Part shown: positions 1 through 64,000 of the stretch, piece by piece
Numbering within the stretch: position 1 is the stretch's first letter
Layout of the letters: every line of letters starts with the position of its first letter
From: Calothrix sp. NIES-4105
GTDB lineage: Bacteria > Cyanobacteriota > Cyanobacteriia > Cyanobacteriales > Nostocaceae
Reading direction: 5' to 3'
NCBI RefSeq assembly: GCF_002368415.1
Contig: NZ_AP018290.1
Span: forward strand, 1,367,470-1,431,469
Length of the DNA: 64,000 bases
Notes under the pieces: generated by a model
Seen by the model: the letters and a program-made list of their open reading frames with translations, nothing else
Databases searched by the model: none
What the model was told of the DNA's origin: nothing
Position numbers and translations under genes: made by a program

Positions 1-66
1 CAAGTTTGATAATTTATTAAAAAAGACACAAATTGGTTTATTAATTTTTAAAACTCATCAGCTTAG

Positions 67-306
67 TTATTCTTTTGCCGCAAGTTGAATCTTCAGGATT
101 TTATTTTGTTCTCTAAGTACCCCAAGTGAATCAATCTGACAATCGTCAAAAGTCACAGAATCTACATCAATGAAATTTGATATTGCCAGTTCAATAACTA
201 CTTCAGGAGGAAGTTGAGTCTCTTTGGAATATTCGTCTATTGCTTGCCTAATACGTTCTGGCAAGTAGTCTAAAACATTTTTAAGTGCGTTTGCTTCGGT
301 TTGCAT
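67..306 (-). CDS. Small hypothetical protein (79 aa)
   Basis: An acidic, mostly helical 79-residue ORF that starts with MQTEANALKNVLDYLPERIR and ends in a leucine- and lysine-rich helix (EQNKILKIQL). The part around residues 20-45 (IDEYSKETQLPPEVVIELAISNFID) resembles the helix pair of ribbon-helix-helix or DUF-type small proteins found beside toxins, but no family could be assigned. It has no partner gene within the window. The ATG start is followed by a clean open frame and no longer frame competes on the other strand. Role unknown. Confidence 0.55.
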   Translation of the reverse strand: MQTEANALKNVLDYLPERIRQAIDEYSKETQLPPEVVIELAISNFIDVDSVTFDDCQIDSLGVLREQNKILKIQLAAKE

Positions 307-375
307 AGCTATTTACTCAGACAATGGAATTCTAGTGTTATATATCAGTTTGTCAATTTTTTAAAGAATTAGAAT

Positions 376-445
376 GTTGATGGAGCGTGACTTGTAGGTT
401 TTCAATTTTTGTAGTTGGGTCTTGTTCCTTGACCCAACCTACATA
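376..445. repeat. Hairpin interspersed repeat (TTGGGT...ACCCAA type)
   Basis: An inverted repeat with arms GTAGTTGGGTC and GACCCAACCTAC around a short TTGTTCCTT loop. The same CCCAACCTAC motif recurs near 46770-46785 and 63570-63585, so this is one copy of a family scattered through the window. It lies just past the 3' end of the ABC ATPase gene (448, minus strand) and could act as its terminator, but no clear U-run follows. Confidence 0.6.
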
Positions 446-447
446 TT

Positions 448-2106
448 TTATGCTTTTGCTAAGAGAGGCGCCGCAGCAAGTAGAGTTTGGGTATATGGGT
501 GTTGGGGGTTAGCGAAGATTTCTTTAGTGGCGCCAAGTTCGACAATTTTACCACCGTGCATTACTGCGATGCGGTCACATAAAAAGCGCGCTAACCATAA
601 GTCATGGGTAATAAATAAATACGTTAGCTCGAATTCTTCTTTTAATTCCAACATTAAATCTAAAACTTGTGATTGAACGCTTGCGTCTAACATGCTGACG
701 GGTTCATCACAAATTATAAGTTTGGGACGGGTAATTAATGCGCGCGCGATAGCTACACGCTGCTGTTGTCCTCCAGAAAGGTCGGATGGACTACGTTCAT
801 AGTACATTTCAGCAGGCTTTAAACCAACCCGTTCTAACATAGCTATTACTTGCTGCTTCGCTTCTTCTTGTGTAGCTATACCATGAATTAAAAGTGGGTC
901 GGCAATACTTTGTCCAACTGTCATGGCAGGATTTAAGCAAGCGTGCGGGTCTTGGAACACCATCTGCATTTGGCGCCTTTCTTTCCGCATATCTTGACGC
1001 GATAGTGTTGTAAGCTCGGTACCGAGGAATTCAACTTTACCAGCGGTGGGGCGAATTAATTGTAAAATAGTCCGGGATAACGTGCTTTTACCGCACCCTG
1101 ACTCACCAACTAAACCGAGAATTTCCCCTGGATATAGTTCCAAATTTATACCATCGACGGCTTTAATAGTTTGACCTTGACCTTTAAATAAACGCTCGAT
1201 AAAGTTAGGTTCGATTGTATAATGCTGCTTGAGTTCGGTGACTTTGAGTAACGGCGCCTGAGATTTGACGAATTGCGTGTTCTTGGATGGTATTTGATCG
1301 CTCGTTACTTCGTCTATAGATTGAATATGTAAAGCTGCTTTTAATAATGACTGTGTATATTGATGTTGCGGGTTGCGGAAAACTTCGTCGGTAGTTCCAG
1401 TTTCTACCATCTTGCCGAAGTACATCACACCAATGCGCGAACAGTACTCAGCTACCATTGCTAAATCGTGAGAAATTAGCAGTAACGCCATATTCTCTTC
1501 GCTGCATAACCGAGTAAGTTCTTGTAATATTTGTGCGGAAACCGTGACATCTAAACTAGTTGTTGGCTCATCGGCAACTATTAATTTAGGATTTAATAGC
1601 AGCGCTAACGCGATAGCTACCCGTTGCCGCATTCCACCACTAAATTCATGGGGAAATTGGTTCCACCGACTTGCAGGAATTTTAACTTTTTCTAGAGTTG
1701 CAATTGCTCTGTCTTTAGCTTGCTTGTTTGATAACTCTGGTGCATGTGCTTTAAGAGTTTCCAAACAGTGATTACCAATAGTCATGAGTGGGTCGAGTCG
1801 CGTCATCGGGTCTTGAAACACTAACGCGACTACCTCACCCCGAAATTGTCGCATTTGGGGTGGTGTAAAATCTAATACAGATTGTCCTTTATATATAATT
1901 TTTCCTTCGGTGCGTGAACCACCGGGGAGCAACCGCATTACCGCGCGTCCAAGCGTTGACTTACCACATCCTGATTCACCAACTAACCCCATACGCTCCC
2001 CAGGCTGTAGCGTAAATGACACATCATCTACTGCCCAACGTAGTTCTTCATCCGCGCGCTGCGGGTATGCTACACGTAGGTTTTCGACGCTAAATAATTC
2101 GCTCAT
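448..2106 (-). CDS. Oligopeptide/dipeptide ABC transporter, tandem ATPase (DppD-DppF type fusion)
   Basis: Two ABC ATPase domains in one 552-residue chain, each with the extension typical of peptide/nickel importers. Domain 1 (about 3-265) has Walker A GESGCGKST, signature FSGGMRQR and Walker B LIVADEPT. Domain 2 (about 285-545) has a second GESGCGKST, signature LSGGQQQR and Walker B LIICDEPV. The family energises uptake of oligopeptides or related solutes through a DppBC-type permease with a periplasmic binding protein. No permease or binding protein is nearby, so the rest of the transporter must be encoded elsewhere, as is common in cyanobacteria. The substrate cannot be read from the sequence. 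Confidence 0.93.
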   Translation of the reverse strand: MSELFSVENLRVAYPQRADEELRWAVDDVSFTLQPGERMGLVGESGCGKSTLGRAVMRLLPGGSRTEGKIIYKGQSVLDFTPPQMRQFRGEVVALVFQDPMTRLDPLMTIGNHCLETLKAHAPELSNKQAKDRAIATLEKVKIPASRWNQFPHEFSGGMRQRVAIALALLLNPKLIVADEPTTSLDVTVSAQILQELTRLCSEENMALLLISHDLAMVAEYCSRIGVMYFGKMVETGTTDEVFRNPQHQYTQSLLKAALHIQSIDEVTSDQIPSKNTQFVKSQAPLLKVTELKQHYTIEPNFIERLFKGQGQTIKAVDGINLELYPGEILGLVGESGCGKSTLSRTILQLIRPTAGKVEFLGTELTTLSRQDMRKERRQMQMVFQDPHACLNPAMTVGQSIADPLLIHGIATQEEAKQQVIAMLERVGLKPAEMYYERSPSDLSGGQQQRVAIARALITRPKLIICDEPVSMLDASVQSQVLDLMLELKEEFELTYLFITHDLWLARFLCDRIAVMHGGKIVELGATKEIFANPQHPYTQTLLAAAPLLAKA

Positions 2107-2241
2107 AGTTTAATTTATAGATATTTAGTTATTAATAGTCTCAGATACAATATATATAAGGTAAGGATTAATTTTCACATACTTTATCAGATTACTGATA
2201 TAAGACCAAGGTAAATGTTCCCGGACGCTACAAAATTTCTT

Positions 2242-2340
2242 GCAACGGATGTAACGGATGTAACGGATGAGTTACTGGTTGCAAACAAAGTATAGTTATT
2301 TAAAACTACCTATCCGTTACATCCTAGAGTCATCCGTTGC
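2242..2340. repeat. GTAACGGAT tandem/inverted repeat
   Basis: Three direct copies of a nine-base unit (GCAACGGAT, GTAACGGAT, GTAACGGAT) at 2242-2268 face inverted copies (ATCCGTTAC, ATCC, CATCCGTTGC) at 2312-2340, giving a long potential hairpin. The distal arm overlaps the last codons and stop of the 2330-2668 gene. A related copy directly follows the relA stop codon at 5246-5300. Confidence 0.75.
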
Positions 2341-2668
2341 CAATCACAGCCTCGCAATAACTTATAAGAGTTGTAAGACGTTCTAATATGGTATTGAGTC
2401 GAGTTTGAGTAGTCGCTTCGGTACGCGCGCTGCCTAAAAAAGTTATATCAATCTCTAAAAGCCGCAGTTGCTTACTAGTTTCAGTACGGTATTTGACTTC
2501 AAGCGCATCATCGCTAGTTAAAGGCACAATTTCAGTAGCGAAATATTGCTGTAATGAGGTCAGACGCTCTTTAAGCTCCGCTGCGGTTAACTGACTGGCG
2601 CCAACCATTGAGCGTAAGTCCTTCAGTTCAGTGAACAATGTATTATATTTATCTTTAGTTAGAGACAT
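2330..2668 (-). CDS. Hypothetical protein (112 aa), helical
   Basis: A 112-residue, largely helical protein without signal peptide or membrane segments (MSLTKDKYNTLFTELKDLRS...). Heptad-like leucines around residues 10-45 suggest a short coiled coil. No family recognised. It is divergent from relA with about 325 bases between them. The last residues and stop (GGC AAC GGA TGA) lie inside the GTAACGGAT repeat, so the original C-terminus may have been replaced by repeat sequence. Judged real because the frame is long, free of an opposing ORF, and has an ATG start. Confidence 0.6.
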   Translation of the reverse strand: MSLTKDKYNTLFTELKDLRSMVGASQLTAAELKERLTSLQQYFATEIVPLTSDDALEVKYRTETSKQLRLLEIDITFLGSARTEATTQTRLNTILERLTTLISYCEAVIGNG

Positions 2669-2994
2669 CTAATGCTAATTGAGATACTATTAATGTCAAG
2701 TAATTTTCCTAAACACTAATTCTCTCCTGAATTGGATGCCACAAATCTTAATTATTTTGGGGCTTATTTCGCTATTGTCCCCGTTATTTTCCTATCATTG
2801 CTTAATATACGCGCTCAAACTGCATGAGCGCGTAGCTCTTGACAATTCAACGTAGTCGTATATTGACCGTATACTGACTGCTTGCACGCTCGCAACGAAC
2901 TTGATGCGGCACTAAGCCTATCAAGTGATTTCCCTTTTGTAAAGGGGAGTCAAACCAATCGGACTAAACACACCCATTATCTAAACCCAATTGT
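2669..2994. other. Intergenic region upstream of relA, no gene seen
   Basis: About 325 bases between two divergent genes. It contains an imperfect dyad GCGCTCAAACTGCATGAGCGC near 2812-2832 but no ORF or RNA gene that I can support. It presumably carries the promoters of both flanking genes. Confidence 0.5.
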
Positions 2995-5244
2995 ATGAGT
3001 GGCTTACTACTAAATACCCCAGCCGATATCACCCTTCCGGATTGGCTTAAAGATTGTTTAAAAAAGGGAGTATCCGTTGATAAGGCAGAAGAGGAACGAA
3101 GGACAGACGATAATGACTTAATTTGTCGCGCATTTCGATTTGCTTACGATTTGCATGACGGGCAACTTCGTAAGTCAGGGGAACCTTATATATGTCATCC
3201 TGTTGCAGTCGCTGGGTTATTGCGTGACCTAGGAGGCAGTCCTGCTATGATAGCAGCTGGCTTTCTCCATGATGTAGTTGAAGATACAGATGTAACAATA
3301 GAGGAAATTGAGGAGCGATTTGGCGCCGAAGTACGGCGTTTGGTTGAAGGTGTTACAAAACTTTCTAAGATAAACTTTAAAACAAAGACTGAGGGACAAG
3401 CAGAAAATTTTCGCCGTATGTTCTTGTCGATGGCACAAGATATTCGCGTTATCGTTGTAAAATTAGCTGACCGCCTCCATAACATGCGGACAATGGAAGT
3501 TATGTCAGAAGAAAGTCGGCGCCGTAATGCCCAAGAAACGCGCGATATCTTTGCTCCCCTAGCAAACCGTTTAGGGATTTGGCGTTTTAAATGGGAATTA
3601 GAAGATTTAGCATTTAAGTATTTAGAGCCAGAGTCATTCCGGCAAATTCAAAACCTTGTTGCCGAAAAACGTGACGCACGCGAAGATCGGCTCAAAAAAG
3701 TTTCCGACACGCTGCGAAGTCGAATGGTAGAAGCAGGTATTCAATGTACCGACGTTAGCGGTAGACCAAAGCATCTTTACAGTATTTATCAAAAGATGCA
3801 GCGACAGAACAAAGAATTTAACGAAATTTACGATTTAGCAGCACTACGAATAATTGTTAATACCAATGAAGAATGCTATCGTGCGTTAGCAGTCGTGCAT
3901 GATGCCTTTCGTCCAATTCCTGGACGTTTCAAAGATTATATCGGCTTACCCAAACCCAACCGTTATCAATCATTACATACTGGAGTGATTGGTCCTTGGG
4001 GGCGCCCATTAGAAGTGCAAATACGTACATTAGAAATGCACCGCATCGCCGAATATGGTATTGCCGCACACTGGAAGTATAAAGAGACGGGTGGTTCTCA
4101 CAACACCCAAATGAGTCCGAATGATGATAAATTCACTTGGTTACGTCAGTTGTTAGAGTGGCAAAACGACCTCAAAGACGCTCAAGAATATTTAGAAAGC
4201 ATTAAAGACAATCTTTTTGAAGATGATGTTTATGTGTTTACACCAAAAGGTGATGTAGTGCCATTAAGTCCGGGTTCGACGACAGTTGATTTTGCCTATC
4301 GTATACACTCCGAAGTCGGCAATCATTGTTCAGGCGCCCGCGTTAACGGTAAAATGGTACCGCTTTCAACGAGGTTACAAAATGGCGATATCGTTGAAAT
4401 CTTAACGCAAAAGAACAGTCATCCAAGTTTACACTGGTTAAACTTCGTCGCCACATCAGCCGCCAAAAATCGGATCAAACAATGGTACAAGCGTTCACGT
4501 AGAGAAGAGAATATAGCGCGCGGACGTGAGTTGTTGGAAAAAGAGATAGGTAAAAACGGATTTGAAAACGTGTTAAAGTCCGAACCAATGCAAGCAGTTG
4601 CCGAGCGATGTAACTATCAAAGCGTGGAAGATTTGATTGCAGCATTAGGTTATGGTGAGGTAACGCTGAATTTAGTATTAAATCGTTGGAGAGACTTAGT
4701 AAAATCTCAAGAAACGAACGTAATACAGTTACCAATACCAACATCATCACCCAAACGTGAGGTGCCTCCATCATCGCGTATTAGCGACTCACCAATACTT
4801 GGAGTTGAAGGGTTGATGTATCATTTAGCAGGTTGCTGTACACCAATACCTGGTGAAAAAATTATTGGAGCAGTAACGCGCGGTAGAGGAATAACAATAC
4901 ATCGTCAAGGATGCAGTAACCACGAACACATTGAAGGTGAGCGCTTAATTCCTGTAACATGGAACTCTAATATTGAACAGAACGGGCGCTATTCAACATA
5001 CCCAGTAAATGTACAAATTGAAGCATTAGATCGAGTTGGCGTACTGAAAGATATTCTTTCAAAGCTTACTGACCAATGCATCAACGTGCGTCACGCTTCG
5101 GTAAAAACAGCTACTAACCAACCAGCATTAATTGACTTGGGGATGGAAGTACGTGACACCGCACAGTTAGAACAGGTGTTCACTCAAATTAAAAAACTGA
5201 GTGATATTCTTAATATTCGTCGTGTAGGTAATAACGAAGAATAG
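2995..5244 (+). CDS. relA: Bifunctional (p)ppGpp synthetase/hydrolase, RelA/SpoT (Rsh) family
   Basis: A full-length Rsh protein of 749 residues. The HD hydrolase domain (about 45-200) keeps the metal-binding histidine in ICHPV (residue 68) and the HDVVED motif (92-97), so hydrolase activity should be intact. The synthetase domain (about 250-370) has the RFKDYIGLPKPNRYQSLHT block. A TGS domain (about 412-475, DDVYVFTPKGDVV) and a C-terminal ACT domain (about 670-745) follow. The family makes pppGpp/ppGpp from GTP/GDP plus ATP and degrades it, controlling the stringent response; many cyanobacteria have a single such enzyme. The stop is followed two bases later by a GTAACGGAT hairpin repeat that may terminate transcription. 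Confidence 0.96.
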   Translation: MSGLLLNTPADITLPDWLKDCLKKGVSVDKAEEERRTDDNDLICRAFRFAYDLHDGQLRKSGEPYICHPVAVAGLLRDLGGSPAMIAAGFLHDVVEDTDVTIEEIEERFGAEVRRLVEGVTKLSKINFKTKTEGQAENFRRMFLSMAQDIRVIVVKLADRLHNMRTMEVMSEESRRRNAQETRDIFAPLANRLGIWRFKWELEDLAFKYLEPESFRQIQNLVAEKRDAREDRLKKVSDTLRSRMVEAGIQCTDVSGRPKHLYSIYQKMQRQNKEFNEIYDLAALRIIVNTNEECYRALAVVHDAFRPIPGRFKDYIGLPKPNRYQSLHTGVIGPWGRPLEVQIRTLEMHRIAEYGIAAHWKYKETGGSHNTQMSPNDDKFTWLRQLLEWQNDLKDAQEYLESIKDNLFEDDVYVFTPKGDVVPLSPGSTTVDFAYRIHSEVGNHCSGARVNGKMVPLSTRLQNGDIVEILTQKNSHPSLHWLNFVATSAAKNRIKQWYKRSRREENIARGRELLEKEIGKNGFENVLKSEPMQAVAERCNYQSVEDLIAALGYGEVTLNLVLNRWRDLVKSQETNVIQLPIPTSSPKREVPPSSRISDSPILGVEGLMYHLAGCCTPIPGEKIIGAVTRGRGITIHRQGCSNHEHIEGERLIPVTWNSNIEQNGRYSTYPVNVQIEALDRVGVLKDILSKLTDQCINVRHASVKTATNQPALIDLGMEVRDTAQLEQVFTQIKKLSDILNIRRVGNNEE

Positions 5245-5245
5245 T

Positions 5246-5300
5246 GGCAACGGATAAAACGGATGTAACGGATGTTTTATTCGTTACATTCCGTAACTAT
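5246..5300. repeat. GTAACGGAT hairpin repeat after relA
   Basis: Units GCAACGGAT, AAACGGAT and GTAACGGAT followed by the inverted arm CGTTACATTCCGTAAC. It is the same family as the copy at 2242-2340, so two copies flank the relA locus. It can fold into a hairpin starting immediately after the relA stop. Confidence 0.7.
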
Positions 5301-5365
5301 TATTGCTTTATCTAGCTATGATGGAGGTAAATGATTTCAAATATTAGAGTTATCACCCAACTGTT

Positions 5366-6433
5366 ATGTTAAGCGACCTAACAATCCACAATTATCGTTC
5401 CCTGCAAGACTTTCATATTGATGGATTAGCACAGGTTAATCTTATCGTCGGTAGTAATAACAGCGGTAAAACAAGTTTATTAGAAGCTATTTATTTACTA
5501 GTCAATCAAAATAATCCTCAATCAATGATTGATTTACTAGATAATCGGGGGGAAATTGCTTTATCTAAAACTTCCAACCTCTCGCATAGCTATCAGATTA
5601 AGCATATATTTAATAATCATCAACTAAGTTTTAATCATAATATTAATATTCAATCTCGAGAGCAAAGTCCTCTCAAATTACAAATTAAATTATCGTTAGC
5701 AAATAATCAAGAAGAATTAGATGAATATATTTCAGAGAATGAATTACCTATATTGACGCTGGACTTTGCTTATAACTCACATCAAGAACTTAAAATACCA
5801 GTATATGAGGATGGAACGTTAGAAGCAAGAATTTTTAGAACAAGGTCAGCAAAGTCATTGTTAGAATTAACTCCTCCGGCTTGCAAATTTTTAACTACAG
5901 AGAATACTAATTTTAACCAATTAAGTACACTTTGGGATTCAATTAATTTAACGCCTAAAGAAGACGAAGTAGTAAAAGCATTACAAATTATTGAACCGCA
6001 TGTAGAACGTATTAGTTTTACAAGTAGTCGAAATAGTAACGTAATTGTAAAAATGCGCGGGCACAGTGACCCTGTACCTTTAGGCAGTATGGGGGATGGT
6101 ATGAGGCGCCTTCTGACTTTAGCGTTGTCTGCGGTAAATGTTGAAAACGGTTTTTTATTAATTGATGAAATCGATACTGGTCTTTATTACGAAGTCCAAG
6201 CCGACATGTGGCGCCTAATTTTAGAAACAGCGCATCGACTCAATATACAAGTGTTTGCAACAACACATAGTTGGGATTGCGTTCGTGCATTTGAAGAAGC
6301 ATTAGAAGATGCAAATGATAGCACAATTGGAAAATTATTTAGATTGGATTCAAAATACGGCAAAATCCGTGCAGTAGAGTATTTAGCCGAAGAATTAAAA
6401 ATTGCTATAAAGCAAAATATCGAGGTACGTTGA
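5366..6433 (+). CDS. ABC-type/SMC-like AAA ATPase (AAA_15/AAA_21 type), partner of TOPRIM protein
   Basis: A 355-residue ATPase of the OLD/RecF-like class. It opens with LTIHNYRSLQDFHIDGL, then Walker A GSNNSGKT (29-36), an ABC-like signature around PLGSMGDGMRR (238-247), Walker B FLLIDEID (263-270) and a switch histidine in TTHSWD (299-304). There is no TOPRIM domain in this chain; the next gene supplies one and overlaps it as TGATG, implying translational coupling and a shared complex. In OLD, Gabija and PARIS-type phage-defence modules such ATPases sense a trigger and control a TOPRIM effector. A defence role here is inference; a DNA repair role is the alternative. Confidence 0.85.
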   Translation: MLSDLTIHNYRSLQDFHIDGLAQVNLIVGSNNSGKTSLLEAIYLLVNQNNPQSMIDLLDNRGEIALSKTSNLSHSYQIKHIFNNHQLSFNHNINIQSREQSPLKLQIKLSLANNQEELDEYISENELPILTLDFAYNSHQELKIPVYEDGTLEARIFRTRSAKSLLELTPPACKFLTTENTNFNQLSTLWDSINLTPKEDEVVKALQIIEPHVERISFTSSRNSNVIVKMRGHSDPVPLGSMGDGMRRLLTLALSAVNVENGFLLIDEIDTGLYYEVQADMWRLILETAHRLNIQVFATTHSWDCVRAFEEALEDANDSTIGKLFRLDSKYGKIRAVEYLAEELKIAIKQNIEVR

Positions 6434-7080
6434 TGCCAAAAAAAATTCAATCATCACAATTGCTTGTTGAAGGGAAAAACGACATACATGTGATTTGGGC
6501 TTTGTGCCACATGTATCAGCTACCAGAAACATTCTCTGTAGAAGTAGCAAACGCTTCGGAAACAGAAGGAATTGAGGCACTTTTAAATGGATTACCATTG
6601 AAGCTAAGAGAAAAAAACTTGGAAATATTGGGAATTGTAGTTGATGCTGACCAAGATTTAGCCGCGCGCTGGCAAGCAGTAAAAAGTAGATTAAGAGCAA
6701 GTGGTTATCAAAATATACCTGAAACTCTAACACAATCAGGATTAGTTCACATTGAGCCAGAATTACCCAAAGTTGGAGTTTGGCTAATGCCAAATAATCA
6801 ACTTCCCGGAATGTTAGAGGATTTTGTTAAGTGTTTTATTCCCGATGACGATACACTACTACCCAAAGCTGAACTTGTCCTGCAAGAAATTGAACAAGCT
6901 AATCTTAACCCATACACATTGATTCATCGACCTAAAGCATTAATACATACTTGGCTCGCTTGGCAAGAAAAACCCGGTATGCCTATGGGACAAGCAATTA
7001 CAGCAAGGGTATTACATCATGATTCGGCGCCTGCAATTATATTTGTTGAATGGTTAAAACGTTTATTTAATCTGCCTTAA
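6433..7080 (+). CDS. TOPRIM-like DUF3226 protein, effector partner of the AAA ATPase
   Basis: About 215 residues starting at the ATG that overlaps the upstream stop by one base (TGATG); a TTG three bases earlier is also possible. The N-terminus has a TOPRIM-like glutamate motif LLVEGKND and, about 55 residues later, VVDADQD with two acidic residues. A conserved-looking block WLMPNNQLPGMLEDF follows. This arrangement (E, then DxD, then a late acidic motif) fits DUF3226/DUF4435-type TOPRIM nucleases, the class of effector used by PARIS (AriB) and OLD-type systems. I infer a metal-dependent nuclease acting with the upstream ATPase. No signal peptide or membrane segment. Confidence 0.8.
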   Translation: MPKKIQSSQLLVEGKNDIHVIWALCHMYQLPETFSVEVANASETEGIEALLNGLPLKLREKNLEILGIVVDADQDLAARWQAVKSRLRASGYQNIPETLTQSGLVHIEPELPKVGVWLMPNNQLPGMLEDFVKCFIPDDDTLLPKAELVLQEIEQANLNPYTLIHRPKALIHTWLAWQEKPGMPMGQAITARVLHHDSAPAIIFVEWLKRLFNLP

Positions 7081-7184
7081 AACATTTGTATATAGACTTG
7101 GCGCTCTTGTGTAGCGTCATAAACACGGGAACATCAAAGTGTTTGATTACCGTCACAATTTTATCTATATATGAGACTTATGGC

Positions 7185-7817
7185 ATGTTACCACTTGATA
7201 AAGTAATTTTTTTGCTGTTTTTTCCGGCTTGCGTTGGTTTATTGACCCAAGTTATTTGGGGTATAGAATTAACTAATCAATTGGTAGCATCGGGGACTTT
7301 TATATTTTGCATTGAACAAGCTCGAATGGCTGTGAAGGATTTACGGCAGATAGAAGATGCAAAAGCACTTGTTCAAGATGTACGCTTAGATACTTTTTAT
7401 CAAGTTACTCTTATTACTATCGCTGTTGAGCTTTTAGGTTTTTATATATCGATAGTTTGGTTAGGATGGGGATCAATTGTAATTTTACTGAGCCAAATTT
7501 GGTTTAATTTGCTTGCCTCTGTTAAAATTCAATATCCAAATCAAGTTGCTGAAAATATATTAAAAGTTGATAATTATAATTTTTCTAACACCTCGGCTCT
7601 TACTTTATCGGCGCCTGTATTACTAAATGCAGTACCAATTTATGTAAGATATTGGAAAATATCTGAACGTTTACCTGTATTAATTGCTGATATTTTAGGG
7701 TTAGTTTTAATTAGCTTTTGGATGCTACAAATTGGCTCATTGTTTATATCTTGGGCACTGTTTGCAATGGTAATCGTTTATGGAATAGCTAAATTAATTC
7801 TGCTTTTGTCTCGCTGA
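7185..7817 (+). CDS. Hypothetical multi-pass membrane protein
   Basis: About 210 residues from the ATG at 7185; the frame stays open upstream to a TTG at 7086, only five bases after the TOPRIM stop. Four or five hydrophobic stretches (VIFLLFFPACVGLLTQVIW, VTLITIAVELLGFYISIVWL, the segment around LVLISFWMLQIGSLF, and a final IVYGIAKLILLL) flank a cytosolic-looking loop with charged residues (QARMAVKDLRQIEDAK). No family recognised. Its proximity to the ATPase/TOPRIM pair makes it a possible third component, but the gap to the ATG (about 100 bases) also allows independent expression. Confidence 0.6.
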   Translation: MLPLDKVIFLLFFPACVGLLTQVIWGIELTNQLVASGTFIFCIEQARMAVKDLRQIEDAKALVQDVRLDTFYQVTLITIAVELLGFYISIVWLGWGSIVILLSQIWFNLLASVKIQYPNQVAENILKVDNYNFSNTSALTLSAPVLLNAVPIYVRYWKISERLPVLIADILGLVLISFWMLQIGSLFISWALFAMVIVYGIAKLILLLSR

Positions 7818-7886
7818 ATAATTTGTTTATTCATATTAGGGCAAGCGTCTATTATTATAATGAGCATTAAAGATTAGGTAAGTTAG

Positions 7887-8336
7887 ATGAGCTATGTTCA
7901 TTCTCTTCGAGCATTAGTTGGGCATCGTCCATTAATTATTGCTGGTGCTGCAGTACTAATTTTTGATAAACATAATCGTCTACTGCTTCAACACCGTAAA
8001 GATAATCAGCAGTGGGGGTTAATTGGTGGAAGCATGGAAATTGGCGAGTCGTTAGAAGACACAGCTAGACGTGAAGTCTATGAAGAAACAGGTTTAGAGC
8101 TATTGGAGCTAGAGTGGTTTGAATTATTTTCTGGCAAAGAACTTATATATGAATGTCCAAACGGGGATGTTGTAGTTAATGTAGTAGCAGTTTACACAGC
8201 ACGGCGCTTTAGAGGAGAACTCAAGGCAGATAAAGAAGAAGCGCATGAGGTACGTTTTTTCAACTTGAAGGAGCTACCTCTTGAATTGAGTCCACCAGAT
8301 AAACCTGTTATAGAGCGCTTTCGAGAGCAATTTTGA
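7887..8336 (+). CDS. NUDIX hydrolase
   Basis: 149 residues with a complete Nudix box: GGSMEIGESLEDTARREVYE followed by ETGL (about residues 48-71), matching GX5EX7REUXEEXGU. The preceding LLLQHRKDNQQWGLIGG strand is typical. The family hydrolyses nucleoside diphosphates linked to another moiety, and this short cytosolic form resembles ADP-ribose or mutated-nucleotide pyrophosphatases; the substrate cannot be told from sequence. It starts at an ATG and ends 88 bases before the convergent old-yellow-enzyme gene. Confidence 0.92.
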   Translation: MSYVHSLRALVGHRPLIIAGAAVLIFDKHNRLLLQHRKDNQQWGLIGGSMEIGESLEDTARREVYEETGLELLELEWFELFSGKELIYECPNGDVVVNVVAVYTARRFRGELKADKEEAHEVRFFNLKELPLELSPPDKPVIERFREQF

Positions 8337-8339
8337 TTC

Positions 8340-8420
8340 TGGTTTATACGCTAATTCTCTCTGTGTACTCTGTGACGGGCGTGGTAATAAAAATATATCA
8401 CCACAGAGACAAATAAGTAG
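8340..8420. repeat. Hairpin repeat (CTCTGTG family)
   Basis: Between two convergent genes, CTCTGTGTACTCTGTGACG faces the inverted ATCACCACAGAGACAAA. It is related to the CCTTTGTGTCC repeats elsewhere in the window and probably forms a hairpin that could terminate both genes. Confidence 0.5.
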
Positions 8421-8423
8421 ATT

Positions 8424-9497
8424 TTAGATTCTGCTGCCGTATTGAATTGGTAATGTTTGAATTTTAGCGTGTAATTCCTGAGCCGCGCGGTAAGGCCAGT
8501 ATGGGTCACGCAGCATTTCCCTGGCAAGTAATACTATATCCGCGCGGTTGTTGCGGATAATTTCATCAGCTTGCATTGCATTTGTGATAGAACCTACACA
8601 AGCAGTAGCAATATTAGCTTCGCTGCGGATTTTTTCACTAAATGGAACTTGCCAGCTGGCGCCGAAGGGATATTTTTTGTAATCAGGAGTGTTAAAGCCG
8701 GAGCTACAATCAATTAAATCAACACCTGCTGCTTTTAACTTGCTTGAAAGCTGTACAGAATCCTCAATTGTCCATCCACCTTCTACCCAGTCCGAACAAG
8801 ATAATCTAACTGTTAATGGCAAATCCTCTGACCAAACTTCGCGAACGGTTTCGGTAATTTCTAGTGCCAAGCGAATTCGGTTTTCAAAGCTACCGCCATA
8901 CTCATCAGTACGTTTGTTTGATAAAGGTGAGTAGAAACTGTGAACTAAATAGCCATGTGCAAAGTGTAATTCTAACCAATCATACCCCGCTTCACGTGAA
9001 CGTATAGCTGCTGTGCGAAAGGCTTCTTTTACGAATTGAATATCTTCGCACGTCATTTCATGTGGAACTTTCCAAAGATGCTCCGGATCAAAAGCAATTG
9101 AACTGGCACCAATTGTTTGCCAACCACCTTCAGAATCATTAAGATGATTATCTCCAGACCAAGGACGTGCGGCACTAGCTTTACGTCCAGCATGTGCAAG
9201 CTGAATTCCTGGGACTGCACCGTGTTCTTTAATAAATTTATTAATGCGGTAAAGCGGTTCCACATGCTCATCCGACCAAATACCCGCATCATAAGGTGTA
9301 ATACGTCCTCGCGGTTCAACAGCCGTTGCTTCTGCAATAATTAATCCGGCACCACCAACCGCACGGGCGCCTAGATGCACCAAGTGCCAGTCGTTAGCCA
9401 TTCCATCATCTGAACTATACTGACACATTGGCGATACACCAATGCGGTTACGTAAAGTAACACTTTTAAGCTGATACGAATCAAATAAATTTGGCAT
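8424..9497 (-). CDS. NADH:flavin oxidoreductase, old yellow enzyme family (YqjM-like)
   Basis: A 357-residue TIM-barrel FMN enzyme. Recognisable are the N-terminal VSPMCQYSSDDG with the cysteine characteristic of YqjM-type enzymes (Cys25), HLGARAVGGAGLIIAEATAV, the HAGRKA motif, the substrate and flavin region LHFAHGYLVHSFYSPLSNKR and DEYGGSFENR. These enzymes reduce activated C=C bonds with NAD(P)H and are linked to detoxification of electrophiles and oxidative stress. It is encoded just downstream of thioredoxin on the same strand, with about 100 bases of hairpin repeat between, next to a divergent ArsR-type regulator; the group looks like a redox-response cluster. Confidence 0.95.
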   Translation of the reverse strand: MPNLFDSYQLKSVTLRNRIGVSPMCQYSSDDGMANDWHLVHLGARAVGGAGLIIAEATAVEPRGRITPYDAGIWSDEHVEPLYRINKFIKEHGAVPGIQLAHAGRKASAARPWSGDNHLNDSEGGWQTIGASSIAFDPEHLWKVPHEMTCEDIQFVKEAFRTAAIRSREAGYDWLELHFAHGYLVHSFYSPLSNKRTDEYGGSFENRIRLALEITETVREVWSEDLPLTVRLSCSDWVEGGWTIEDSVQLSSKLKAAGVDLIDCSSGFNTPDYKKYPFGASWQVPFSEKIRSEANIATACVGSITNAMQADEIIRNNRADIVLLAREMLRDPYWPYRAAQELHAKIQTLPIQYGSRI

Positions 9498-9519
9498 AAT
9501 TCCCCTAATAAGTCTTGAG

Positions 9520-9597
9520 TAAAAAGTGCTGAGTGCTGAGTAAGGTTAAAAGTGAATACTCAGAACTCAGCACTCTTAACTATTAACTCTTCACTTT
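9520..9597. repeat. Inverted repeat AGTGCTGAGT...ACTCAGCACT
   Basis: Arms AGTGCTGAGTGCTGAGT and ACTCAGAACTCAGCACT face each other across a short AT-rich loop between the thioredoxin and oxidoreductase genes. Typical of the short hairpin repeats scattered in filamentous cyanobacterial genomes. It may end trxA transcription or attenuate read-through. Confidence 0.65.
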
Positions 9598-9598
9598 G

Positions 9599-9922
9599 TT
9601 ACAAATACTGTGATAAAGTTTTAGCTAAGGTTGTTTTAGGCACTGCGCCTACGACCGTATCTACTTGCCGACCCCCCTTGAAGACCATTAGTGTAGGAAT
9701 ACTGCGAATCCCGTAGTGGCTGGCAACCGTCGGATTTTGGTCAGTATTTAACTTCACTACTTTTACCTGTCCAGAGTACTCGGCAGCAACTTCATCTACC
9801 ACGGGAGTGACCATCCGACACGGACCACACCAGGGTGCCCAAAAATCGACTAGCACCGGTATCGAGCTTTCTAAGACTTCTTGTTTAAATGTGGCTTCTG
9901 TCACATTTGTAACGGATGACAT
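9599..9922 (-). CDS. trxA: Thioredoxin
   Basis: A standard 107-residue thioredoxin. The active site WCGPC is at residues 31-35 within [14 protein letters not shown], and the conserved cis-proline region [13 protein letters not shown] and C-terminal helix are present. It reduces protein disulfides using electrons from thioredoxin reductase. The length matches the m-type/plain bacterial forms with no extension. The gene is divergent from the ArsR-type regulator; the 80-base region between them has a perfect TTCGAT-TTT-ATCGAA dyad about 30 bases upstream of the trxA start, which may be the regulator's operator. Confidence 0.96.
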
Positions 9923-9950
9923 ACTCGCCTCCCAAATAGTATTTCATTAG

Positions 9951-9965
9951 TTCGATTTTATCGAA
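9951..9965. promoter_or_regulatory. Candidate operator dyad between trxA and ArsR-type gene
   Basis: A perfect inverted repeat TTCGAT-TTT-ATCGAA lies about 30 bases upstream of trxA and about 40 bases upstream of the regulator start. Its position in a short divergent promoter region next to a winged-helix regulator makes it a likely binding site. Assignment is inference from position and symmetry. Confidence 0.5.
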
Positions 9966-10003
9966 TAAATAAAATATAGTCCTTTTTGTTAGATAATGCA
10001 AGT

Positions 10004-10360
10004 ATGAGATTTCTATATCACCCAGATCAAAAAGATATGACGTTAGCAGGAGTCCTATATGCTTTAGGCGACCCTGTACGATTAGAGATAGTTAGGCAGT
10101 TAGCAGTGACTGGAGAACAGTGCTGTGCTGGCTTTGATTTTGCAATCGCAAAGTCTACCATGTCAAATCACTTTAAAATTTTACGTGAATCTGGTGTGGT
10201 GCTAACTCGCAAAGAGGGAACGCAGCACATCAACACTTTACGACGTAATGACTTGGAGGTGTTATTTCCTGGTTTGTTGGACGCTGTATTGCGTTCAGCA
10301 CATCCGATGGAAATTACTACTGCGACTGACAGAGAACCTGCAATTGCATCAAGCAACTAA
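10004..10360 (+). CDS. ArsR-family winged-helix transcriptional regulator
   Basis: About 118 residues from the ATG at 10004 (a TTG at 9986 is in frame but weaker). The region LAGVLYALGDPVRLEIVRQLAV is the classic ArsR opening, followed by a recognition helix in AKSTMSNHFKILRESGVV and a wing RKEGTQHIN. A CC pair (GEQCCAGFDF) precedes the recognition helix, a position where ArsR subgroups carry sensing cysteines, so a redox or metal signal is plausible. The divergent arrangement with trxA and an old yellow enzyme suggests it controls a redox/detoxification set and itself. Confidence 0.88.
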   Translation: MRFLYHPDQKDMTLAGVLYALGDPVRLEIVRQLAVTGEQCCAGFDFAIAKSTMSNHFKILRESGVVLTRKEGTQHINTLRRNDLEVLFPGLLDAVLRSAHPMEITTATDREPAIASSN

Positions 10361-10515
10361 CTGCATAGATGCGCCATACCTTTATACAAAACACTTTCAC
10401 GGAAGTGTTCCGGTGTGGCGCCAACAAGTTTACGCGCATTGAGAAGTAAAGTGACTTGGGTTAGAAAATCCAATTTGATACGCAATTTCTGCCGCTGAGT
10501 ATTGGCTAATTTATA
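10357..10515 (-). pseudogene. Remnant of an AraC-family regulator (C-terminal HTH)
   Basis: Reading the minus strand gives ISQYSAAEIAYQIGFSNPSH then FTSQ, which is the second helix-turn-helix of AraC/XylS regulators, and after a one-base frameshift ARKLVGATPEHFRESVLYKG ending in a stop. The usual family sequence runs SHFTxxFRKLVGxTPxxFR, so both halves belong together. An in-frame stop lies just upstream and nothing of the N-terminal domain was found, so about 50 codons remain. Its stop codon abuts the 3' end of the ArsR-type gene. Confidence 0.75.
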
Positions 10516-10746
10516 GTAAATTTACATATTCGCTTTCTTTGTGTCGCTGAACTCAAAATTCACTTGTTTTGCCTATTATAATAAATTCTTTTGAGCGTAT
10601 ACATATAATGTAGCAACTCAGAATTCAGACATAATAGCATGGTCAGATTTCCCTAGTAATTACTCGTGGTTTACAAATTAGTCTTTGCTCGAAAATTACG
10701 TTTAAAATGAAAGTGAAGAAATATTTATTTATCTTTACTTTTGGGC
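10516..10746. other. Leader region before the Mg-chelatase H-like gene
   Basis: About 230 AT-rich bases with no ORF that I can support. It should contain the promoter of the downstream gene; no clear riboswitch or operator symmetry was recognised. Confidence 0.4.
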
Positions 10747-13700
10747 ATGAAACGCATCGTTTTGATTGCTGGGTTTGAATCGTTCAACGCTGACTTATAT
10801 CGTAAAGCGGCAGAAATGGCTGTTTTGCGTTGTCCTGAGTTAGACGTGCTAGTGTATAGCGATAGGGATATAAGTAGTAAGCAGGTTGAGGTTGAAGCAG
10901 CACTAACTGGCGCCGATGTGTTTTTTGGTAGTTTACTATTTGACTATGACCAAGTTATTTGGTTACGTGAGAGAATCGCGCAAATTCCGATTAGGCTTGT
11001 GTTTGAGTCAGCTTTAGAACTGATGGCGTTAACTAAAATAGGCGCCTTTGCTATCGGTGATAAGCCCAAGGGGATGCCCAAACCAGTAAAATTTATACTT
11101 GATAAATTTAGTAATGGACGTGAGGAAGATAAACTCGCAGGTTATATAAGTTTTTTGAAGATAGGACCCAAGCTACTAAAATATGTACCCGTCCAAAAAG
11201 TTCAAGACCTCCGCAACTGGTTAATTATATATGGATATTGGAATGCTGGCGGCGCCGATAATGTTGCATCTCTATTTTGGACACTTGGCGAGAAATATTT
11301 AAATCTCAAAGTTGGAGAAATACCCCCACCCGTCGAAACTCCCAACATCGGGTTATTACATCCTGACTACCAAGGATATTTTGAATCCCCACGTGAATAT
11401 TTAGAATGGTATCAATCATCACGTAGAGACGTTACATGTAACGTCTCTACCGTCGTTGGAATTTTGTTGTACCGTAAACACGTTATCACCAAACAACCCT
11501 ACATACCCCAACTCATCCGAAAATTTGAAAATGCCGGCTTAACACCGTTACCTATATTTATAAACGGTGTCGAAGCACATGTAGCTGTTCGTGACTGGAT
11601 GACAAGCGACCATGAAACGACTCAGCGCTCTATTGGTAATATAGAAACACCGTCACTTTCAAAAGAAGCTGTTAAAGTCGATGCAATAGTTTCTACAATT
11701 GGTTTTCCGCTTGTGGGTGGGCCTGCTGGCTCGATGGAGGCAGGTAGACAAATTGAAGTAGCAAAAAGAATTCTTAGCAGTAAAAATATTCCGTACTTTG
11801 TGGCTGCACCCCTGTTAATTCAAGATATTCACTCTTGGACTCGTCAGGGTATTGGTGGTTTGCAAAGTGTGGTTTTATACGCATTACCAGAATTAGACGG
11901 CGCCATTGATACTGTTCCTTTAGGTGGTTTAGTAGGGGAAGATATATATTTAGTGCCTGAGCGAGTTAATAGATTAATTGGTCGGGTTAAAAGTTGGGTT
12001 AATTTAAGACAAAAACCTGCTGCGGAACGTAGAATAGCTGTAATATTGTATGGCTTTCCTCCTGGATATGGCGCCACTGGTACGGCAGCTTTGTTGAATG
12101 TGCCTCGTAGTTTGGTTAAGTTTTTGGAAGCTTTGAAAGCACAGGGTTATACAGTTGGAGAATTTTCAGAAGACGGGGAAGAGTTAATTCGCCAAGTTAA
12201 AGAAGCTGATGAAAACCCTCTTGTGGAACAGGCATCTTACCTGTCTCTGGATAATAACAGGCAGGATGCCTGTTCCACTAGAAGTGTAAATGTAAGAACT
12301 TTGGAAAAGTGGCTTGGTTATTTGCAAAGAGCGCGCGTTGAGAAGCAGTGGAAGTCTTTAACGGGTAGTGGTATTAAAACTTATGGCGATGATTTTCATG
12401 TTGGTGGTGTGAGTTTGGGTAATATTTGGATTGGTGTACAGCCACCTTTGGGTATTCAAGGTGACCCAATGCGGTTAATGTTTGAACGCGATATGACACC
12501 ACATCCCCAGTATGCTGCTTATTACAAATGGTTACAAAATGAGTTTCAGGCTGATGCGATAGTTCATTTTGGAATGCATGGTACTGTCGAATGGTTGCCT
12601 GGTTCTCCTTTGGGTAATACTGGTTATTCTTGGTCGGATATTTTATTGGGTGATTTGCCTAATCTATATATATATGCTGCAAATAATCCTTCGGAGTCAA
12701 TATTGGCGAAGCGTCGCGGTTATGGGGTGTTAATATCTCATAATGTTCCTCCTTATGGACGCGCGGGTTTATATAAGGAGTTGGTTGCTTTGCGAGATTT
12801 AATTGCTGAGTACCGTGAGGAACCTACGAAGAATTATGTTTTGAAGGAAGCTATTTGTAAGAAGATTGTTGATACGGGTTTGGATGTTGATTGTCCGTTC
12901 TCTGAAGCGCGTCGGTTGGGGATTGAGTTTAGTCCTGAAAATGTGAAGTTATTTAGCGCGCGTGTGTTTGATGATTATTTGGTGGAGTTGTATGAGTATT
13001 TGCAGGTTTTAGAGAATAGGTTGTTTTCTTCGGGGTTACATGTTTTGGGTGAGGCGCCGGATGATGAGAGGATGGAGTCTTATTTGGAGGCTTTTTTTGA
13101 TGAACCACATAATCCGAAGGATTTCCCGCAGGGTAGGCACAAAGGGCACAAAGAAGAAGAGGAAGAGGGAAGGATTAGAGAGTTGCTGTTGCAGACTACT
13201 GATGAGTTGACGAATCTTTTACGCGGTTTGAATGGGGAGTATATTCCGCCGGCGCCTGGTGGTGATTTGTTACGTGATGGGGCTGGGGTGTTACCTACGG
13301 GGAGAAATATTCATGCTTTAGACCCTTATCGAATGCCTTCTCCTGCTGCTTATGAGAGGGGTAGGGAGATTGCTAAAAAGATTTTGACGCAGCATTTACA
13401 GGATAATGGGGAGTATCCTGAGACTGTTGCGGTGATGTTATGGGGGTTGGATGCGATTAAAACTAAGGGTGAGTCGCTGGGTATTTTGTTGGAATTAGTT
13501 GGCGCCGAACCTGTGAAAGAGGGTACAGGCAGGGTTGTACGTTATGAGTTGAAGTCTTTGGAAGAAATTGGGCGCCCGCGTATTGATGTTTTAGCGAATC
13601 TATCGGGTATTTTCCGTGATAGTTTTGTTAATATTATTGAGTTGTTGGATGATTTGTTTGCACGCGCGGCTGATGCTTTGGAACCAGAAGAGAAGAATTA

Positions 13701-14472
13701 TATTAGAAAACACGCTTTAGCTTTGAAAGCACAAGGTGTAGAAAACGCTTCTGCAAGATTGTTTTCTAACCCAGCAGGAGATTTTGGTTCGCTCGTTAAT
13801 GACCAAGTTGTTGATGGTAACTGGGAATCTGGAGACGAACTTGCTAATACCTGGCAAAGTCGAAATGCTTTTAGCTACGGTAGAAACGATAAAGGACAAG
13901 CGCGTAAAGAGGTGCTTAACACTTTACTCAAAACTACAAGTCAAATAGTTCAGGAAATAGACTCAGTAGAATATGGTTTAACCGACATTCAAGAATATTA
14001 CGCTAATACAGGTGGTTTGAAAAAAGCCGCAGAAAACCAACGTGGTAAGAAAGTTACAGCTAGCTTTGTAGAAAGTTTCTCAAAAGATACCACACCCAGA
14101 AAATTAGATGACTTATTAAGAATGGAATACCGCACCAAATTGGTAAACCCAAAATGGGCTGATGCAATGGCAAACCAAGGTAGTGGTGGCGCCTATGAAA
14201 TATCTCAACGCATGACAGCATTAATAGGTTGGGGAGGTACCGTTGACTTTAAAGATAATTGGGTTTACGACCAAGCCGCAGATACATACGCATTAGATGC
14301 CGAAATGGCAGAAAAACTGCGTAAAGCAAACCCTGAAGCATTCCGCAACATCATCAGCAGAATGTTAGAAGCACATGGACGAGGTTTCTGGGAAGCAAGC
14401 GAAGACAAACTACAAAAGTTAAAAGATTTGTATGAGTTGGCAGATGAACAATTAGAAGGAGTAGCTTCTTAG
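10747..14472 (+). CDS. Magnesium chelatase subunit H-type protein (BchH/ChlH/CobN family paralogue)
   Basis: About 1241 residues from the ATG at 10747. The N-terminal DUF3479-type region (MKRIVLIAGFESFNADLYRK) is followed by the CobN/Mg-chelatase body with GDPMRLMFERDMTPHPQYAA, AIVHFGMHGTVEWLPG, NPSESILAKRRGYGVLISHN and GTGRVVRYELKSLEEIGRPR. The family binds protoporphyrin IX and inserts Mg2+ with ChlI and ChlD; CobN relatives insert cobalt. It is shorter than canonical cyanobacterial ChlH (about 1330 residues) and starts differently, so it is probably a second copy. No chlI or chlD lies nearby. Three repeat elements are embedded in frame at 11423-11450, 12220-12285 and 13132-13172. Confidence 0.9.
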   Translation: MKRIVLIAGFESFNADLYRKAAEMAVLRCPELDVLVYSDRDISSKQVEVEAALTGADVFFGSLLFDYDQVIWLRERIAQIPIRLVFESALELMALTKIGAFAIGDKPKGMPKPVKFILDKFSNGREEDKLAGYISFLKIGPKLLKYVPVQKVQDLRNWLIIYGYWNAGGADNVASLFWTLGEKYLNLKVGEIPPPVETPNIGLLHPDYQGYFESPREYLEWYQSSRRDVTCNVSTVVGILLYRKHVITKQPYIPQLIRKFENAGLTPLPIFINGVEAHVAVRDWMTSDHETTQRSIGNIETPSLSKEAVKVDAIVSTIGFPLVGGPAGSMEAGRQIEVAKRILSSKNIPYFVAAPLLIQDIHSWTRQGIGGLQSVVLYALPELDGAIDTVPLGGLVGEDIYLVPERVNRLIGRVKSWVNLRQKPAAERRIAVILYGFPPGYGATGTAALLNVPRSLVKFLEALKAQGYTVGEFSEDGEELIRQVKEADENPLVEQASYLSLDNNRQDACSTRSVNVRTLEKWLGYLQRARVEKQWKSLTGSGIKTYGDDFHVGGVSLGNIWIGVQPPLGIQGDPMRLMFERDMTPHPQYAAYYKWLQNEFQADAIVHFGMHGTVEWLPGSPLGNTGYSWSDILLGDLPNLYIYAANNPSESILAKRRGYGVLISHNVPPYGRAGLYKELVALRDLIAEYREEPTKNYVLKEAICKKIVDTGLDVDCPFSEARRLGIEFSPENVKLFSARVFDDYLVELYEYLQVLENRLFSSGLHVLGEAPDDERMESYLEAFFDEPHNPKDFPQGRHKGHKEEEEEGRIRELLLQTTDELTNLLRGLNGEYIPPAPGGDLLRDGAGVLPTGRNIHALDPYRMPSPAAYERGREIAKKILTQHLQDNGEYPETVAVMLWGLDAIKTKGESLGILLELVGAEPVKEGTGRVVRYELKSLEEIGRPRIDVLANLSGIFRDSFVNIIELLDDLFARAADALEPEEKNYIRKHALALKAQGVENASARLFSNPAGDFGSLVNDQVVDGNWESGDELANTWQSRNAFSYGRNDKGQARKEVLNTLLKTTSQIVQEIDSVEYGLTDIQEYYANTGGLKKAAENQRGKKVTASFVESFSKDTTPRKLDDLLRMEYRTKLVNPKWADAMANQGSGGAYEISQRMTALIGWGGTVDFKDNWVYDQAADTYALDAEMAEKLRKANPEAFRNIISRMLEAHGRGFWEASEDKLQKLKDLYELADEQLEGVAS
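11423..11450. repeat. Perfect 28-bp palindrome inside the chelatase gene
   Basis: A perfect palindrome with half-site GTAGAGACGTTACA, translated in frame as part of SSRRDVTCNVSTVVG. It belongs to the GAGACG-type short palindromes scattered in filamentous cyanobacteria; here it sits within a coding sequence without breaking the frame. Confidence 0.8.
12220..12285. repeat. Hairpin repeat embedded in frame in the chelatase gene
   Basis: Arms GTGGAACAGGCATCTTACCT and CAGGCAGGATGCCTGTTCCA pair with about two mismatches around a loop. The segment adds some 20 residues (around VEQASYLSLDNNRQDACSTR) that look unlike the family. Related GGGCATCC/GCCCGCC hairpins occur at 14513-14538. Confidence 0.8.
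13132..13172. repeat. CACAAAG-type repeat embedded in frame in the chelatase gene
   Basis: The stretch GGCACAAAGGGCACAAAGAA and the purine-rich tail after it match the CACAAAGG repeats elsewhere (33945, 49190) and is translated as GRHKGHKEEEEEGR, a low-complexity insert near residue 800. The frame is maintained. Confidence 0.7.
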
Positions 14473-14512
14473 CGGGTATATAAAAATACTTCAATGTAGA
14501 ATATACTGTCTT

Positions 14513-14538
14513 GTGGAGCGGGCATCCCTGCCCGCCCA
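14513..14538. repeat. Short hairpin GGAGCGGGCATCCCTGCCCGCCC
   Basis: Arms GCGGGCA and TGCCCGC around a CCC loop, 40 bases after the chelatase stop codon. Possibly a terminator for that gene, but it belongs to an interspersed hairpin family rather than having a classic U-tract. Confidence 0.6.
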
Positions 14539-14651
14539 ATAAATCACAACAAAGCCGCAAAAAAGAAGAAAAAGCTTTCACTTATATTTTATAACTATTA
14601 GAATTTGTTATAATTAGGTTTGTTACTTCCCTTTAAAATTCAGTATTGCAG

Positions 14652-14858
14652 ATGAAATTAATAATCACTATTTTTCAAGATGAAGATGGAATATTTATCG
14701 TTGAGTGCCCATCTATTCCCGGTTGTGTTAGTCAAGGCAAAACTGAAGCAGAAGCCGAACAAAATATTCAAGAGGCTATAAAAGAATGTTTAGAAGTTAG
14801 GGTAGAAAAAGGAATGCCTCTAACAGTAATAACTCGTGAAGTAGAGGTTTTTGTTTAG
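14652..14858 (+). CDS. hicB: HicB-family antitoxin
   Basis: A 68-residue protein starting at ATG 14652. The fold signature is a beta strand (MKLIITIFQDEDGIFIVECP), then PGCVSQGKTEAEAEQNIQEA and a helix-strand tail, the partial RNase H-like domain of HicB antitoxins. No C-terminal DNA-binding domain is present, as in the short solo HicB forms. Its stop overlaps the GTG start of hicA by one base (TAGTG), giving antitoxin-first order and coupled translation. It should neutralise the HicA mRNA interferase and may autorepress with it. Confidence 0.9.
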   Translation: MKLIITIFQDEDGIFIVECPSIPGCVSQGKTEAEAEQNIQEAIKECLEVRVEKGMPLTVITREVEVFV

Positions 14859-15079
14859 TGGCTGCCGTACCTATATTAAAACCTGGAGAGGTTGTAAAAA
14901 CGTTTGAAAAACTTGGTTGGGTAGTTGCACGTCAAAGGGGTAGTCACATTATTCTTACTAAACAAGGTAGCTCAACAACACTTTCTGTACCAAAACATGA
15001 TGAAGTAGCTCGTGGTACCTTGAGAAGCTTGATAGCAAAAGCTGGGATAACAGTAGATGAATTTGTGGCAGCTTTATAA
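14858..15079 (+). CDS. hicA: HicA-family mRNA interferase toxin
   Basis: A 73-residue YcfA/HicA-type double-stranded-RNA-binding-fold toxin beginning at GTG. The core is KPGEVVKTFEKLGWVVARQR then GSHIILTK with the catalytic histidine, then the late conserved segment TLRSLIAKAGITVDEF. HicA cleaves mRNA and tmRNA when freed from HicB. The length and motif content are complete, so the toxin is likely active. It begins inside the hicB stop codon. Confidence 0.93.
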   Translation: MAAVPILKPGEVVKTFEKLGWVVARQRGSHIILTKQGSSTTLSVPKHDEVARGTLRSLIAKAGITVDEFVAAL

Positions 15080-15328
15080 ATTTGATGTAAATGTAAAAGT
15101 TTTAGAGGATGTTTGAAAAGTCGGATAAGGTATAAATTGTCCCTGCATTCTTATATGTAATATTATTTACTAATTATGTCACTATGCTCATACCCGCCTA
15201 TAGCTGAAAGCTATAGTCTAATAGCATAAGTCCATTAAAATGGACTACAAAAGAAGTAATATTAATCACGTAATCTTTCACTATTAACACATAAAATGCT
15301 ATTATATGTGATGAAATGGGAATTAATC
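15080..15328. repeat. Intergenic region with paired hairpin repeats
   Basis: About 250 bases without a gene. It holds CTATAGCTGAAAGCTATAG (about 15198-15216) and a second hairpin AGTCCATTAAAATGGACT (about 15229-15246), a double-hairpin unit common as an interspersed element in Nostocales genomes. Confidence 0.55.
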
Positions 15329-15641
15329 ATGCAGTATCAAGTTTTTGTTAAAAGTTATACAGAGAATAAATTTATCGCCTCTATTATTGGCATTCCTGAT
15401 AGCACGGTTGAAGGTGCTACAAAAGAAGAAGCAATAGCCCTTGCCAAAGCTGCTTTAGAAAAACAATTGGCATCAGGTGAAATAGTTACAATTGATGTGG
15501 GTAAAGAGCGTTCTCAGCAAGAAACAGACCCTTGGCTAAAACATATGAGTATTTTCGCTTTACTACCCAACATTTGACGATTTTTTGTCAGAAGTTGCAG
15601 CATACCGTCAGCAAGTTTCGGAGGATGAGGTTTTTGAATGA
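15329..15641 (+). pseudogene. Frameshifted small antitoxin-like protein (PIN-toxin partner)
   Basis: The first frame encodes MQYQVFVKSYTENKFIASII, GIPDSTVEGATKEEAIALAK and on to TDPWLKHMSIFA, then runs off family sequence and stops. In the neighbouring frame, directly after, TFDDFLSEVAAYRQQVSEDE then VFE and a stop follows. Cyanobacterial antitoxins of this type usually read straight from DPWLK to a FD-F-EV-AYR tail, so a single indel near 15555-15575 splits the gene. Its terminal ATGA overlaps the start of a PIN-domain remnant. Confidence 0.7.
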
Positions 15642-15679
15642 CTTGCTACGTAATGGATACAGACCACCTCAGTCTTTAG
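15638..15679 (+). pseudogene. Truncated PIN-domain (VapC-like) toxin remnant
   Basis: Starting at the ATG overlapping the preceding stop, the frame reads MTCYVMDTDHLSL then stop. This is the beta-1 strand of a PIN nuclease with its first catalytic aspartate (MDTDHLSL). No downstream PIN sequence was found in any frame, so only the first 13 codons survive. With the frameshifted antitoxin it marks a decayed vapBC-like locus. Confidence 0.65.
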
Positions 15680-15734
15680 TATTAGTTGATTTGTTTTGGG
15701 TTTTATGTTTCCAGAAACATGATTTTGGCTTGAT

Positions 15735-16373
15735 TTATATTTTGTTTACTAAAGAATTACGTAATTCACGGATAGCTACACCTGTACCACGCGCGCTTGC
15801 AACATCTAAACATTGAGCAATAAGAGTTTCTAAATCTACGTCTGGGAAGTAGCGACTGGTTACTTGTAGTTGATATTTATTTTCTTGCAAGCCATAAATT
15901 GATAATTGATTACGTTTGAAAAGCCAAACTTCTGGAATGTTGTACGGAACATAGTCATTAACATCTGTGTATGAAGTAACATCAATTTCAATTGCTAAAT
16001 CTGGTGATGGGTCAGTGTTCCAGTCTAACCTATCTCGTCCGACCACTGCTTGCCAATTATCGATATAGAAGCAATAATCTGGCTCAATGCCACTTACAGA
16101 AGCTAGTTCCATAGTGATAGGGGTAAATGCTTCATAGTTTTGATTTTGGGCATCAAGTAGCACTTTCACAACATCTGCTAAAATATTAGCTTCACGTCCG
16201 TGTTTAGGCAGTGGTGACATTAATAAAATTTCTCCTGAACGATACTTAATGCGTGGAGTGTTTGAATCTCCTCGACTATCACAGAGAGTACGATATTCTT
16301 GCCAAGAACCGGGCATTTTTACCAACATTCCAGAGGGTAGCTGAATTTTTTCGGTCGAAATTAAGGCGTACAT
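15735..16373 (-). CDS. Uma2 family (DUF820) PD-(D/E)XK nuclease-fold protein
   Basis: A 212-residue protein of the family greatly expanded in filamentous cyanobacteria. It has the typical RIKYRSGEILLMSPLPKHGR, EANILADVVKVLL helix, GIEPDYCFYI and the acidic strand PDLAIEIDVTS, then VWLFKRNQLSIYGL. The EPD and EID residues form a PD-(D/E)XK-like metal site, so nuclease activity is predicted, but the biological role of Uma2 proteins is not established. It lies within a toxin-antitoxin island and starts at an ATG. Confidence 0.88.
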   Translation of the reverse strand: MYALISTEKIQLPSGMLVKMPGSWQEYRTLCDSRGDSNTPRIKYRSGEILLMSPLPKHGREANILADVVKVLLDAQNQNYEAFTPITMELASVSGIEPDYCFYIDNWQAVVGRDRLDWNTDPSPDLAIEIDVTSYTDVNDYVPYNIPEVWLFKRNQLSIYGLQENKYQLQVTSRYFPDVDLETLIAQCLDVASARGTGVAIRELRNSLVNKI

Positions 16374-16479
16374 AGTTTTAGTGGTATGATGTAGGGTTAT
16401 AACTGCCTTTAATACCTTTTATACATAATTTTAATGCTTACCCCAAGTAATTTTAACATAATTATAATTACCTCTTCTT

Positions 16480-16540
16480 TCCTTTGCGTCCCTTCGCTCC
16501 GCTCAAGGGCAACACGAGTGCGGTTCGTTACACACGCTTG
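16480..16540. repeat. Degenerate CCTTTGCGTCC repeat
   Basis: TCTTCTTTCCTTTGCGTCC and a GTGCGGTTCGTTAC end, the same layout as the CCTTTGTGTCC...GTGGTTCGTT repeats near 26960, 46670 and 63220, here interrupted by TTCGCTCCGCTCAAGGGCAA. Confidence 0.5.
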
Positions 16541-16634
16541 TACTTTATATACTCTTTAAAATAAATCGTTGATAATTCTGAGGGAGCAGCAAAAATTATA
16601 ATGTTATTAAAATAATAGTTTACTAATTTTATGA

Positions 16635-17195
16635 ATGCATTCCTACCAAAGCCCTCCATCTTCATATCGTCTGCGTCCAGGCAGTAGTAAAGATAATTTA
16701 AATATTTTTATTTTACTATCATATGATTATTATAAAATTTTAATAATCATTAATGTATTAATATGTGTACCTTTTTTTTCAAGACCTGACAACACACCAT
16801 ATTATAGTATTGTCATACCTGTATTAGTAGTTACTATTATTTCACCTGTATTGACATGGCTGGAACGTGATAAGTTATGTGAACAATCTTGGGTAGTTGA
16901 ATATGAAAACAGGATAGTTGGTTGTGCATTAGTTAAAAAATATGCACAGTATTCAGAGCTATTGAGGTTACATGTTCATGCATCACATCGAAAGAAAGGT
17001 GTTGGCTCATGTTTAGTACGAACTGTGATTAGGGAAATTCCTAAACCTATTTATTTAGTTTCGGCGCCTAAAGCTTTATATTTCTACACAAAGCTAGGCT
17101 TTTTCCCTATACCCAGACATCGACTTCCCCGAAGGCTCAGTGACAAATCTTGCTTTGGTTTTTTTATCTTAGGTTATATATCCACTGGTAATTAA
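16635..17195 (+). CDS. GNAT-fold N-acetyltransferase with internal transmembrane hairpin
   Basis: A 186-residue protein. The N-terminus (YRLRPGSSKDN) looks like GNAT beta-1/alpha-1, then two hydrophobic segments (ILIIINVLICVPFF and YYSIVIPVLVVTIISPVLTWL) interrupt the domain, after which the acetyltransferase core resumes: WVVEYENRIVGCALVKKY, LRLHVHASHRKKGVGSCLVR (acetyl-CoA binding motif) and LYFYTKLGFFPIP. A homologous arrangement is seen in the protein at 32231-32782. The core would be membrane-anchored. The substrate is unknown. Confidence 0.78.
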   Translation: MHSYQSPPSSYRLRPGSSKDNLNIFILLSYDYYKILIIINVLICVPFFSRPDNTPYYSIVIPVLVVTIISPVLTWLERDKLCEQSWVVEYENRIVGCALVKKYAQYSELLRLHVHASHRKKGVGSCLVRTVIREIPKPIYLVSAPKALYFYTKLGFFPIPRHRLPRRLSDKSCFGFFILGYISTGN

Positions 17196-17220
17196 GTTTG
17201 ATAATTAAGTTTTTATATAC

Positions 17221-17523
17221 TCAATTGCTTTGCTCAATTTTTTGTAATGCCATAACAGCAATCTTTTTAACATAATCATCTTCAGCCTCATCCTGAGTTA
17301 GTTGACGAAGAGGTTGTAAAGCTCTAACATCGTTGAGTTCTCCGAGTGCCCTAATTGCTGCTGTGCGTATCAAGAAATGACTATTTTGTAAGAATTGAAT
17401 AAGAAGGTTAATTACTCTTTTATCAGCGAATAGCCCTAAAACTTTTATGGCTAATACTTGAACACCCAAATTATCCTTAACAACTGGCTTTTGTAAAATT
17501 TGCAGCAATGGCTCAACTGTCAT
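17221..17523 (-). CDS. HEAT-repeat protein (fragment-like)
   Basis: 100 residues made of HEAT/PBS-lyase-type repeats, for example VQVLAIKVLGLFADKRVINL, FLIRTAAIRALGELNDVRAL and DDYVKKIAVMALQKIE. Such repeats form a protein-binding solenoid, with relatives in phycobilin lyases and many cyanobacterial scaffold proteins. At only three repeats it is short for a free-standing solenoid and may be the remains of a larger gene; the upstream sequence holds another broken gene start (17572-17634). Confidence 0.65.
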   Translation of the reverse strand: MTVEPLLQILQKPVVKDNLGVQVLAIKVLGLFADKRVINLLIQFLQNSHFLIRTAAIRALGELNDVRALQPLRQLTQDEAEDDYVKKIAVMALQKIEQSN

Positions 17524-17571
17524 TAGGATGTTCGGCTTGAATTAGGTCTGCTTCTATATCAAATAGTAACT

Positions 17572-17634
17572 CTAAGGAAAACTTTGTTCTAACCAATTTA
17601 GTATTCTATTTAATGCCTCTGTTAAGTCTGACAT
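17572..17634 (-). pseudogene. Broken N-terminus of a SMI1/KNR4-like protein
   Basis: The minus strand begins MSDLTEALNRILNWLEQSFP and stops. This resembles the opening helix of cyanobacterial SMI1/KNR4-type proteins; in the adjacent frame KFSLELLFDIEADLIQAEHP continues towards the HEAT gene. The evidence is short and the identification tentative. Confidence 0.35.
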
Positions 17635-17715
17635 AAAAGTTATTCAATATAAACTTTCAAATTTTTGTTATGATTATTGAAGCGATTACTTAATTATTCT
17701 TAATATTAGCAATAC

Positions 17716-18057
17716 TTATAATCCCATTAAAATTCTTAATCTTCCTTTCACTGCTGCTAATGTATCAGCAGTGACTGTAGCTAAACGCCTATCAAGCCTT
17801 TCAACAGAAATAGACCTTACATCTTCACACTTAATAAAACTACTTACTGTTAAACCTCCTTCAGGTGGTTCAATTTTAACATGGAATATTATTCCTTTAT
17901 CTTTTGAGGTAATGGGCAATACTACGACTAGACCAGAAGCACCCTGATTAAATAAATCTACAGATATAATCAAACAGGGACGTTTTCCAGCTTGCTCATG
18001 ACCTCTGGTCGGATTGAGATCTGCCAGCCAAACTTCCCCTCTTGAAACATCAGTCAC
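17716..18057 (-). CDS. MazF/PemK-type endoribonuclease toxin
   Basis: A complete 113-residue toxin. The opening RGEVWLADLNPTRGHEQAGK then RPCLIIS contains the conserved arginine and RGxEQ..RP signature, and LPITSK and the SSFIKCEDVRSIS strand carry the conserved serine/threonine and DxR region. MazF cleaves single-stranded RNA at short motifs. It starts at GTG (18057-18055), which overlaps the antitoxin stop by one base (TAGTG), giving translational coupling. Confidence 0.93.
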   Translation of the reverse strand: MTDVSRGEVWLADLNPTRGHEQAGKRPCLIISVDLFNQGASGLVVVLPITSKDKGIIFHVKIEPPEGGLTVSSFIKCEDVRSISVERLDRRLATVTADTLAAVKGRLRILMGL

Positions 18058-18302
18058 TAGTCATCTACCCCATCAGCAATAGTTACATCCCATGCTTGTC
18101 TTTCTGCAATTTCCTCTTCCCAGAGTAATTTATTAGCTTTTAAAGTTGCAAACCCCTGATTAGCTTGTGTTAAAAATATGTGCCTGTAGTAATTATCTAC
18201 AGCTTTCTCTAAAACTACCTGAATCGTTTCACCAGAAGCTTCTGCTAGTTTTACTAAGTTATTATGTGTCGATTCGTTTATACTAATTGTCAAATGAGAC
18301 AT
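18057..18302 (-). CDS. Antitoxin paired with MazF-type toxin
   Basis: 81 residues with a ribbon-helix-helix-like N-terminus (MSHLTISINESTHNNLVKLA, then EASGETIQVVLEKAVDNYYR) expected to bind its own promoter as a dimer, and a polar C-terminal tail (WEEEIAERQAWDVTIADGVD) that would wrap the toxin. It precedes and overlaps the toxin gene, as in type II modules. No operator was identified in the short upstream region. Confidence 0.85.
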   Translation of the reverse strand: MSHLTISINESTHNNLVKLAEASGETIQVVLEKAVDNYYRHIFLTQANQGFATLKANKLLWEEEIAERQAWDVTIADGVDD

Positions 18303-18365
18303 AATCTGAATGTTTAACTTCTAAGATCATTTTAACGTAAATGAAATATCCAGTAAACAGATGTG

Positions 18366-21300
18366 CTACAACAACTGGGTAATGGCTGTAATTAAGGTTT
18401 CTGGTTCTATTGGTTTGGATATATGTTTTTGAAATCCTGCTTGTAGAGCTTGTTGTTGATTTATTTCTCCTGCAAAGGCAGTAAGTGCTATTGCTGGTAA
18501 AAGTCCACCTTGCTCTTTTGGTAAAGCTCTTATTTGTTGCATGAGCATATAACCATCCATGTCTGGCATTCCAATGTCGCTTACTAGTATATTTGGTATG
18601 TCTTGGGAAAATATAGTAAGAGCTTCGGCGCCTGAACCAGCAGCAGTAACTGAAGCTCCATACATATCTAGCATAAAGGCAATAAACTCGCGCGTATCGG
18701 TATCATCATCAACTACCAAAACTTTGATACCATCTAAGTTAAGCGATCGGTCAGATGAGTTACTATCTAAGTTCGTTTGATTCGGATTTTGTATAAGTGG
18801 TAATGTGACAGTAAAAGTGGCGCCATGTCCTTCACCTAAACTTTCTGCATATACTGTTCCACCATGTAGTTCGACTAAGTGACGCACTATTGCTAACCCT
18901 AAACCGAGTCCACCAAATTTTCGAGTTGTGGCACCGTCTTCTTGGCGAAAATAGTCGAATACAGAAGGAAGAAAATCTGGCTTGATACCAATACCATTAT
19001 CTTTAACTAGAATTTGGGCTGTATTGTTATTTTGCTTTAACTCAATATCTACTTGTCCCCCAACATTGGTAAATTTGACCGCATTCGAGAGAAGATTCCA
19101 AATTATTTGTTGTAATCTATTTGCGTCACCGGATACTTGTCCCACATTTAGGTCAAGATTTGTATTTATTTGAATCGATTTGACTTGTGCTGCTAACTGT
19201 ACTGTTTCCATTGCTGCCTGAATAGTCGGCGCCAAATCGACGTTCATAACATTAAGGGCTAGTTTACCCTGCAAAATTCGCGAGACATCAAGTAAATCTT
19301 CAATTAGTTCTGATTGCAACTTAGCATTGCGTTCAATGACACTTAAGCCTTGAGCGGTTTTCGCTGCATCTAACTTGCCTGTTTGCAGTAGCTTTGACCA
19401 ACCTAAGATTGGGTTTAGAGGCGAGCGCAATTCATGAGATAATACTGCTAGAAATTCATCTTTGATTCGGTTGGCTTGTTGCAATTGCTCGGCTTGTTGT
19501 TGGATTGAAGTAATTAAATTTGCTCGCTCAATGGCAATAGCTATTTGTTCACAAGTCGATTGCAGTAAGTCAATTTCTTCAGGAGTAAAATTGCTGCGAG
19601 TGCGACTAGCAAATGAGAGCGTTCCTAGTAACCGTCCATGTACAATTAATGGTTGTCCTGCATATGCCGTTATACCTAATGAATACACTGACTGCGCGTT
19701 TGGATGGGTGACAATTTTCGCTTGTTCAAAAACAATTTGGCGCCGCTCTTGCGCTACCATCCCACACAGATATTCACCAAATTCAATCCATTCGATTGAT
19801 TGGGCTGCTTGTTCAGAAATTCCCTCATAATTTTTTAGATGCAGCATTAACTGGTTGTCTTTCTTTTCAACCATGTAGTGATAGTAAAAGTCTAACTGAA
19901 GCTGGGTTGAGAGCTTGTTAAATAAGTTACTCATCAACTGCATTGGTTGGGGAGTTGCAAGTAAATCACGTGTTGTCTCATACAGCAGTTGCAGGCGCCT
20001 GTCAGCCTGTCTTTGTGCAGTTTTATCTTGTAAAATTTTGACAAATCCCTCCGTGTTACCTGCTTCAGAAAGCAACGGCATTATTAAACCACTTGCCCAA
20101 AAGCGACTACCATCTTTGCGAACATGCCAGCGTTCATTTTCTGCTCGTCCCTGTGTCAGGGCAAGTTGCATCTCTCGCTCGGCTTGTTGCTGCTCGTTGT
20201 CTTCGGGTGTAAAAATAATACGACCGTTACAACCGATAATTTCTGTTTCCTGATAGCCTAACAATCTTTGGGCGCCGGAATTCCAACTTGTAATAATATT
20301 ATCGAGTGAGAGAGTGAATATAGCATAGTCCTTTGCACTTTCAACCATTAATCGAAAGCGAGATTCACTTTGGCGCAGTGCTTGCGAAGATTCACGTAAA
20401 GCATTTTCCGCTTGAATTTGATCCGTGACATTTCTAAAATAAATCGTGATGCCTTTTGCGGCTGGATAGGAGCGTACTTCATACCAACGCTTATGGTGGG
20501 GGTAATACTCTATTAGCGAACCAGCAACACGTTCAGTAGCCACGCGCCGATGAAGGTTTCCAAACTCGCTACCATCAATACCTGGATATTCTTCCCAAAA
20601 GTTTTTTCCGATTAATTCTTCTGAAGCGCGCTCAAGTATCATTTCGCCAGCTTTATTTACATATGTAAACAGCCAGTTTTCATCCAGAGCTAAAAATCCA
20701 TCATTAATGCTTTCTAGGATATGCCGACTCTGCTCCTCACTTTCTCGTAAAGCTTCTTCTGCACGCGCGCGTTCTAGTTTAAACCAAATGCGGTTAGCTA
20801 ATTCCTGCATCAACTCTATTTCCGACGGGCGCCAATTGTAAGCTGTTTGATGAAACACACTTAGCGAAAATTTCCATTCCCCATCTTTAACTATAGGGAT
20901 GTTGAGTTCCGCACCTATTTTTAGTGCAGCAAATCGAGAAGCATCGACAACGCGCGGGTCATTATTGACATCCCGAACGACTATTGGTTGTCCGGCTTTG
21001 GCAGCTTGCAGAAACTCATCGCTTACAAACTCAGGGATAGAATGAACCCCAACTAAACTTGGTGTATCATTTTGATGCCAATCATAATTATTCACCGCTA
21101 CCTGTGCCTCTTCATTAATTTCAGTAAAGACACAAATTGAAATATTGAGATAGCGATTTAATCGTTCACCAATCGTTTGCACAATTTCCTCTACAGTAGT
21201 TGCCCTTACCAAGTCTTGGCTAACATTAGCGAGAAATTCTATGTTTAATTCTGCCTGTTTACGAATAGTATTATCGTAGGACACTACTAACGCTGCATCA

Positions 21301-21986
21301 ATCTCACCTTGTTCGTTATATAAAGGTGTGCCATGAGAGATATAGTAACGTCCGTGACTGTAATGCTCTAAGCTGAATGGTTCGCCACCGAGAGCTTGAC
21401 GGTAATAAGGTTCGTAGTATGTAGCTGTCTTTGAGTCAAGAGCTTCCCATAAAGTTTTCCCTACCAAGTTATGTGAGGTTACTCCGGCGCCCAAAAGCGC
21501 TTGTCCCTCTGCCAACAAATAGCGCAAATTATTATCCACAATGAAAACTGCCGCATTCGGCAAGTTAGCAGCAACCGCGCGCAGACGAGCTTCGTGTTCA
21601 TGCGGTGCAACTAAAGATGAGCGTCGTTCTACTTTTGGCAATGCTCGTTGAATTATGGGCGCCAACCTTCCCAAGCGTTGTTTAAGTACATAATCTGTCG
21701 CGCCACTTTTAAGCGCTTCAATCTCTAACTTTTCATCTAAACTACTAGAAACAAATATAAATGGAACTCCAGGAATCTTGTTACGGGCAATGGAGAGGGC
21801 ATCAAAACCAAGCACGGTAATATCCGCCAATACCAAGTCAAATATATTACTATCTAGTGCTGCTATAAATTCGGAGATGGTTTCCACTCTTAGCAATTGA
21901 CAATCGATGGTGCCTGAACTTAGGGCAGCTTTAATTACCGAGGCATCTTCTTGACTTTTATCAAGCAAGAGAAACCGAAGCGTCAT
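18366..21986 (-). CDS. Hybrid sensor histidine kinase/response regulator (REC-PAS-GAF-PAS-PAS-GAF-HK-REC)
   Basis: A 1206-residue cytosolic hybrid kinase without membrane segments. Order: receiver 3-115 (acceptor Asp55 in LVLADITV), PAS 133-245, GAF 255-405, PAS 415-525, PAS 540-660 (HVRKDGSRFWASGLI), GAF 670-820, HisKA 843-905 with phospho-His851 in VLSHELRSPLNP, HATPase 950-1065 (N box NLLSNAVKF, DNGIGI, GLGLGLAIV) and a C-terminal receiver 1087-1205 with Asp1137 in VSDIGMPDMDG. The GAF domains lack the chromophore-binding cysteine-histidine pair, so they are not obvious phytochrome modules. The signal and output partner are unknown; no response regulator follows. Confidence 0.95.
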   Translation of the reverse strand: MTLRFLLLDKSQEDASVIKAALSSGTIDCQLLRVETISEFIAALDSNIFDLVLADITVLGFDALSIARNKIPGVPFIFVSSSLDEKLEIEALKSGATDYVLKQRLGRLAPIIQRALPKVERRSSLVAPHEHEARLRAVAANLPNAAVFIVDNNLRYLLAEGQALLGAGVTSHNLVGKTLWEALDSKTATYYEPYYRQALGGEPFSLEHYSHGRYYISHGTPLYNEQGEIDAALVVSYDNTIRKQAELNIEFLANVSQDLVRATTVEEIVQTIGERLNRYLNISICVFTEINEEAQVAVNNYDWHQNDTPSLVGVHSIPEFVSDEFLQAAKAGQPIVVRDVNNDPRVVDASRFAALKIGAELNIPIVKDGEWKFSLSVFHQTAYNWRPSEIELMQELANRIWFKLERARAEEALRESEEQSRHILESINDGFLALDENWLFTYVNKAGEMILERASEELIGKNFWEEYPGIDGSEFGNLHRRVATERVAGSLIEYYPHHKRWYEVRSYPAAKGITIYFRNVTDQIQAENALRESSQALRQSESRFRLMVESAKDYAIFTLSLDNIITSWNSGAQRLLGYQETEIIGCNGRIIFTPEDNEQQQAEREMQLALTQGRAENERWHVRKDGSRFWASGLIMPLLSEAGNTEGFVKILQDKTAQRQADRRLQLLYETTRDLLATPQPMQLMSNLFNKLSTQLQLDFYYHYMVEKKDNQLMLHLKNYEGISEQAAQSIEWIEFGEYLCGMVAQERRQIVFEQAKIVTHPNAQSVYSLGITAYAGQPLIVHGRLLGTLSFASRTRSNFTPEEIDLLQSTCEQIAIAIERANLITSIQQQAEQLQQANRIKDEFLAVLSHELRSPLNPILGWSKLLQTGKLDAAKTAQGLSVIERNAKLQSELIEDLLDVSRILQGKLALNVMNVDLAPTIQAAMETVQLAAQVKSIQINTNLDLNVGQVSGDANRLQQIIWNLLSNAVKFTNVGGQVDIELKQNNNTAQILVKDNGIGIKPDFLPSVFDYFRQEDGATTRKFGGLGLGLAIVRHLVELHGGTVYAESLGEGHGATFTVTLPLIQNPNQTNLDSNSSDRSLNLDGIKVLVVDDDTDTREFIAFMLDMYGASVTAAGSGAEALTIFSQDIPNILVSDIGMPDMDGYMLMQQIRALPKEQGGLLPAIALTAFAGEINQQQALQAGFQKHISKPIEPETLITAITQLL

Positions 21987-22143
21987 TTTTGTGCCTCCTG
22001 CTTACGTTTACCTGACTCCCCCATTCCGCTTATAGCCCTACGTAAAACCTCTCATAGTAGATTATTCTTCAAACAATAGAAGTATTTATCTATCTAAAGA
22101 GGTAGATAAACTTGCACTATTTAATCTATCCAAGGATTTATTA

Positions 22144-23250
22144 ATGAATTTACTAGGACAACTCAAAAAAAAGTTCAAACGTGCCATTATCAAAAGTGTT
22201 TCGATTGATACAGCTTATAATAATTTAAGTAAACATAATGTAGTTTTGCCAGAGACTATAGCAACTCCAGAAGCTTTACAAATGGTTTTTATGGGTGAAG
22301 CTAAATTATTACAGGCTGAGACTCATTCTACACCTCTTGCTTACACTGTCATTTTAGAAGATGTTTTTTATTGCCCTGAATACTCTATTATCTTGACGAA
22401 AGATAGAAAAATTATATCTGATTCTCAGAATGTAAATAAACCAATCGAAGATTTTAAGCTTGATTGTTTATTTACTTCCAATGTTGAAGATATTTCTGGT
22501 TATTCTGTAATTTGGCATCAAACAACAAATAACTATTATCATACTCTTATAGAGAATTTGCCTCGTTTTTATTTAACTTCTTTGCATAATGTTATTCCAA
22601 ATAATGATAATCACATAAAACTTTTACATTCACGTAAAATTTTTGACATGGAAAAGTTTTACTTGTCAAAATTTATTTCACCTAATATTGAAATATATCC
22701 AGTTTCTAATCAAGCATCGAGAGGCACCCAGATTTTTCGTCTGGAGAAGCTAATATTATCAAAATTTTTAAATCATTGTTCGAGCGGTTTTATTCCGAGT
22801 AAATATCGAAACCAGATTTTTGATAAGTTTCTACCTCAAAGACCACGCGCTAGGAATAAGCGTATTTTTATTTCTCGAAAACAAGCGTACAATGGGCGCC
22901 ATATTCGGAATGAATCTGAGATAATAGAGCTTCTCTACCGATATGGGTTTGAGGTATACCAAATGGAAAAAATACCCCCAGAGCAACAGATAGAACTTTT
23001 TTATGATGCTGAAGCTGTTGTAGCTTCCCACGGCGCCGGGTTAACTAATATATTATTTTCAGAGAATATTAAAGTATTAGAGTTTTTTCCCTACCCGTTT
23101 GTAATTCCTCATTACTATTACCTTGCGAAATCAATGGGTCACAGGTACTACTATTTGTGTAGTGATTGCCAGTATAATGCGACGCTTGGCTGGAATAATG
23201 ATTTTACTGTTGATATAAAACAATTACAGAAGATTTTAGAACGTTTTTAA
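22144..23250 (+). CDS. Glycosyltransferase family 61 (DUF563)
   Basis: A 368-residue GT61-type protein. Diagnostic are WHQTTNNYYHTLIENLPRFY (the conserved NYYH near residue 130), RIFISRKQAYNGRHIRNESE (donor-binding strand) and the C-terminal VVASHGAGLTNILFSENIKV then LEFFP. The family transfers xylose, GlcNAc or related sugars to glycans; in cyanobacteria such genes usually sit with exopolysaccharide or lipopolysaccharide functions. This one is solitary between a kinase and the CCA enzyme. Starts at ATG after AAGGATTTATTA. Confidence 0.88.
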   Translation: MNLLGQLKKKFKRAIIKSVSIDTAYNNLSKHNVVLPETIATPEALQMVFMGEAKLLQAETHSTPLAYTVILEDVFYCPEYSIILTKDRKIISDSQNVNKPIEDFKLDCLFTSNVEDISGYSVIWHQTTNNYYHTLIENLPRFYLTSLHNVIPNNDNHIKLLHSRKIFDMEKFYLSKFISPNIEIYPVSNQASRGTQIFRLEKLILSKFLNHCSSGFIPSKYRNQIFDKFLPQRPRARNKRIFISRKQAYNGRHIRNESEIIELLYRYGFEVYQMEKIPPEQQIELFYDAEAVVASHGAGLTNILFSENIKVLEFFPYPFVIPHYYYLAKSMGHRYYYLCSDCQYNATLGWNNDFTVDIKQLQKILERF

Positions 23251-23283
23251 ATCTCTTTTACAGCAAAATTTAATTCCCGTGTA

Positions 23284-24534
23284 CTATACATTCATTTGAG
23301 CTATTAACTCACGTGCATATCCTATAGCTTCGTCGAAGGTGGAAACCTTACCTTCGACTTGTGCTACAGCTATTTCTGTCAACATTTGACCAACCAGTGG
23401 CGAAGCTGGTATATCTAATGCTATAATCAGTTCCTTCCCACTTAATAAGGAAGTGGGATGAGCCACCGGATCATCAGGGTTAAGGTAGCGGGCGATTATT
23501 GGTGCAATGCCCTCTACCAAATTATCACAAGCCATTGCCATTATACACGTCGCGGGCAATACACTTTCCGCTTCTTTGAACAAAAAGTATTGTTCGCGTA
23601 ATGGCATTTGTGCTTTTTTTAACTTAGGGTAGAGTTTGAGTACAGTAAGTACTGCTTTTATTTCAGCGCGACTATAAGTAAGTTCTGTTAGCTCAAGTTC
23701 AGCTTGTTCTAAATCAGGACTTACGAGACATGCAAGCTTGGCAATACCAAGCCATGTTGTTTTTATAGTATCACGGACGTATGTATTTAGCTCAATTCCT
23801 ATCTGATGCCAAGTTTGAGATAATATTGTGTAAGCTTCATCAACTTTCAACAAACTTACACATCCATCTTTAGTAGTATTTTTAAAGAATGGTGTTAGTA
23901 ATTTATCTTCAATAGCTTTAATTATCCAAGCGGTTCCGTGAGAATTTATTAGCATGTAACTCAGTTCAGTACGTACTCTTTCTGAAGCGACTTGAGTTAT
24001 ATATGGCGCCAAAGTACGAATAGTATTTTGAGTATGGCTTTCAATATCAAAACCTAATTGTGCAGCTTGACGATATCCGCGTATTAACCGCAGAGGATCA
24101 TCTTCAAGGTTATGTTCTGATATCATCCGTAATACGCGCGCTTCGATATCAGCGTAACCTTGAAGCGGGTCGATAATTTCTTGAGTGTGAGGGTTAAACG
24201 CGATAGCATTGATAGTAAAATCACGTCTAAATAAATCTTTTTCTAAGCTGTCTCCTTCCTGTTGGGCAATATCTACTGTCGCATTGGCAAATACTACCCG
24301 TGCAATTTGTCTTTTGGGGTCAAGCAAAACAAACCCTGCTTTGTAGTGTGCAGCTAGTTTTTTGGCTGCATTAACTGCATCAACAGGCAGTACAAAATCT
24401 AAATCTATATCCTCACGCTTTCTACCTAATATCGCATCCCGAACGGCGCCACCGACTAGATAAACAGGTTGCGGCAACAAGTTTAAGTCAAAAGGATAAT
24501 TTTCGGCAGATAGAAGAGGTAAAGGTTTGTACAT
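23284..24534 (-). CDS. cca: CCA tRNA nucleotidyltransferase
   Basis: Class II nucleotidyltransferase of about 416 residues from ATG 24534 (a TTG ten codons upstream also fits). The head has VYLVGGAVRDAILGRKREDI then DLDFVLP, which carries the metal-binding DxD pair, followed by FRRDFTINAIAFNP, IDPLQGYADIEARVLRM and the RLIRGYRQAAQLGFDI block. It adds or repairs the 3'-terminal CCA of tRNAs. The gene is divergent from ycf34. No HD phosphohydrolase domain was recognised. Confidence 0.93.
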   Translation of the reverse strand: MYKPLPLLSAENYPFDLNLLPQPVYLVGGAVRDAILGRKREDIDLDFVLPVDAVNAAKKLAAHYKAGFVLLDPKRQIARVVFANATVDIAQQEGDSLEKDLFRRDFTINAIAFNPHTQEIIDPLQGYADIEARVLRMISEHNLEDDPLRLIRGYRQAAQLGFDIESHTQNTIRTLAPYITQVASERVRTELSYMLINSHGTAWIIKAIEDKLLTPFFKNTTKDGCVSLLKVDEAYTILSQTWHQIGIELNTYVRDTIKTTWLGIAKLACLVSPDLEQAELELTELTYSRAEIKAVLTVLKLYPKLKKAQMPLREQYFLFKEAESVLPATCIMAMACDNLVEGIAPIIARYLNPDDPVAHPTSLLSGKELIIALDIPASPLVGQMLTEIAVAQVEGKVSTFDEAIGYARELIAQMNV

Positions 24535-24619
24535 GTTAATAAAATAAACCAGAAGTTTAGTCAATAACGCTGTTGGTTGAGCTAAATTAACAATACAAGG
24601 TTATGGAGTTGATTCTGTT

Positions 24620-24868
24620 ATGTGTGTTTGTGTCAACTGCCACTATGTAGACCGCTGTCTAACTTACCATGCAGTAGAAGGACAGCATGAACAACCTCAT
24701 TTGACCGAAACACCCGATTTCGAGCCAAATGAACCATCAATTAATGTTAACATCCGTCCGCGCGGGGATGTAATTGAGATGGAATGGGACGTAGTTGGAT
24801 GTCTAAGCTTCAAGGAAGAAAAAGGTAAGTGGTCAAAACTGCGTCCAGGTGAGTTAGTTCCTACTTGA
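24620..24868 (+). CDS. ycf34: Ycf34 family protein
   Basis: An 82-residue cyanobacterial/plastid protein. It starts MCVCVNCHYVDRCLTYHAVE with closely spaced cysteines (CVCVNC...C) that could bind an iron-sulfur cluster or metal, and continues with EPNEPSINVNIRP and MEWDVVGCLSFKEEKGKWSK. Ycf34 is conserved in plastid genomes of red algae and in cyanobacteria, which supports the cyanobacterial origin of this window. Reported work on the Synechocystis protein links it to an Fe-S cluster and photosynthetic electron transport; that is from memory. Confidence 0.9.
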   Translation: MCVCVNCHYVDRCLTYHAVEGQHEQPHLTETPDFEPNEPSINVNIRPRGDVIEMEWDVVGCLSFKEEKGKWSKLRPGELVPT

Positions 24869-24951
24869 CGCAATACAACTTAATATTTTATGTTGAGCGA
24901 TTGCTTACAAAAACGCAATATGGTGCGTTACGCTTCGCGCTTCGCACCATT

Positions 24952-25880
24952 TTATCTATTTTTATCATCGCTGTCTATTATTTCCCTCTCAATAATTTCC
25001 TTTACCAATTCAGAAATATCTACATTAAGTATATTTGCTTGTTGTTTCAATCTCTCATAAGTATCTATTTCATTACCTTGCCACAATAAGTCAATTCTTC
25101 TGACTTGTCGCATTGCAATGTGAGTATAATTTTCAGGATATGCCCAATAGCAAGACAAACATATAGATTTATCTTTCAAATTTATCCAATTTTCACAATG
25201 CTCACATGACCAAGATTTAACTCTATTTGCAGAACCGCACAACAACTTCAAGGAAGAGACGCGGAGACTGGGGGACGCTCTTACGCGGGGATATCTCAGA
25301 TGGGGATTGAACCCCAACGCTCGTTAGACAACAAGAGCGAAATTGGGGTTGAGCGACATGAAGGGGCTGCCGCCCCGGACGCGGGACGTAGATACTCTCC
25401 GCGTAAGAGCGTCTCTACGCCCCGCGTCTCTTCGATAAAATTTTCTGGCAGTAACTCTGGTTCTCCATCAACTTCAAACGGGACACGGTGGTCTATTTGC
25501 AGTTCTCGCTCCGGAACTTCTTCTAGATATATAAAACATTTACAACCATATCTCTTGACTAATTCATCTTTTATCTGTTTAGATAAACCTGTTCTACCAG
25601 CTATTTTGGAAAATCTAGCTGTGCTAATATCTCCAAATTTATAAGCAGCTATCTTCCGTCCATCTGTTCCTGTGACACGAAATGTTTCTAGAGGTACTCC
25701 AAGTTCTCGTACATCCCTAGCTGCTCTTGGAGGATGATTATAACCATATCTTTGTTTCAAGTCTTCCGTTGTGACAAAGCCATGTTGCAATATATGATCT
25801 ATAACAGCTAATGGTCTTTTTGCTGTTACTGCTTGACATATTTGTATAAAGTCATCAGGTAATTGTTGGGAACTATCCAT
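24952..25880 (-). pseudogene. HNH restriction endonuclease gene disrupted by a hairpin element
   Basis: The 5' part (25880 to about 25435) encodes MDSSQQLPDDFIQICQAVTA and on to ELQIDHRVPFEVDGEPELLP then ENF, with the HNH-type DH pair. The 3' part (about 25250 to 24952) encodes KLLCGSANRVKSWSCEHCEN, ICLSCYWAYPENYTH and a C-terminal helix, with CxxC...CxxC zinc-ligand pairs. Between them is about 185 bases of GC-rich inverted repeat that shifts the frame and brings a stop at 25296. The gene immediately follows an adenine methyltransferase (one base between), so it is the nuclease of a type II restriction-modification pair, almost certainly inactive now. Confidence 0.82.
25250..25434. mobile_element. 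~185-bp GC-rich hairpin element inserted in the HNH gene
   Basis: Ends are inverted: GGAAGAGACGCGGAGACTGG...GACGCTCTTACGCGG on the left and CCGCGTAAGAGCGTCTCTAC...CCGCGTCTCTTCG on the right, about 40 bases with several mismatches. The centre contains a second dyad (GGGGATTGAACCCC and AACGCTCGTT/AAGAGCGAAATTGGGG). G+C is visibly higher than the flanks. It encodes no transposase, so it is MITE-like and would need help in trans. Restoring TTTTAT to GAAGTTG across the element rejoins the coding frame. Confidence 0.75.
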
Positions 25881-25881
25881 C

Positions 25882-26787
25882 TTAATTTTTTAAGGCGAGT
25901 TCTTTATATACAGGGAAAAAATCAACTTTTGTATTTTGCAAGTGATGAATTAATGCATTAGATAAATATAATGATTCTACAGTTATTTCTGTTTTACCTA
26001 AAAGCGTTGCTTGAGCAGAACGTCCTACTTGAATTTGGACTCTTTTAAGATTTAGGGTTTTAGGTAATTCGTGACCAAAAGTTTTACTTCCGCGTTTTCC
26101 ATCGTAACTAACTGCAAATAATATATCTTTTTGATTTAATTCTTCAAGTGATGAAACAAACCTATCAAAATCTATTCCTGCATAGTATCTTGAGTCTCTA
26201 TTACCACATACTCCTTGATAAGGAGGATCCATGTAAACAAAATCATCACTCTGAACTTGAGATAAAACTTCTTGATAATCAAAAGATGTAAATATACATT
26301 TGCCTTTGAGTAACTTTGAAACTCTTTCTATATTATGCCGCATTTTTTCTGGTTGAGTTCCCTTTCGTCTTTTATCAGGACTTTGATTAAATAAACCTTC
26401 CTTGTTATATCTAACTGCTCCTTTAACGCATCGAGCTAAAAGGTATAAAAAAAGTTTTGGGTCGTTACTAGTATTAAATTTATCTCGAATTTGATAATAA
26501 TGTTTGATTGAATCACCTATTTGCTCGTTCCATACTTGTGAATATGCGTTTGCCACATCATAAGGATGCTCAATAATTAATTCCAAGAGTTGCATTAATG
26601 GTTTGTTCAGGTCGTTTATCCAATATTCCTGAGAAACTTGTCGTGCAGATGCAGCGATGCTAATGGCAGCAGTCCCCGTAAATGGTTCTACCAATCTTTC
26701 TATTTTCTTAGGTAAAAAATTGAGAACGGTTGAGGCAAGACCTCTTTTACTTCCTTGATACTGAATTGGATGTGGCAAATTACCCAT
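25882..26787 (-). CDS. DNA adenine methyltransferase, D12 (Dam) class
   Basis: A 301-residue N6-adenine methyltransferase. Motif X is near the N-terminus (IQYQGSKRGLASTVLNFLP), motif I is VEPFTGTAAIS (33-43) and the catalytic motif IV is DPPY (187-190, VYMDPPYQGV). The D12/alpha-type order matches Dam and type II orphan enzymes. It lies one base upstream of the broken HNH endonuclease gene, so it was the protective methylase of a restriction-modification system and is now probably an orphan. The recognition sequence cannot be read from the protein. Confidence 0.92.
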   Translation of the reverse strand: MGNLPHPIQYQGSKRGLASTVLNFLPKKIERLVEPFTGTAAISIAASARQVSQEYWINDLNKPLMQLLELIIEHPYDVANAYSQVWNEQIGDSIKHYYQIRDKFNTSNDPKLFLYLLARCVKGAVRYNKEGLFNQSPDKRRKGTQPEKMRHNIERVSKLLKGKCIFTSFDYQEVLSQVQSDDFVYMDPPYQGVCGNRDSRYYAGIDFDRFVSSLEELNQKDILFAVSYDGKRGSKTFGHELPKTLNLKRVQIQVGRSAQATLLGKTEITVESLYLSNALIHHLQNTKVDFFPVYKELALKN

Positions 26788-26941
26788 TTTACGATAGAGT
26801 GTTTATCAATGATAGTTTTAAATACAAATATTCTACCACAAGCTGTTAATACGCAACACAGGCGCCAAATCTACAAAAATCGTTCTATCATAATTTCATC
26901 TATATATAGCAATCCTAAATCATTTATGAAATTTTAAACAT

Positions 26942-27491
26942 TCATCTTCTTTTTCTTCCTTTGTGTCCTTTGTGACGAGCGTGGTTCATTACAGTAAAAT
27001 CACTACCTGTTGCAATCATACCAAAACAGGGTTTTTCGGTATTTGGACTACCTAACATATAAGCAATAATTTGTGCTAAACCTTCTTCAATTGAAAAAGA
27101 AGCTTTTTTCGACTCAATTATCATTACCCATAATTGTCCTTTAAAAATCAGCGTATCAATTCTACCTTTAATAGTTACATCTTCGCTTTTGTTCGGCAAT
27201 ATCTACAGATTCTTCTGCTTTAACATAAAAAGGAGAGAGGTAAAAATCTCCAATAAAAAGTATTGGATCAACAATTGCCATTCTGACAACATCTTCTAAC
27301 AAGGGAGGGTAGTTAAGAAGGTTGACATAACCAGCTTTAACTTTATCTAAAAGCTGTTTATCTAAATCTGTAAGCTCAGGTAAATCATGTTGCCATTCAT
27401 GGAAAAATTGCTCATCTAAAACTAAATCAATACCAAAATTATCTATTAAGTAACGAAGATCAACATATGAAGCTTGTTTTATCTGTATCAT
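26942..27491 (-). pseudogene. Frameshifted type I restriction R-like/HsdR_N-type nuclease domain
   Basis: The 5' frame (27491 to 27168) encodes MIQIKQASYVDLRYLIDNFG and on to DFYLSPFYVKAEESVDIAEQ, then diverges to KRRCNY stop. The second frame (from about 27185) gives SEDVTIKGRIDTLIFKGQLW, VMIIESKKASFSIEEGLAQI and IAYMLGSPNTEKPCFGMIAT. GRIDTLIF..IESK is a PD-(D/E)XK nuclease core. Both parts belong to one cyanobacterial family. The end, MNHARHKGHKGRKRR, is translated from a CACAAAGG repeat, so the true C-terminus has been lost as well. Confidence 0.78.
26945..26992. repeat. CCTTTGTGTCC interspersed repeat
   Basis: TCTTCCTTTGTGTCCTTTGT followed by GACGAGCGTGGTTCATT. One of at least six copies in the window (16480, 33945, 46665, 49130, 63215). 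It overlaps and ends the nuclease pseudogene. Confidence 0.75.
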
Positions 27492-27528
27492 AAATTAGTA
27501 ATTCCTAATTGAGCGTGCGTTGAAACTC

Positions 27529-27942
27529 TTAAATACCCGACTTCTCTGAAAAATTGAACATTTTACCCGTTGACATTAACCACCCAAACCCAATTAAACA
27601 AGAATAACCCCCAAATAAAAAGGCGCCATATCGTCCTGCTGTTTCTGGTTGCATATCTACCATTAGCTGAGAAAAAGTTGATAGTACTAAAACTTCACCA
27701 AGCATTCCAGGTAAAGCTAGACATATTGCTGCTTGTAAAGCATCTTCAGATTTAATACGGCGCCACTTTATCAACCCCCACCCAATGCCACAGTATAAAA
27801 CAGCCGTGACAACCATGTTACCCCAATATCCAACTGTAGAAGCTTCAAAAAAGTATGACCCAATCACACTGTAAACAAATGTTCCTATTGCCCAAATAAC
27901 TAAACCTAGTGAGGCAAGAATAATTCCATCTTTGCGCTTCAT
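27529..27942 (-). CDS. Four-helix membrane protein (DUF5367-like)
   Basis: 137 residues with four predicted membrane helices (IILASLGLVIWAIGTFVYSV, VVTAVLYCGIGWGLIKW, AICLALPGMLGEVLVLSTF, YGAFLFGGYSCLIGFGWLM). The pattern resembles DUF5367 proteins; that name is tentative. It is divergent from a TetR-family regulator, with two copies of a palindromic operator in the short space between, so expression is probably repressed by that regulator. A role as a small drug or stress permease is inference from that context. Confidence 0.72.
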   Translation of the reverse strand: MKRKDGIILASLGLVIWAIGTFVYSVIGSYFFEASTVGYWGNMVVTAVLYCGIGWGLIKWRRIKSEDALQAAICLALPGMLGEVLVLSTFSQLMVDMQPETAGRYGAFLFGGYSCLIGFGWLMSTGKMFNFSEKSGI

Positions 27943-27970
27943 CGTTATTTGCTCCTTTTATTATGTTAAT

Positions 27971-28011
27971 GTAATAGCTGTTACGTTAATTATTACTGTA
28001 ATAGCTATTAC
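27971..28011. promoter_or_regulatory. Two palindromic TetR-type operators
   Basis: GTAATAGCTGTTAC (27971-27984) and the perfect palindrome GTAATAGCTATTAC (27998-28011) are 27 bases apart, centre to centre, and each is followed by GTTAATT. They fill the region between the divergent TetR and membrane-protein genes, exactly where an autorepressor should bind. Confidence 0.8.
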
Positions 28012-28027
28012 GTTAATTGTCAAGCTC

Positions 28028-28585
28028 ATGAGCCGACCACCCGAACCGCAAAAAAAAGAAGAACTTTTAGAGAAGTGTTTAGCTGCTGTGATAGAGACAG
28101 GCAGCTTGGATAGTAGTATAAACGTGATTGCGAAGCGAATTGGTACGAGTGGAAGAATGCTGGTGTATCACTTTGGTTCAAAGCAGGAGTTAGAGAAACA
28201 GGTTATTGGTTTATTGGAAAGGCGCCTGCGTGATCAGCTATGGTTGTTTGAAGCGGCAACACAAAATTCAGATGCAGCAGAACCTTTAATAAAGATGTGG
28301 CAACATCTTACTTCAAAACAGATGTATGGTTTGATGAAATTAACTATAGAGTTTAATCAGCGTGCGGTGCAAGGAGATCAAGAAACGCGACAATTTTTAG
28401 AGCAAGCAAATCAAGAGTGGATTGAAGCGTTAACTAAAATGTTACAGGATGAAGCGAGCGCTGTAATGCTGCTGCATTTGTTTACTGGCGCCATTTTAGA
28501 TTATCTGACAACAGGAAACGCAGAGCGCGGAGAGCAAACAATTAGAACTTTTATGAAAATGCGTTTAAATAATTTGCTATTATGA
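28028..28585 (+). CDS. TetR/AcrR-family transcriptional regulator
   Basis: About 185 residues from the ATG at 28028. The upstream in-frame extension would read through the operators and is unlikely to be translated. The N-terminal HTH (EELLEKCLAAVIETGSLDSS, INVIAKRIGTSGRMLVYHFG then SKQEL) is typical TetR with the YHFGSK motif; the rest is a helical ligand-binding and dimer domain. It likely represses itself and the divergent membrane protein through the two GTAATAGC-palindromes. The inducer is unknown. Confidence 0.9.
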   Translation: MSRPPEPQKKEELLEKCLAAVIETGSLDSSINVIAKRIGTSGRMLVYHFGSKQELEKQVIGLLERRLRDQLWLFEAATQNSDAAEPLIKMWQHLTSKQMYGLMKLTIEFNQRAVQGDQETRQFLEQANQEWIEALTKMLQDEASAVMLLHLFTGAILDYLTTGNAERGEQTIRTFMKMRLNNLLL

Positions 28586-28640
28586 GGCGCCGTTGAAAAA
28601 CAGCGCGCTCAACTCTTTATACTCGCAGCTAGTAGGTAAA

Positions 28641-28829
28641 CTAGGAATGTTCTAGCCATTTTCGTCCAGCACTTTCTGCTGCTTGTGCAGAATTATATAC
28701 TTTGCGTTTTCCGTAAACACTTCCTTCTGGGCTAATTACACGGAACTGCCATAAGTGTGTACCTGTGTAGAAAACCATTAACACAAAGTGGTTGATGCTT
28801 GTTACCTGTTGAATTATTGTTCTAGTCAT
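28641..28829 (-). CDS. Small conserved-looking hypothetical protein (62 aa)
   Basis: 62 residues, MTRTIIQQVTSINHFVLMVF, then YTGTHLWQFRVISPEGSVYG and AQAAESAGRKWLEHS. The strand-rich middle and C-terminal helix with a WLE end resemble small cyanobacterial proteins of unknown function. It has an ATG start and an adequate frame but no recognised family. Confidence 0.55.
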   Translation of the reverse strand: MTRTIIQQVTSINHFVLMVFYTGTHLWQFRVISPEGSVYGKRKVYNSAQAAESAGRKWLEHS

Positions 28830-29178
28830 ACTGTGTAAGTCTTAGCACATAGTCCACACTCTTATAACTTTGAATATACCTATTGTGTCAACAGTATTAT
28901 AAAAAGATTTATTAAAGATGCCACCTTGATTACAACCATAAATGTAAATTTATATTAAATATTTCATCCTTCTCACAAGCGTTTATTTTTGACAGGGAAA
29001 ATTATAATCACGGTTACAAGTTCTTGTGTGACAATGTTACCACATTAATGGATTTTATGGATTTTATAGATATGAGTTCATCCCCGAAAATCGTGAAGTC
29101 GTCGCAGCGCATCATTATAATACATTAGCTCTACTTTTGATATACTATATGCAAATGAATAAAAATATTAAGATGATG
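28830..29178. other. Intergenic stretch, nothing recognised
   Basis: About 350 AT-rich bases with no supported ORF, RNA gene or strong hairpin. A short direct repeat GGATTTTATGGATTTTATAG occurs near 29049. Confidence 0.4.
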
Positions 29179-29361
29179 TCATAGAGAATTTCTCTCGCGC
29201 TCGTCAAAGTCTTCTATCCAGCTTTCGCTTTCTTTCTGTGTTTCGGATTTTTTCTGACGCTGGAGTTTTGAGCTTATAAATTCTGGTAGCCTTTTAGTTA
29301 TAAAATATACAATATCTTTCAGTATCATCTTACATAACCTCGGTAATCGCTTCTCAGGCAA
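29179..29361 (-). CDS. Possible small basic protein (60 aa)
   Basis: 60 residues: a hydrophobic first half (LCKMILKDIVYFITKRLPEF) and a very charged second half (SSKLQRQKKSETQKESESWI then EDFDERERNSL). It may be a short amphipathic protein or a spurious frame; no family recognised. Reported because no competing gene exists here. Confidence 0.3.
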   Translation of the reverse strand: MPEKRLPRLCKMILKDIVYFITKRLPEFISSKLQRQKKSETQKESESWIEDFDERERNSL

Positions 29362-29524
29362 GAGAGTACTACGTTATTGTACTGTCGATAATATAATTTT
29401 AGGTGATTTAATTTGCTCATTCTTTGTATGTACACTTGATGTTAATTCTGTTTTAACGTAGAAAAAATATTTTTATTGTATTGGCGGAAACTATAATTAC
29501 TAAAATATGAGGCGCCTGTTTTTT

Positions 29525-29974
29525 CTAGAATATTTCGTCTAGAACGCAGTTAAATGGCGTAATTGTAACTTCGCGGTTTCCTTCTTCGGTATGTGTTAGA
29601 TGGATGTTTATATAACTATTTGGTTTATAAGGCATTCGTTCTGCCCATTCAATTGCTACAATTCCTGGTATAACTTCGATACCTTCCCAATAATTTTCGA
29701 GATTAAGTGCTTCAACTTCGTTTTGTTCTAAACGGTATAAGTCTAGATGGTAAAGTGGAATGCGCGAAGAGGTATATTCGTTGATTAATGTGAAGGTTGG
29801 GCTGACTATTGGGTCGGTAATACCTAAACCTTCACCAATTCCTTTTATTAAAGTCGTTTTACCTGCTCCTAAGTCTCCCTCTAATAAGATTACACTCAAG
29901 GCAGGTAAAGCACGACCAAGTTTTAATCCTAACTCATGCGTATGTTCTGCATTTGCAAGGGTTAGCTTTATCAT
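29525..29974 (-). CDS. tsaE: tRNA threonylcarbamoyladenosine biosynthesis ATPase TsaE
   Basis: 149 residues with Walker A EGDLGAGKTTLIKGIGEGLG, the conserved SPTFTLINEY, LYHLDLYRLE and EWAERM motifs that define TsaE (YjeE). TsaE works with TsaB and TsaD to make the t6A modification at position 37 of ANN-decoding tRNAs. It is complete. It lies 170 bases downstream of yvcK on the same strand, separated by two hairpin repeats. Confidence 0.95.
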   Translation of the reverse strand: MIKLTLANAEHTHELGLKLGRALPALSVILLEGDLGAGKTTLIKGIGEGLGITDPIVSPTFTLINEYTSSRIPLYHLDLYRLEQNEVEALNLENYWEGIEVIPGIVAIEWAERMPYKPNSYINIHLTHTEEGNREVTITPFNCVLDEIF

Positions 29975-29995
29975 CTAACTCTTAACTCCTAACTA

Positions 29996-30056
29996 CTGTA
30001 CGGGCTAGTTTATCTATATCCTGGTAAAGAATAGAAAATTTAGGTGAACCAGCCCT
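29996..30056. repeat. TGTACGGGC...AGCCC hairpin repeat
   Basis: TGTACGGGCTAGTTTATCTA and the inverted end GGTGAACCAGCCC enclose a conserved AT-rich centre ending TTTAGGTGAACC. A second copy with GGGCGGG/CCCGCCC arms is at 50256-50315. The compensatory arm changes between copies (GGGCTAGTT/AACCAGCCC versus GGGCGGGTT/AACCCGCCC) suggest a conserved hairpin. Confidence 0.75.
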
Positions 30057-30087
30057 TTCTACATTTTGGCGCCACTATACCAGTAAG

Positions 30088-30151
30088 GTGCGTCACGCTA
30101 CCAGATTATTAGCTTTGTTTTAATATTGTTGGTGGCGTGACGCACCCTACA
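30088..30151. repeat. GGTGCGTCACGC inverted repeat
   Basis: Arms GGTGCGTCACGCTACCA and TGGTGGCGTGACGCACC surround an AT-rich loop just after the yvcK stop codon. It could serve as yvcK's terminator; the related GGTGCGTGACACC copy is at 54412. Confidence 0.65.
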
Positions 30152-31508
30152 TTTTGGCACCACTATACCAGCGTAACAGTACACGTGCGAGTTTGTATGA
30201 GTCGTGACGAACACACCCTTTTTCGTCTTCGTGCATAATATTTGCTAATACAATTCTACGTCCGAGTTTGGTAACGTCTTCTCGATCTAAAAAGACGGGG
30301 TGTGAGTTTCCTTGAGCATAACGAACTAATGCGCGCGGGGAAGGAGATTTTTTGTGGACGAGTACTGCATTAAATAATGGTCTTCCACAAGCTTTATCTA
30401 TTGCTTTTATATGTTCTGAGACTGAGTATCCTTGAGTTTCACCAGGTTGTGTCATGATATTACATACGTAAATACGCGGTACGTCTGCTGCTGCAATTGC
30501 ATCCGCTATTTGTGGTACTAGTAAGTTAGGTATAACGCTGGTGTATAAGCTACCTGGACCCATGATAATATAATCGGCTTCTTTAATTGCTTTAATTGCT
30601 GCGGGTAAAGCTTTTGGGTCTATAGGAGTACAACCAAAATCAGTTATTGTACCTTTAGCTTCGGTAATTTTTGATTCACCTTCAATTCGGCGCCCATCGG
30701 AAAGTTCAGCCCAAAGACGAATATCACTCAGCGTTGCAGGTAAAACTTGTCCGCGAATTGCTAAAACTTTAGAGCTTGCAGCAACCGCGCGCTCCAAATC
30801 TCCGGTAATGTCACTTAATGCGGTCAAGAATAAATTACCAAAACTATGACCGCTTAAACCATCACCACTACTAAAACGATATTCAAATAACTCTGTTAAA
30901 AGTTTTTCTTCATCGGCTAATGCTGTCAAGCACTTGCGTATATCTCCTGGTGGCAGCATACCAAATTCTTGCCGCAGTCTACCAGATGAGCCACCGTCAT
31001 CACCAACGGTGACAATTGCAGTAATATTAGCACTGTAGCTCTTGAGTCCACGTAATAAAGTTGAAAGACCAGTACCACCACCAATGACTACTATTTTTGG
31101 TCCTCGATATAATCGACGGTGTGCTAAGAGAACATCAACTAGTTCCTCCTCGGCGCCTGGTCGAAGAACCTGAGTAATAGAACTGACGGTGCGAGTTTGA
31201 CCCCAAAGCAACAAAAGCAGTCCAAGTAATAAAACAATAGGCCCACTAATATAGTAGGGTACAATATCTGTGATTTTTCCTAAAAAATTCCTGAGTAGTT
31301 CGATAGCCCAAAAAATTGGCGTGAGTCGAACCGAAATTGCCAACCCTAAAACCCCAAGCACTACGCCACTGATACTTATTAATAGCCAACGCTTAACCGA
31401 AAGTCCAGGGGCTAGCCATTTGAACCACTGGTTAACTCGGTAGGAAGTGCGACGGCGAGACTGAGGAAGCAGAGTATTGAGAGCTTGTTTTATAAAACCA
31501 ATTGACAT
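30147..31508 (-). CDS. yvcK: YvcK/CofD-like UDP-GlcNAc-binding protein, membrane-anchored
   Basis: 453 residues. Two membrane segments at the N-terminus ([20 protein letters not shown] and [19 protein letters not shown]) precede the CofD-like domain with [39 protein letters not shown] then PPGDIRKCL and the C-terminal [14 protein letters not shown]. YvcK proteins bind UDP-GlcNAc and influence cell-wall synthesis, shape and carbon metabolism. The membrane extension is typical of the cyanobacterial form. Starts at ATG 31508. Confidence 0.93.
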
Positions 31509-31685
31509 ACAAATATGAATTAGTGGTGATTTTAATAATGATTAACAAAAAATGTACACTACATATGTTTAACATCAAGCGTAAGATTATTACATTTATA
31601 ATCCCATTCATGTAAAATCACGTCATTTAAGTTGCCAGCATTGCTCGTAGGAACGTTGTTTATGATACTAGTTAAGTGAAAATAA

Positions 31686-32177
31686 ATGGAAAAGCGCATT
31701 TTAGGACTAGACCCCGGATTTGCCATTTTAGGTTTTGGTGCCATTACTTATACAGCGAACAATAATGATATTCAGCATACATCAGTAAAAATGCTAGACT
31801 TTGGTGTAATTTGCACTGAAGCCGGCACAGAAATGGGAACGCGCTTGTGTACCCTGTTTGATGATTTGCATGTTTTAATTGAAGAAATTAAGCCAGATTT
31901 AGTTGCAATAGAACAATTGTTTTTCTATAGAATGGGAAATACTATCTTAGTTGCCCAAGCGCGCGGTGTCATTATGCTGGTACTAGCACAGCACAAATTG
32001 CCATACGTCGAGTTTACACCCAAACAAGTGAAGCACGCTTTGACCGGATATGGAAATGCAGAGAAATATCAGGTTCAAGAAGCTGTCGCGCAGGAATTAA
32101 ATTTAGATGTCATTCCAAAACCCGACGATGCGGCAGATGCTCTAGCTGTGGCGCTGACTGCATTGTATCAAATTTGA
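31686..32177 (+). CDS. ruvC: Holliday junction endonuclease RuvC
   Basis: 163 residues. It opens [20 protein letters not shown] with the first catalytic aspartate, then [15 protein letters not shown] with the catalytic glutamate, [20 protein letters not shown] and [16 protein letters not shown] with the terminal acidic pair. RuvC resolves Holliday junctions with RuvAB in recombination repair. It is complete and solitary, as is usual in cyanobacteria. Confidence 0.96.
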
Positions 32178-32230
32178 TTTCTTAATCTTTTATTAAGCTT
32201 TTAAATTTTTACTTGATAAAGTACGGGAAT

Positions 32231-32782
32231 TCAACCTAACATCATTGGAACAATAGGAGAAGATTGTGTCGTACCTAGGACTAATTGCAAACCATCAGGT
32301 AAAGCATCAGGGTGGATAACGATAAAACCGAAGCGAGTATAAAAGGGAATCAATTCTTTAAAACAAGATAGATAAATAGGTTCTTTAGCTTCACTAATAA
32401 GATGCTCAATCATACATGAAGCAAGTTTTTGATGTCGAAATTCTTTTTTAATACAAAGATTAAATATAAGTGAATATTTTTTATAAACACGTAGTTCTGC
32501 ACAGCCGATAGTGGCGCCATTATAATCGATAACCCAAAAATCAGAGTAGTCTTTTAACCGAACTTCATATAGTAGGTATAAAGCGATGATAATGGCAAAA
32601 ATAATTGCATTGAACCATAAAAAGAAAAAACACAGTAATATTAAGGAAAGTGTAAAAACATTGATGGGTAGGATGTTACTGACTTCATGCCACGTCAGCA
32701 ACAGTTGTTTAATTTTCCATTTATCCCTCGAACGTGCGCGTCGAATAAAGAAATTAGGCGGTAAGTAGAAGCGATTTTGCAT
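32231..32782 (-). CDS. GNAT-fold N-acetyltransferase with internal transmembrane hairpin
   Basis: About 183 residues from the ATG at 32782 (an earlier frame extension exists). IRRARSRDKWKIKQLLLTWH is the GNAT start, then a hydrophobic hairpin (INVFTLSLILLCFFFLWFN, AIIFAIIIALYLLYEV), then the core WVIDYNGATIGCAELRVYKK, FNLCIKKEFRHQKLASCMIE and PFYTRFGFIVIHPDALP. It shares this unusual layout with the protein at 16635-17195. No neighbour explains its substrate; a membrane-associated substrate is inferred. Confidence 0.78.
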   Translation of the reverse strand: MQNRFYLPPNFFIRRARSRDKWKIKQLLLTWHEVSNILPINVFTLSLILLCFFFLWFNAIIFAIIIALYLLYEVRLKDYSDFWVIDYNGATIGCAELRVYKKYSLIFNLCIKKEFRHQKLASCMIEHLISEAKEPIYLSCFKELIPFYTRFGFIVIHPDALPDGLQLVLGTTQSSPIVPMMLG

Positions 32783-32854
32783 TTTCGTTCTGACGGTACG
32801 ACAGCTATACAAATATAACAACTGAAAAAGCATAAAGGTTAAGGTGGAAAGACT

Positions 32855-33529
32855 TTATTCAGAAATATTAAGACGATAACCAATACCATAAACGTTTTCT
32901 AACCAATCTTTGGCGCCAACAGTTTGAAGTCTTTGTCTCAACCTGCGTACTAAAGTCGTGATAGCATTACTTTCTGGCTCATCCCCCCATCCCCAAAGTG
33001 CTTGTTCGATTTGTGTATAAGTTAACACTTGGCGAGGATGACGCATTAAGTACTCCATAAGTTGGAACTCACGACCTGATAGTTGCGTTGTAATATTATT
33101 TTTGGTAATTGTTAAATTATTGCGGTCGAGATATAGTGATGACAGTGTAAGTGCATCACCTTGCCATAATGGTGAACGTCTTGCGAGCGCGCGTACTCGT
33201 GCCAGTAATTCAATAATATCAATCGGCTTGACTAAATAATCGTCGGCGCCTGCATCTAAACCAATTACTTTATCTTGTGTAGTGTCTTTTGCTGTCAACA
33301 TCAGGACTGGGGATGTTTTTCCACTGTTGCGATATTGCCGACATAACTCAATACCACTAAATGAAGGCAACATCCAATCTAAAATTAACAAATCGTAATC
33401 TTTTTGTGACATTAACCAAATAGCAGTATCTCCATCTTCTACAGCATCAATGGTATGTCCCGCTTTTGCAAGTGCTGCGCGTATCGGTTCCAATTGGTCT
33501 GTGTCGTCTTCTACTAGTAAAATCAACAT
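32855..33529 (-). CDS. OmpR/PhoB-family response regulator
   Basis: 224 residues: receiver (LILLVEDDTDQLEPIRAAL, acceptor Asp in LLILDWMLPSFSG, LMLTAKD, ADDYLVKPI) and a C-terminal winged helix (LSGREFQLMEYLMRHPRQVL, WGDEPESNAITTLVRRLRQR then LQ). It activates or represses genes when phosphorylated by an unidentified kinase; no kinase gene adjoins it. It is divergent from the small membrane protein at 33533 with only three bases between their start codons. Confidence 0.94.
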   Translation of the reverse strand: MLILLVEDDTDQLEPIRAALAKAGHTIDAVEDGDTAIWLMSQKDYDLLILDWMLPSFSGIELCRQYRNSGKTSPVLMLTAKDTTQDKVIGLDAGADDYLVKPIDIIELLARVRALARRSPLWQGDALTLSSLYLDRNNLTITKNNITTQLSGREFQLMEYLMRHPRQVLTYTQIEQALWGWGDEPESNAITTLVRRLRQRLQTVGAKDWLENVYGIGYRLNISE

Positions 33530-33532
33530 AAC

Positions 33533-33940
33533 ATGCTTAAATCTAAATTATTTAAAAAGCTGCGTGCGACTTTATTCGAGTTATGGTTACCTATACCTTT
33601 ATTCGCAGTTGCTTGTTGGGGACTAAGTGGAATTGTAATGTACGTCGTGCTGAATCGCTCTTTATTGGCGCCAAAATATTTAATTGTCGAACCAAAAGCC
33701 AAGCTACCAACTCAGATTATAGTTGCTGCACTACCTCTAAAAGTGGCGCCGAGCGCTATTTTTGTCGAAGTTGATAAAAACAAGGGTATATCACGAGTCA
33801 AAGTCAAAACCAAAAACACCCCAATGACCGAAGTCGTATACGAGTTTCCCACAACCGACGAAAATCAACTTTTATCAGAAATTAGTAAAGCATTGGGTAT
33901 GTCTCGCGAAGATACAAAAAATTTAATTAAGAAATATTAA
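33533..33940 (+). CDS. Conserved cyanobacterial membrane protein (135 aa)
   Basis: 135 residues with one membrane segment (LWLPIPLFAVACWGLSGIVM) after a basic N-terminus, then a soluble domain rich in strands and a C-terminal helix pattern GMSREDTKNLIKKY. I recognise the general type as a cyanobacterial protein of unknown function. It is head-to-head with the response regulator, and the start codons are nearly adjacent, so promoters must overlap the coding regions. Confidence 0.7.
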   Translation: MLKSKLFKKLRATLFELWLPIPLFAVACWGLSGIVMYVVLNRSLLAPKYLIVEPKAKLPTQIIVAALPLKVAPSAIFVEVDKNKGISRVKVKTKNTPMTEVVYEFPTTDENQLLSEISKALGMSREDTKNLIKKY

Positions 33941-33941
33941 A

Positions 33942-34016
33942 CCACAAAGGACACAAAGGCACAAAGGAAAGATTTTTCTCTTATTCTTCGTGTTCTTTGT
34001 GTCTTTGTGGTTCATT
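33942..34016. repeat. CACAAAGG/CCTTTGTG inverted repeat
   Basis: ACCACAAAGGACACAAAGGC on the left and GTTCTTTGTGTCTTTGTGGT on the right form a long near-perfect hairpin between two convergent genes. It is the complete version of the CACAAAGG element that appears as half-copies elsewhere. Confidence 0.85.
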
Positions 34017-34017
34017 A

Positions 34018-34785
34018 CTACCAAGGTAGCTTATTTCCATCCCATGAGAAGAACTGACCACTGTCATTTTTTTCTAATTTTTCAATAACTTCAAACAGTT
34101 GACTTACTGTACGCTCAATGCTAAACAACTTCTCAGGTGGAACGTTTGCTTGGAAGGGACGTGACAAACGAGTGTCTGTTGTACCTGGATGCAATGTAAC
34201 TACTATATTCTTAGGACAAGAGCGCGCGTATTCGAGCGATACGTTTCGCATAAACATGTTGAGTGCTGTTTTCGACGCGCGATAACCATACCATCCACCA
34301 AGATTATTATCGCCAATACTGCCGACTTTAGCGGAAATACTTGCAAATACACTCGCCTCTTGATGTTTGAATAACGGTACGAGATGTTTCGCTAAAAGTA
34401 CACCCCCAATACTATTGACTTGAAAATAACGTGTCAGATTTTCTAGATTTAAATGTTTTAAGCTTTTCTCAGGCTGAAAGTCTCCATCATGAAGTACCCC
34501 TACACAGTTTACTACCAAGTGCAATGTCTTGACTTCGCTTTTAATTTGCTCTAATGCTTCGGTTATTTGAGTTTCGTTGGTAACATCTATGACTAAGCAG
34601 ATTAAGCGTGTAGGGTGATTTTTTGCGAGTGTTAGTAACTCGGTAGCATCTGGGTTACGATATGTTGCGTAAACCTTGTTAATTCTACTATCATCAAGCA
34701 ATTTTTTCACAAAACCTAAGCCAATTCCTTGACTTGCTCCTACGATTAATGCGTTTGCTGAATTGATTTGATTTAGAAATGACAT
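34018..34785 (-). CDS. Short-chain dehydrogenase/reductase (C-factor/sniffer-like)
   Basis: 255 residues of the classical SDR fold: ALIVGASQGIGLGFVKKLL (NAD(P) binding GxxxGxG), LVIDVTNETQ, VVNCVGVLH, and the catalytic YGYRASKTALNMFMRNVSLE with tyrosine and lysine. The subgroup includes CsgA and sniffer-type carbonyl reductases. The substrate is unknown. It is divergent from the lipase-like gene; the two share about a 30-base start region. Confidence 0.9.
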   Translation of the reverse strand: MSFLNQINSANALIVGASQGIGLGFVKKLLDDSRINKVYATYRNPDATELLTLAKNHPTRLICLVIDVTNETQITEALEQIKSEVKTLHLVVNCVGVLHDGDFQPEKSLKHLNLENLTRYFQVNSIGGVLLAKHLVPLFKHQEASVFASISAKVGSIGDNNLGGWYGYRASKTALNMFMRNVSLEYARSCPKNIVVTLHPGTTDTRLSRPFQANVPPEKLFSIERTVSQLFEVIEKLEKNDSGQFFSWDGNKLPW

Positions 34786-34817
34786 TAGTATTATGTAGTT
34801 ATTGTGTAGCTAAAAAG

Positions 34818-35660
34818 ATGATTCGTAACCACGAAGGGTTAATCAAAAGTACGGATGGTACAGAATTATACTACCAATCTTGGCATCCAGAGAATGAGGT
34901 GCGAGGAATAGTCGCTATAGTTCATGGTTTGGGAGGACATAGTGGAACTTACTCAAATATAGTTCAGCATTTGATACCTAATAATTATGCTATATACGGA
35001 ATTGATTTGCGAGGAAATGGAAAATCACCAGGACAACGCGCGTATATAAATTCTTGGAATGAGTATCGTGAAGATGTGGGAAGTTTCCTTAAGTTTATCG
35101 CTTCATCAAATGCTGGGACTGGGTTATTTCTGTTTGGTCACAGTTTAGGAGGGTTAATAGTTTTAGATTATGTTTTGCGGTCTGACCAAGAAAAACCTGC
35201 TCTTAACGGTTTAATAGCTTTCACTCCCGCTTTAGGTGATTCTGGTGTTTCACCAATTAAAATTATTATCGGTCAAATTCTCTCAAAAGTATATCCTCGT
35301 TTTTCGATGAACACGGGTATTGACAGGAAGTTAGCAGCTCGTGATGAAAAGGTAATTACACTTCATATCGAAGATAAATTAAGACATACTGTTGGAACCG
35401 CGCGTTTATCAACAGAGTTTTCGAGTACACTTGCTTGGGTACAAGCACATGCGAGTCAACTTAATATACCATTTTTAATGATGCTCGCAGGCGCCGATAA
35501 GGTGACATTACCCGAAGGTAGTCGTAACTTCTTTGAAAAAATTACCTTTACAGACAAAGAACTGCGAGAATATCCTGAAAGCTATCATGAGCTTCATGAT
35601 GACTACGGTTATCAAGAGGTATTGTCTGATTTACAAAATTGGTTAGAACGTCATTTATAA
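34818..35660 (+). CDS. Alpha/beta hydrolase (monoacylglycerol lipase/lysophospholipase type)
   Basis: About 280 residues from ATG 34818; an ATG at 34779 in the same frame would overlap the divergent dehydrogenase start. The motif VHGLGGHSGTYSNI, the nucleophile elbow LFGHSLGG, the acid in MMLAGADKVTLPEG and the histidine in YPESYHELHDD are those of Hydrolase_4 lipases. It probably cleaves acyl chains from glycerolipids. The gene is followed after eight bases by the YgfZ-like gene, so they are likely co-transcribed. Confidence 0.92.
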   Translation: MIRNHEGLIKSTDGTELYYQSWHPENEVRGIVAIVHGLGGHSGTYSNIVQHLIPNNYAIYGIDLRGNGKSPGQRAYINSWNEYREDVGSFLKFIASSNAGTGLFLFGHSLGGLIVLDYVLRSDQEKPALNGLIAFTPALGDSGVSPIKIIIGQILSKVYPRFSMNTGIDRKLAARDEKVITLHIEDKLRHTVGTARLSTEFSSTLAWVQAHASQLNIPFLMMLAGADKVTLPEGSRNFFEKITFTDKELREYPESYHELHDDYGYQEVLSDLQNWLERHL

Positions 35661-35667
35661 TAAACAC

Positions 35668-36666
35668 ATGTCATTATCAAAATCAAACATCAATCAAGAC
35701 GCGCGAGCAATAAAAGCTGTTACCGATACAGTTGCAATATGTGACCGTAGTCAATGGGGACGTATCAAAGTATCAGGTAATGATCGTTTGCGTTTTCTCC
35801 ACAACCAAAGCACGAATGACTTCCAGTCTCTTAAACCGGGTCAAGGTTGTGATACAGTTTTTGTTACATCTACAGCTAGAACAATTGATTTAGCTACAGC
35901 GTACATAGAAGACTCGGCAGTACTATTAATGGTATCACCTAACCGTCGCGAGTTCTTAATGCAGTGGTTAGATAAATATATTTTCTTTGCTGATAAAGTT
36001 GAATTGAGTGATATTACAGAAGAAACTGCCGCTTTTAGTTTAATTGGGCCTCAAAGTCATGCAATTATTCAAGAATTAGGAGTTAATCTAAATCAAACTT
36101 ATGGCAGTAATCAATTATGTAATATACTTTCGGTAGAAACTCGTATTGCAGTTGGTAGCGGTTTAGGGTTATCAGGTTACACGATAATTTTGCCAATTGC
36201 TCATCAAGAAACAATTTGGAATCAACTTGTTAAAATGGGCGCCATCGAGATGAGTGAAAATGCTTGGGAAACACTACGAATTATTCAAGGTCGTCCAGTT
36301 CCAGAAAAAGAATTAACCGAAGATTATAACCCCCTCGAAGTTGGATTATGGCAAACAATATCTTTTAATAAAGGTTGCTATATCGGACAAGAAACCATCG
36401 CACGGTTAAATACGTATAAAGGTGTTAAAACCTACTTATGGGGGATTAAATTAAATAACTACGTAGAACCTGGAAGTCAGATATTTATAGAAGAAGAAAA
36501 AGTTGGCGCCTTAACTAGCATTACAGAAACCACTGAAGGATATCATGGACTTGGTTATATTCGTAGCAAAGCAGGTGGGATTGGAACGAAAGTAAAAATT
36601 GCTAATAGCGAAGGTGAAATTATAGAAATACCATTCGTCTCACATAAATATCCAGACCCAGATTAG
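35668..36666 (+). CDS. YgfZ/GcvT-domain folate-binding protein
   Basis: 332 residues. The GcvT-like N-terminal region (WGRIKVSGNDRLRFLHNQST, NDFQ) and the signature FNKGCYIGQETIARLNTYKG carrying the conserved KGCYxGQE with cysteine identify YgfZ/IBA57 family proteins, which use folate to support iron-sulfur cluster assembly or repair. It starts eight bases after the lipase-like gene with ATG. No other Fe-S genes are adjacent. Confidence 0.92.
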   Translation: MSLSKSNINQDARAIKAVTDTVAICDRSQWGRIKVSGNDRLRFLHNQSTNDFQSLKPGQGCDTVFVTSTARTIDLATAYIEDSAVLLMVSPNRREFLMQWLDKYIFFADKVELSDITEETAAFSLIGPQSHAIIQELGVNLNQTYGSNQLCNILSVETRIAVGSGLGLSGYTIILPIAHQETIWNQLVKMGAIEMSENAWETLRIIQGRPVPEKELTEDYNPLEVGLWQTISFNKGCYIGQETIARLNTYKGVKTYLWGIKLNNYVEPGSQIFIEEEKVGALTSITETTEGYHGLGYIRSKAGGIGTKVKIANSEGEIIEIPFVSHKYPDPD

Positions 36667-37113
36667 ATGTAGTATCGGCAGAGAAATACCTATAAAATCG
36701 CCATCGTTTTCAACGAAAATATCTATGATTATCATAGATTAACCTCCGATGGCAAACTCATTTTAATTGCAGTAATCATTATTGCAATTTCGGTTATTTT
36801 TAATGAATTATTCGCTTTTTTAGACTTATTTGTAAAACTTATATAGTCCTTAAGATAGATGACTGTGATTAATTGATAACCATAACATAAGCAAGAATGA
36901 AAATGTCTAAAACCACAAAGTTGTACATTAACTGGAGGTGAGGTTTAGACGGTTCGGTGTTAGCCTTAACTACGTTTGTTTACAGACCAACCGTAATGGT
37001 TAGTGTCATTCTGGTGTTTAGTTAAAGGGTAAAAGTTGATCTACTACTTGCTCTAAAACCGCATCTGATGAATCATTTTTTATAGGCTTTGAAAAGCTGA
37101 ACCAACAAAACTT
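36667..37113. other. Intergenic region with a small perfect hairpin, no gene seen
   Basis: About 450 bases. ATCTATGATTATCATAGAT (36721-36739) is a perfect hairpin with a three-base loop. A few short frames exist but none resembles a protein. It may contain a terminator for ygfZ and the promoter of the glycosyltransferase. Confidence 0.45.
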
Positions 37114-38214
37114 ATGAAAATCGCACAAATTGCTCCCTTATGGGAAACAGTTCCTCCTCCAACCTATGGTGGTATTGAACTGGTAGTAAGTCGCGTATCT
37201 GACGAGTTAGTTCGTCGAGGCCATGAAGTAACTTTATTTGCCTCTGGTGACTCACAAACGTTAGCTAAGTTAGAAGGAGTTAGCCCTCGTGCTTTACGAT
37301 TAGACCCCGATATTAAGGAACATATTATTTACGAAGTATTGGCGCCAGGTCAGGTATATCAAAGAGCAGCAGACTTCGATATCATTCATTCACACGTTGG
37401 AGTTTGGTCATTAGCACTAGCAAACATGGTATCAACGCCAACAGTTCACACACTGCATGGAAGCTTCACGAAAGACAGTGCAAAAGTATTTAGCGAATAT
37501 AGGTCACAATCATACGTCAGCATCAGTAATGCCCAGCGACAAGCAGATTTAAACTATGCAGGCACAGTATATAACGGTATCATTGTTGAGGAATATCCGT
37601 TTATAGAAAAGCCACAAGACCCTCCTTACTTGGCATTTTTGGGACGCTTCTCCCCAGAAAAAGGACCACAACATGCGATAGCGATAGCGAAGAAGACGGG
37701 AATGAAGTTAAAGATGGCAGGGAAGGTAGATATTGTAGATAAGAAGTTCTACGAAAGAGAAATTGAACCTTTAATTGATGGTAAACAAATCGAGTTTTTA
37801 GGTGAAGTTAATCACGCGCAGAAATCGGAACTATTAGGTAATGCAGCAGCAACAGTGTTTGCAATTACTTGGAGAGAACCATTCGGGTTAGTTATGATTG
37901 AATCAATGGCTTGCGGTACACCCGTAATTGGTATGAACATGGGTTCTGTGCCAGAAGTCGTTGCTCACGGAGTTAGCGGTATGGTTTGCGATACATATGA
38001 AGAGATGGCGTCTGTAATGCCTCAAGTGTTAGAACTTGACCGTCGTAAATGTCGCGAACACGTCCAAAACAACTTTAGCGTTACCCAAATGGTAGATGGG
38101 TACGAAGCTATTTACGAGAAAATAGTTAGAGAGCGTACTGAAACCAGATGGTATATGCAGGCAATAAGAGCATCCTTAGAGTCTATCACTGGCTTAGGTT
38201 CTAAGCGATTTTAG
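37114..38214 (+). CDS. Glycosyltransferase family 4
   Basis: 366 residues of the GT-B fold: MKIAQIAPLWETVPPPTYGG with the IELVVS donor-side start, PTVHTLHG, YLAFLGRFSPEKGPQHAIAI, and the C-terminal EPFGLVMIESMACGTPVIGM with the EX7E motif. This subgroup resembles the GT4 enzymes with an N-terminal PPxxYGG that are widespread in cyanobacteria; acceptor unknown. Solitary, with its own upstream region of about 450 bases. Confidence 0.9.
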   Translation: MKIAQIAPLWETVPPPTYGGIELVVSRVSDELVRRGHEVTLFASGDSQTLAKLEGVSPRALRLDPDIKEHIIYEVLAPGQVYQRAADFDIIHSHVGVWSLALANMVSTPTVHTLHGSFTKDSAKVFSEYRSQSYVSISNAQRQADLNYAGTVYNGIIVEEYPFIEKPQDPPYLAFLGRFSPEKGPQHAIAIAKKTGMKLKMAGKVDIVDKKFYEREIEPLIDGKQIEFLGEVNHAQKSELLGNAAATVFAITWREPFGLVMIESMACGTPVIGMNMGSVPEVVAHGVSGMVCDTYEEMASVMPQVLELDRRKCREHVQNNFSVTQMVDGYEAIYEKIVRERTETRWYMQAIRASLESITGLGSKRF

Positions 38215-38371
38215 ATTTGGGATTTTAGATTTAAAAAATCTAGAATTCCAAATATTCACCTCCGTTCACTTCCCCGTTGTATTCTCTCCCGCACAAAGTA
38301 GTTAACAACACTCATACGAACAAAGATATAAGTGCTTTTTTACATTACATAATGTGAAAAAGCATTTTTCA

Positions 38372-39160
38372 TCATCGTATATTTTGTTGGTGTAGAAGCG
38401 CATCCATCCAAGCTGCATCGCTCTTACTTAACTGTGGCACAGGTTCTTGATTATAATCCACCACTAAATCATAACCGTATACATCGTAAACATTATTTAA
38501 TAAAGACTGTAAATCTAAAACAGGTTCAGTATCTCCCGCGCGCAAAGGCAGAGAGAAATCCGGGATTACATCTGGTAAATTAAAAGCATATAAATCAGCA
38601 TTGGGACGATTATTGCCACGACAAACTAGAATTCTATAATACGAATGAGTATTATTATCAATTATAGGCATTGGGTTGCCTTTGCGTAATAAGTCAATTT
38701 CAACTAAGTTAGTGCGACTCGCTAAAACCTGCGCGCGTTTATCTTCATACATTTCTCGCCCTTTACCAATACGTTTATTACTTGGTGAAAGAATTTCAAT
38801 AGTAGTAATTAAAGCTTCCGTTCCAACCTCTCTAACTTCCAAATATCCTTCTTTTATTGCTACAGGCATAGGAATTTTTACTTTTAAAGGTTGGGAGGTA
38901 GGTGTAGCAACAGCTACATTTAACATGTTAGACTTTGAATCTGAAGCTTGACGACTCTTGACTGTTACATCAGGGATACCCACAACCAATGAGCTATCAT
39001 CTGTAATTTCATACATTCTCACTTCAACAGCGACACGGTATTTAGGGCGTAATTGAGGCGATAAAAACCTAGCTATTTCGCTGATTAAATAATGATGTAC
39101 ACCTGGAAACAACTCCGGATGCTCTAAATAAGGATTCATTCCTGGAAAAGGTGAAGGCAT
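38372..39160 (-). CDS. DUF4058 family protein
   Basis: 262 residues opening MPSPFPGMNPYLEHPELFPG then VHHYLISEIARFLSPQLRP, the hallmark of the DUF4058 family that is abundant in cyanobacteria and planctomycetes. Further conserved blocks are AEVRMYEI-like VEVRMYEI, TTIEILSPSNKR (nuclease-like E..SPSNK) and VEIDLLRKG. The ExxSPxNK and E-x-DLLR residues recall a PD-(D/E)XK core, but the function is not known. Complete, ATG start. Confidence 0.9.
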   Translation of the reverse strand: MPSPFPGMNPYLEHPELFPGVHHYLISEIARFLSPQLRPKYRVAVEVRMYEITDDSSLVVGIPDVTVKSRQASDSKSNMLNVAVATPTSQPLKVKIPMPVAIKEGYLEVREVGTEALITTIEILSPSNKRIGKGREMYEDKRAQVLASRTNLVEIDLLRKGNPMPIIDNNTHSYYRILVCRGNNRPNADLYAFNLPDVIPDFSLPLRAGDTEPVLDLQSLLNNVYDVYGYDLVVDYNQEPVPQLSKSDAAWMDALLHQQNIR

Positions 39161-39340
39161 ATAAGGTACCCGAACTACCTGCTTTTTATCTTAATCGTTT
39201 ATAACGAGCAATGTAGTGCGCTTTAGAAAGCCTGTTTCGTTTTGCAGCAGCAACCGTGGTGACATATATAGACAATTGGGCACCTGTAATTTCCAAATAC
39301 TTTAGATTATAAACAGGCGCCGCATGTAACTGTGTAGGTG

Positions 39341-40126
39341 CTATCGCCGCGAATAATCATCCGCATCGACGGACAATTTATGTGGCGCCTCACCTGCAAC
39401 TTGTGCGCCAGATTCTCCTAAAACCTTTGAATAAAATAGACCTGCCAATATCGCACCTAAAATCGGAGCTACCCAAAACAGCCATACTTGTTTAAACAGT
39501 TCTACACCAGCAAAAATTGCTGGACCAGTACTACGAGCAGGATTAACAGATGTATTCGTTATGGGTATGCTGATCAAATGAATGAGTGTCAGTGCCAAAC
39601 CAATAGCAATTGGCGCGAAGCCCTTTGGCGCACGACCATCTGTTGCACCTAAAATCACAATCAAAAAAATGAAGGTAAGTATAGCTTCTGTAATGAAACT
39701 AGCAGCCAGTGAATAGCCCCCTGGAGAATGAACTCCAAAACCATTCGTCGCTAATGGATTGGAGCCAGAAAGCGTAAATTCTGGTTTGCCAGCAGCAATT
39801 AAATAAACTAAACCTGCAGCGACGATTGCTCCTAATACCTGAGCAATAATATATGGAAGCAATTCTGAAGCTGGAAAACGCTTTCCTGACCAAAGACCAA
39901 ATGATACCGCTGGGTTAAAATGCGCGCCAGAAATATGACCAACTGCATAGGCCATAATTAGCACTGTTAGCCCGAAAGCCAGAGATACACCTACAAAGCC
40001 AATTCCTAATTGATTGGAAGAAGCATTTGGAAATGCTGCTGCAAAAACAGCACTTCCACATCCACCAAAAACTAGAACAAGAGTACCTACAAATTCTGCA
40101 ATACATCGTGTAAAAATTGATACCAT
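39341..40126 (-). CDS. aqpZ: Aquaporin Z-type water channel
   Basis: 261 residues, six membrane helices, and the two NPA boxes HFNPAVSFG and [30 protein letters not shown] at the start is typical of AqpZ. The arginine after the second NPA (NPAR) and the surrounding residues favour water-selective aquaporin over glycerol facilitator. It supports osmotic adaptation. The C-terminal tail ([18 protein letters not shown]) is slightly longer than usual. Confidence 0.94.
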
Positions 40127-40580
40127 AAATATTCCCTGATTAATTGAATGAACCTACCATTCGTAATGTGGGGATATTCGGGACAATATAAGTAGAATAT
40201 CTATGATATTGTGCCGAGATATCTGTAAGTGCATATTATCCTAAATATGGTACTGCTGTTAAAGTAATTCGCGTTGGCAAGTTTGATGCCAACACAACTA
40301 AATTAGTTGCAGAACTGGGATCAAATCATCATAGTAGTTATTGAGTACTATTTGTATCAAATATTGTAAATTATTGTGTATGTTGAGGCGCCTGGGATTG
40401 TAAATTTATGAAATGGTACGTTTCAGGATTAATGTATGAATTTGCGGAACTATTTAGGAGTACAGGTGTCTTTGGCTTAAGAATTGCTACGCTACGGAGT
40501 ATGTAATTTCTTCCGGATATAGGAGGTAAATACAGAAAATTGGTGCTAGTAACCTCACTCACACATAAGATTGTTTTTGC
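40127..40580. other. Intergenic region with an AMIN-domain gene fragment
   Basis: About 450 bases between aqpZ and the AMIN/serine hydrolase gene. A segment at 40243-40320 duplicates part of the downstream gene (see separate feature). The remainder shows no gene. Confidence 0.5.
40243..40320 (+). pseudogene. Partial duplicate of the AMIN domain of the downstream gene
   Basis: The stretch encodes KYGTAVKVIRVGKFDANTTK then LVAEL, nearly identical to TYGAAVKEIRVGKFDANTTR then LVVEL at residues 76-99 of the protein at 40581. About 78 bases match at roughly 85-90 % by eye. No start or other domain is present, so it is a remnant of a tandem duplication about 560 bases upstream of its source. Confidence 0.8.
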
Positions 40581-41855
40581 ATGAAGTTAAGATATTTCTT
40601 ACTTGCTAGCGCGAGTATTGCAATGCTGTGCGCTCCAGTTAATGCTGCTCGTTTAGAATCTTGGTACTTTGACCAAGCGCAAAATAAACTTAACATTACT
40701 ACAGAGTCTGGTGTTCAACCAAGAGCTTTTTTAATCAATAATCCAACACGGTTAGTTATTGACCTTCCTGGTACTGAGTTGGAAGGAAATACACTCCGTC
40801 AAACTTATGGTGCTGCTGTTAAAGAAATTCGCGTTGGCAAGTTTGATGCTAACACAACTAGATTGGTTGTGGAACTGGCGCCCGGATATACAGTACAACC
40901 AGGTAAAGTATTGATTCAAGGTGATACATCATCGCACTGGATTATCAATTTCTCTTCAATAGAACGCATTGCAAGCGGTGGTTTAGAGTCGGGTGAAGTT
41001 AAAACACCAGTGCAAGTAGGTGGTATTTCACCATTTGCTGGAGTAGTTCCTTTGGGTAGTGAAATCACATCGTTAAGTTCACAAATCAAGTCTTTGATGT
41101 CGCGCTATCGCTCGCTCGACCCAGGAATGTTTTTTGTTGATTTAGAAACAGGAAATTATGTAGATTACAATGGTGAAAAAGCATTTTCGGCAGCGAGTAC
41201 AATTAAGTATCCTATATTAATTGCTTTATTCCAAGAAATTGATGCAGGTCGAATTAAGTTAAATGAAACATTAACGATGCGTCGTGACTTAATGACTGGT
41301 GGTTCTGGTACAATGCAATATCAGGCGGCAGGAACTAGATTCAGCTTGCTAGAAACTGCAACTAAAATGATTACTATCAGCGATAATACGGCTACTAACA
41401 TGATAATAGACCGTCTAGGCGGTAGAAATAAATTAAATCCACGTTTCCGCAGTTGGGGATTACAAAATACTGTAATTCGGAATTTGCTTGGTGACTTCAA
41501 AGGAACTAATATAACTAGTGCGAAAGATTTAGTTAGATTATCTGCTTTAGTTGCTAATAATCAATTATTGAGTAACTCTAGTCGCACCAGAGTATTAGAT
41601 ATTATGCGTCGTGTCAAAAACACTAGCTTGCTAGCATCTGGACTCGGAAGAGGCGCCACAATTGCTCATAAAACAGGTACACTGGGAGTCATTCTCGGAG
41701 ATGCAGGTATTATTCAAATGCCTAACGGTAAACGCTACCTAGCAGGTATCTTTGTGAGAAGACCTTTCGGTGACGCAAGAGGTACCTCATTTATTTCCCA
41801 AGTCTCCCGCACTGTATACGGTTATCTCAGTCAACCTAGAGTTGCTCAGAAATAA
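40581..41855 (+). CDS. Exported AMIN-domain serine hydrolase (class A beta-lactamase fold)
   Basis: 424 residues. A signal peptide (MKLRYFLLASASIAMLCAPV then NAA) is followed by an AMIN domain (about 25-125), which binds peptidoglycan, and a class A beta-lactamase-like domain (about 165-420) with S206-x-x-K209 (STIK), S267-D268-N269 (ISDNTA) and K364-T-G (HKTGT). An E166-like residue is not obvious, so it may be a DD-peptidase or wall-modifying enzyme rather than a true beta-lactamase. It probably acts in the periplasm on the wall. The upstream region holds a fragment of its own AMIN domain. Confidence 0.9.
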   Translation: MKLRYFLLASASIAMLCAPVNAARLESWYFDQAQNKLNITTESGVQPRAFLINNPTRLVIDLPGTELEGNTLRQTYGAAVKEIRVGKFDANTTRLVVELAPGYTVQPGKVLIQGDTSSHWIINFSSIERIASGGLESGEVKTPVQVGGISPFAGVVPLGSEITSLSSQIKSLMSRYRSLDPGMFFVDLETGNYVDYNGEKAFSAASTIKYPILIALFQEIDAGRIKLNETLTMRRDLMTGGSGTMQYQAAGTRFSLLETATKMITISDNTATNMIIDRLGGRNKLNPRFRSWGLQNTVIRNLLGDFKGTNITSAKDLVRLSALVANNQLLSNSSRTRVLDIMRRVKNTSLLASGLGRGATIAHKTGTLGVILGDAGIIQMPNGKRYLAGIFVRRPFGDARGTSFISQVSRTVYGYLSQPRVAQK

Positions 41856-42056
41856 ATTTCTCCTTTTATAGAGTAAAGAAAACGTTAAGGAAAGAGTATT
41901 TATTTTTTACTCCTTCCTTTTTGTCGTAAAAATATATGCGTTCTAAAATGAAGCAAAATGTATTAAAACGCTGTAAACATAAATCCTTGTAATCTTTTTT
42001 ACACTAGTTTTTCTGGGTGAGGATATATAATCACAAAGGAAAAAGTTGATTTTTCC

Positions 42057-42362
42057 ATGTGTCCATCATATATTTTATCTTCAACCCAGTCATATATGTA
42101 TAATTATTTAGAAAGTTCTCATGATGTTAGCAAAACGGCGCCTATTAATCGTAAATTTGAGTTCATACACAAATTAATAGCTTGTTTTTTGGTGATTGGG
42201 TGTGGTATTATACTCGGTTTACTTTTAGTCTTTTTGCCAGCTATATTGATAGTAAAATTAGCTAACCGACAATCAGATAAGGCAAAAATTAAAAAGACTT
42301 ATAATAGTTTAATCGAAAGATATTACAATAATACATTATTTCAAGTGCGATCACATCGTTAG
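42057..42362 (+). CDS. Small membrane protein (101 aa), hypothetical
   Basis: A 101-residue protein with one strong hydrophobic segment (LIACFLVIGCGIILGLLLVF then LPAILIVKLA), polar ends and no recognised family. It starts at ATG after a weak purine tract. An intrinsic terminator lies 45 bases past the stop, which supports a real transcript. Confidence 0.55.
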   Translation: MCPSYILSSTQSYMYNYLESSHDVSKTAPINRKFEFIHKLIACFLVIGCGIILGLLLVFLPAILIVKLANRQSDKAKIKKTYNSLIERYYNNTLFQVRSHR

Positions 42363-42401
42363 AGATGGTGCTTTTTGGGTTATATTAATTTAATCAAAAT
42401 A

Positions 42402-42436
42402 AAAAACCTGACTTTTTCAAGGAGTCGGGTTTTTGA
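42402..42436 (+). terminator. Rho-independent terminator
   Basis: AAAACCTGACT and AGTCGGGTTTTT form an 11-pair stem (one G-T pair) around TTTTTCAAGG, followed by T residues. It sits after the small membrane-protein gene and before the metallo-hydrolase gene. Confidence 0.85.
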
Positions 42437-42487
42437 CTATAAATCATAAGTTTTTGGTAGTCCAATTATATTGCTTTAAATATATTT

Positions 42488-44944
42488 ATGACTCAATCTC
42501 AACAAAACTTAACAACAGAAATATTTTGCTGCTTGACAGGTACAATTGAAAAGCAATTTATAACCACGGTTACAGGTCAGGAAATTAAGATACGCGGGAA
42601 TTGCGAATTTGAAGGTTCGGGTATATGGTCATGCATCCCTGCTACCGACTCAAACGGTGAAGTTACAAGTGTTTCAATTGTCTCAAAGCTAGAGTCGGAG
42701 CAACAATCGTATTGTGTGGGAAGAGTTACACAGGTTGCTAAACGTGGCACTATTTTGGTTAAAGTGTCCAATAGCTGTAAAGTAACTTTTGTTACTACGG
42801 AAGTTTTACATGTAAGTTATGTTTATCGGTTGGAGTTTGATTTTACCTCTGAGAAGTTACACGTAACAGCAGCAACTAGATTAGATTATAGTTCTCATCA
42901 GACGGCACCTCTTGAGGTTGTTATATCAGCACCAAAAACAGTTGCTGTAAATACAACTACTACAATTACTACAGCATCGAAAACGCTTGAACAATTATGG
43001 CGAGAAAAGCTAGAACCATTAATATTAGAGCAGATACCAGGAATCAAAATATCTAATTTTGATATTTTTACTGGGATTTTAGAGTGGGAAGGTGCGGTGC
43101 AAGAGACAAAATATCGAATTCAGGGTACTGTTGGTTCTACTCAGTTAATTATTCATCAGTTTTCTAGTAATGGCAAGCAACCAGTATTAACTAATGATTT
43201 GGATGATTTGGATGATTTGGATGATTTGGATGATGTAGATGTTAATGATGTATTACGTGTTACACCTTTAGGCGCCGCACGTTCGATAGGAGCATCTTGT
43301 TTTAAAGTAGAGATTGGCAAGTATGAAATTGTAATGGATGCTGGGACTCGACCGAAAGGGGATAATCCACTACCTGCTTTTGAATTACTGAAAAACCCTA
43401 ATCTTATATTAATCACACATGCACACTCCGACCATATCGGCGCCTTACCCGTGTTGCATCGTATGTTTAAAGCGACTCCAATGATTTGCACTCCAGGTAC
43501 TCGTCACATTGCACGGGTGATGTTAGAAGATTGTTTGAAGGTGACTTTAAAGAATGAAGACTTTGAACCTTTATTTGAGGAGCAAGATTTACAGCAAACG
43601 CTTTTACATCTGGAAACCCAACCCATCGGTGTCGAATTTGAACCACTCCCAGGTTTAACAGTCAAGTTTATCAACGCTGGACATATCGTCGGCGCCGCTT
43701 GTATTTATTTAAAATATGGCAATCGCAGTTTACTATATACAGGAGACTATAATACTACGAATAGTCGCACCACGGTAGGATTAAAACTTGCTGATTTACC
43801 TAATGCTGATATTTTAATCACAGAAGCAACTTATGGCGCCGCAATTCATCCTAGTCGCAAACAGCAGGAAACCGAATTAGTACAGGCAGTTTGGAATGTT
43901 ATTGCATCTGGTGGTAACGTGTTAATTCCGGCTTTTGCTCTCGGACGCGCGCAAGAAATTATCCTTCTACTCAAAACTAGCACTTCTTTCGCTAACAATG
44001 ATATTCCAATTTACGTAGATGGATTAGTTAGAAAAGTTACTGATGTATTCAATGATAATTTAGAACTTCTACCTGAAGCAATTAGTAACTTTGCCGCAAA
44101 TTGCCGCATTCCACCCTTTTGCGATGGCAAAAAAGTTATTTTCATTAATGATACTAGAGAACGCCCATTCGCGATGGCTAAACCTAGTGTAATTATCGCC
44201 TCTTCTGGAATGCTCAGTGGTGGCGCCTCAGTTTATTATGCGAAAGCTTTATTAGAAAGAGATAATGCGGCTATCTTTATGAGTGGGTATACGGATGAAG
44301 AATCACCTGGACGATTACTACAAAGTATGAAATCAGGTGAAGTTGTAACATTGGATGGAGTCGATTATACGGTAAAAGCAGATATTCGTAAATTTAATTT
44401 ATCTGCTCATACCGACCGTATTGGCATTGGACAAGTTATTGCAAAAGTAGCGCCACGTCATTTAATTTTAATTCATGGTATCCCCGATAGTCTTTACGAC
44501 TTAGCACGAACTGATTTACAAAAAAATCATGTAGTTCATATTCCATATTGTGGAGAAACTATTGAATATGGAGTTTTTCCAGATTTTCTGAGCCAAAAAA
44601 GACAAGTTGAAATCGAACACCCCAAAGAAGTAGAATTAGAAATTGTAGCAGAACATGACGGCGCCTGGATTCGTATTCCTCAAGAAGTAGTAGATACAGA
44701 CCCTCGATGGCAAACTTTATCACAAGTAGGCATTATTCGCGCAAAATGGCATCGAGATAGTTTAATGTTAATGCCTATTACACGTAAACAAATACCCAAG
44801 AAACCACCAATGATTTCTTCTGGTAATTGCTGTGCCAAATGTAAATACTTTGATGGTAGCTTATGTTTAATGCCTGACAGTATTTTTCATAACCGTCAAA
44901 TTGCCCCTGAAGGTATTTGTCCCGAATTTACTCTAAACTCTTGA
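42488..44944 (+). CDS. Metallo-beta-lactamase/beta-CASP hydrolase with long N-terminal extension
   Basis: 818 residues. An N-terminal extension of about 255 residues, partly strand-rich, ends in an acidic DDL-repeat (DLDDLDDLDDLDDVDVND) from a nine-base tandem repeat. The MBL domain follows: VTPLGAARSIGASCF, the metal motif THAHSDHIGALP (about 310-321), AGHIVGAACIYLKYG, YTGDYN, then beta-CASP with SSGMLSGG (ASSGMLSGGASVYY), LSAHTDR and LILIHGIP. The beta-CASP class processes RNA or DNA. A short cysteine-rich tail (CCAKCKYFDGSLCLMP) may bind zinc. A ribonuclease role is likely; its substrate is not known. Confidence 0.87.
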   Translation: MTQSQQNLTTEIFCCLTGTIEKQFITTVTGQEIKIRGNCEFEGSGIWSCIPATDSNGEVTSVSIVSKLESEQQSYCVGRVTQVAKRGTILVKVSNSCKVTFVTTEVLHVSYVYRLEFDFTSEKLHVTAATRLDYSSHQTAPLEVVISAPKTVAVNTTTTITTASKTLEQLWREKLEPLILEQIPGIKISNFDIFTGILEWEGAVQETKYRIQGTVGSTQLIIHQFSSNGKQPVLTNDLDDLDDLDDLDDVDVNDVLRVTPLGAARSIGASCFKVEIGKYEIVMDAGTRPKGDNPLPAFELLKNPNLILITHAHSDHIGALPVLHRMFKATPMICTPGTRHIARVMLEDCLKVTLKNEDFEPLFEEQDLQQTLLHLETQPIGVEFEPLPGLTVKFINAGHIVGAACIYLKYGNRSLLYTGDYNTTNSRTTVGLKLADLPNADILITEATYGAAIHPSRKQQETELVQAVWNVIASGGNVLIPAFALGRAQEIILLLKTSTSFANNDIPIYVDGLVRKVTDVFNDNLELLPEAISNFAANCRIPPFCDGKKVIFINDTRERPFAMAKPSVIIASSGMLSGGASVYYAKALLERDNAAIFMSGYTDEESPGRLLQSMKSGEVVTLDGVDYTVKADIRKFNLSAHTDRIGIGQVIAKVAPRHLILIHGIPDSLYDLARTDLQKNHVVHIPYCGETIEYGVFPDFLSQKRQVEIEHPKEVELEIVAEHDGAWIRIPQEVVDTDPRWQTLSQVGIIRAKWHRDSLMLMPITRKQIPKKPPMISSGNCCAKCKYFDGSLCLMPDSIFHNRQIAPEGICPEFTLNS
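43193..43240 (+). repeat. Nine-base tandem repeat (GATGATTTG) coding for (DDL)n
   Basis: Four near-perfect copies of GATGATTTG in the linker between the N-terminal extension and the MBL domain; the fifth is degenerate (GATGATGTA). Copy-number change would keep the frame because the unit is three codons. Confidence 0.9.
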
Positions 44945-45523
44945 TTACAATAAAATTGAATCAGCGTGCGAAAGTGGTCATCGGGAAATAATTCGATGTT
45001 TGCTACCATACAATATTCCTTTAACTGCTGCAACGAATAAAAAATTTTCATTTCTACGACTTCCAGCACTCTGTATTCAATTTTAAACACTGATAACGTA
45101 ATCAAGTATTGTTAACTATATACACTATTATAAGTGCTTGTGCAAAATTAATTATATACTCCTGAATTCTGAATTCTGTATTCAGTAGGGCTAATAGAAA
45201 AAAAGATGTATATTTAATTTTGCGTAACTACTTATCTATCTATAGACGTAGATGTAGTCTTTAATGATACAGTTAATTCCTAAGTAGTATTTCTGGAGTG
45301 AAAAAAAATCCTTAGCTTTGGGATGCCAAGGATTGTATAAAATTCTCTCCTTCTATATATATCTCTGAAATAAAAGAAGTTATGCAGTTGGCGCCTGATT
45401 TAATTTGCAATGGATGAAAATAATGTAACCTATATAACGAAGACAAAGGGCGCCGAAAGAACTATAATAGCTTTACCCGCAAGGGTTAATGAGTAAGACT
45501 GGGTAAATATATAAAGGGGTAAT
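44945..45523. other. Intergenic region with a minus-strand terminator
   Basis: About 580 bases with no confident gene. It holds a hairpin with a U-tract pointing to the minus strand (separate feature) and a CTGAATTCTGAATTCTG type repeat near 45161-45182. A 69-residue minus-strand frame at its left edge is not supported. Confidence 0.45.
45304..45337 (-). terminator. Intrinsic terminator reading on the minus strand
   Basis: On the minus strand, AATCCTTGGCATCCCAAAGC then TAAGGATT is followed by TTTTTTT. The AATCCTT/AAGGATT stem plus a run of eight T is a convincing terminator, but no protein gene lies upstream on that strand within 180 bases; the transcript it ends could be a small RNA. Confidence 0.7.
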
Positions 45524-45733
45524 ATGACTCAAGCATTATTCAAACCAATAACAGTTGAAGAATTTTTGGAATGGGTTCCAGAAAATTCAGATAAACGTTA
45601 CGAATTACATAATGAAGCAATAGTTGATTTAATGCTTCTTTATAACTATGAGGATAAGCTGGAGTGCAAATGCCAGGAAAAGCGAATTGGCTTGGAACAC
45701 CAAAATCTGAAGTTGAAATCGATGTATTTCTAG
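45524..45733 (+). pseudogene. Truncated Uma2 (DUF820) N-terminus
   Basis: MTQALFKPITVEEFLEWVPE then NSDKRYELHNEAIVDL is the usual Uma2 beginning (TxEEFLxWxPxxxxxYELxxG), but after about 35 residues it turns into LLYNYEDKLECKCQEKRI, which overlaps the next gene's start in another frame. No nuclease core is present. A GGGG ribosome-binding tract precedes the ATG, so a short protein may still be made. Confidence 0.7.
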
Positions 45734-46575
45734 TTAAAAGTTTGTTACAGAAGCAGCACAGTGATTTAGCACATTTACCAATTAATTTAGTTGATGCAGG
45801 CTTCGATAATGCTATATTTCGATTGGGTGAAAAGTTTTCTATCAGACTTCCTCGTCGTCAAGTTGCAGCGACACTTATTGAAAACGAACAAACTTGGCTT
45901 CCTCAACTAGCTTCTCACCTTCCTATACCTGTCCCTAATATATATCGAATTGGTCAACCGGGAAATAATTATCCTTGGAGATGGAGTATATTGCCTTGGT
46001 TAAGTGGTGTTGCTGCTGACTACCACCCACCCCATCCAGAACAAGCGAAAGTGTTTGCCTCGTTTTTACGCACGCTTCATATACCTGCACCATCAGAGGC
46101 GCCGAAAAATCCATTTCGGGGTGTACAATTACAGCAACGGGTAGTAATGATGTCAGAACGGATGCAGCGATTAGAGACAAATACTAACTTTATTACCCCA
46201 GAGATAAAGAATATTTGGAATCAAGCTTTGAGTGTACTGATAGATGTTCCAGCAACTTGGTTACATGGAGATTTACATCCTCGTAATATACTTGTGGAGA
46301 ATGGCGCAATTACAGGTGTGATTGATTGGGGTGATATGACATCAGGGGATGCATCAACAGATTTAGCATCGATTTGGATGTTGTTTTCCTCTAGAAGCGC
46401 GCGGGAAAATATGATTGCAGAATATGGTAATATTTCTGAAGCTACATTGATGCGCGCAAAGGGATGGGCAATTGTTTTTGCTGTTTTGCTGCTAGATACC
46501 GGATTAATCGATAATCCTCGACATGCAGTAATGGGAGAAAAGGTATTTTGTAATTTGATAGAAGATCTAAAATAA
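45670..46575 (+). CDS. Aminoglycoside phosphotransferase-like (APH) family kinase
   Basis: About 301 residues from ATG 45670, preceded by GGAGTGCAA. The APH fold is shown by NAIFRLGEKFSIRLPRR (nucleotide-binding lysine-region equivalent), ENEQTWLPQLA, ATWLHGDLHPRNILVENGAI with the catalytic H-G-D-x-x-x-x-N and VIDWGDMTSGDASTDLASIW with the metal-binding aspartate. This subgroup is widespread and its substrates are mostly unknown; antibiotic resistance should not be assumed. It overlaps the broken Uma2 frame. Confidence 0.9.
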   Translation: MPGKANWLGTPKSEVEIDVFLVKSLLQKQHSDLAHLPINLVDAGFDNAIFRLGEKFSIRLPRRQVAATLIENEQTWLPQLASHLPIPVPNIYRIGQPGNNYPWRWSILPWLSGVAADYHPPHPEQAKVFASFLRTLHIPAPSEAPKNPFRGVQLQQRVVMMSERMQRLETNTNFITPEIKNIWNQALSVLIDVPATWLHGDLHPRNILVENGAITGVIDWGDMTSGDASTDLASIWMLFSSRSARENMIAEYGNISEATLMRAKGWAIVFAVLLLDTGLIDNPRHAVMGEKVFCNLIEDLK

Positions 46576-46664
46576 AATTAGCTATATTTATTGTTTACTG
46601 CAATTACTGGTAGCCATTTTAAGTTCATGTTATGGCTGTTTTATATCTCTCTTCTCTTCTCTTC

Positions 46665-46785
46665 CTTTGTGTCCTTTGTGTTCTTTGTGGTTCGTTTGTC
46701 TTCCTTCCGTGTCCTCTATGGTGAAATCATAAAAGTATATGTTGGTGTTGGGTTGCGCGCTCTGCTCCACCCAACCTACGCTAGT
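46665..46785. repeat. CCTTTGTGTCC repeat followed by GTTGGGTT/CCCAACCTAC hairpin
   Basis: TTCCTTTGTGTCCTTTGTG and TTCTTTGTGGTTCG near 46666-46696 are one repeat; GGTGTTGGGTTGCGCG with CCACCCAACCTACGC (46742-46783) is a second that overlaps the 3' end of the hpsP-like gene. Confidence 0.7.
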
Positions 46786-47942
46786 TGTTTGTAAATTTCT
46801 ACCATTTGGTGCCCGATAGCATCCCAGCTATAGTTATTTAATGCAAAGTTACGCGCGTTTGCACCTCGATTTTTACATTCTTCAAGGTTTTGCAGTGCTT
46901 CGATAAGTGAGTTAGTTAAGGAGTTTACTTCAGTTTTACATACCCATCCTGACTGACTGTTATATATATCGTTCCATATATGTACTTGGTCAGAAATAAC
47001 TACGGGTTTACTTGCGACCATCGCTTCTGCAACCGCAATACCAAAGTTTTCGTAGTATGAGGGTAAAACGAATAAGTCGGATGCTTGGAGTAGTGCTGAC
47101 TTAGAGGCGCCTGTTACAAATCCGGTGATGGTAGTATTTGTATGTAAGACTGAATTTTCAAGTTTAGTTCTAATCGATGCTTCGTAGTTGGGGTCTTGGG
47201 GGTTTGTACCTGCGAGGACAAAATGAAAGTCTATATTTTGCGCTTTGATTTTTTCTAAAGCGGGTATTAATAAGTCTAAACCTTTTTTTGGATCTATTCG
47301 CGACATGAATAGTAATAACGGTACATTTTCAGGAATTTTATATTGCGAACGTATTGTGTTATCTGCGTTTACGGTAGATGGAGTTACACCATTAGGCAAT
47401 ATAATGTCGCGCGTTTTTATTCCAAATCGCTCAGATACTTTTGCTTCCTGATTACTGGTAAAATGTAAAGCTGAGGCGCCTGCAATATTAGCTCGTTCTA
47501 AAACTGCTACGTAGATTTTTTTGAGAAAGCTTTTTTTATGGAGGTCAGCAGGGTCAAGTGTTCCTAGTGGGCGCAATATATATGGTAGCTTGTTTTTACG
47601 ACATATTGCTGCTGCTGCACTGGTAACTGGAGAAAATAATGCGTGAATATGCGCTACATCATACTCGTGTGCGTGTTGGTTTAACCATTTTAGTAATGAG
47701 AGTGAAAATTTATAGCGACGAAACGGTGAACAGCGAAAGTAAATTATTTCGTAACCGTCTTCATATATAGGTTGCTGTAAAGGTACATCTAATGGTTTTT
47801 GTCCTGAGTCTCCATTACTGTCTGTTGTAAGTATAGTGACTTTGGCGCCATGTTTGGTTAAAGCTGGCGCCAGTCCTAGTATCATTTGACTGGGACCACC
47901 ATATATTAATGATATGGAGGGTACTATTTGGAGTATTTTCAT
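46776..47942 (-). CDS. hpsP: Glycosyltransferase family 4 (HpsP-like)
   Basis: 388 residues of GT-B fold: MKILQIVPSISLIYGGPSQM donor-side start, LPYILRPLGTLDP, NVPLLLFMSRIDPKKGLDLL and the C-terminal ENFGIAVAEAMVASKPVVIS with the EX7E motif. It lies two bases after the previous gene in what appears to be one minus-strand operon. The order membrane polymerase, GT2, GT4, GT4 is that of the hpsL-N-O-P part of the hormogonium polysaccharide set of filamentous cyanobacteria; the symbol is assigned from that order and general resemblance. Confidence 0.68.
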   Translation of the reverse strand: MKILQIVPSISLIYGGPSQMILGLAPALTKHGAKVTILTTDSNGDSGQKPLDVPLQQPIYEDGYEIIYFRCSPFRRYKFSLSLLKWLNQHAHEYDVAHIHALFSPVTSAAAAICRKNKLPYILRPLGTLDPADLHKKSFLKKIYVAVLERANIAGASALHFTSNQEAKVSERFGIKTRDIILPNGVTPSTVNADNTIRSQYKIPENVPLLLFMSRIDPKKGLDLLIPALEKIKAQNIDFHFVLAGTNPQDPNYEASIRTKLENSVLHTNTTITGFVTGASKSALLQASDLFVLPSYYENFGIAVAEAMVASKPVVISDQVHIWNDIYNSQSGWVCKTEVNSLTNSLIEALQNLEECKNRGANARNFALNNYSWDAIGHQMVEIYKQLA

Positions 47943-47944
47943 TT

Positions 47945-49111
47945 TTATAAGATTTCTTTGTAAAACTCTAGCTGTTGCTTTGCCAAAGCTGTATTAGTAT
48001 ATTGTGACATCGCTTTGGCATAACCTAATTGTCCCAAATTGTGCGCTAGTTCTGGGTCTTCTATTAACGCAGTCAAACAACTCGCTAATTTTTCAACGTC
48101 ACTTTCAGGAAATACCATCCCAGCATCCCCAATAACATGAGGTATTTCTCCAGAGTCTGAACCTATCACTGGTGTTTGACATGCCATCGCCTCAATTATC
48201 ACATGTCCGAATTGCTCTTTCCAACCAACCGACGTTAAAGTCTTGAATTTATACGTTGTTTCTGATGGCAATACTAAAGTACTCATCAGATTAATATAAT
48301 TACAGACTTCATGGTGCGGTACACTTTCAACGATAATAATTCTATCTTCTAAGTTAGCCGCGCGCGCTTTCTGTAATAATTCATCTTTGAGTTCTCCTCT
48401 ACCCAATAGCAAACACTTCCACTCTTTATGTTTAATTGTCTCTAACGCTTTTAATAACGTCATTATTCCTTTTTCTGGTACAAATCTACCAACAAAACCA
48501 ATAATAAACTCACTGAGTTTAATATTTAACTTTTCAGCGAGTTCAGGTTGAAGTTTGGGGGTAAAGAGGTTTTCGTCAACACCTAATTGTGGCATAACTT
48601 TGATTTTGCCGTTATAACCACGTTGACGCAAGATTTCGGCGCCGTCTTGGTTGCCTGATATAATACCGTGTGTATTGTCGAGGTTGTATTTTTCGAGTAG
48701 TGATGCGACTTTGTTGAGTGAGTAGGGTAAATTCCACCAGGTAAAGAAGACATTTTTAGCTTTGAGTTTTAAGAGTTTGTTTAAAGCTATCATCTGAGCA
48801 TACGCTAAACTCTTAGAACCTTGTTCAACTTGAATTATATCAGGACGGAATGACTTAAGTACAGATACTAGGTCGGCGCCGAATGTTAATAAACCTTGGT
48901 GGTTTTGGCTAAAGTTGGAAACGGGGACTATACGGAAGTTACCTTCGTCTTTATATTGAGTTTCAATAATTCTATTTTGAACTCCACCAGGTTTCCAGCG
49001 TTTAGGAACGATAACTGTTACCTCAGTGTTGTCTTCGAGTCGAGAAAGCGCGCGGAGTTTCTCGCAGTTGAGGTCTACTATATATGTATGGCTAGCAACT
49101 AATATTTTCAT
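47945..49111 (-). CDS. hpsO: Glycosyltransferase family 4 (HpsO-like)
   Basis: 388 residues from the ATG at 49111. The frame stays open upstream to 49207, but that extension (EPQRHKGHEGRKRRRNY) is translated repeat DNA, so the ATG in KTMKILVASHTY is preferred. GT-B features: IIQVEQGSKSLAYA, IIGFVGRFVPEKGIMTLLKA, and the C-terminal EQFGHVIIEAMACQTPVIGS. An unusually long segment (VFFTWWNLPYSLNK) fits HpsO-type proteins. Gene symbol inferred from cluster order. Confidence 0.68.
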   Translation of the reverse strand: MKILVASHTYIVDLNCEKLRALSRLEDNTEVTVIVPKRWKPGGVQNRIIETQYKDEGNFRIVPVSNFSQNHQGLLTFGADLVSVLKSFRPDIIQVEQGSKSLAYAQMIALNKLLKLKAKNVFFTWWNLPYSLNKVASLLEKYNLDNTHGIISGNQDGAEILRQRGYNGKIKVMPQLGVDENLFTPKLQPELAEKLNIKLSEFIIGFVGRFVPEKGIMTLLKALETIKHKEWKCLLLGRGELKDELLQKARAANLEDRIIIVESVPHHEVCNYINLMSTLVLPSETTYKFKTLTSVGWKEQFGHVIIEAMACQTPVIGSDSGEIPHVIGDAGMVFPESDVEKLASCLTALIEDPELAHNLGQLGYAKAMSQYTNTALAKQQLEFYKEIL

Positions 49112-49127
49112 GGTTTTATATATATAA

Positions 49128-49217
49128 TTTCTTCTTCTCTTTCTTCCTTCGTGTCCTTTGTGCCTTTGTGGTTCAATAAAGAAAAACCACAAAGGCACGA
49201 AGGACACAAAGAGGGGA
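49128..49217. repeat. Complete CCTTTGTG/CACAAAGG hairpin repeat between operon genes
   Basis: CTTCGTGTCCTTTGTGCCTT then TGTGGTT and its inverted copy AACCACAAAGGCACGAAGGA then CACAAAG surround a short loop, giving a long hairpin in the 112-base gap between the HpsN-like and HpsO-like genes. Confidence 0.85.
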
Positions 49218-49223
49218 GTAAAG

Positions 49224-50231
49224 TCAGGCGCCTACTGTATCATCAAGACGGGTATATATTTGTCCATCGTTCCATTTAGACTGGACGACTGTGGCTAAAG
49301 CTTTGAAAAATCCGAGAGTGTAGAAGAAAAAACGCATTAAAATTTTAATTGGCGAACCGCTTTTATGACAAGGTGGGCGCCCAAGTACGTGACAGTCAAA
49401 TAAACGTGCGTATAACCGCAGTGCTTGAGATGCGGTAAGATTTTTCAAACCCATCAAAAAATGATTATGGTAAAAGGTGAGTTGATATTTGGTAGAACGA
49501 GTACTGATATCGTGACAACCACCCGTTTCTTCCCCGATATGAATAAGATGTGCTTCAGGGTCATACCAAATTTTATATCCTGTTTGGCGTATTCTTAAAC
49601 AAAAGTCAGATTCTTCGCGTACTGCACTACCGCGAAATCTTTCATCAAAGTGTAAACCGTGTTTAAAAAAGATATCACGACGAAATGACATATTACACCC
49701 GCGTGCGGTTAAAACTTCTTGCGGTTTGACGGTGTGAACCAAGTCTATATAATACCAAGCAATACCTGGGTCCATTGCTTGGGGTGGTAGATATTCAATG
49801 GTTTTATAGTTTGTATCACCTTGAGTGCGACCTATAGAAGAGTCTGCCATTTTCATCCTGTCAAATACTCTTCCTGCTACGGCGCCTATTTCTGGTTTAT
49901 CGATAAAGTTCTGAGCGTGAGCCGTTAAAAATCCTGGTTCTACCTTCACATCATCATCGATAAATAATATTATTTCACCAATTGACCGCCGCACCGCATA
50001 ATTTCGGGCGCCGGGTAAACTTGCCCAGTTCAAACGGAACCATTTAATTTTGCCTGTACTCGTTACTTGCTGTAAATAACTTTCAATTTCGGGTTTATGC
50101 TGCGGAGTTTGGTCTACAACAATAATTTCGTAGTTAGGATAATCTTGCTTTAAAATATCATCGATACTGTCGCGCAAAGGTTCTTCACGCCCATATGTCG
50201 GTATAATTACTGAAATACATGGTAAAGTCAT
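49224..50231 (-). CDS. hpsN: Glycosyltransferase family 2 (HpsN-like)
   Basis: 335 residues, GT-A fold: ISVIIPTYGREEPLRDSIDD, EIIVVDQTPQHKPEI, nucleotide/metal motif EIILFIDDDVKVEPGFL (DDD), GRVFDRMK, and the acceptor region RGCNMSFRRDIFFKHGLHFD then ERFRGSAVREESDFCLRIR with the ED-type catalytic pair. Encoded between the polymerase-like and the GT4 genes on the same strand. Probably adds a sugar to the exopolysaccharide repeat unit on the cytoplasmic face. The HpsN name rests on cluster order. Confidence 0.7.
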   Translation of the reverse strand: MTLPCISVIIPTYGREEPLRDSIDDILKQDYPNYEIIVVDQTPQHKPEIESYLQQVTSTGKIKWFRLNWASLPGARNYAVRRSIGEIILFIDDDVKVEPGFLTAHAQNFIDKPEIGAVAGRVFDRMKMADSSIGRTQGDTNYKTIEYLPPQAMDPGIAWYYIDLVHTVKPQEVLTARGCNMSFRRDIFFKHGLHFDERFRGSAVREESDFCLRIRQTGYKIWYDPEAHLIHIGEETGGCHDISTRSTKYQLTFYHNHFLMGLKNLTASQALRLYARLFDCHVLGRPPCHKSGSPIKILMRFFFYTLGFFKALATVVQSKWNDGQIYTRLDDTVGA

Positions 50232-50255
50232 ATTAATTTTTAACTCCTAACTCCT

Positions 50256-50315
50256 GTACGGGCGGGTTTATCTATATCTTGGTAAATAATGGTAAATTTA
50301 GGTGAACCCGCCCCG
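50256..50315. repeat. TGTACGGGCGGG...CCCGCCC hairpin repeat between operon genes
   Basis: TGTACGGGCGGGTTTATCTA with the inverted GGTGAACCCGCCCC; the central part (ATCTTGGTAAATAATGGTAA) matches the copy at 29996-30056. It lies in the gap between the HpsL-like and HpsN-like genes. Confidence 0.8.
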
Positions 50316-50316
50316 A

Positions 50317-52002
50317 CTAACTCCTAACTTTTTTCTTACCTTTTTTATCCTGCACCCTCTCTAATTGCTCCTCTTTGAGTTGTTCGATTTTATCCACCTC
50401 TGGAAGTTTTAATAAAATTCCGGCGCCAAACCAGTAATATACTGCCACCGGGTCAACATCAAGAGGATAGTAATAAGTGTTGTAACTTATAAACAATATA
50501 AACACCCACATGGTCGCAGCGTAACTGCGGAAATTACGGTTTTTTATCGTTCGATAGGTACGGAAGCAAATTATTGTTAAAGTTGTTACGAACGCTAACC
50601 ATGCGAGTAAACCTAATATGCCCACTTCGTGCAATACTTTAGGGAAGTATGTTTCAACTAATTTAGTTTCACCCATCGCGCGCGCGGAGTTAGTAGCACG
50701 ACCAAGACCACTACCAAGGGGGCCATCAACGTTTTTCCAAACTTCCTCAAATTGGTTGACAATAAATTCTTGAGGAGGTGAAGCTTCCCAACGACTTGTA
50801 AAACTTTCAGTACGTTCTGCAATGACAGTTGGGTTACTGACAACAGCGATACCAAGAACTAGTACAAGTCCTGCCAATATCGGAACAAACTTTTTGAGGT
50901 TGCCAAGTTGCCCTGTGAGTAATAAGCAAAGAATGAAACACACGGGTACTAAAGCTAAAGCAATACGTTGTCCAGAAATAACAGCATTGACAAAAACTAA
51001 TGATAAAGACCCCAAGCTGATACATCTCCAAAGTATCGAGGGGTCGCTAAACCCAGTTGCAAACGTGAAAAAGGTACTCGATATCAAAAACCATGCCCAT
51101 TGCCAAGGCGCCACAAACGTGCCTGGTAAACGTATCATACCTTCAGATGGACTATAAATTAAGGCGCCGCCAAAATAGCATCGAGCTTCAATAGATGCTA
51201 GATACAAACCGCTACCAGTAGCATTTCGAGTTCCTTCACAAACTCCAACTAACAGCAGTGCATATTGCAAAATTCCTAACACACCACAAATGAGAATAAG
51301 CACAATTTGTAACCGTGTCACTCGTAAAAAGTCTTTTTTATCGCGAATGGTGTAATAAATACAGCTAATTAAGGGAATATACCCTAAAAATACTTTGAGT
51401 CCCAAAATACCCATACCAATGGGGAACTCTTTTGGTGCAGGTTTGAATGGTGCAGATGGGGGAGGGTTGAATTGTTGACCGCCATTGACAAATAGTAGAG
51501 TTAGAATACAAAATCCCAGCAAAATCAATAAAGGGGTTTTAATACCTTGAGGAATAACAAGGGGTAGACGTTGCTTTTTGAGATTTTGCCACAAACCGAT
51601 TAAAGCAGGGAAGTAGAAAGCGTCCTTAGCAAGTTGTAATACAGGACTATTGCCCAAATAATAGGTAATGGTACCGCCAATTGGTACATAAATGATAAAA
51701 AAGAGTAAAGCTGGGGTAGGGTATTTATAAGAAAGCGACATTGCAATTACCCCTAGAACACCAGGTACAGCGATTTTAATGCCACCAATTAAAAATAGAA
51801 TAATACCAAGAAACAAACCTGCGCCGATAGCAGTAGAAAGAAGACTCGTCAACTCCTTCTTTGCTTGGGCAGCTTTACGCTTTTGGGTAAGCCGTTCTTT
51901 CAAGTCAACAGAAGCATCAACTTTTTGTTCATTAACTTTCGACTTTGACTTAGATTTGGGCTTACGCTGAGTCGATTTTCGTGAGATAGGAGTATCTGTC
52001 AT
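50317..52002 (-). CDS. hpsL: O-antigen polymerase/ligase-like membrane protein (HpsL-like)
   Basis: 561 residues. A basic, lysine-rich cytosolic N-terminus (SRKSTQRKPKSKSKSKVNEQ) precedes roughly twelve membrane helices and a lysine-rich tail (LKEEQLERVQDKKGKKKVRS). A large loop with SRWEASPPQEFIVNQFEEVW and LGSGLGRATNSARAMGE is typical of Wzy/WaaL-type polymerases in cyanobacteria. The combination and gene order match HpsL of the hormogonium polysaccharide cluster, which is needed for gliding motility in Nostoc (from memory). It would polymerise or ligate lipid-linked sugar units. Confidence 0.72.
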   Translation of the reverse strand: MTDTPISRKSTQRKPKSKSKSKVNEQKVDASVDLKERLTQKRKAAQAKKELTSLLSTAIGAGLFLGIILFLIGGIKIAVPGVLGVIAMSLSYKYPTPALLFFIIYVPIGGTITYYLGNSPVLQLAKDAFYFPALIGLWQNLKKQRLPLVIPQGIKTPLLILLGFCILTLLFVNGGQQFNPPPSAPFKPAPKEFPIGMGILGLKVFLGYIPLISCIYYTIRDKKDFLRVTRLQIVLILICGVLGILQYALLLVGVCEGTRNATGSGLYLASIEARCYFGGALIYSPSEGMIRLPGTFVAPWQWAWFLISSTFFTFATGFSDPSILWRCISLGSLSLVFVNAVISGQRIALALVPVCFILCLLLTGQLGNLKKFVPILAGLVLVLGIAVVSNPTVIAERTESFTSRWEASPPQEFIVNQFEEVWKNVDGPLGSGLGRATNSARAMGETKLVETYFPKVLHEVGILGLLAWLAFVTTLTIICFRTYRTIKNRNFRSYAATMWVFILFISYNTYYYPLDVDPVAVYYWFGAGILLKLPEVDKIEQLKEEQLERVQDKKGKKKVRS

Positions 52003-52249
52003 CTAATGCTAGCAGTAACACTTAAAACCTGTTATAAACCCTTTACCTATTAATCTCCAAAAAATCCGGTATCTGGGCCTCTAGCTAATTATCCAATATT
52101 TGGAATCCAACTTTCAGTAAAAATAAGATTTTGCAAAAAAAAGGACAAGTAACCAAAAAAGTAAAAACTTTGTCTCAGTAATAATACGGTTAACAGTAAA
52201 AATTTACACAATTAAAATGAAATAGATGAGTACCACCAAATAAATAATT
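52003..52249. other. Divergent promoter region between polysaccharide genes
   Basis: About 250 AT-rich bases between hpsL-like (minus) and a glycosyltransferase (plus). No hairpin or operator was recognised; promoters of both sides must lie here. Confidence 0.4.
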
Positions 52250-53224
52250 ATGATTAGTACTAAACCATTTTTATCTGTAGTTACTCCGACGTTAGGAAAA
52301 TTCTCTAAATATTGGTTGGAAAGACTGTTAAGCGTTCATAATTCTGTACAATTTGTTTTAGTATATCCACCAGACGTTAAACCAGAGAACATTAATGACC
52401 CAAGAGTTAAAATAATAATTAGCTCTTTTAAAGGCGAGTTAATTCAAAGGCTTATAGGTTTACTGAATGCAGATGGTGAATATATTTTAGCTTTAGACGA
52501 TGATGACTTTGTTCATCCTGATGTCGTTAATTTAATTGGCGATTATTTTAAAATTTTTCCTGAAAGTTGGATGTTAAGGCTAAATGTCGAATGTATAAAT
52601 TCTTCGGACGAAACAAAAATAAAACGTGATTGGGATGATATTCCTAATATTGAATTATTTGATTTATCATGTAAAAACACAGATAAATCTTATAACGATA
52701 AAACTAATCAGTATGAACGATTACTTGAAATGCCAATTACTCCTTTAAATAAAAAATTTGATATTCGTTATGCAATTTCGCCATCCATTGATAGAAAAGA
52801 TATGCATGGCAGACATCCTGAAAATTTCAACAACCGAGTTTGGAAAGCAGAGATAGTGCAAAAAGCACTGCCTGAGTTTATACAGTCGATGAAAGTTTTT
52901 GAGATGAAAATGCTAGGAGCATTGGTCACTATTCCCAGTTGGAATTTGGATCGCTCCTTAAGTTTATTCATTCAAGCTAAATTTTATACGCCAGATCAAG
53001 TCGTTGGTCACTGGATGCCCTCTCCAGGACAAATTCGGTTTATACAAAAGCCAGTAGAAACGAAAGAACCAAGAATCCTTCTAGCAGCAGATACACTTGT
53101 CGTAAAGCGCTTTCCACAATACGGATATCTTTGGAACTTATTCTTCCATCAATTATATAGCTTACCTAAAACATTTGCAAAAGCAATTAGGATGAATATT
53201 AATAAATTATTACCTGTGAAGTAG
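52250..53224 (+). CDS. GT-A fold glycosyltransferase (family 2-like)
   Basis: 324 residues. The start FLSVVTPTLGKFSKYWLERL and nucleotide motif ADGEYILALDDDDFVHPDVV (DDDD) define a GT-A enzyme. The rest is less typical: a loop with CINSSDETKIKRDWDDIPNI and a segment PSIDRKDMHGRHPENFNNR. It is separate from the hps-like operon but adjacent and divergent, so a role in the same surface glycan is likely. The C-terminus is basic and may contact the membrane. Confidence 0.82.
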   Translation: MISTKPFLSVVTPTLGKFSKYWLERLLSVHNSVQFVLVYPPDVKPENINDPRVKIIISSFKGELIQRLIGLLNADGEYILALDDDDFVHPDVVNLIGDYFKIFPESWMLRLNVECINSSDETKIKRDWDDIPNIELFDLSCKNTDKSYNDKTNQYERLLEMPITPLNKKFDIRYAISPSIDRKDMHGRHPENFNNRVWKAEIVQKALPEFIQSMKVFEMKMLGALVTIPSWNLDRSLSLFIQAKFYTPDQVVGHWMPSPGQIRFIQKPVETKEPRILLAADTLVVKRFPQYGYLWNLFFHQLYSLPKTFAKAIRMNINKLLPVK

Positions 53225-53304
53225 ATTGTAGCAATTATTATGGTTTACACTCCTAAGTATAAAATCTAAGCCAGGGAATTTGAAACAAACCTAAAAATAA
53301 TTAT

Positions 53305-54402
53305 ATGCAATCAAAAAGGCTTTTAGAATTTGATGCAATGAGAGGTGTAGCAGCCTTATGTATAGTTCTATTTCATTACGGTAGTTCGTATAAGTGGGCA
53401 ACTTTCCATCCATTTAACTCTTTACACTATCTCGAACAATTTGTCCAGCTTTTTTTCATTTTAAGCGGCTTTTTTATATTGTTAAGCTTTAAAAGGATAA
53501 AAAGGAGTCTCGATTTTATAGCTGGTAGATTTGCTCGATTATATCCTGTTTATTGGATTTCGGTGATTACAACTCTTATAATCACAAACACCATTACTAA
53601 ACCTAGAACTGACAAAATTTACGATATTATCTTAAACTTTTCGATGTTTCAAGAATTTGTCGGCGCCAAAAATGTTAATATAGTGTACTGGACTTTAACT
53701 TTAGAACTAGTATTTTACATAATTATTCTAAGTTTATATAAGTTAAAGCTAATTAAGCACATTGAATGGATATGCACTTTTTGGTTAGTCATGATCTTCT
53801 TGAACATATTAAAAGCGTATACATCATCTCAAACAGCGTTGACAATACCAATATATTCAGAAGCTAGCTTAAATTTAAATTCTGCTTATTTTCATCTAAG
53901 TACAGTAAGTGTGTCTGGTACATTAGAATTTCTTAAAGAATTTATCAAAAATAAATTTTTGCTATTGGGAGGACGTGCAGAGCTTTTTATCAGTGGTATC
54001 TTCTTATATCAAATCAAAACCTTTGGGTTTTCTAAATATCGATTGGGAATGATTATATTTTGTATACTTATAAAAGCGCTAGACTATTCACCAAATGCTC
54101 CACGCTATGCATTTCTATTTTTTGTATTCTTCGTAATACTGATGTGTTTAGCAATTTACGGTAAACTAACAGCGTTAGCACATCAATCATTAGTATTTTT
54201 AGGCACTATTTCATATTCGCTGTACTTAACTCATTTACAAGTACAATGGTTCCTGCACCCACTACTGGCGCCGATTCCGAACGAGTTAGGAATTATAATT
54301 AAAGTAATAACAGCAATTATTGTAGCTAGCTTTTTAACGGTTAAAGTTGAGCAACCAGCTTTCGGAATGCTCAAATCTTATTATAAAAATAAATTTGGTT
54401 AA
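53305..54402 (+). CDS. Acyltransferase family 3 (OafA/YrhL type)
   Basis: 365 residues with about ten membrane helices. The start LLEFDAMRGVAALCIVLFHY with the catalytic-site histidine, then FIILSGFFILLSFKRI and RLYPVYWIS, is diagnostic. These membrane enzymes O-acylate sugars of polysaccharides. It is followed by another acyltransferase gene on the opposite strand, separated by repeats. Starts at ATG 81 bases after the glycosyltransferase; the two are probably one transcript. Confidence 0.9.
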   Translation: MQSKRLLEFDAMRGVAALCIVLFHYGSSYKWATFHPFNSLHYLEQFVQLFFILSGFFILLSFKRIKRSLDFIAGRFARLYPVYWISVITTLIITNTITKPRTDKIYDIILNFSMFQEFVGAKNVNIVYWTLTLELVFYIIILSLYKLKLIKHIEWICTFWLVMIFLNILKAYTSSQTALTIPIYSEASLNLNSAYFHLSTVSVSGTLEFLKEFIKNKFLLLGGRAELFISGIFLYQIKTFGFSKYRLGMIIFCILIKALDYSPNAPRYAFLFFVFFVILMCLAIYGKLTALAHQSLVFLGTISYSLYLTHLQVQWFLHPLLAPIPNELGIIIKVITAIIVASFLTVKVEQPAFGMLKSYYKNKFG

Positions 54403-54410
54403 TTGTAGGG

Positions 54411-54714
54411 TGCGTGACACCCTCAACAATCTTTCGACAAAGCTGATAATCTTGTGGTGTTACGCACCATTATCCATGATAACTTATTGATGTAGAGGCG
54501 CCGGAATAATGGTTTTAAGCACCGTTATCCATGATAACTTCAAGTTGATGGTGCGTGAAAGCAGTTTAATTTTTCGTTACATTGATTGATTGTAATAGCT
54601 TTCACACACCCTACACGCATTATTGATGTAGAGGCGCCGGAATAATGGTTTTAAGCACCATTATCCATGATAACTTATTGATGTAGAGGCGCCAGAATAA
54701 TGGTTTTAAGTTTG
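54411..54714. repeat. Tandem repeat region carrying copies of the acyltransferase 3' end
   Basis: A unit of about 55 bases (TTATTGATGTAGAGGCGCCG then GAATAATGGTTTTAAGCACC) begins at about 54484, 54619 and 54675, with CATTATCCATGATAACTT linkers at 54468-54488, 54526-54542 and 54657-54676. On the minus strand each unit reads LKTIIPAPLHQ stop, matching the end of the adjacent acyltransferase (LKTIILAPLHQ). A GGTGCGTGACACC/GGTGTTACGCACC hairpin (54412-54470) adjoins. Confidence 0.85.
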
Positions 54715-55916
54715 GCGCCTCTTATTTCGATTAAATAATATGTCAGCGTTGCTAAAATGGATGAAAGGATGATTGTGGCGATAAGGGTAGAGTAAAATTG
54801 TTCAATCGGAATATTCGAGCTAAAGTTGGCGCCAACACGATTTATAATTGGCATATGCCATATATATATACCATATGATAGTATTCCAGGTATTTCTAAG
54901 GCTCGTACTGGATTTTTGAGAATTGCAGCAAATGTTAATTTGAGGTTTTGAGTGTACAAGTTGTAGACTTTATGCTCAAATGCGTATATGAATATACAGG
55001 TAACTAACGCTGTTAATGGCTGTAATATAAAAATTGTAGTCGATGTGCGAAAACCTTTGACATCTCGTCCAGGTAGTCCCCATAATTCTTGGTTATACAA
55101 ATGATGTGCTGTAAATAAGTAGAGTATAATCAACAAGATAACAGCGATAATTTTCCAGTTTGGTTTTGTTGACTGTTTTGAGTAATGAATCAGCGGATTG
55201 ATTAAAAAGCCACATAGAAACACATCTAAATTAGTAAGTAGCGGTGCATACCAATAAGTAAATGCGTACTGTAGATGTTCGGTTATTTGTGAGTAAAAAC
55301 TCAAATATATTCCTAATTTAATAAGTGCGACTGTAAAAATAATTGATATTATAGCGACGAAAGCACGCTTTCGATTTGATATAACTTTTGAGAATAAGAC
55401 ATATACAAAAGGAACTATCAAGTAGAACTGCATTTCGGTTGATATTGACCATAATGCACCATTGAATGATACACCCCGCGAGTACATATAAGGTTGATAT
55501 GTGAAGGTTATCAACCTAATAATATATCCCCAGTTGTCGATTTGAAGAATAGACGGGTAGACAAATAAGGTGCAAATGAAGACGGCAAAGTAGTATAATG
55601 GGCAAATTCGTACCGCGCGGTTAAACCAAAATTTGATAACTCCTTTGGTATCTGCTGTATAGCGTTTAGTATAAAAAGCTTTTCCCATCAAATACCCTGA
55701 GAGGCAAAAAAATATCCATACAGCTACTAAACCGTTGCTAAATGTCAACCAGGATATGTCATGGTTTTGAGATATTATGGCGTTGCGAGCAGGGGAGCAG
55801 TGAGTTACCACTACCATTAAACAAGCTATTCCTCGCAGTATAAGTAAGGCATCAGGTTTATTGTATGATGTTTCGTTGATTGGTTGATTGGTCAAAGATA
55901 TATTTTCAAATTTCAC
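54675..55916 (-). CDS. Acyltransferase family 3 (OafA/YrhL type)
   Basis: 413 residues with about ten membrane helices. LLILRGIACLMVVVTHCSPA (catalytic histidine), WIFFCLSGYLMGKAFYTKRY and RAVRICPLYYFAVFIC define the family; ALWSISTEMQFYLIVPFVYV is the second conserved block. Predicted to O-acylate surface sugars. The C-terminal GAKLKTIILAPLHQ is encoded by the first copy of the downstream tandem repeat. It is divergent from the aminopeptidase P gene. Confidence 0.9.
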   Translation of the reverse strand: MKFENISLTNQPINETSYNKPDALLILRGIACLMVVVTHCSPARNAIISQNHDISWLTFSNGLVAVWIFFCLSGYLMGKAFYTKRYTADTKGVIKFWFNRAVRICPLYYFAVFICTLFVYPSILQIDNWGYIIRLITFTYQPYMYSRGVSFNGALWSISTEMQFYLIVPFVYVLFSKVISNRKRAFVAIISIIFTVALIKLGIYLSFYSQITEHLQYAFTYWYAPLLTNLDVFLCGFLINPLIHYSKQSTKPNWKIIAVILLIILYLFTAHHLYNQELWGLPGRDVKGFRTSTTIFILQPLTALVTCIFIYAFEHKVYNLYTQNLKLTFAAILKNPVRALEIPGILSYGIYIWHMPIINRVGANFSSNIPIEQFYSTLIATIILSSILATLTYYLIEIRGAKLKTIILAPLHQ

Positions 55917-56007
55917 GCGCTATAGGTGAGGTTTTTGCTTACAATGCGACTATCATAGCAATAGGATAAGCGCAAACAAGAACGGGGAATTGAGAAGTTA
56001 GATAGTT

Positions 56008-57318
56008 ATGTATAATGAGTATCAGCAGCGTCGCGAGCAATTAATGGCAAAGATTGGTGATGGAACTGCAATTTTTTGCAGCGCGCCAAATGCGGTAATG
56101 CATAATGATGTTGAATATAATTATCGTCAGGATAGTGATTTTTTCTATTTAACTGGTTTCAATGAACCGCAAGCTGTAGCTGTGTTAGCACCACATCACA
56201 ATGAACACAAGTTTGTGTTGTTTGTTCGACCTAAAGATAGAGACGCGGAAATTTGGAGTGGTTATCGCTGTGGTCTTGAAGCTGCTAAACAAATTTACGG
56301 CGCCGATGAGGTGTATTCTATCGCAGAACTTGACGAGAAATTACCTCAGTATTTGGAAAAAGCTAGTCGAATTTATTATCACGTTGGACGTGAACGCGCG
56401 TTTAATGATAGAGTTATCGCGCATTGGCAAAGGTTGATGCGAACTTATCCAAAGCGAGGAACAGGACCAATAGCTATTGAAGATACTGCTCCCGTTTTAC
56501 ACAGTTTACGCTTAGTTAAAAGTTCAAGAGAGTTAGAATTAATGCAAAAAGCTGCTGATATTGCAGTTGAAGCGCATTTAACAGCGATGAAGTTTGTACA
56601 ACCTGGACGTTATGAGTATGAAGTGCAGGCAGAAATTGAGCATATCTTTCGTTTACGAGGAGGGATGGGGCCTGCTTATCCTTCGATAGTCGCGAGCGGC
56701 GCCAATGCCTGTGTACTGCACTATATCGAAAATCATAGTCAAATGCAAGACGGGCAGTTATTATTAATCGATGCTGGATGTGCTTACGGTTATTATAATT
56801 CTGACATTACCCGCACCTTTCCAGTTGGAAATAAATTTACGCGCGAACAAAAAGTATTGTACGAGATAGTACTCCAAGCACAGAAAAATGCCATTGCCCA
56901 AGTGCAACCAGGCAACCCCTACAACCTTATTCACGATGTTGCAGTTCGCACTATTACCGAAGGACTTGTAGAAATTGGTTTACTGAAAGGAGATATTAAC
57001 ACTCTTATTCAAGAAGAGAAATATAAACCTTTCTATATGCACCGTACAGGACACTGGTTAGGTTTAGATGTACATGATGTTGGTGTATATCAACATGGTG
57101 AAGATAAACCTCAAATATTACAACCAGGTCAAGTAACAACCGTTGAACCCGGAATATATATAGTACCAGGTACACAACCTGCCGAAGGTCAACCCGAAAT
57201 AGACGCGCGTTGGTTCGGTATTGGTATACGTATTGAAGACGATGTACTAGTTACACCCACCGGACATGATATTCTCACAGCAGGAGTTCCTAAAGAAATC
57301 AATGACCTAGAAAATTAG
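56008..57318 (+). CDS. pepP: Xaa-Pro aminopeptidase (aminopeptidase P, M24B)
   Basis: 436 residues: N-terminal AMP-N domain (about 1-135, YRQDSDFFYLTGFNEPQA) and creatinase-fold catalytic domain. Metal ligands are visible in LLIDAGCAYGYYNSDITRTF (both aspartates), HRTGHWLGLDVHD (histidine), VTTVEPGIYIVPG (glutamate) and GIGIRIEDDVLVT (glutamate). It removes N-terminal residues preceding proline during peptide turnover. Length and motifs are complete; expected to be active. Confidence 0.95.
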   Translation: MYNEYQQRREQLMAKIGDGTAIFCSAPNAVMHNDVEYNYRQDSDFFYLTGFNEPQAVAVLAPHHNEHKFVLFVRPKDRDAEIWSGYRCGLEAAKQIYGADEVYSIAELDEKLPQYLEKASRIYYHVGRERAFNDRVIAHWQRLMRTYPKRGTGPIAIEDTAPVLHSLRLVKSSRELELMQKAADIAVEAHLTAMKFVQPGRYEYEVQAEIEHIFRLRGGMGPAYPSIVASGANACVLHYIENHSQMQDGQLLLIDAGCAYGYYNSDITRTFPVGNKFTREQKVLYEIVLQAQKNAIAQVQPGNPYNLIHDVAVRTITEGLVEIGLLKGDINTLIQEEKYKPFYMHRTGHWLGLDVHDVGVYQHGEDKPQILQPGQVTTVEPGIYIVPGTQPAEGQPEIDARWFGIGIRIEDDVLVTPTGHDILTAGVPKEINDLEN

Positions 57319-57394
57319 TGCATAATAACTAAAAAATTTGTGCGCCAATGGCGCACATTTTAATTGTAATAGTCTGTGTTATTAATGTTGGTGT

Positions 57395-57424
57395 CTTGTA
57401 GCACAGGCGTCTCGCCTGTGCAGT
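57395..57424. repeat. Hairpin GCACAGGCGTCTCGCCTGTGC
   Basis: Arms GCACAGGCG and CGCCTGTGC around TCT, 75 bases after pepP. Part of the GGCATCC/GCCCGC hairpin family; could terminate pepP. A CACAGAG-type repeat follows at 57448-57480. Confidence 0.65.
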
Positions 57425-57514
57425 GCGGTCAATTATTTTACCTTATTAGACACAGAGTTAACAGAGAAGAGGAATGAACCGCACTCGCACGCATCCGCTC
57501 ATTCGTATACAATT

Positions 57515-57955
57515 TTAAATAGTTAAATAAGTTTCTGTCGGACTAATAGGTAGTACTTTAAGGTGCTGATTTTTCAAGTCTAATTCTAAACCTAATGCTT
57601 CAAGCGGAATTACACCCAACAAGGGATTTTTTCCTCCTGGTAATTCTAGACACTCAAAAGTTCCTTCTCTACCATCAACGTTTATTTTTGCATCTTGAAA
57701 AACTCTTGTTGTTCCAATACCCATAGCCGTCACAACATCAACCTCTTTTAATACTCTCAAACCCAGTTTTGCAATAATCTCTGCTGGCAAGCACAAAGTC
57801 GTAGCTCCGGTATCCACTAATACATTCTCAAGCGTGACTGAACGTACTTGCTCTTCTGCTAGAAATCCAGCTTCTGCTAAAATCTGGTCAGCATTATTGA
57901 TTATAGTTATATTTGTAAAAACTTTACCCATTTGATTTTTATCTTGAACTTGCAT
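57515..57955 (-). CDS. Retropepsin-like aspartic protease
   Basis: 146 residues with VRSVTLENVLVDTGATTLCL then PAEIIAKLGL: the D-T-G-A triad (Asp48) is the single catalytic aspartate of dimeric retropepsin-type clan AA proteases. Downstream LGVIPLEALGLELDLKNQHL with ...G.IPLE is the typical family block. It would act as a homodimer in the cytosol; the substrate is unknown. Complete, ATG start, on its own transcript. Confidence 0.88.
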   Translation of the reverse strand: MQVQDKNQMGKVFTNITIINNADQILAEAGFLAEEQVRSVTLENVLVDTGATTLCLPAEIIAKLGLRVLKEVDVVTAMGIGTTRVFQDAKINVDGREGTFECLELPGGKNPLLGVIPLEALGLELDLKNQHLKVLPISPTETYLTI

Positions 57956-58138
57956 TTTGATTCTCCTTAATTACCACTAAAAATGGAAATTCTGAGCATT
58001 TGTATTATATTGTATAACCAGTACGCACTAAAGAAGTGGCGCCTGTGAATCTTACAAATAGATGCTTCCCCAACAGTCAAGCTATAACCACTCCAATATC
58101 AATTGATACAAGTTTTGTGTACCTGTTAAATTTTACAT

Positions 58139-59953
58139 TTACTTATATCCAGCTGCTTGTAACGTAAATAACTCCGCATATCTTTTACCTTTTCTTAAGA
58201 GTTGTTCGTGGGTTCCTTCTTCGATAAGTTCTCCACCTTCGATAACAATGATTTTGTTAGCCATACGCACGGTGGAGAAGCGATGGGAAATTAAAAAGAC
58301 CATTTGGTGTTTGGTTAATGTTCGCAGTCGTTCAAAGATTTCAAACTCAGCTTGTGCATCAATAGCTGAAGTCGGTTCGTCTAATACCAAAATATCTGCA
58401 TCAGTTCGCATGAACGCGCGCGCGAGTGCAATTTTCTGCCACTGTCCACCTGATAATTCTTGTCCGTTTTTAAACCATTTACCTAACTGGGTACTAAAAT
58501 TATCAGGCATTTTCTCGATAAAAGGCATTGCCATACCCTTTGATGCTGCCATTTCCCATAATTCTTTATCATCAATGCGGCTTACATCTCCAACACCAAT
58601 ATTCTCACCAACTGTAAATTGGTAGCGGACAAAGTTCTGGAAAATAACCCCGATACGCTGACGCAGTACATCTACATCCCATTGTTGTAAGTCTAAGCCA
58701 TCGAGTAAAATTTTTCCAGAGTCAGGATTATATAGTCGAGTTAGAAGTTTGATTAGAGTTGTCTTACCTGAACCATTTTCACCAACAATTGCCAATTTTT
58801 CTCCTGGTTTGAGGTGTAGCGAAATATTTTTCAGTGCTGGTTGATAGCTTCCTGGATAAGTAAAGCTGACGTTTTCAAATCTTATTCCGTCGTTAGCGTC
58901 AACTCCTTTAGTCGCTTTACCTGTTCGTGCTGGAACTTTTGCTTCCAGAAATTCATATAAGTTAGATAGATATAAATTATCTTCGTACATTCCACCAATC
59001 GAAGTTAAGGCGCCGGAAAAAGTTGCTTGTCCTTGACGAAAGACGGTAATATACATCGTCATATCTCCCAGAGATATCCGTCCTGCGACTGTTTCGATAA
59101 CTATCCATCCATAAGTTATATAGAAAGTAACGTTACTAAGTAAACCTAGTAAGTACCCCCATAACCCTCGTCGCAAAGTTAAATCTCTGTCTTCGTGGAA
59201 AAGTTGATGGAAAGTATTACGATAGCGTCGTAGTAACATTTCTCCCAACTGGTACAATTTTACTTCCTTAGCAAAATCTTCACGCGCGACAAGCGTTTCT
59301 AAATAAGATTGTTGCCGAGTTTCAGGCGCCCGCCAACTAAAAAGACGAAATGCTTGGGAGGCAAATTTAGTTTCACCAATAAATGGAGGTATTGCGGCGA
59401 TAACTAATACTACAACTGAAAGGATAGAAAACTTAACTAGTAAGGCGCCGAACGTTATAAGTGATAAAGCATTTTGAACCAAGCCAAAAGTCCGAGTTAC
59501 GAGTGAAAGGGGACGCGATGAAGCTTCACGACGCGCGTTAGTCATCTTGTCATAAAATTCTGAGTCTTCAAACTGGGTTAACTCTAAAGTTAGAGCTTTG
59601 CTTAATATAAGTTCATTAACTCGTTGTCCAAGCATTGCCCGTAATAAAGCTTGGCAAATACTTTGTCCACGCTGACTTGCGGCAAGGAATATAACAGCTA
59701 TTGCTTCTAATCCAACATACATCAAAGGACGATAGATGTCATGATTGAACTGCGCGGATGTGACGACTGCATCTACTATCAATTTACCTATATAAGCCAT
59801 CGCTGCTGGCAATATACCTGCGGCTAGTGTCAATATTCCAAAAATAATCGTAAGGCTCTTGCTCGTTGTCCATACTAAGTTTACAGCACGCCCACTGTAG
59901 CGAAAGACCCCGAAAGATTGACGTAATGCGTATGTAATGTTGCTGGTTCTCAT
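58139..59953 (-). CDS. ABC exporter (fused permease-ATPase)
   Basis: 604 residues: six-helix membrane domain (about 20-330) and ATPase (about 350-600) with Walker A GENGSGKTT, Q-loop VIFQNFVRYQFTVGENIGVG, signature LSGGQWQKIALARAF, Walker B ILVLDEPTSAIDA and H-loop LISHRFSTVRMAN. The RYQFTVGENIGVGD Q-loop pattern resembles exporters of peptides, lipids or antibiotic-type compounds. It is a homodimer candidate. No periplasmic adaptor or substrate gene is near. Confidence 0.93.
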   Translation of the reverse strand: MRTSNITYALRQSFGVFRYSGRAVNLVWTTSKSLTIIFGILTLAAGILPAAMAYIGKLIVDAVVTSAQFNHDIYRPLMYVGLEAIAVIFLAASQRGQSICQALLRAMLGQRVNELILSKALTLELTQFEDSEFYDKMTNARREASSRPLSLVTRTFGLVQNALSLITFGALLVKFSILSVVVLVIAAIPPFIGETKFASQAFRLFSWRAPETRQQSYLETLVAREDFAKEVKLYQLGEMLLRRYRNTFHQLFHEDRDLTLRRGLWGYLLGLLSNVTFYITYGWIVIETVAGRISLGDMTMYITVFRQGQATFSGALTSIGGMYEDNLYLSNLYEFLEAKVPARTGKATKGVDANDGIRFENVSFTYPGSYQPALKNISLHLKPGEKLAIVGENGSGKTTLIKLLTRLYNPDSGKILLDGLDLQQWDVDVLRQRIGVIFQNFVRYQFTVGENIGVGDVSRIDDKELWEMAASKGMAMPFIEKMPDNFSTQLGKWFKNGQELSGGQWQKIALARAFMRTDADILVLDEPTSAIDAQAEFEIFERLRTLTKHQMVFLISHRFSTVRMANKIIVIEGGELIEEGTHEQLLRKGKRYAELFTLQAAGYK

Positions 59954-60058
59954 ATCTAAACATGTTAGTACATAACTATGTACTTTGACTACACGTATTA
60001 ATTAGAGAGTTTGAGTTGTTCGCAGGAATGAAACCAGAAGAGAATGCAATTCGTAATA

Positions 60059-61267
60059 TTAAGAATGGTTTATACTGTGACACACTTTACGTGATGCTAA
60101 TTTGCTTAACCAAGCTTCAGCTTCGTTATAATATTTGAATTTACTTTCTGATGTTCTAAATTCTGATGTGTGTACTAGGCGCCTACCGTTGACCCATTTC
60201 TCACCATAGTATTTGTGTAGCATTTCATGATACAAAACAAATTCGATTACGTACTGAGGTATAAATGTTTCATCTAAAGTTAGACTGATGACAATCCGAT
60301 CACGTGCGGGTTCATAATGTCCAAACTTACGGTAGGTTTGCATCTGACTCCAAGTTAAACGCGGTTTGATTAATTCGTTACTGAAATACTCACGGTTGAT
60401 TTTGTCAAATAATGTTTCTAAATTGTAATGTGTACCTTTACAGTCTTCGCTGACTGTCTCAATTATCAAGTCCAGTTCTAATAACACGTCACTAAATTCA
60501 TCCAAACTCGCATATTCACGAATAATTCGCGTTGTTTCGGGACTTTTTCCCCTCAACGATGTTTTAACTAATGCTGTCAGTACCTCGGATGACGCATTAA
60601 TAAACCCTTCACTCAATATCAAATTTATATCGTTACCAACCCAACGACTTCGATACAGTCCAGCCAAATTAGTTATTTCTACTGCAAAATTAACTGATTC
60701 ATAGCCATAATTTATACATAATATTTGAAAAATTGAATATACACGCTGTGTTGCTTCTATATGTAACTTTACATTTGCCTCCTCTTCCAAGTACTTCATC
60801 CAAGCGTAAATTTGCCGTGACGAACTTGTAAGGTTAGCAGGTGTAACTTGCTGTTGTATACATATCTTTTCTATTGCTTCTACAACTTGATTTATATCAA
60901 ATGCGACTTCGCGTATTTGGCTGACATCAAGATGTGGAGACATTGCTAACTGCGATATTTTCCACGAAATCGCGCGCTGTTGCGTTTTAATGTTTTTAAT
61001 TCCTATCGTTTGCACCATCGAACGCGGATGACTACCAGTAGACGGTAAGTTCTGCAAATCAATGTTCTTAAGAAAATAATACGCTTGACGCGAACGCGCT
61101 GGCAACTGATGCGGCGTTACCCTCGCATCAGCACATAAACGTTCCACTGTCTCAACCGAAGTGAGGACAAAACTTTGGAACGTTGGGACATCCGCATCCC
61201 TGACTCCTATCTTTAATTGCTCCTGCGCTTTCTGAGCAGCTCTTACCAACCCGCGAATTTGCAGCAT
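60059..61267 (-). CDS. SprT-like/M48-type metalloprotease domain protein
   Basis: 402 residues. The last third holds a SprT-like core: LETLFDKINREYFSNELIKP, RLTWSQ and the zinc motif LYHEMLHK (HExxH, around residue 347) plus a later histidine in RLVHTSEFR. The first two thirds are helical with a repeated-looking pattern (VETVERLCADARVTPHQLPA, SRQAYYFLK and VVEAIEKICIQQQVTPANLT, SSRQIYAWMK), suggesting an internal duplication. SprT relatives degrade DNA-protein crosslinks or act in zinc-dependent proteolysis; function here is open. Confidence 0.82.
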   Translation of the reverse strand: MLQIRGLVRAAQKAQEQLKIGVRDADVPTFQSFVLTSVETVERLCADARVTPHQLPARSRQAYYFLKNIDLQNLPSTGSHPRSMVQTIGIKNIKTQQRAISWKISQLAMSPHLDVSQIREVAFDINQVVEAIEKICIQQQVTPANLTSSSRQIYAWMKYLEEEANVKLHIEATQRVYSIFQILCINYGYESVNFAVEITNLAGLYRSRWVGNDINLILSEGFINASSEVLTALVKTSLRGKSPETTRIIREYASLDEFSDVLLELDLIIETVSEDCKGTHYNLETLFDKINREYFSNELIKPRLTWSQMQTYRKFGHYEPARDRIVISLTLDETFIPQYVIEFVLYHEMLHKYYGEKWVNGRRLVHTSEFRTSESKFKYYNEAEAWLSKLASRKVCHSINHS

Positions 61268-61501
61268 TTTTTATCATTTCTTAGCTGCATGAATTGTACC
61301 AAATCAAAAGCAAAAACACAAAACCCAAACACAAAAAGGTTTTATAGACCACTACGACTACTATTTTTCTCCAAACCCTTGACTATATTTTTACTTTATA
61401 GTATATATGTATTAAGTTAAATTTTTGTGTTGAGAATATTATAAACGATTTGAGTTAAAAAATTGATGAGTAATTAATTTAATTATAGAGGAGTGGAGTT
61501 A

Positions 61502-61924
61502 ATGAAGCTATCGAGATTAAACTTGGGCAATGTTGTAGCAGTTGGTCATGCTTCTGGGCAGTTACAGTTGTTACTGCAAGGAGAAGACGACCTTGAGTTA
61601 ATCGAAGTAGAGGCGCCTGTAGAAGCATTTGAGGGGTTGCAGCGATTGAATAATATAGTTGCATCGGTTTCTTGCAATGCTTTGACAGCAAAAGAACCTA
61701 TAGCAATGCTGCCTGTCGATTCATCTCTTGCCAATGCTGTTGGGTATGATGCAGAAAATCATGTGCTGCAAGTGGAATTTCAAAATGGCGCAGTTTACCA
61801 ATATACAGGAGTTGATGATGAAGTTTGGGATGACTTACAACAAACTGATTCGATTGGTAAATATTTTAACCAAGAAATCAAAGGTAATTATCAGTGCGCG
61901 CGGGTCGATCTAGACTGCTGTTAA
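61502..61924 (+). CDS. KTSC domain-containing protein
   Basis: About 140 residues from ATG 61502, preceded by GAGGAG. The C-terminal half, AVGYDAENHVLQVEFQNGAV then YQYTGVDDEVWDDLQQTDSI and GKYFNQEIKGNY, is the KTSC domain (short strand-rich module ending GKxxNxxIKGxY) found in lysyl-tRNA-synthetase and phage proteins. The N-terminal half (LSRLNLGNVVAVGHASGQLQ) is another small strand-rich region. Role unknown; RNA-related binding is guessed from the family. Confidence 0.85.
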   Translation: MKLSRLNLGNVVAVGHASGQLQLLLQGEDDLELIEVEAPVEAFEGLQRLNNIVASVSCNALTAKEPIAMLPVDSSLANAVGYDAENHVLQVEFQNGAVYQYTGVDDEVWDDLQQTDSIGKYFNQEIKGNYQCARVDLDCC

Positions 61925-61987
61925 CTACCTACTTTAAACGTTCCTGGTTGCTCCTGGCTAATTGTCGTTCACAATTAGCCATTTCTT

Positions 61988-62950
61988 TTAGAATTTGAGC
62001 TTAAACTGATTAGTTGTGTTAAATTTTGTATCGCGATTTAAATAAAAATTATTACTGTAATTGATTTTACGATGATATGCCCAAACACTAGAAGTAAAGT
62101 AATCAAGGGTTGGCGCCATCATTTTATCAATTTCGATGGGTATAAATTTACCAGTGACAGATGTTTTAGGTTGTACAGGTAAAATAGATCTAGATTTGGT
62201 GATTATAGCTGTATAAGAATTAGGTTTAGATTGATTTGCCCAGAGTATATAAGTTTGAATAGGAATACCAAGACTTCGAGCAGTGCGGATACGGTAGAAT
62301 TCTGGATTTAACTTTGGAATATCGTAGCTAAATATTTCTACTTTCCCGTTTATACCAACTAACTCACCTTGCTCATTCACTATTGGGCCACCGCTCATCC
62401 CAGGTAATACAGGATTATCATAAACTAAACTATAACCTTTTGCGGATATAGGCTTTGATTGCGGAGCATTAAAAATAACCTTACCGGAAACAAAATGGTA
62501 AATTGGACGCATGATAGCTATTGTACGTCCAGGAAAACCAGCAGAATAAATCTTTTGATTACGCTGTAGCGCTTCAGAATTACCTAACTTAGCAACTTGA
62601 TAATTAACGTTACTTGTGAATTGAACAATTGCAGCGTCAACTCCGGGAAGTTGATTTACGCTACCTGCTTTTATGGGATAACTTTGACCATCTGGTGTAA
62701 TAATCTGATAATTAGAAATAGTTGTATCAACAACATGCCAGTTGGTAAGTACAGAGTAGACATTTCCTTCCTTTTTGATAATAACTCCAGACCCTGAAGA
62801 CTTATCAATACTATCGATTAAAACTGTAAACTTTTGTGTAATCGCATCTACTTGATTTTCAGTTTGATTTTCGGTCTGCGCGACAGCTACTTGCGCTTGT
62901 ATAATAAAGACAGACATTCCTGCCACTGCAAATAGTGAAGTGAATTTCAT
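61988..62950 (-). CDS. Exported trypsin-like serine protease
   Basis: 320 residues. A signal peptide (MKFTSLFAVAGMSVFIIQAQ then VAVA) precedes a trypsin-fold domain with the triad: His in VLTNWHVVD, Asp in LPGVDAAIVQF and Ser in PVLPGMSGGPIVNEQGELVG. There is no PDZ domain, so it is not a standard DegP/HhoA. Probably acts in the periplasm or outside the cell on misfolded or surface proteins. The C-terminal 90 residues are low-homology. Confidence 0.88.
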   Translation of the reverse strand: MKFTSLFAVAGMSVFIIQAQVAVAQTENQTENQVDAITQKFTVLIDSIDKSSGSGVIIKKEGNVYSVLTNWHVVDTTISNYQIITPDGQSYPIKAGSVNQLPGVDAAIVQFTSNVNYQVAKLGNSEALQRNQKIYSAGFPGRTIAIMRPIYHFVSGKVIFNAPQSKPISAKGYSLVYDNPVLPGMSGGPIVNEQGELVGINGKVEIFSYDIPKLNPEFYRIRTARSLGIPIQTYILWANQSKPNSYTAIITKSRSILPVQPKTSVTGKFIPIEIDKMMAPTLDYFTSSVWAYHRKINYSNNFYLNRDTKFNTTNQFKLKF

Positions 62951-63690
62951 TCAATTTAAAACTGTGAGGATTGAAGATGCAACAAACCTAACGAATACAG
63001 TAAATTTACACAATATACTTCAACAAAAAAATAATCTTAGTTAATCAATTCTTTAAATTAACTTTTTGAGGACTTAGCGTTAAATTATACAAATTTAAAA
63101 AATAAAAACACGCTTTTTAGTCAATATAAATACGCAATTAGATGTTTATTGGTAATAAATACTACTAATTTTCATAGTGTATAGCAATCCGTTGAGGAAT
63201 TGTAAAAATCACTCTTCTCTTTCTTTGTGTCCTTTGTGTCCTTTGTGGTTCGTTAGATAAGCCTAGTTTTTATAAATGATGCGCGGAATGCTATAGTACC
63301 AATTTAATATAAAGCTGTAACTAATTAAATCCCCCTTACAGAGCGCGAGTTCGGGGGGAGCTAAGAATAATAATGTGCATCTTCATATAAAAATGGTATA
63401 GTAAAAATCAAAATGTAAATATATTTCTATAAGTACAACTAATATAACCGTTTAAAAATTTGATTGTAGATTGGGTAAAGGCTTTGCGTTCACGTAGTCT
63501 TCCGTAAACGTAGTTTTCCCGCAGGGTAGGAAAACCCAACATAAACACTTGTCGGAGTTGGTAGGGTTCCTCCACCCAACCTACGGGCTTGTAATATTTC
63601 TTTATATAGATACATTGATTGAATAACCGACTATAATCTTATTGTTATTGAGACTGTATCACCGTAGGTCATATTTGCATCTATCTGTTT
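62951..63690. other. Intergenic region with several repeats, no gene seen
   Basis: About 740 bases. It contains a CCTTTGTGTCCTTTGTGTCC repeat (63218-63256), a CCCCC...GGGGGG hairpin (AAATCCCCCTTACAG then GAGTTCGGGGGGAGCT, 63328-63363), and a GTTGG...CCCAACCTACG element (63550-63588). No coding frame could be supported. Confidence 0.5.
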
Positions 63691-63691
63691 G

Positions 63692-63830
63692 AAGTGGGTA
63701 GCTTAATCCCTATTTACTAACAGTGAATTGGGAACGGAGGAACCAATGTTTGGGGCTAATCTATAGTAGAGGCACCTTCCAGCCTTCGCCCGTCAGCTAA
63801 CTCCGTAAGCTGTGGAAGGAACCCCCCTTG
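63692..63830 (+). ncRNA. ydaO/yuaA-type cyclic di-AMP riboswitch
   Basis: The order of conserved blocks matches the ydaO consensus: GCTTAATCCC, then TTGGGAACGGAGGAACCAAT, GGGGCTAATCT, AGAGGCACCTTCC, then the hallmark CGCCCGTCAGCTAACTCCGT with AAGC and a closing GGAAGGAACC. These are the elements that form the two c-di-AMP pockets. It reads on the plus strand and is 120 bases upstream of a gene cut by the window edge. In cyanobacteria such switches usually control wall-active or osmotic genes; ligand binding normally turns expression off. Confidence 0.92.
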
Positions 63831-63950
63831 TGTAAATGCGTTCGGCAATTTATTAGGGGTTTCCTTATCATTGATTTTAGATTTATGTATATTAAATCTA
63901 AAGTTGAGATTTCCACTTTTCTTTATTCGTTTCTTTATATTGGAGAGAAG

Positions 63951-64000
63951 TGAAAGCTGTGAAAATCAAGCCAATGTTGACTCGACTTCAAAATACTATC
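63951..64000 (+). CDS. Start of a gene under the riboswitch (cut by window edge)
   Basis: A GTG at 63951, preceded by GGAGAGAA, opens VKAVKIKPMLTRLQNT and runs off the window; an alternative GTG (63960) and ATG (63975) are in frame. Only about 16 codons are visible, so the product cannot be named. By position it is the first gene under the c-di-AMP riboswitch, for which cell-wall hydrolases or transporters are common. Confidence 0.5.

Follow-up and report, generated by a model that had tools for sequence, protein, structure and literature searches.

GGCGCC in place of HIP1 throughout the sampled genomes of a cyanobacterial genus: a probable methylation-coupled mark

Results

The window, by which we mean the whole 64,000-nucleotide stretch analysed here (Calothrix sp. 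NIES-4105, GCF_002368415.1, contig NZ_AP018290.1, positions 1,367,470-1,431,469, forward strand), is dotted with the palindrome GGCGCC and carries one gene that bears on its origin:

GGCGCC start positions, part 1: 467, 529, 972, 1253, 2597, 3322, 3518, 4001, 4333, 6105, 6210, 7026, 7610, 8658, 9366, 10417, 10909, 11041, 11251, 11899, 12070, 13053, 13251, 13501, 13571, 14188
GGCGCC start positions, part 2: 17063, 18627, 18819, 19228, 19739, 19994, 20271, 20828, 21486, 21658, 22895, 23032, 24005, 24445, 26861, 27622, 27759, 28221, 28487, 28586, 29511, 30068, 30689, 31152
GGCGCC start positions, part 3: 32513, 32912, 33245, 33667, 33745, 35490, 36238, 36505, 37341, 39316, 39384, 40387, 40877, 41652, 42137, 43271, 43439, 43691, 43835, 44222, 44660, 45390, 45449, 46098, 47106, 47475, 47844, 47866
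GGCGCC start positions, part 4: 48638, 48875, 49227, 49376, 49881, 50007, 50422, 51107, 51163, 53662, 54267, 54497, 54633, 54688, 54714, 54828, 56299, 56698, 58038, 59009, 59325, 59444, 60178, 61612, 62112
25882..26787, minus strand: D12-class adenine methylase gene (PF02086, E = 4.5e-36)

A first-pass annotation of this DNA had estimated about 100 GGCGCC sites where about three would arise by chance and had seen no HIP1; counting gives 103 sites against 3.1 expected from base composition, no copy of HIP1 (GCGATCGC) over the 64,000 bases and a single CGATCG. A maximal-order Markov model raises the expectation to 46.5, a nearly circular figure, since the GGCGC and GCGCC counts on which it draws are inflated too. 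The enrichment is a genome-wide feature and is not confined to the window. The genome (12.04 Mb, coded G000) holds 18,131 copies, against 7 of the reversed control CCGCGG, which is itself avoided; this amounts to 1,506 per Mb, within the ~500-2,500 per Mb taken to characterise an alternate highly iterated palindrome (HIP). A 324-kb chromosomal sample contains 501 copies where 17.4 are expected from composition (28.7x) and 26.5 from a second-order Markov model (18.9x). Six of the seven other contigs were sampled (C2-C7, with C8 left out): GGCGCC occurs at 356-3,000 per Mb in C2-C6 (C6 contributing 3 sites in 8.4 kb) and once in the 3.7 kb of C7. Abundant HIP1 elsewhere in the genome would have spoken against a swap; its 125 copies, beside 75 of its reversed control, amount to the low level that an alternate HIP presupposes, and HIP1 is over-represented neither in the window nor in the genome.

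It could be argued that composition or codon usage generates the site through favoured Gly-Ala or Arg codons, and the commonest frame is indeed GGC GCC (341 of 642 sites in ORFs). However, 100 synonymous-codon shuffles of mechanically called ORFs (504 kb) gave a mean of only 37 for those 642 sites, and the excess holds in all three frames (341/120/181 versus 15.6/10.1/11.8). A further 141 sites lie outside ORFs, where the density is 985 per Mb against 1,779 per Mb within, and codon third bases are more conserved when they fall within a site than when the same codon stands elsewhere. Because of the codon shuffle and the third-base comparison, we regard such an artefact as refuted and give it practically no weight. 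Flanking bases display mild preferences, chiefly less G immediately outside, which rules out a core longer than GGCGCC. The shortage of a second GGCGCC is limited to distances below ~100 bp, in five species, and the kilobase-scale spacing of a saturating ratchet was not seen. Very even spacing was also discarded, the variance/mean ratio being 0.35 in the window (4-kb bins), 0.76 in a larger sample of the same genome and 1.63 in another genome (G127). The related forms GACGCC and GACGTC stand at 0.32 and ~0.1 of expectation while GGCGCC is enriched; restriction avoidance could also explain these low values.

The swap spans the genus, a breadth that is new here: all seven genomes searched carry 7,475-20,380 copies each, and the 185 other sampled genomes of the family at most 1,053 each. 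The replacement as such has already been published for a congener, Calothrix PCC 7103, in which GGCGCC is found in place of HIP1 (Elhai 2015, PMC4390886). A 292-genome draw across the phylum was searched for a second independent GGCGCC lineage, and two genomes looked promising at first; the 52.6-kb sample of G395 contains HIP1 and only 1.9x GGCGCC, and the 15-kb sample of G259 (56% G+C) has GGCGCC at 5.1x, so that neither is a strong case, as judged from these small samples. CGCGCG (6-11x) and GCGCGC are over-represented too in the six genus members sampled, but CGCGCG was rejected as a second HIP on account of its mixed conservation: between G115 and G138 it is intact at 62% and 48% of sites (GGCGCC 89% and 82%), from G000 to G115 at 23% (33/145; GGCGCC 74%), and from G115 to G000 at 69% (33/48), similar to the 71% of GGCGCC.

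A search for a cytosine methylase that could act on GGCGCC, as the first-pass annotation had proposed, found a candidate encoded outside the window:

G000, contig C1, 10505801-10506793, minus strand: GRCGYC-type (BsaHI/HindVP family) m5C methylase
Contig C2, 224659-225561: related methylase copy
Contig C3, 333544-334443: related methylase copy

This BsaHI/HindVP-family enzyme is present in all seven genus genomes at 80-100% identity. The PF00145 match (E = 1.2e-65) and the PCQ and ENV motifs, read by eye in the 331-residue protein, place it in the C5 methylase fold; the same inspection by eye showed a TI motif and, eleven residues ahead of it, an arginine. The chromosomal copy adjoins a gene for a RuBisCO-like protein in six of the seven genomes (ORFs read; Pfam run on one). 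M.BsaHI, of the same family, methylates the central C of its site (PMC2413257), and a GRCGYC specificity is predicted for the genus enzyme from its family, its nuclease partner in relatives and the site avoidance seen there. That partner, RE_HindVP (PF09519), which an active GRCGYC restriction-modification system would include, was found in none of the seven genus genomes. Outside the genus, it occurs in 13 of 15 methylase carriers and adjoins the methylase match in all 13, some of these genes being partial or containing stops; by tblastn, the partner lies at 33 of 45 non-genus methylase loci. The carriers include G034, whose gene is split over two contigs, and exclude G003 (a 129-residue stretch) and G044 (33%). 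Their median GGCGCC count is 4, versus 42 in 41 non-carriers (p = 6.5e-4), a difference to be read beside that of the control pattern between the same groups (p = 0.02). G045, a carrier that lacks the nuclease, is nevertheless depleted in GGCGCC (3 copies), and no rise in GGCGCC accompanies a nuclease-less methylase at four other cyanobacterial loci. Of 56 outside genomes, 52 have the HIP1-linked methylase family, whereas none of the seven genus genomes has it, which suggests its loss by an ancestor; because the genus is one clade, these joint gene losses count as a single event that may be coincidental. The D12 enzyme of the window is of the adenine class and is unlikely to be the cause because GGCGCC has no adenine, as had been noted at the outset.

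GGCGCC is conserved as a six-base unit, base by base and beyond codon effects, with unconstrained flanks. Synonymous third bases are better retained within the site in eight of eight comparisons (p < 0.05 in seven), and the flanks change at about the background rate, which rules out a general conservation of the neighbourhood. Turnover was counted in alignments of at least 300 bases with at least 85% identity among congeners and at least 74% to the own genome, after dropping one overlapping own stretch (L025), 14 multi-base site changes and one genome with 6 kb aligned (G101). Of 107 single changes, 84 turn the inner C, the base methylated by M.BsaHI, into T, about twice the rate at other CpG (84/2,046 versus 679/34,474); the remaining changes are 23/1,023 against 1,272/17,237 in the control. 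Losses almost never reach fixation: the T form occurs in one congener versus all congeners at 30:1, against 181:378 for the control, whose fixed count includes CpG gains of the own lineage and thereby inflates the contrast by some amount. Reversal of GGTGCC to GGCGCC looked strong at 5 of 47 chances, against 540/61,458 (0.88%) for control TG to CG, but we do not rely on it because just one of the five regains is confirmed by an outgroup; another is contradicted and three have no outgroup. The repair nuclease Vsr (PF03852) has no match in any of the 63 genomes searched, the same profile matching five of 14 control genomes.

Discussion

GGCGCC stands in for HIP1 in all seven genus genomes searched and is not a codon effect. 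The comparison of species suggests, at the level of sequence, that its copies are actively kept and tied to a methylase that has parted from its cutting partner. The early idea of another palindrome in place of HIP1 thus holds across the genus, and the different methylase to which it was suggested to be tied may well be the GRCGYC-family enzyme. As regards the repair process named as the other option, the sites do appear to be either retained or restored. We consider it rather probable that GGCGCC is the genus's alternate highly iterated palindrome, retained as a methylation-coupled mark mostly by selection. An ancestor would have lost HIP1 together with its accompanying methylase, GATC becoming strongly avoided, and the same ancestor would have dropped the HindVP/BsaHI-type nuclease but retained the GRCGYC-type methylase. 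With cutting at an end, the site of the orphan methylase may have turned from avoided to favoured, though only where it is fully symmetric (GGmCGCC, with G-mC on both strands). Deamination of the inner mC would steadily generate GGTGCC and GGCACC, variants presumably purged before fixation. We attribute this purging mostly to selection that favours a mark which is methylated and dense throughout the genome, and which probably serves as a signal to DNA repair, recombination or chromosome maintenance. It is tempting to go further and to propose that a restriction-modification remnant founded an epigenetic mark, the loss of the nuclease and that of HIP1 with its methylase having turned an avoided site into a selected one, whose copies were fixed by the thousands genus-wide and are maintained in the face of deamination because their methylation is selected for; we offer this fuller history tentatively, as possible rather than probable.

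The chief alternative to selection is a bias of repair, either mismatch repair guided by G-mC (Elhai's model) or heteroduplex gene conversion, that converts near-sites to GGCGCC without the sites conferring any advantage. It predicts that only G-mC forms are favoured, in keeping with the enriched GGCGCC beside the low GACGCC and GACGTC, and both the transience of site losses and the raw frequency of GGTGCC reversal speak for it. However, the outgroup evidence on the regains is divided, Vsr is unmatched, and mutation is not lower in the flanks; the saturating form, in which a site within ~1 kb cancels the bias, would leave second sites scarcer up to 1 kb away, whereas the deficit ends at ~100 bp. 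We therefore hold biased repair to be unlikely, although it remains the most serious competitor. Far less probable is a DNA-uptake or self-recognition signal that labels own DNA for natural transformation and hence spreads and is conserved: thousands of copies on the chromosome, presence on most sampled replicons, strong conservation and genus specificity would fit, but six bases would be short for such signals, and no link to a methylase is predicted, yet the absences of the HIP1-linked methylase and the GRCGYC nuclease coincide with the swap. Mutational pressure alone, a neutral bias that generates GGCGCC with no upkeep, appears if anything slightly more remote. Some GC-rich bias may exist, because CGCGCG and GCGCGC are over-represented throughout the genus members sampled, but the preferred change at the site leads away from it, and yet the losses stay unfixed.

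For decades, to our knowledge, there has been no consensus on what HIP1 does. A genus that has swapped it makes it easier to tell the properties of possible importance (dense occurrence, symmetry and a methylated G-mC) from the letters of HIP1, which do not matter, and the lineages line up as a natural comparison of methylase, nuclease and HIP1 states. Nuclease and methylase together go with GGCGCC avoidance; a methylase without neighbouring nuclease, where HIP1 is retained, brings no rise; low HIP1 without the GRCGYC-type methylase (G022) brings no replacement palindrome; and a nuclease-less methylase combined with HIP1 loss goes with a new HIP. New here are the genus-wide scope, the absences of the nuclease and of the HIP1 methylase, the base-by-base conservation and the inner-C decay without fixation.

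Comparison with known systems

In E. coli, Vsr very-short-patch repair inflates Dcm-related motifs. Such a system would likewise tie the abundance of a motif to an m5C methylase and to C-to-T deamination, but differs in requiring a nuclease family that went unmatched in the 63 genomes searched. HIP1, on which an analysis of selection was reportedly made by Xu, Lawrence and Durand in 2018, is likewise a GC-rich palindrome, present about once per kb within and between genes, and in HIP1-rich relatives it is better conserved than other 8-mers in seven of eight directed comparisons (5-15 sites each); GGCGCC has other letters, another methylase and no GATC core. With BsaHI, HgiDI and HindVP (GRCGYC; PMC2413257), the genus enzyme shares the PF00145 fold, relatives that adjoin RE_HindVP, and the TI motif with its upstream arginine; it differs from that family in the missing nuclease and in the RuBisCO-like neighbour of its chromosomal copy. 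Closest of all is Calothrix PCC 7103, which as described by Elhai (2015, PMC4390886) is alike in GGCGCC, HIP1 loss, GATC depletion and proposed methylase specificity. That account describes alternate HIPs as sporadic and models saturation at the kilobase scale, whereas here the swap is genus-wide and the spacing deficit short; to it, the present analysis adds the absence of the nuclease in the genus, the inner-C footprint and measured, transient losses.

Abundance and spread of GGCGCC

The window holds 103 GGCGCC sites, against 3.1 from base composition, and no copy of GCGATCGC (HIP1). In the whole genome (12,037,678 bases, 8 contigs), GGCGCC occurs 18,131 times and its reversed control CCGCGG 7 times, while HIP1 is found 125 times and its control 75 times. 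GGCGCC is the most over-represented 6-mer of a 324-kb chromosomal sample (28.7-fold over composition, 18.9-fold over a second-order Markov model), followed by CGCGCG (11.9- and 4.1-fold). Neither result that would have refuted the first-pass annotation was obtained: GGCGCC greatly exceeds its Markov expectation, and HIP1 is scarce throughout the genome. In a 504-kb sample, mechanically called ORFs contain 642 sites, compared with a mean of 37 after synonymous-codon shuffling, and the excess is present in all three frames; 141 further sites lie outside ORFs. CGCGCG has 55 sites in the window and is over-represented in six sampled genus members (own stretches L018-L030 and congeners; 6-11-fold over composition, GCGCGC 5-7-fold), with an excess in all three frames and mixed conservation. 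The genome also strongly avoids GATC, GGCC, TGCGCA (0 against 104 expected) and TTCGAA (0 against 107 expected) over 324 kb, which suggests restriction systems, past or present.

The genus is represented by our strain, Calothrix PCC 7103 (G115), PCC 7716 (G138), Dulcicalothrix desertica PCC 7102 (G127), Calothrix FI2-JRJ7 (G030), the MAG C42_A2020_038 (G101) and Calothrix HK-06 (G076). These seven genomes carry 7,475-20,380 GGCGCC copies, against at most 1,053 in the other 185 of 192 drawn from the family (the genome with 1,053, G089, has a control count of 1,270), and 31-163 HIP1 copies against 535-7,734 in 56 others (55 genera). Where the two genomes can be aligned, our strain shares 86% identity with PCC 7103, and three deep branches of the genus stand at 78-85% nucleotide identity from one another; as all seven genomes are GGCGCC-rich, the trait is common to these branches. 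Among 292 phylum-wide genomes, in which the genus was represented by our strain only, no second strong GGCGCC lineage was found; two suspicious counts were pursued and neither was strong. One distant cyanobacterium (G259) has 9,489 copies in 3.8 Mb, whereas 304-343 were counted in three genomes of the same genus; the control count of G259 is 2,450, and its 15-kb sample (L264, 56% G+C) shows a 5.1-fold excess.

Methylases and their partners

The C5 methylase family has 17 matches in the genome. The search for a GGCGCC cytosine methylase advised by the first-pass annotation yielded, by similarity, a candidate of GRCGYC type, a 331-aa BsaHI/HindVP-type protein (G000:C1:10505801-10506793, minus strand), with relatives in 7/7 genus genomes (80-100% identity) and 15 of the 56 others (58-71%). 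Two extra copies lie on contigs C2 and C3 (61-62%), and the chromosomal copy adjoins a RuBisCO-like protein gene in 6/7 genus genomes (ORFs read; Pfam on one). M.BsaHI, of the same family, is described as methylating the central C of GRCGYC (PMC2413257), and one table row of a RIMS-seq study lists GRCGYC for H. influenzae Rd (PMC8565308).

Outside the genus, the GGCGCC median is 4 in the 15 carriers of a relative against 42 in 41 non-carriers, a difference with p = 6.5e-4 by the Mann-Whitney test; the two groups also differ in the control pattern (p = 0.02). GACGTC stays at or below 15 in 13/15 carriers (exceptions G021 with 153 and G042 with 28) against 10/41 non-carriers. Two neighbour genes tested in carriers encode the nuclease RE_HindVP (Pfam, E = 1.6e-149 and 9.6e-161). 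This family (PF09519) occurs in 13 of the 63 genomes searched, all carriers, always adjoining a methylase match, several of the genes being partial or with stops; none was found in the seven genus genomes. An independent 52-locus set gave the nuclease in 33/45 loci outside the genus and 0/7 within. Of the two carriers devoid of PF09519, G045 is still GGCGCC-depleted (3 copies) and G021 is not (277).

From its near-universal presence beside HIP1, we infer that the methylase represented in genome G009 is the CGATCG enzyme: relatives (at least 50% over at least 340 residues) occur in 52/56 genomes outside the genus, G009 included. No close relative was found in the seven genus genomes at E up to 1e-40 (best 36-38% in five, none in two), and GATC stands at 0.07-0.28 of expectation in six sampled members. 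In genome G022, HIP1 is scarce (535 copies in 10.7 Mb) and GATC reaches 0.02 of expectation in an 80-kb sample (L124-L127). This genome retains the G009-type methylase but has no close homologue of the GRCGYC methylase; no replacement palindrome was found in that sample. Loci from Hassallia, Tolypothrix brevis, Spirirestis and Plectonema encode the GRCGYC methylase with no nuclease within up to 10 kb on each side, and keep HIP1 (15-28 per locus) with 0-1 GGCGCC. In these examples, then, neither change sufficed by itself. As all seven genus genomes belong to one clade, the joint change counts as one event and not as a statistical association.

The neighbourhood of the adenine (D12) methylase gene comprises:

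23284-24564, putative CCA tRNA nucleotidyltransferase gene, by eye (also L071, 2675-3913)
25243-25439, short repeat of about 195 bases, at least 7 further own-genome copies, 98-100% identical
25296-26787, D12 methylase (PF02086; 25882-26787, minus strand) and a 194-aa neighbour lacking a Pfam match
26902-26997, short repeat of about 95 bases, at least 7 further own-genome copies, 83-100% identical

The 194-aa ORF overlaps the first repeat at its 3' end; its product resembles an HNH-type nuclease on visual inspection, and together with the D12 methylase it may form a restriction-modification system. The nucleotidyltransferase gene adjoins this pair in the window and the GRCGYC methylase in G019; the locus is perhaps a shared insertion hot spot.

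Evolution of the sites

Stretches of five congeners about 5% apart were aligned (236.7, 206.9, 120.2 and 49.1 kb against PCC 7103), with our strain as outgroup (135.9 kb); the ancestral state was what the other congeners share, and 14 multi-base changes were set aside. GGCGCC is intact in 71-74% of cases between our strain and PCC 7103, the hexamer mean being 47%. Inner C-to-T changes on either strand affect 84/2,046 C positions against 679/34,474 control CpG (p = 9e-10), and other one-base changes 23/1,023 sites against 1,272/17,237 controls (p = 6e-13). At 203 GGCGCC sites of our strain, the T form was seen in one congener only 30 times and in all congeners once, against 181 and 378 for control CpG (Fisher p = 2e-13), a contrast whose size is inexact, the control fixed class including CpG gained in our lineage. 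The inner C therefore mutates fast and the product does not persist; such fast mutation would be expected of a methylated C. T-form singletons are commonest in PCC 7103 (12.9%), HK-06 (11.1%) and FI2-JRJ7 (8.0%) and rarer in PCC 7716 (5.7%) and PCC 7102 (4.3%), and base-calling error at methylated C may be a source of them.

Codons inside GGCGCC preserve their third base better than the same codons do elsewhere (p < 0.05 in 7/8 comparisons, 0.06 in the eighth): for GCC, 97.2% against 78.6% to PCC 7716, and 88.5% against 48.9% to our strain. Bases 1-10 outside the site change at about background rate. Small samples of HIP1-rich relatives show similar behaviour for HIP1 (7/8 directed comparisons).

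Discussion

Site-specific conservation, a C-to-T footprint, transient losses and gene presences and absences are what we observed; in vivo GGCGCC methylation, the order of events and the reason for which the symmetric form is favoured we infer. Our preferred reading is that selection on a methylated GGCGCC mark would maintain the sites, with biased repair or conversion ranked next. The saturating ratchet proposed by Elhai, in which a nearby GGCGCC removes the bias, is disfavoured: a reduced chance of another site is clear only up to about 100 bp (five species), with no additional rise towards 1 kb. An apparent 12-fold excess of GGCGCC regain fell on inspection of the events. Among GRCGYC forms, only GGCGCC would bear G-mC on both strands, and GACGCC (0.32 of expectation) and GACGTC (about 0.1) are low; this pattern agrees with Elhai's proposed G-mC reader, but the low counts could also be due to past restriction.

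The observation is correct and its core already known: Elhai 2015 (PMC4390886) reports GGCGCC as the alternate highly iterated palindrome of Calothrix PCC 7103 and of Calothrix D253 fragments, with HIP1 and GATC depleted alongside and two GRCGYC methylases in PCC 7103. The model set out there requires a methylated inner C, and the paper describes the methylated position as unknown for any such enzyme. A literature search covering few subscription journals found no later paper on GGCGCC in this role, nor any published account of its spread through the genus, of the orphan BsaHI/HindVP-type methylase, of the footprint at the inner C or of the transient losses. These results sharpen an old question and open no new kind of system. 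While Elhai describes alternate palindromes as sporadic rather than grouped in clades, GGCGCC here is common to three deep branches of one genus.
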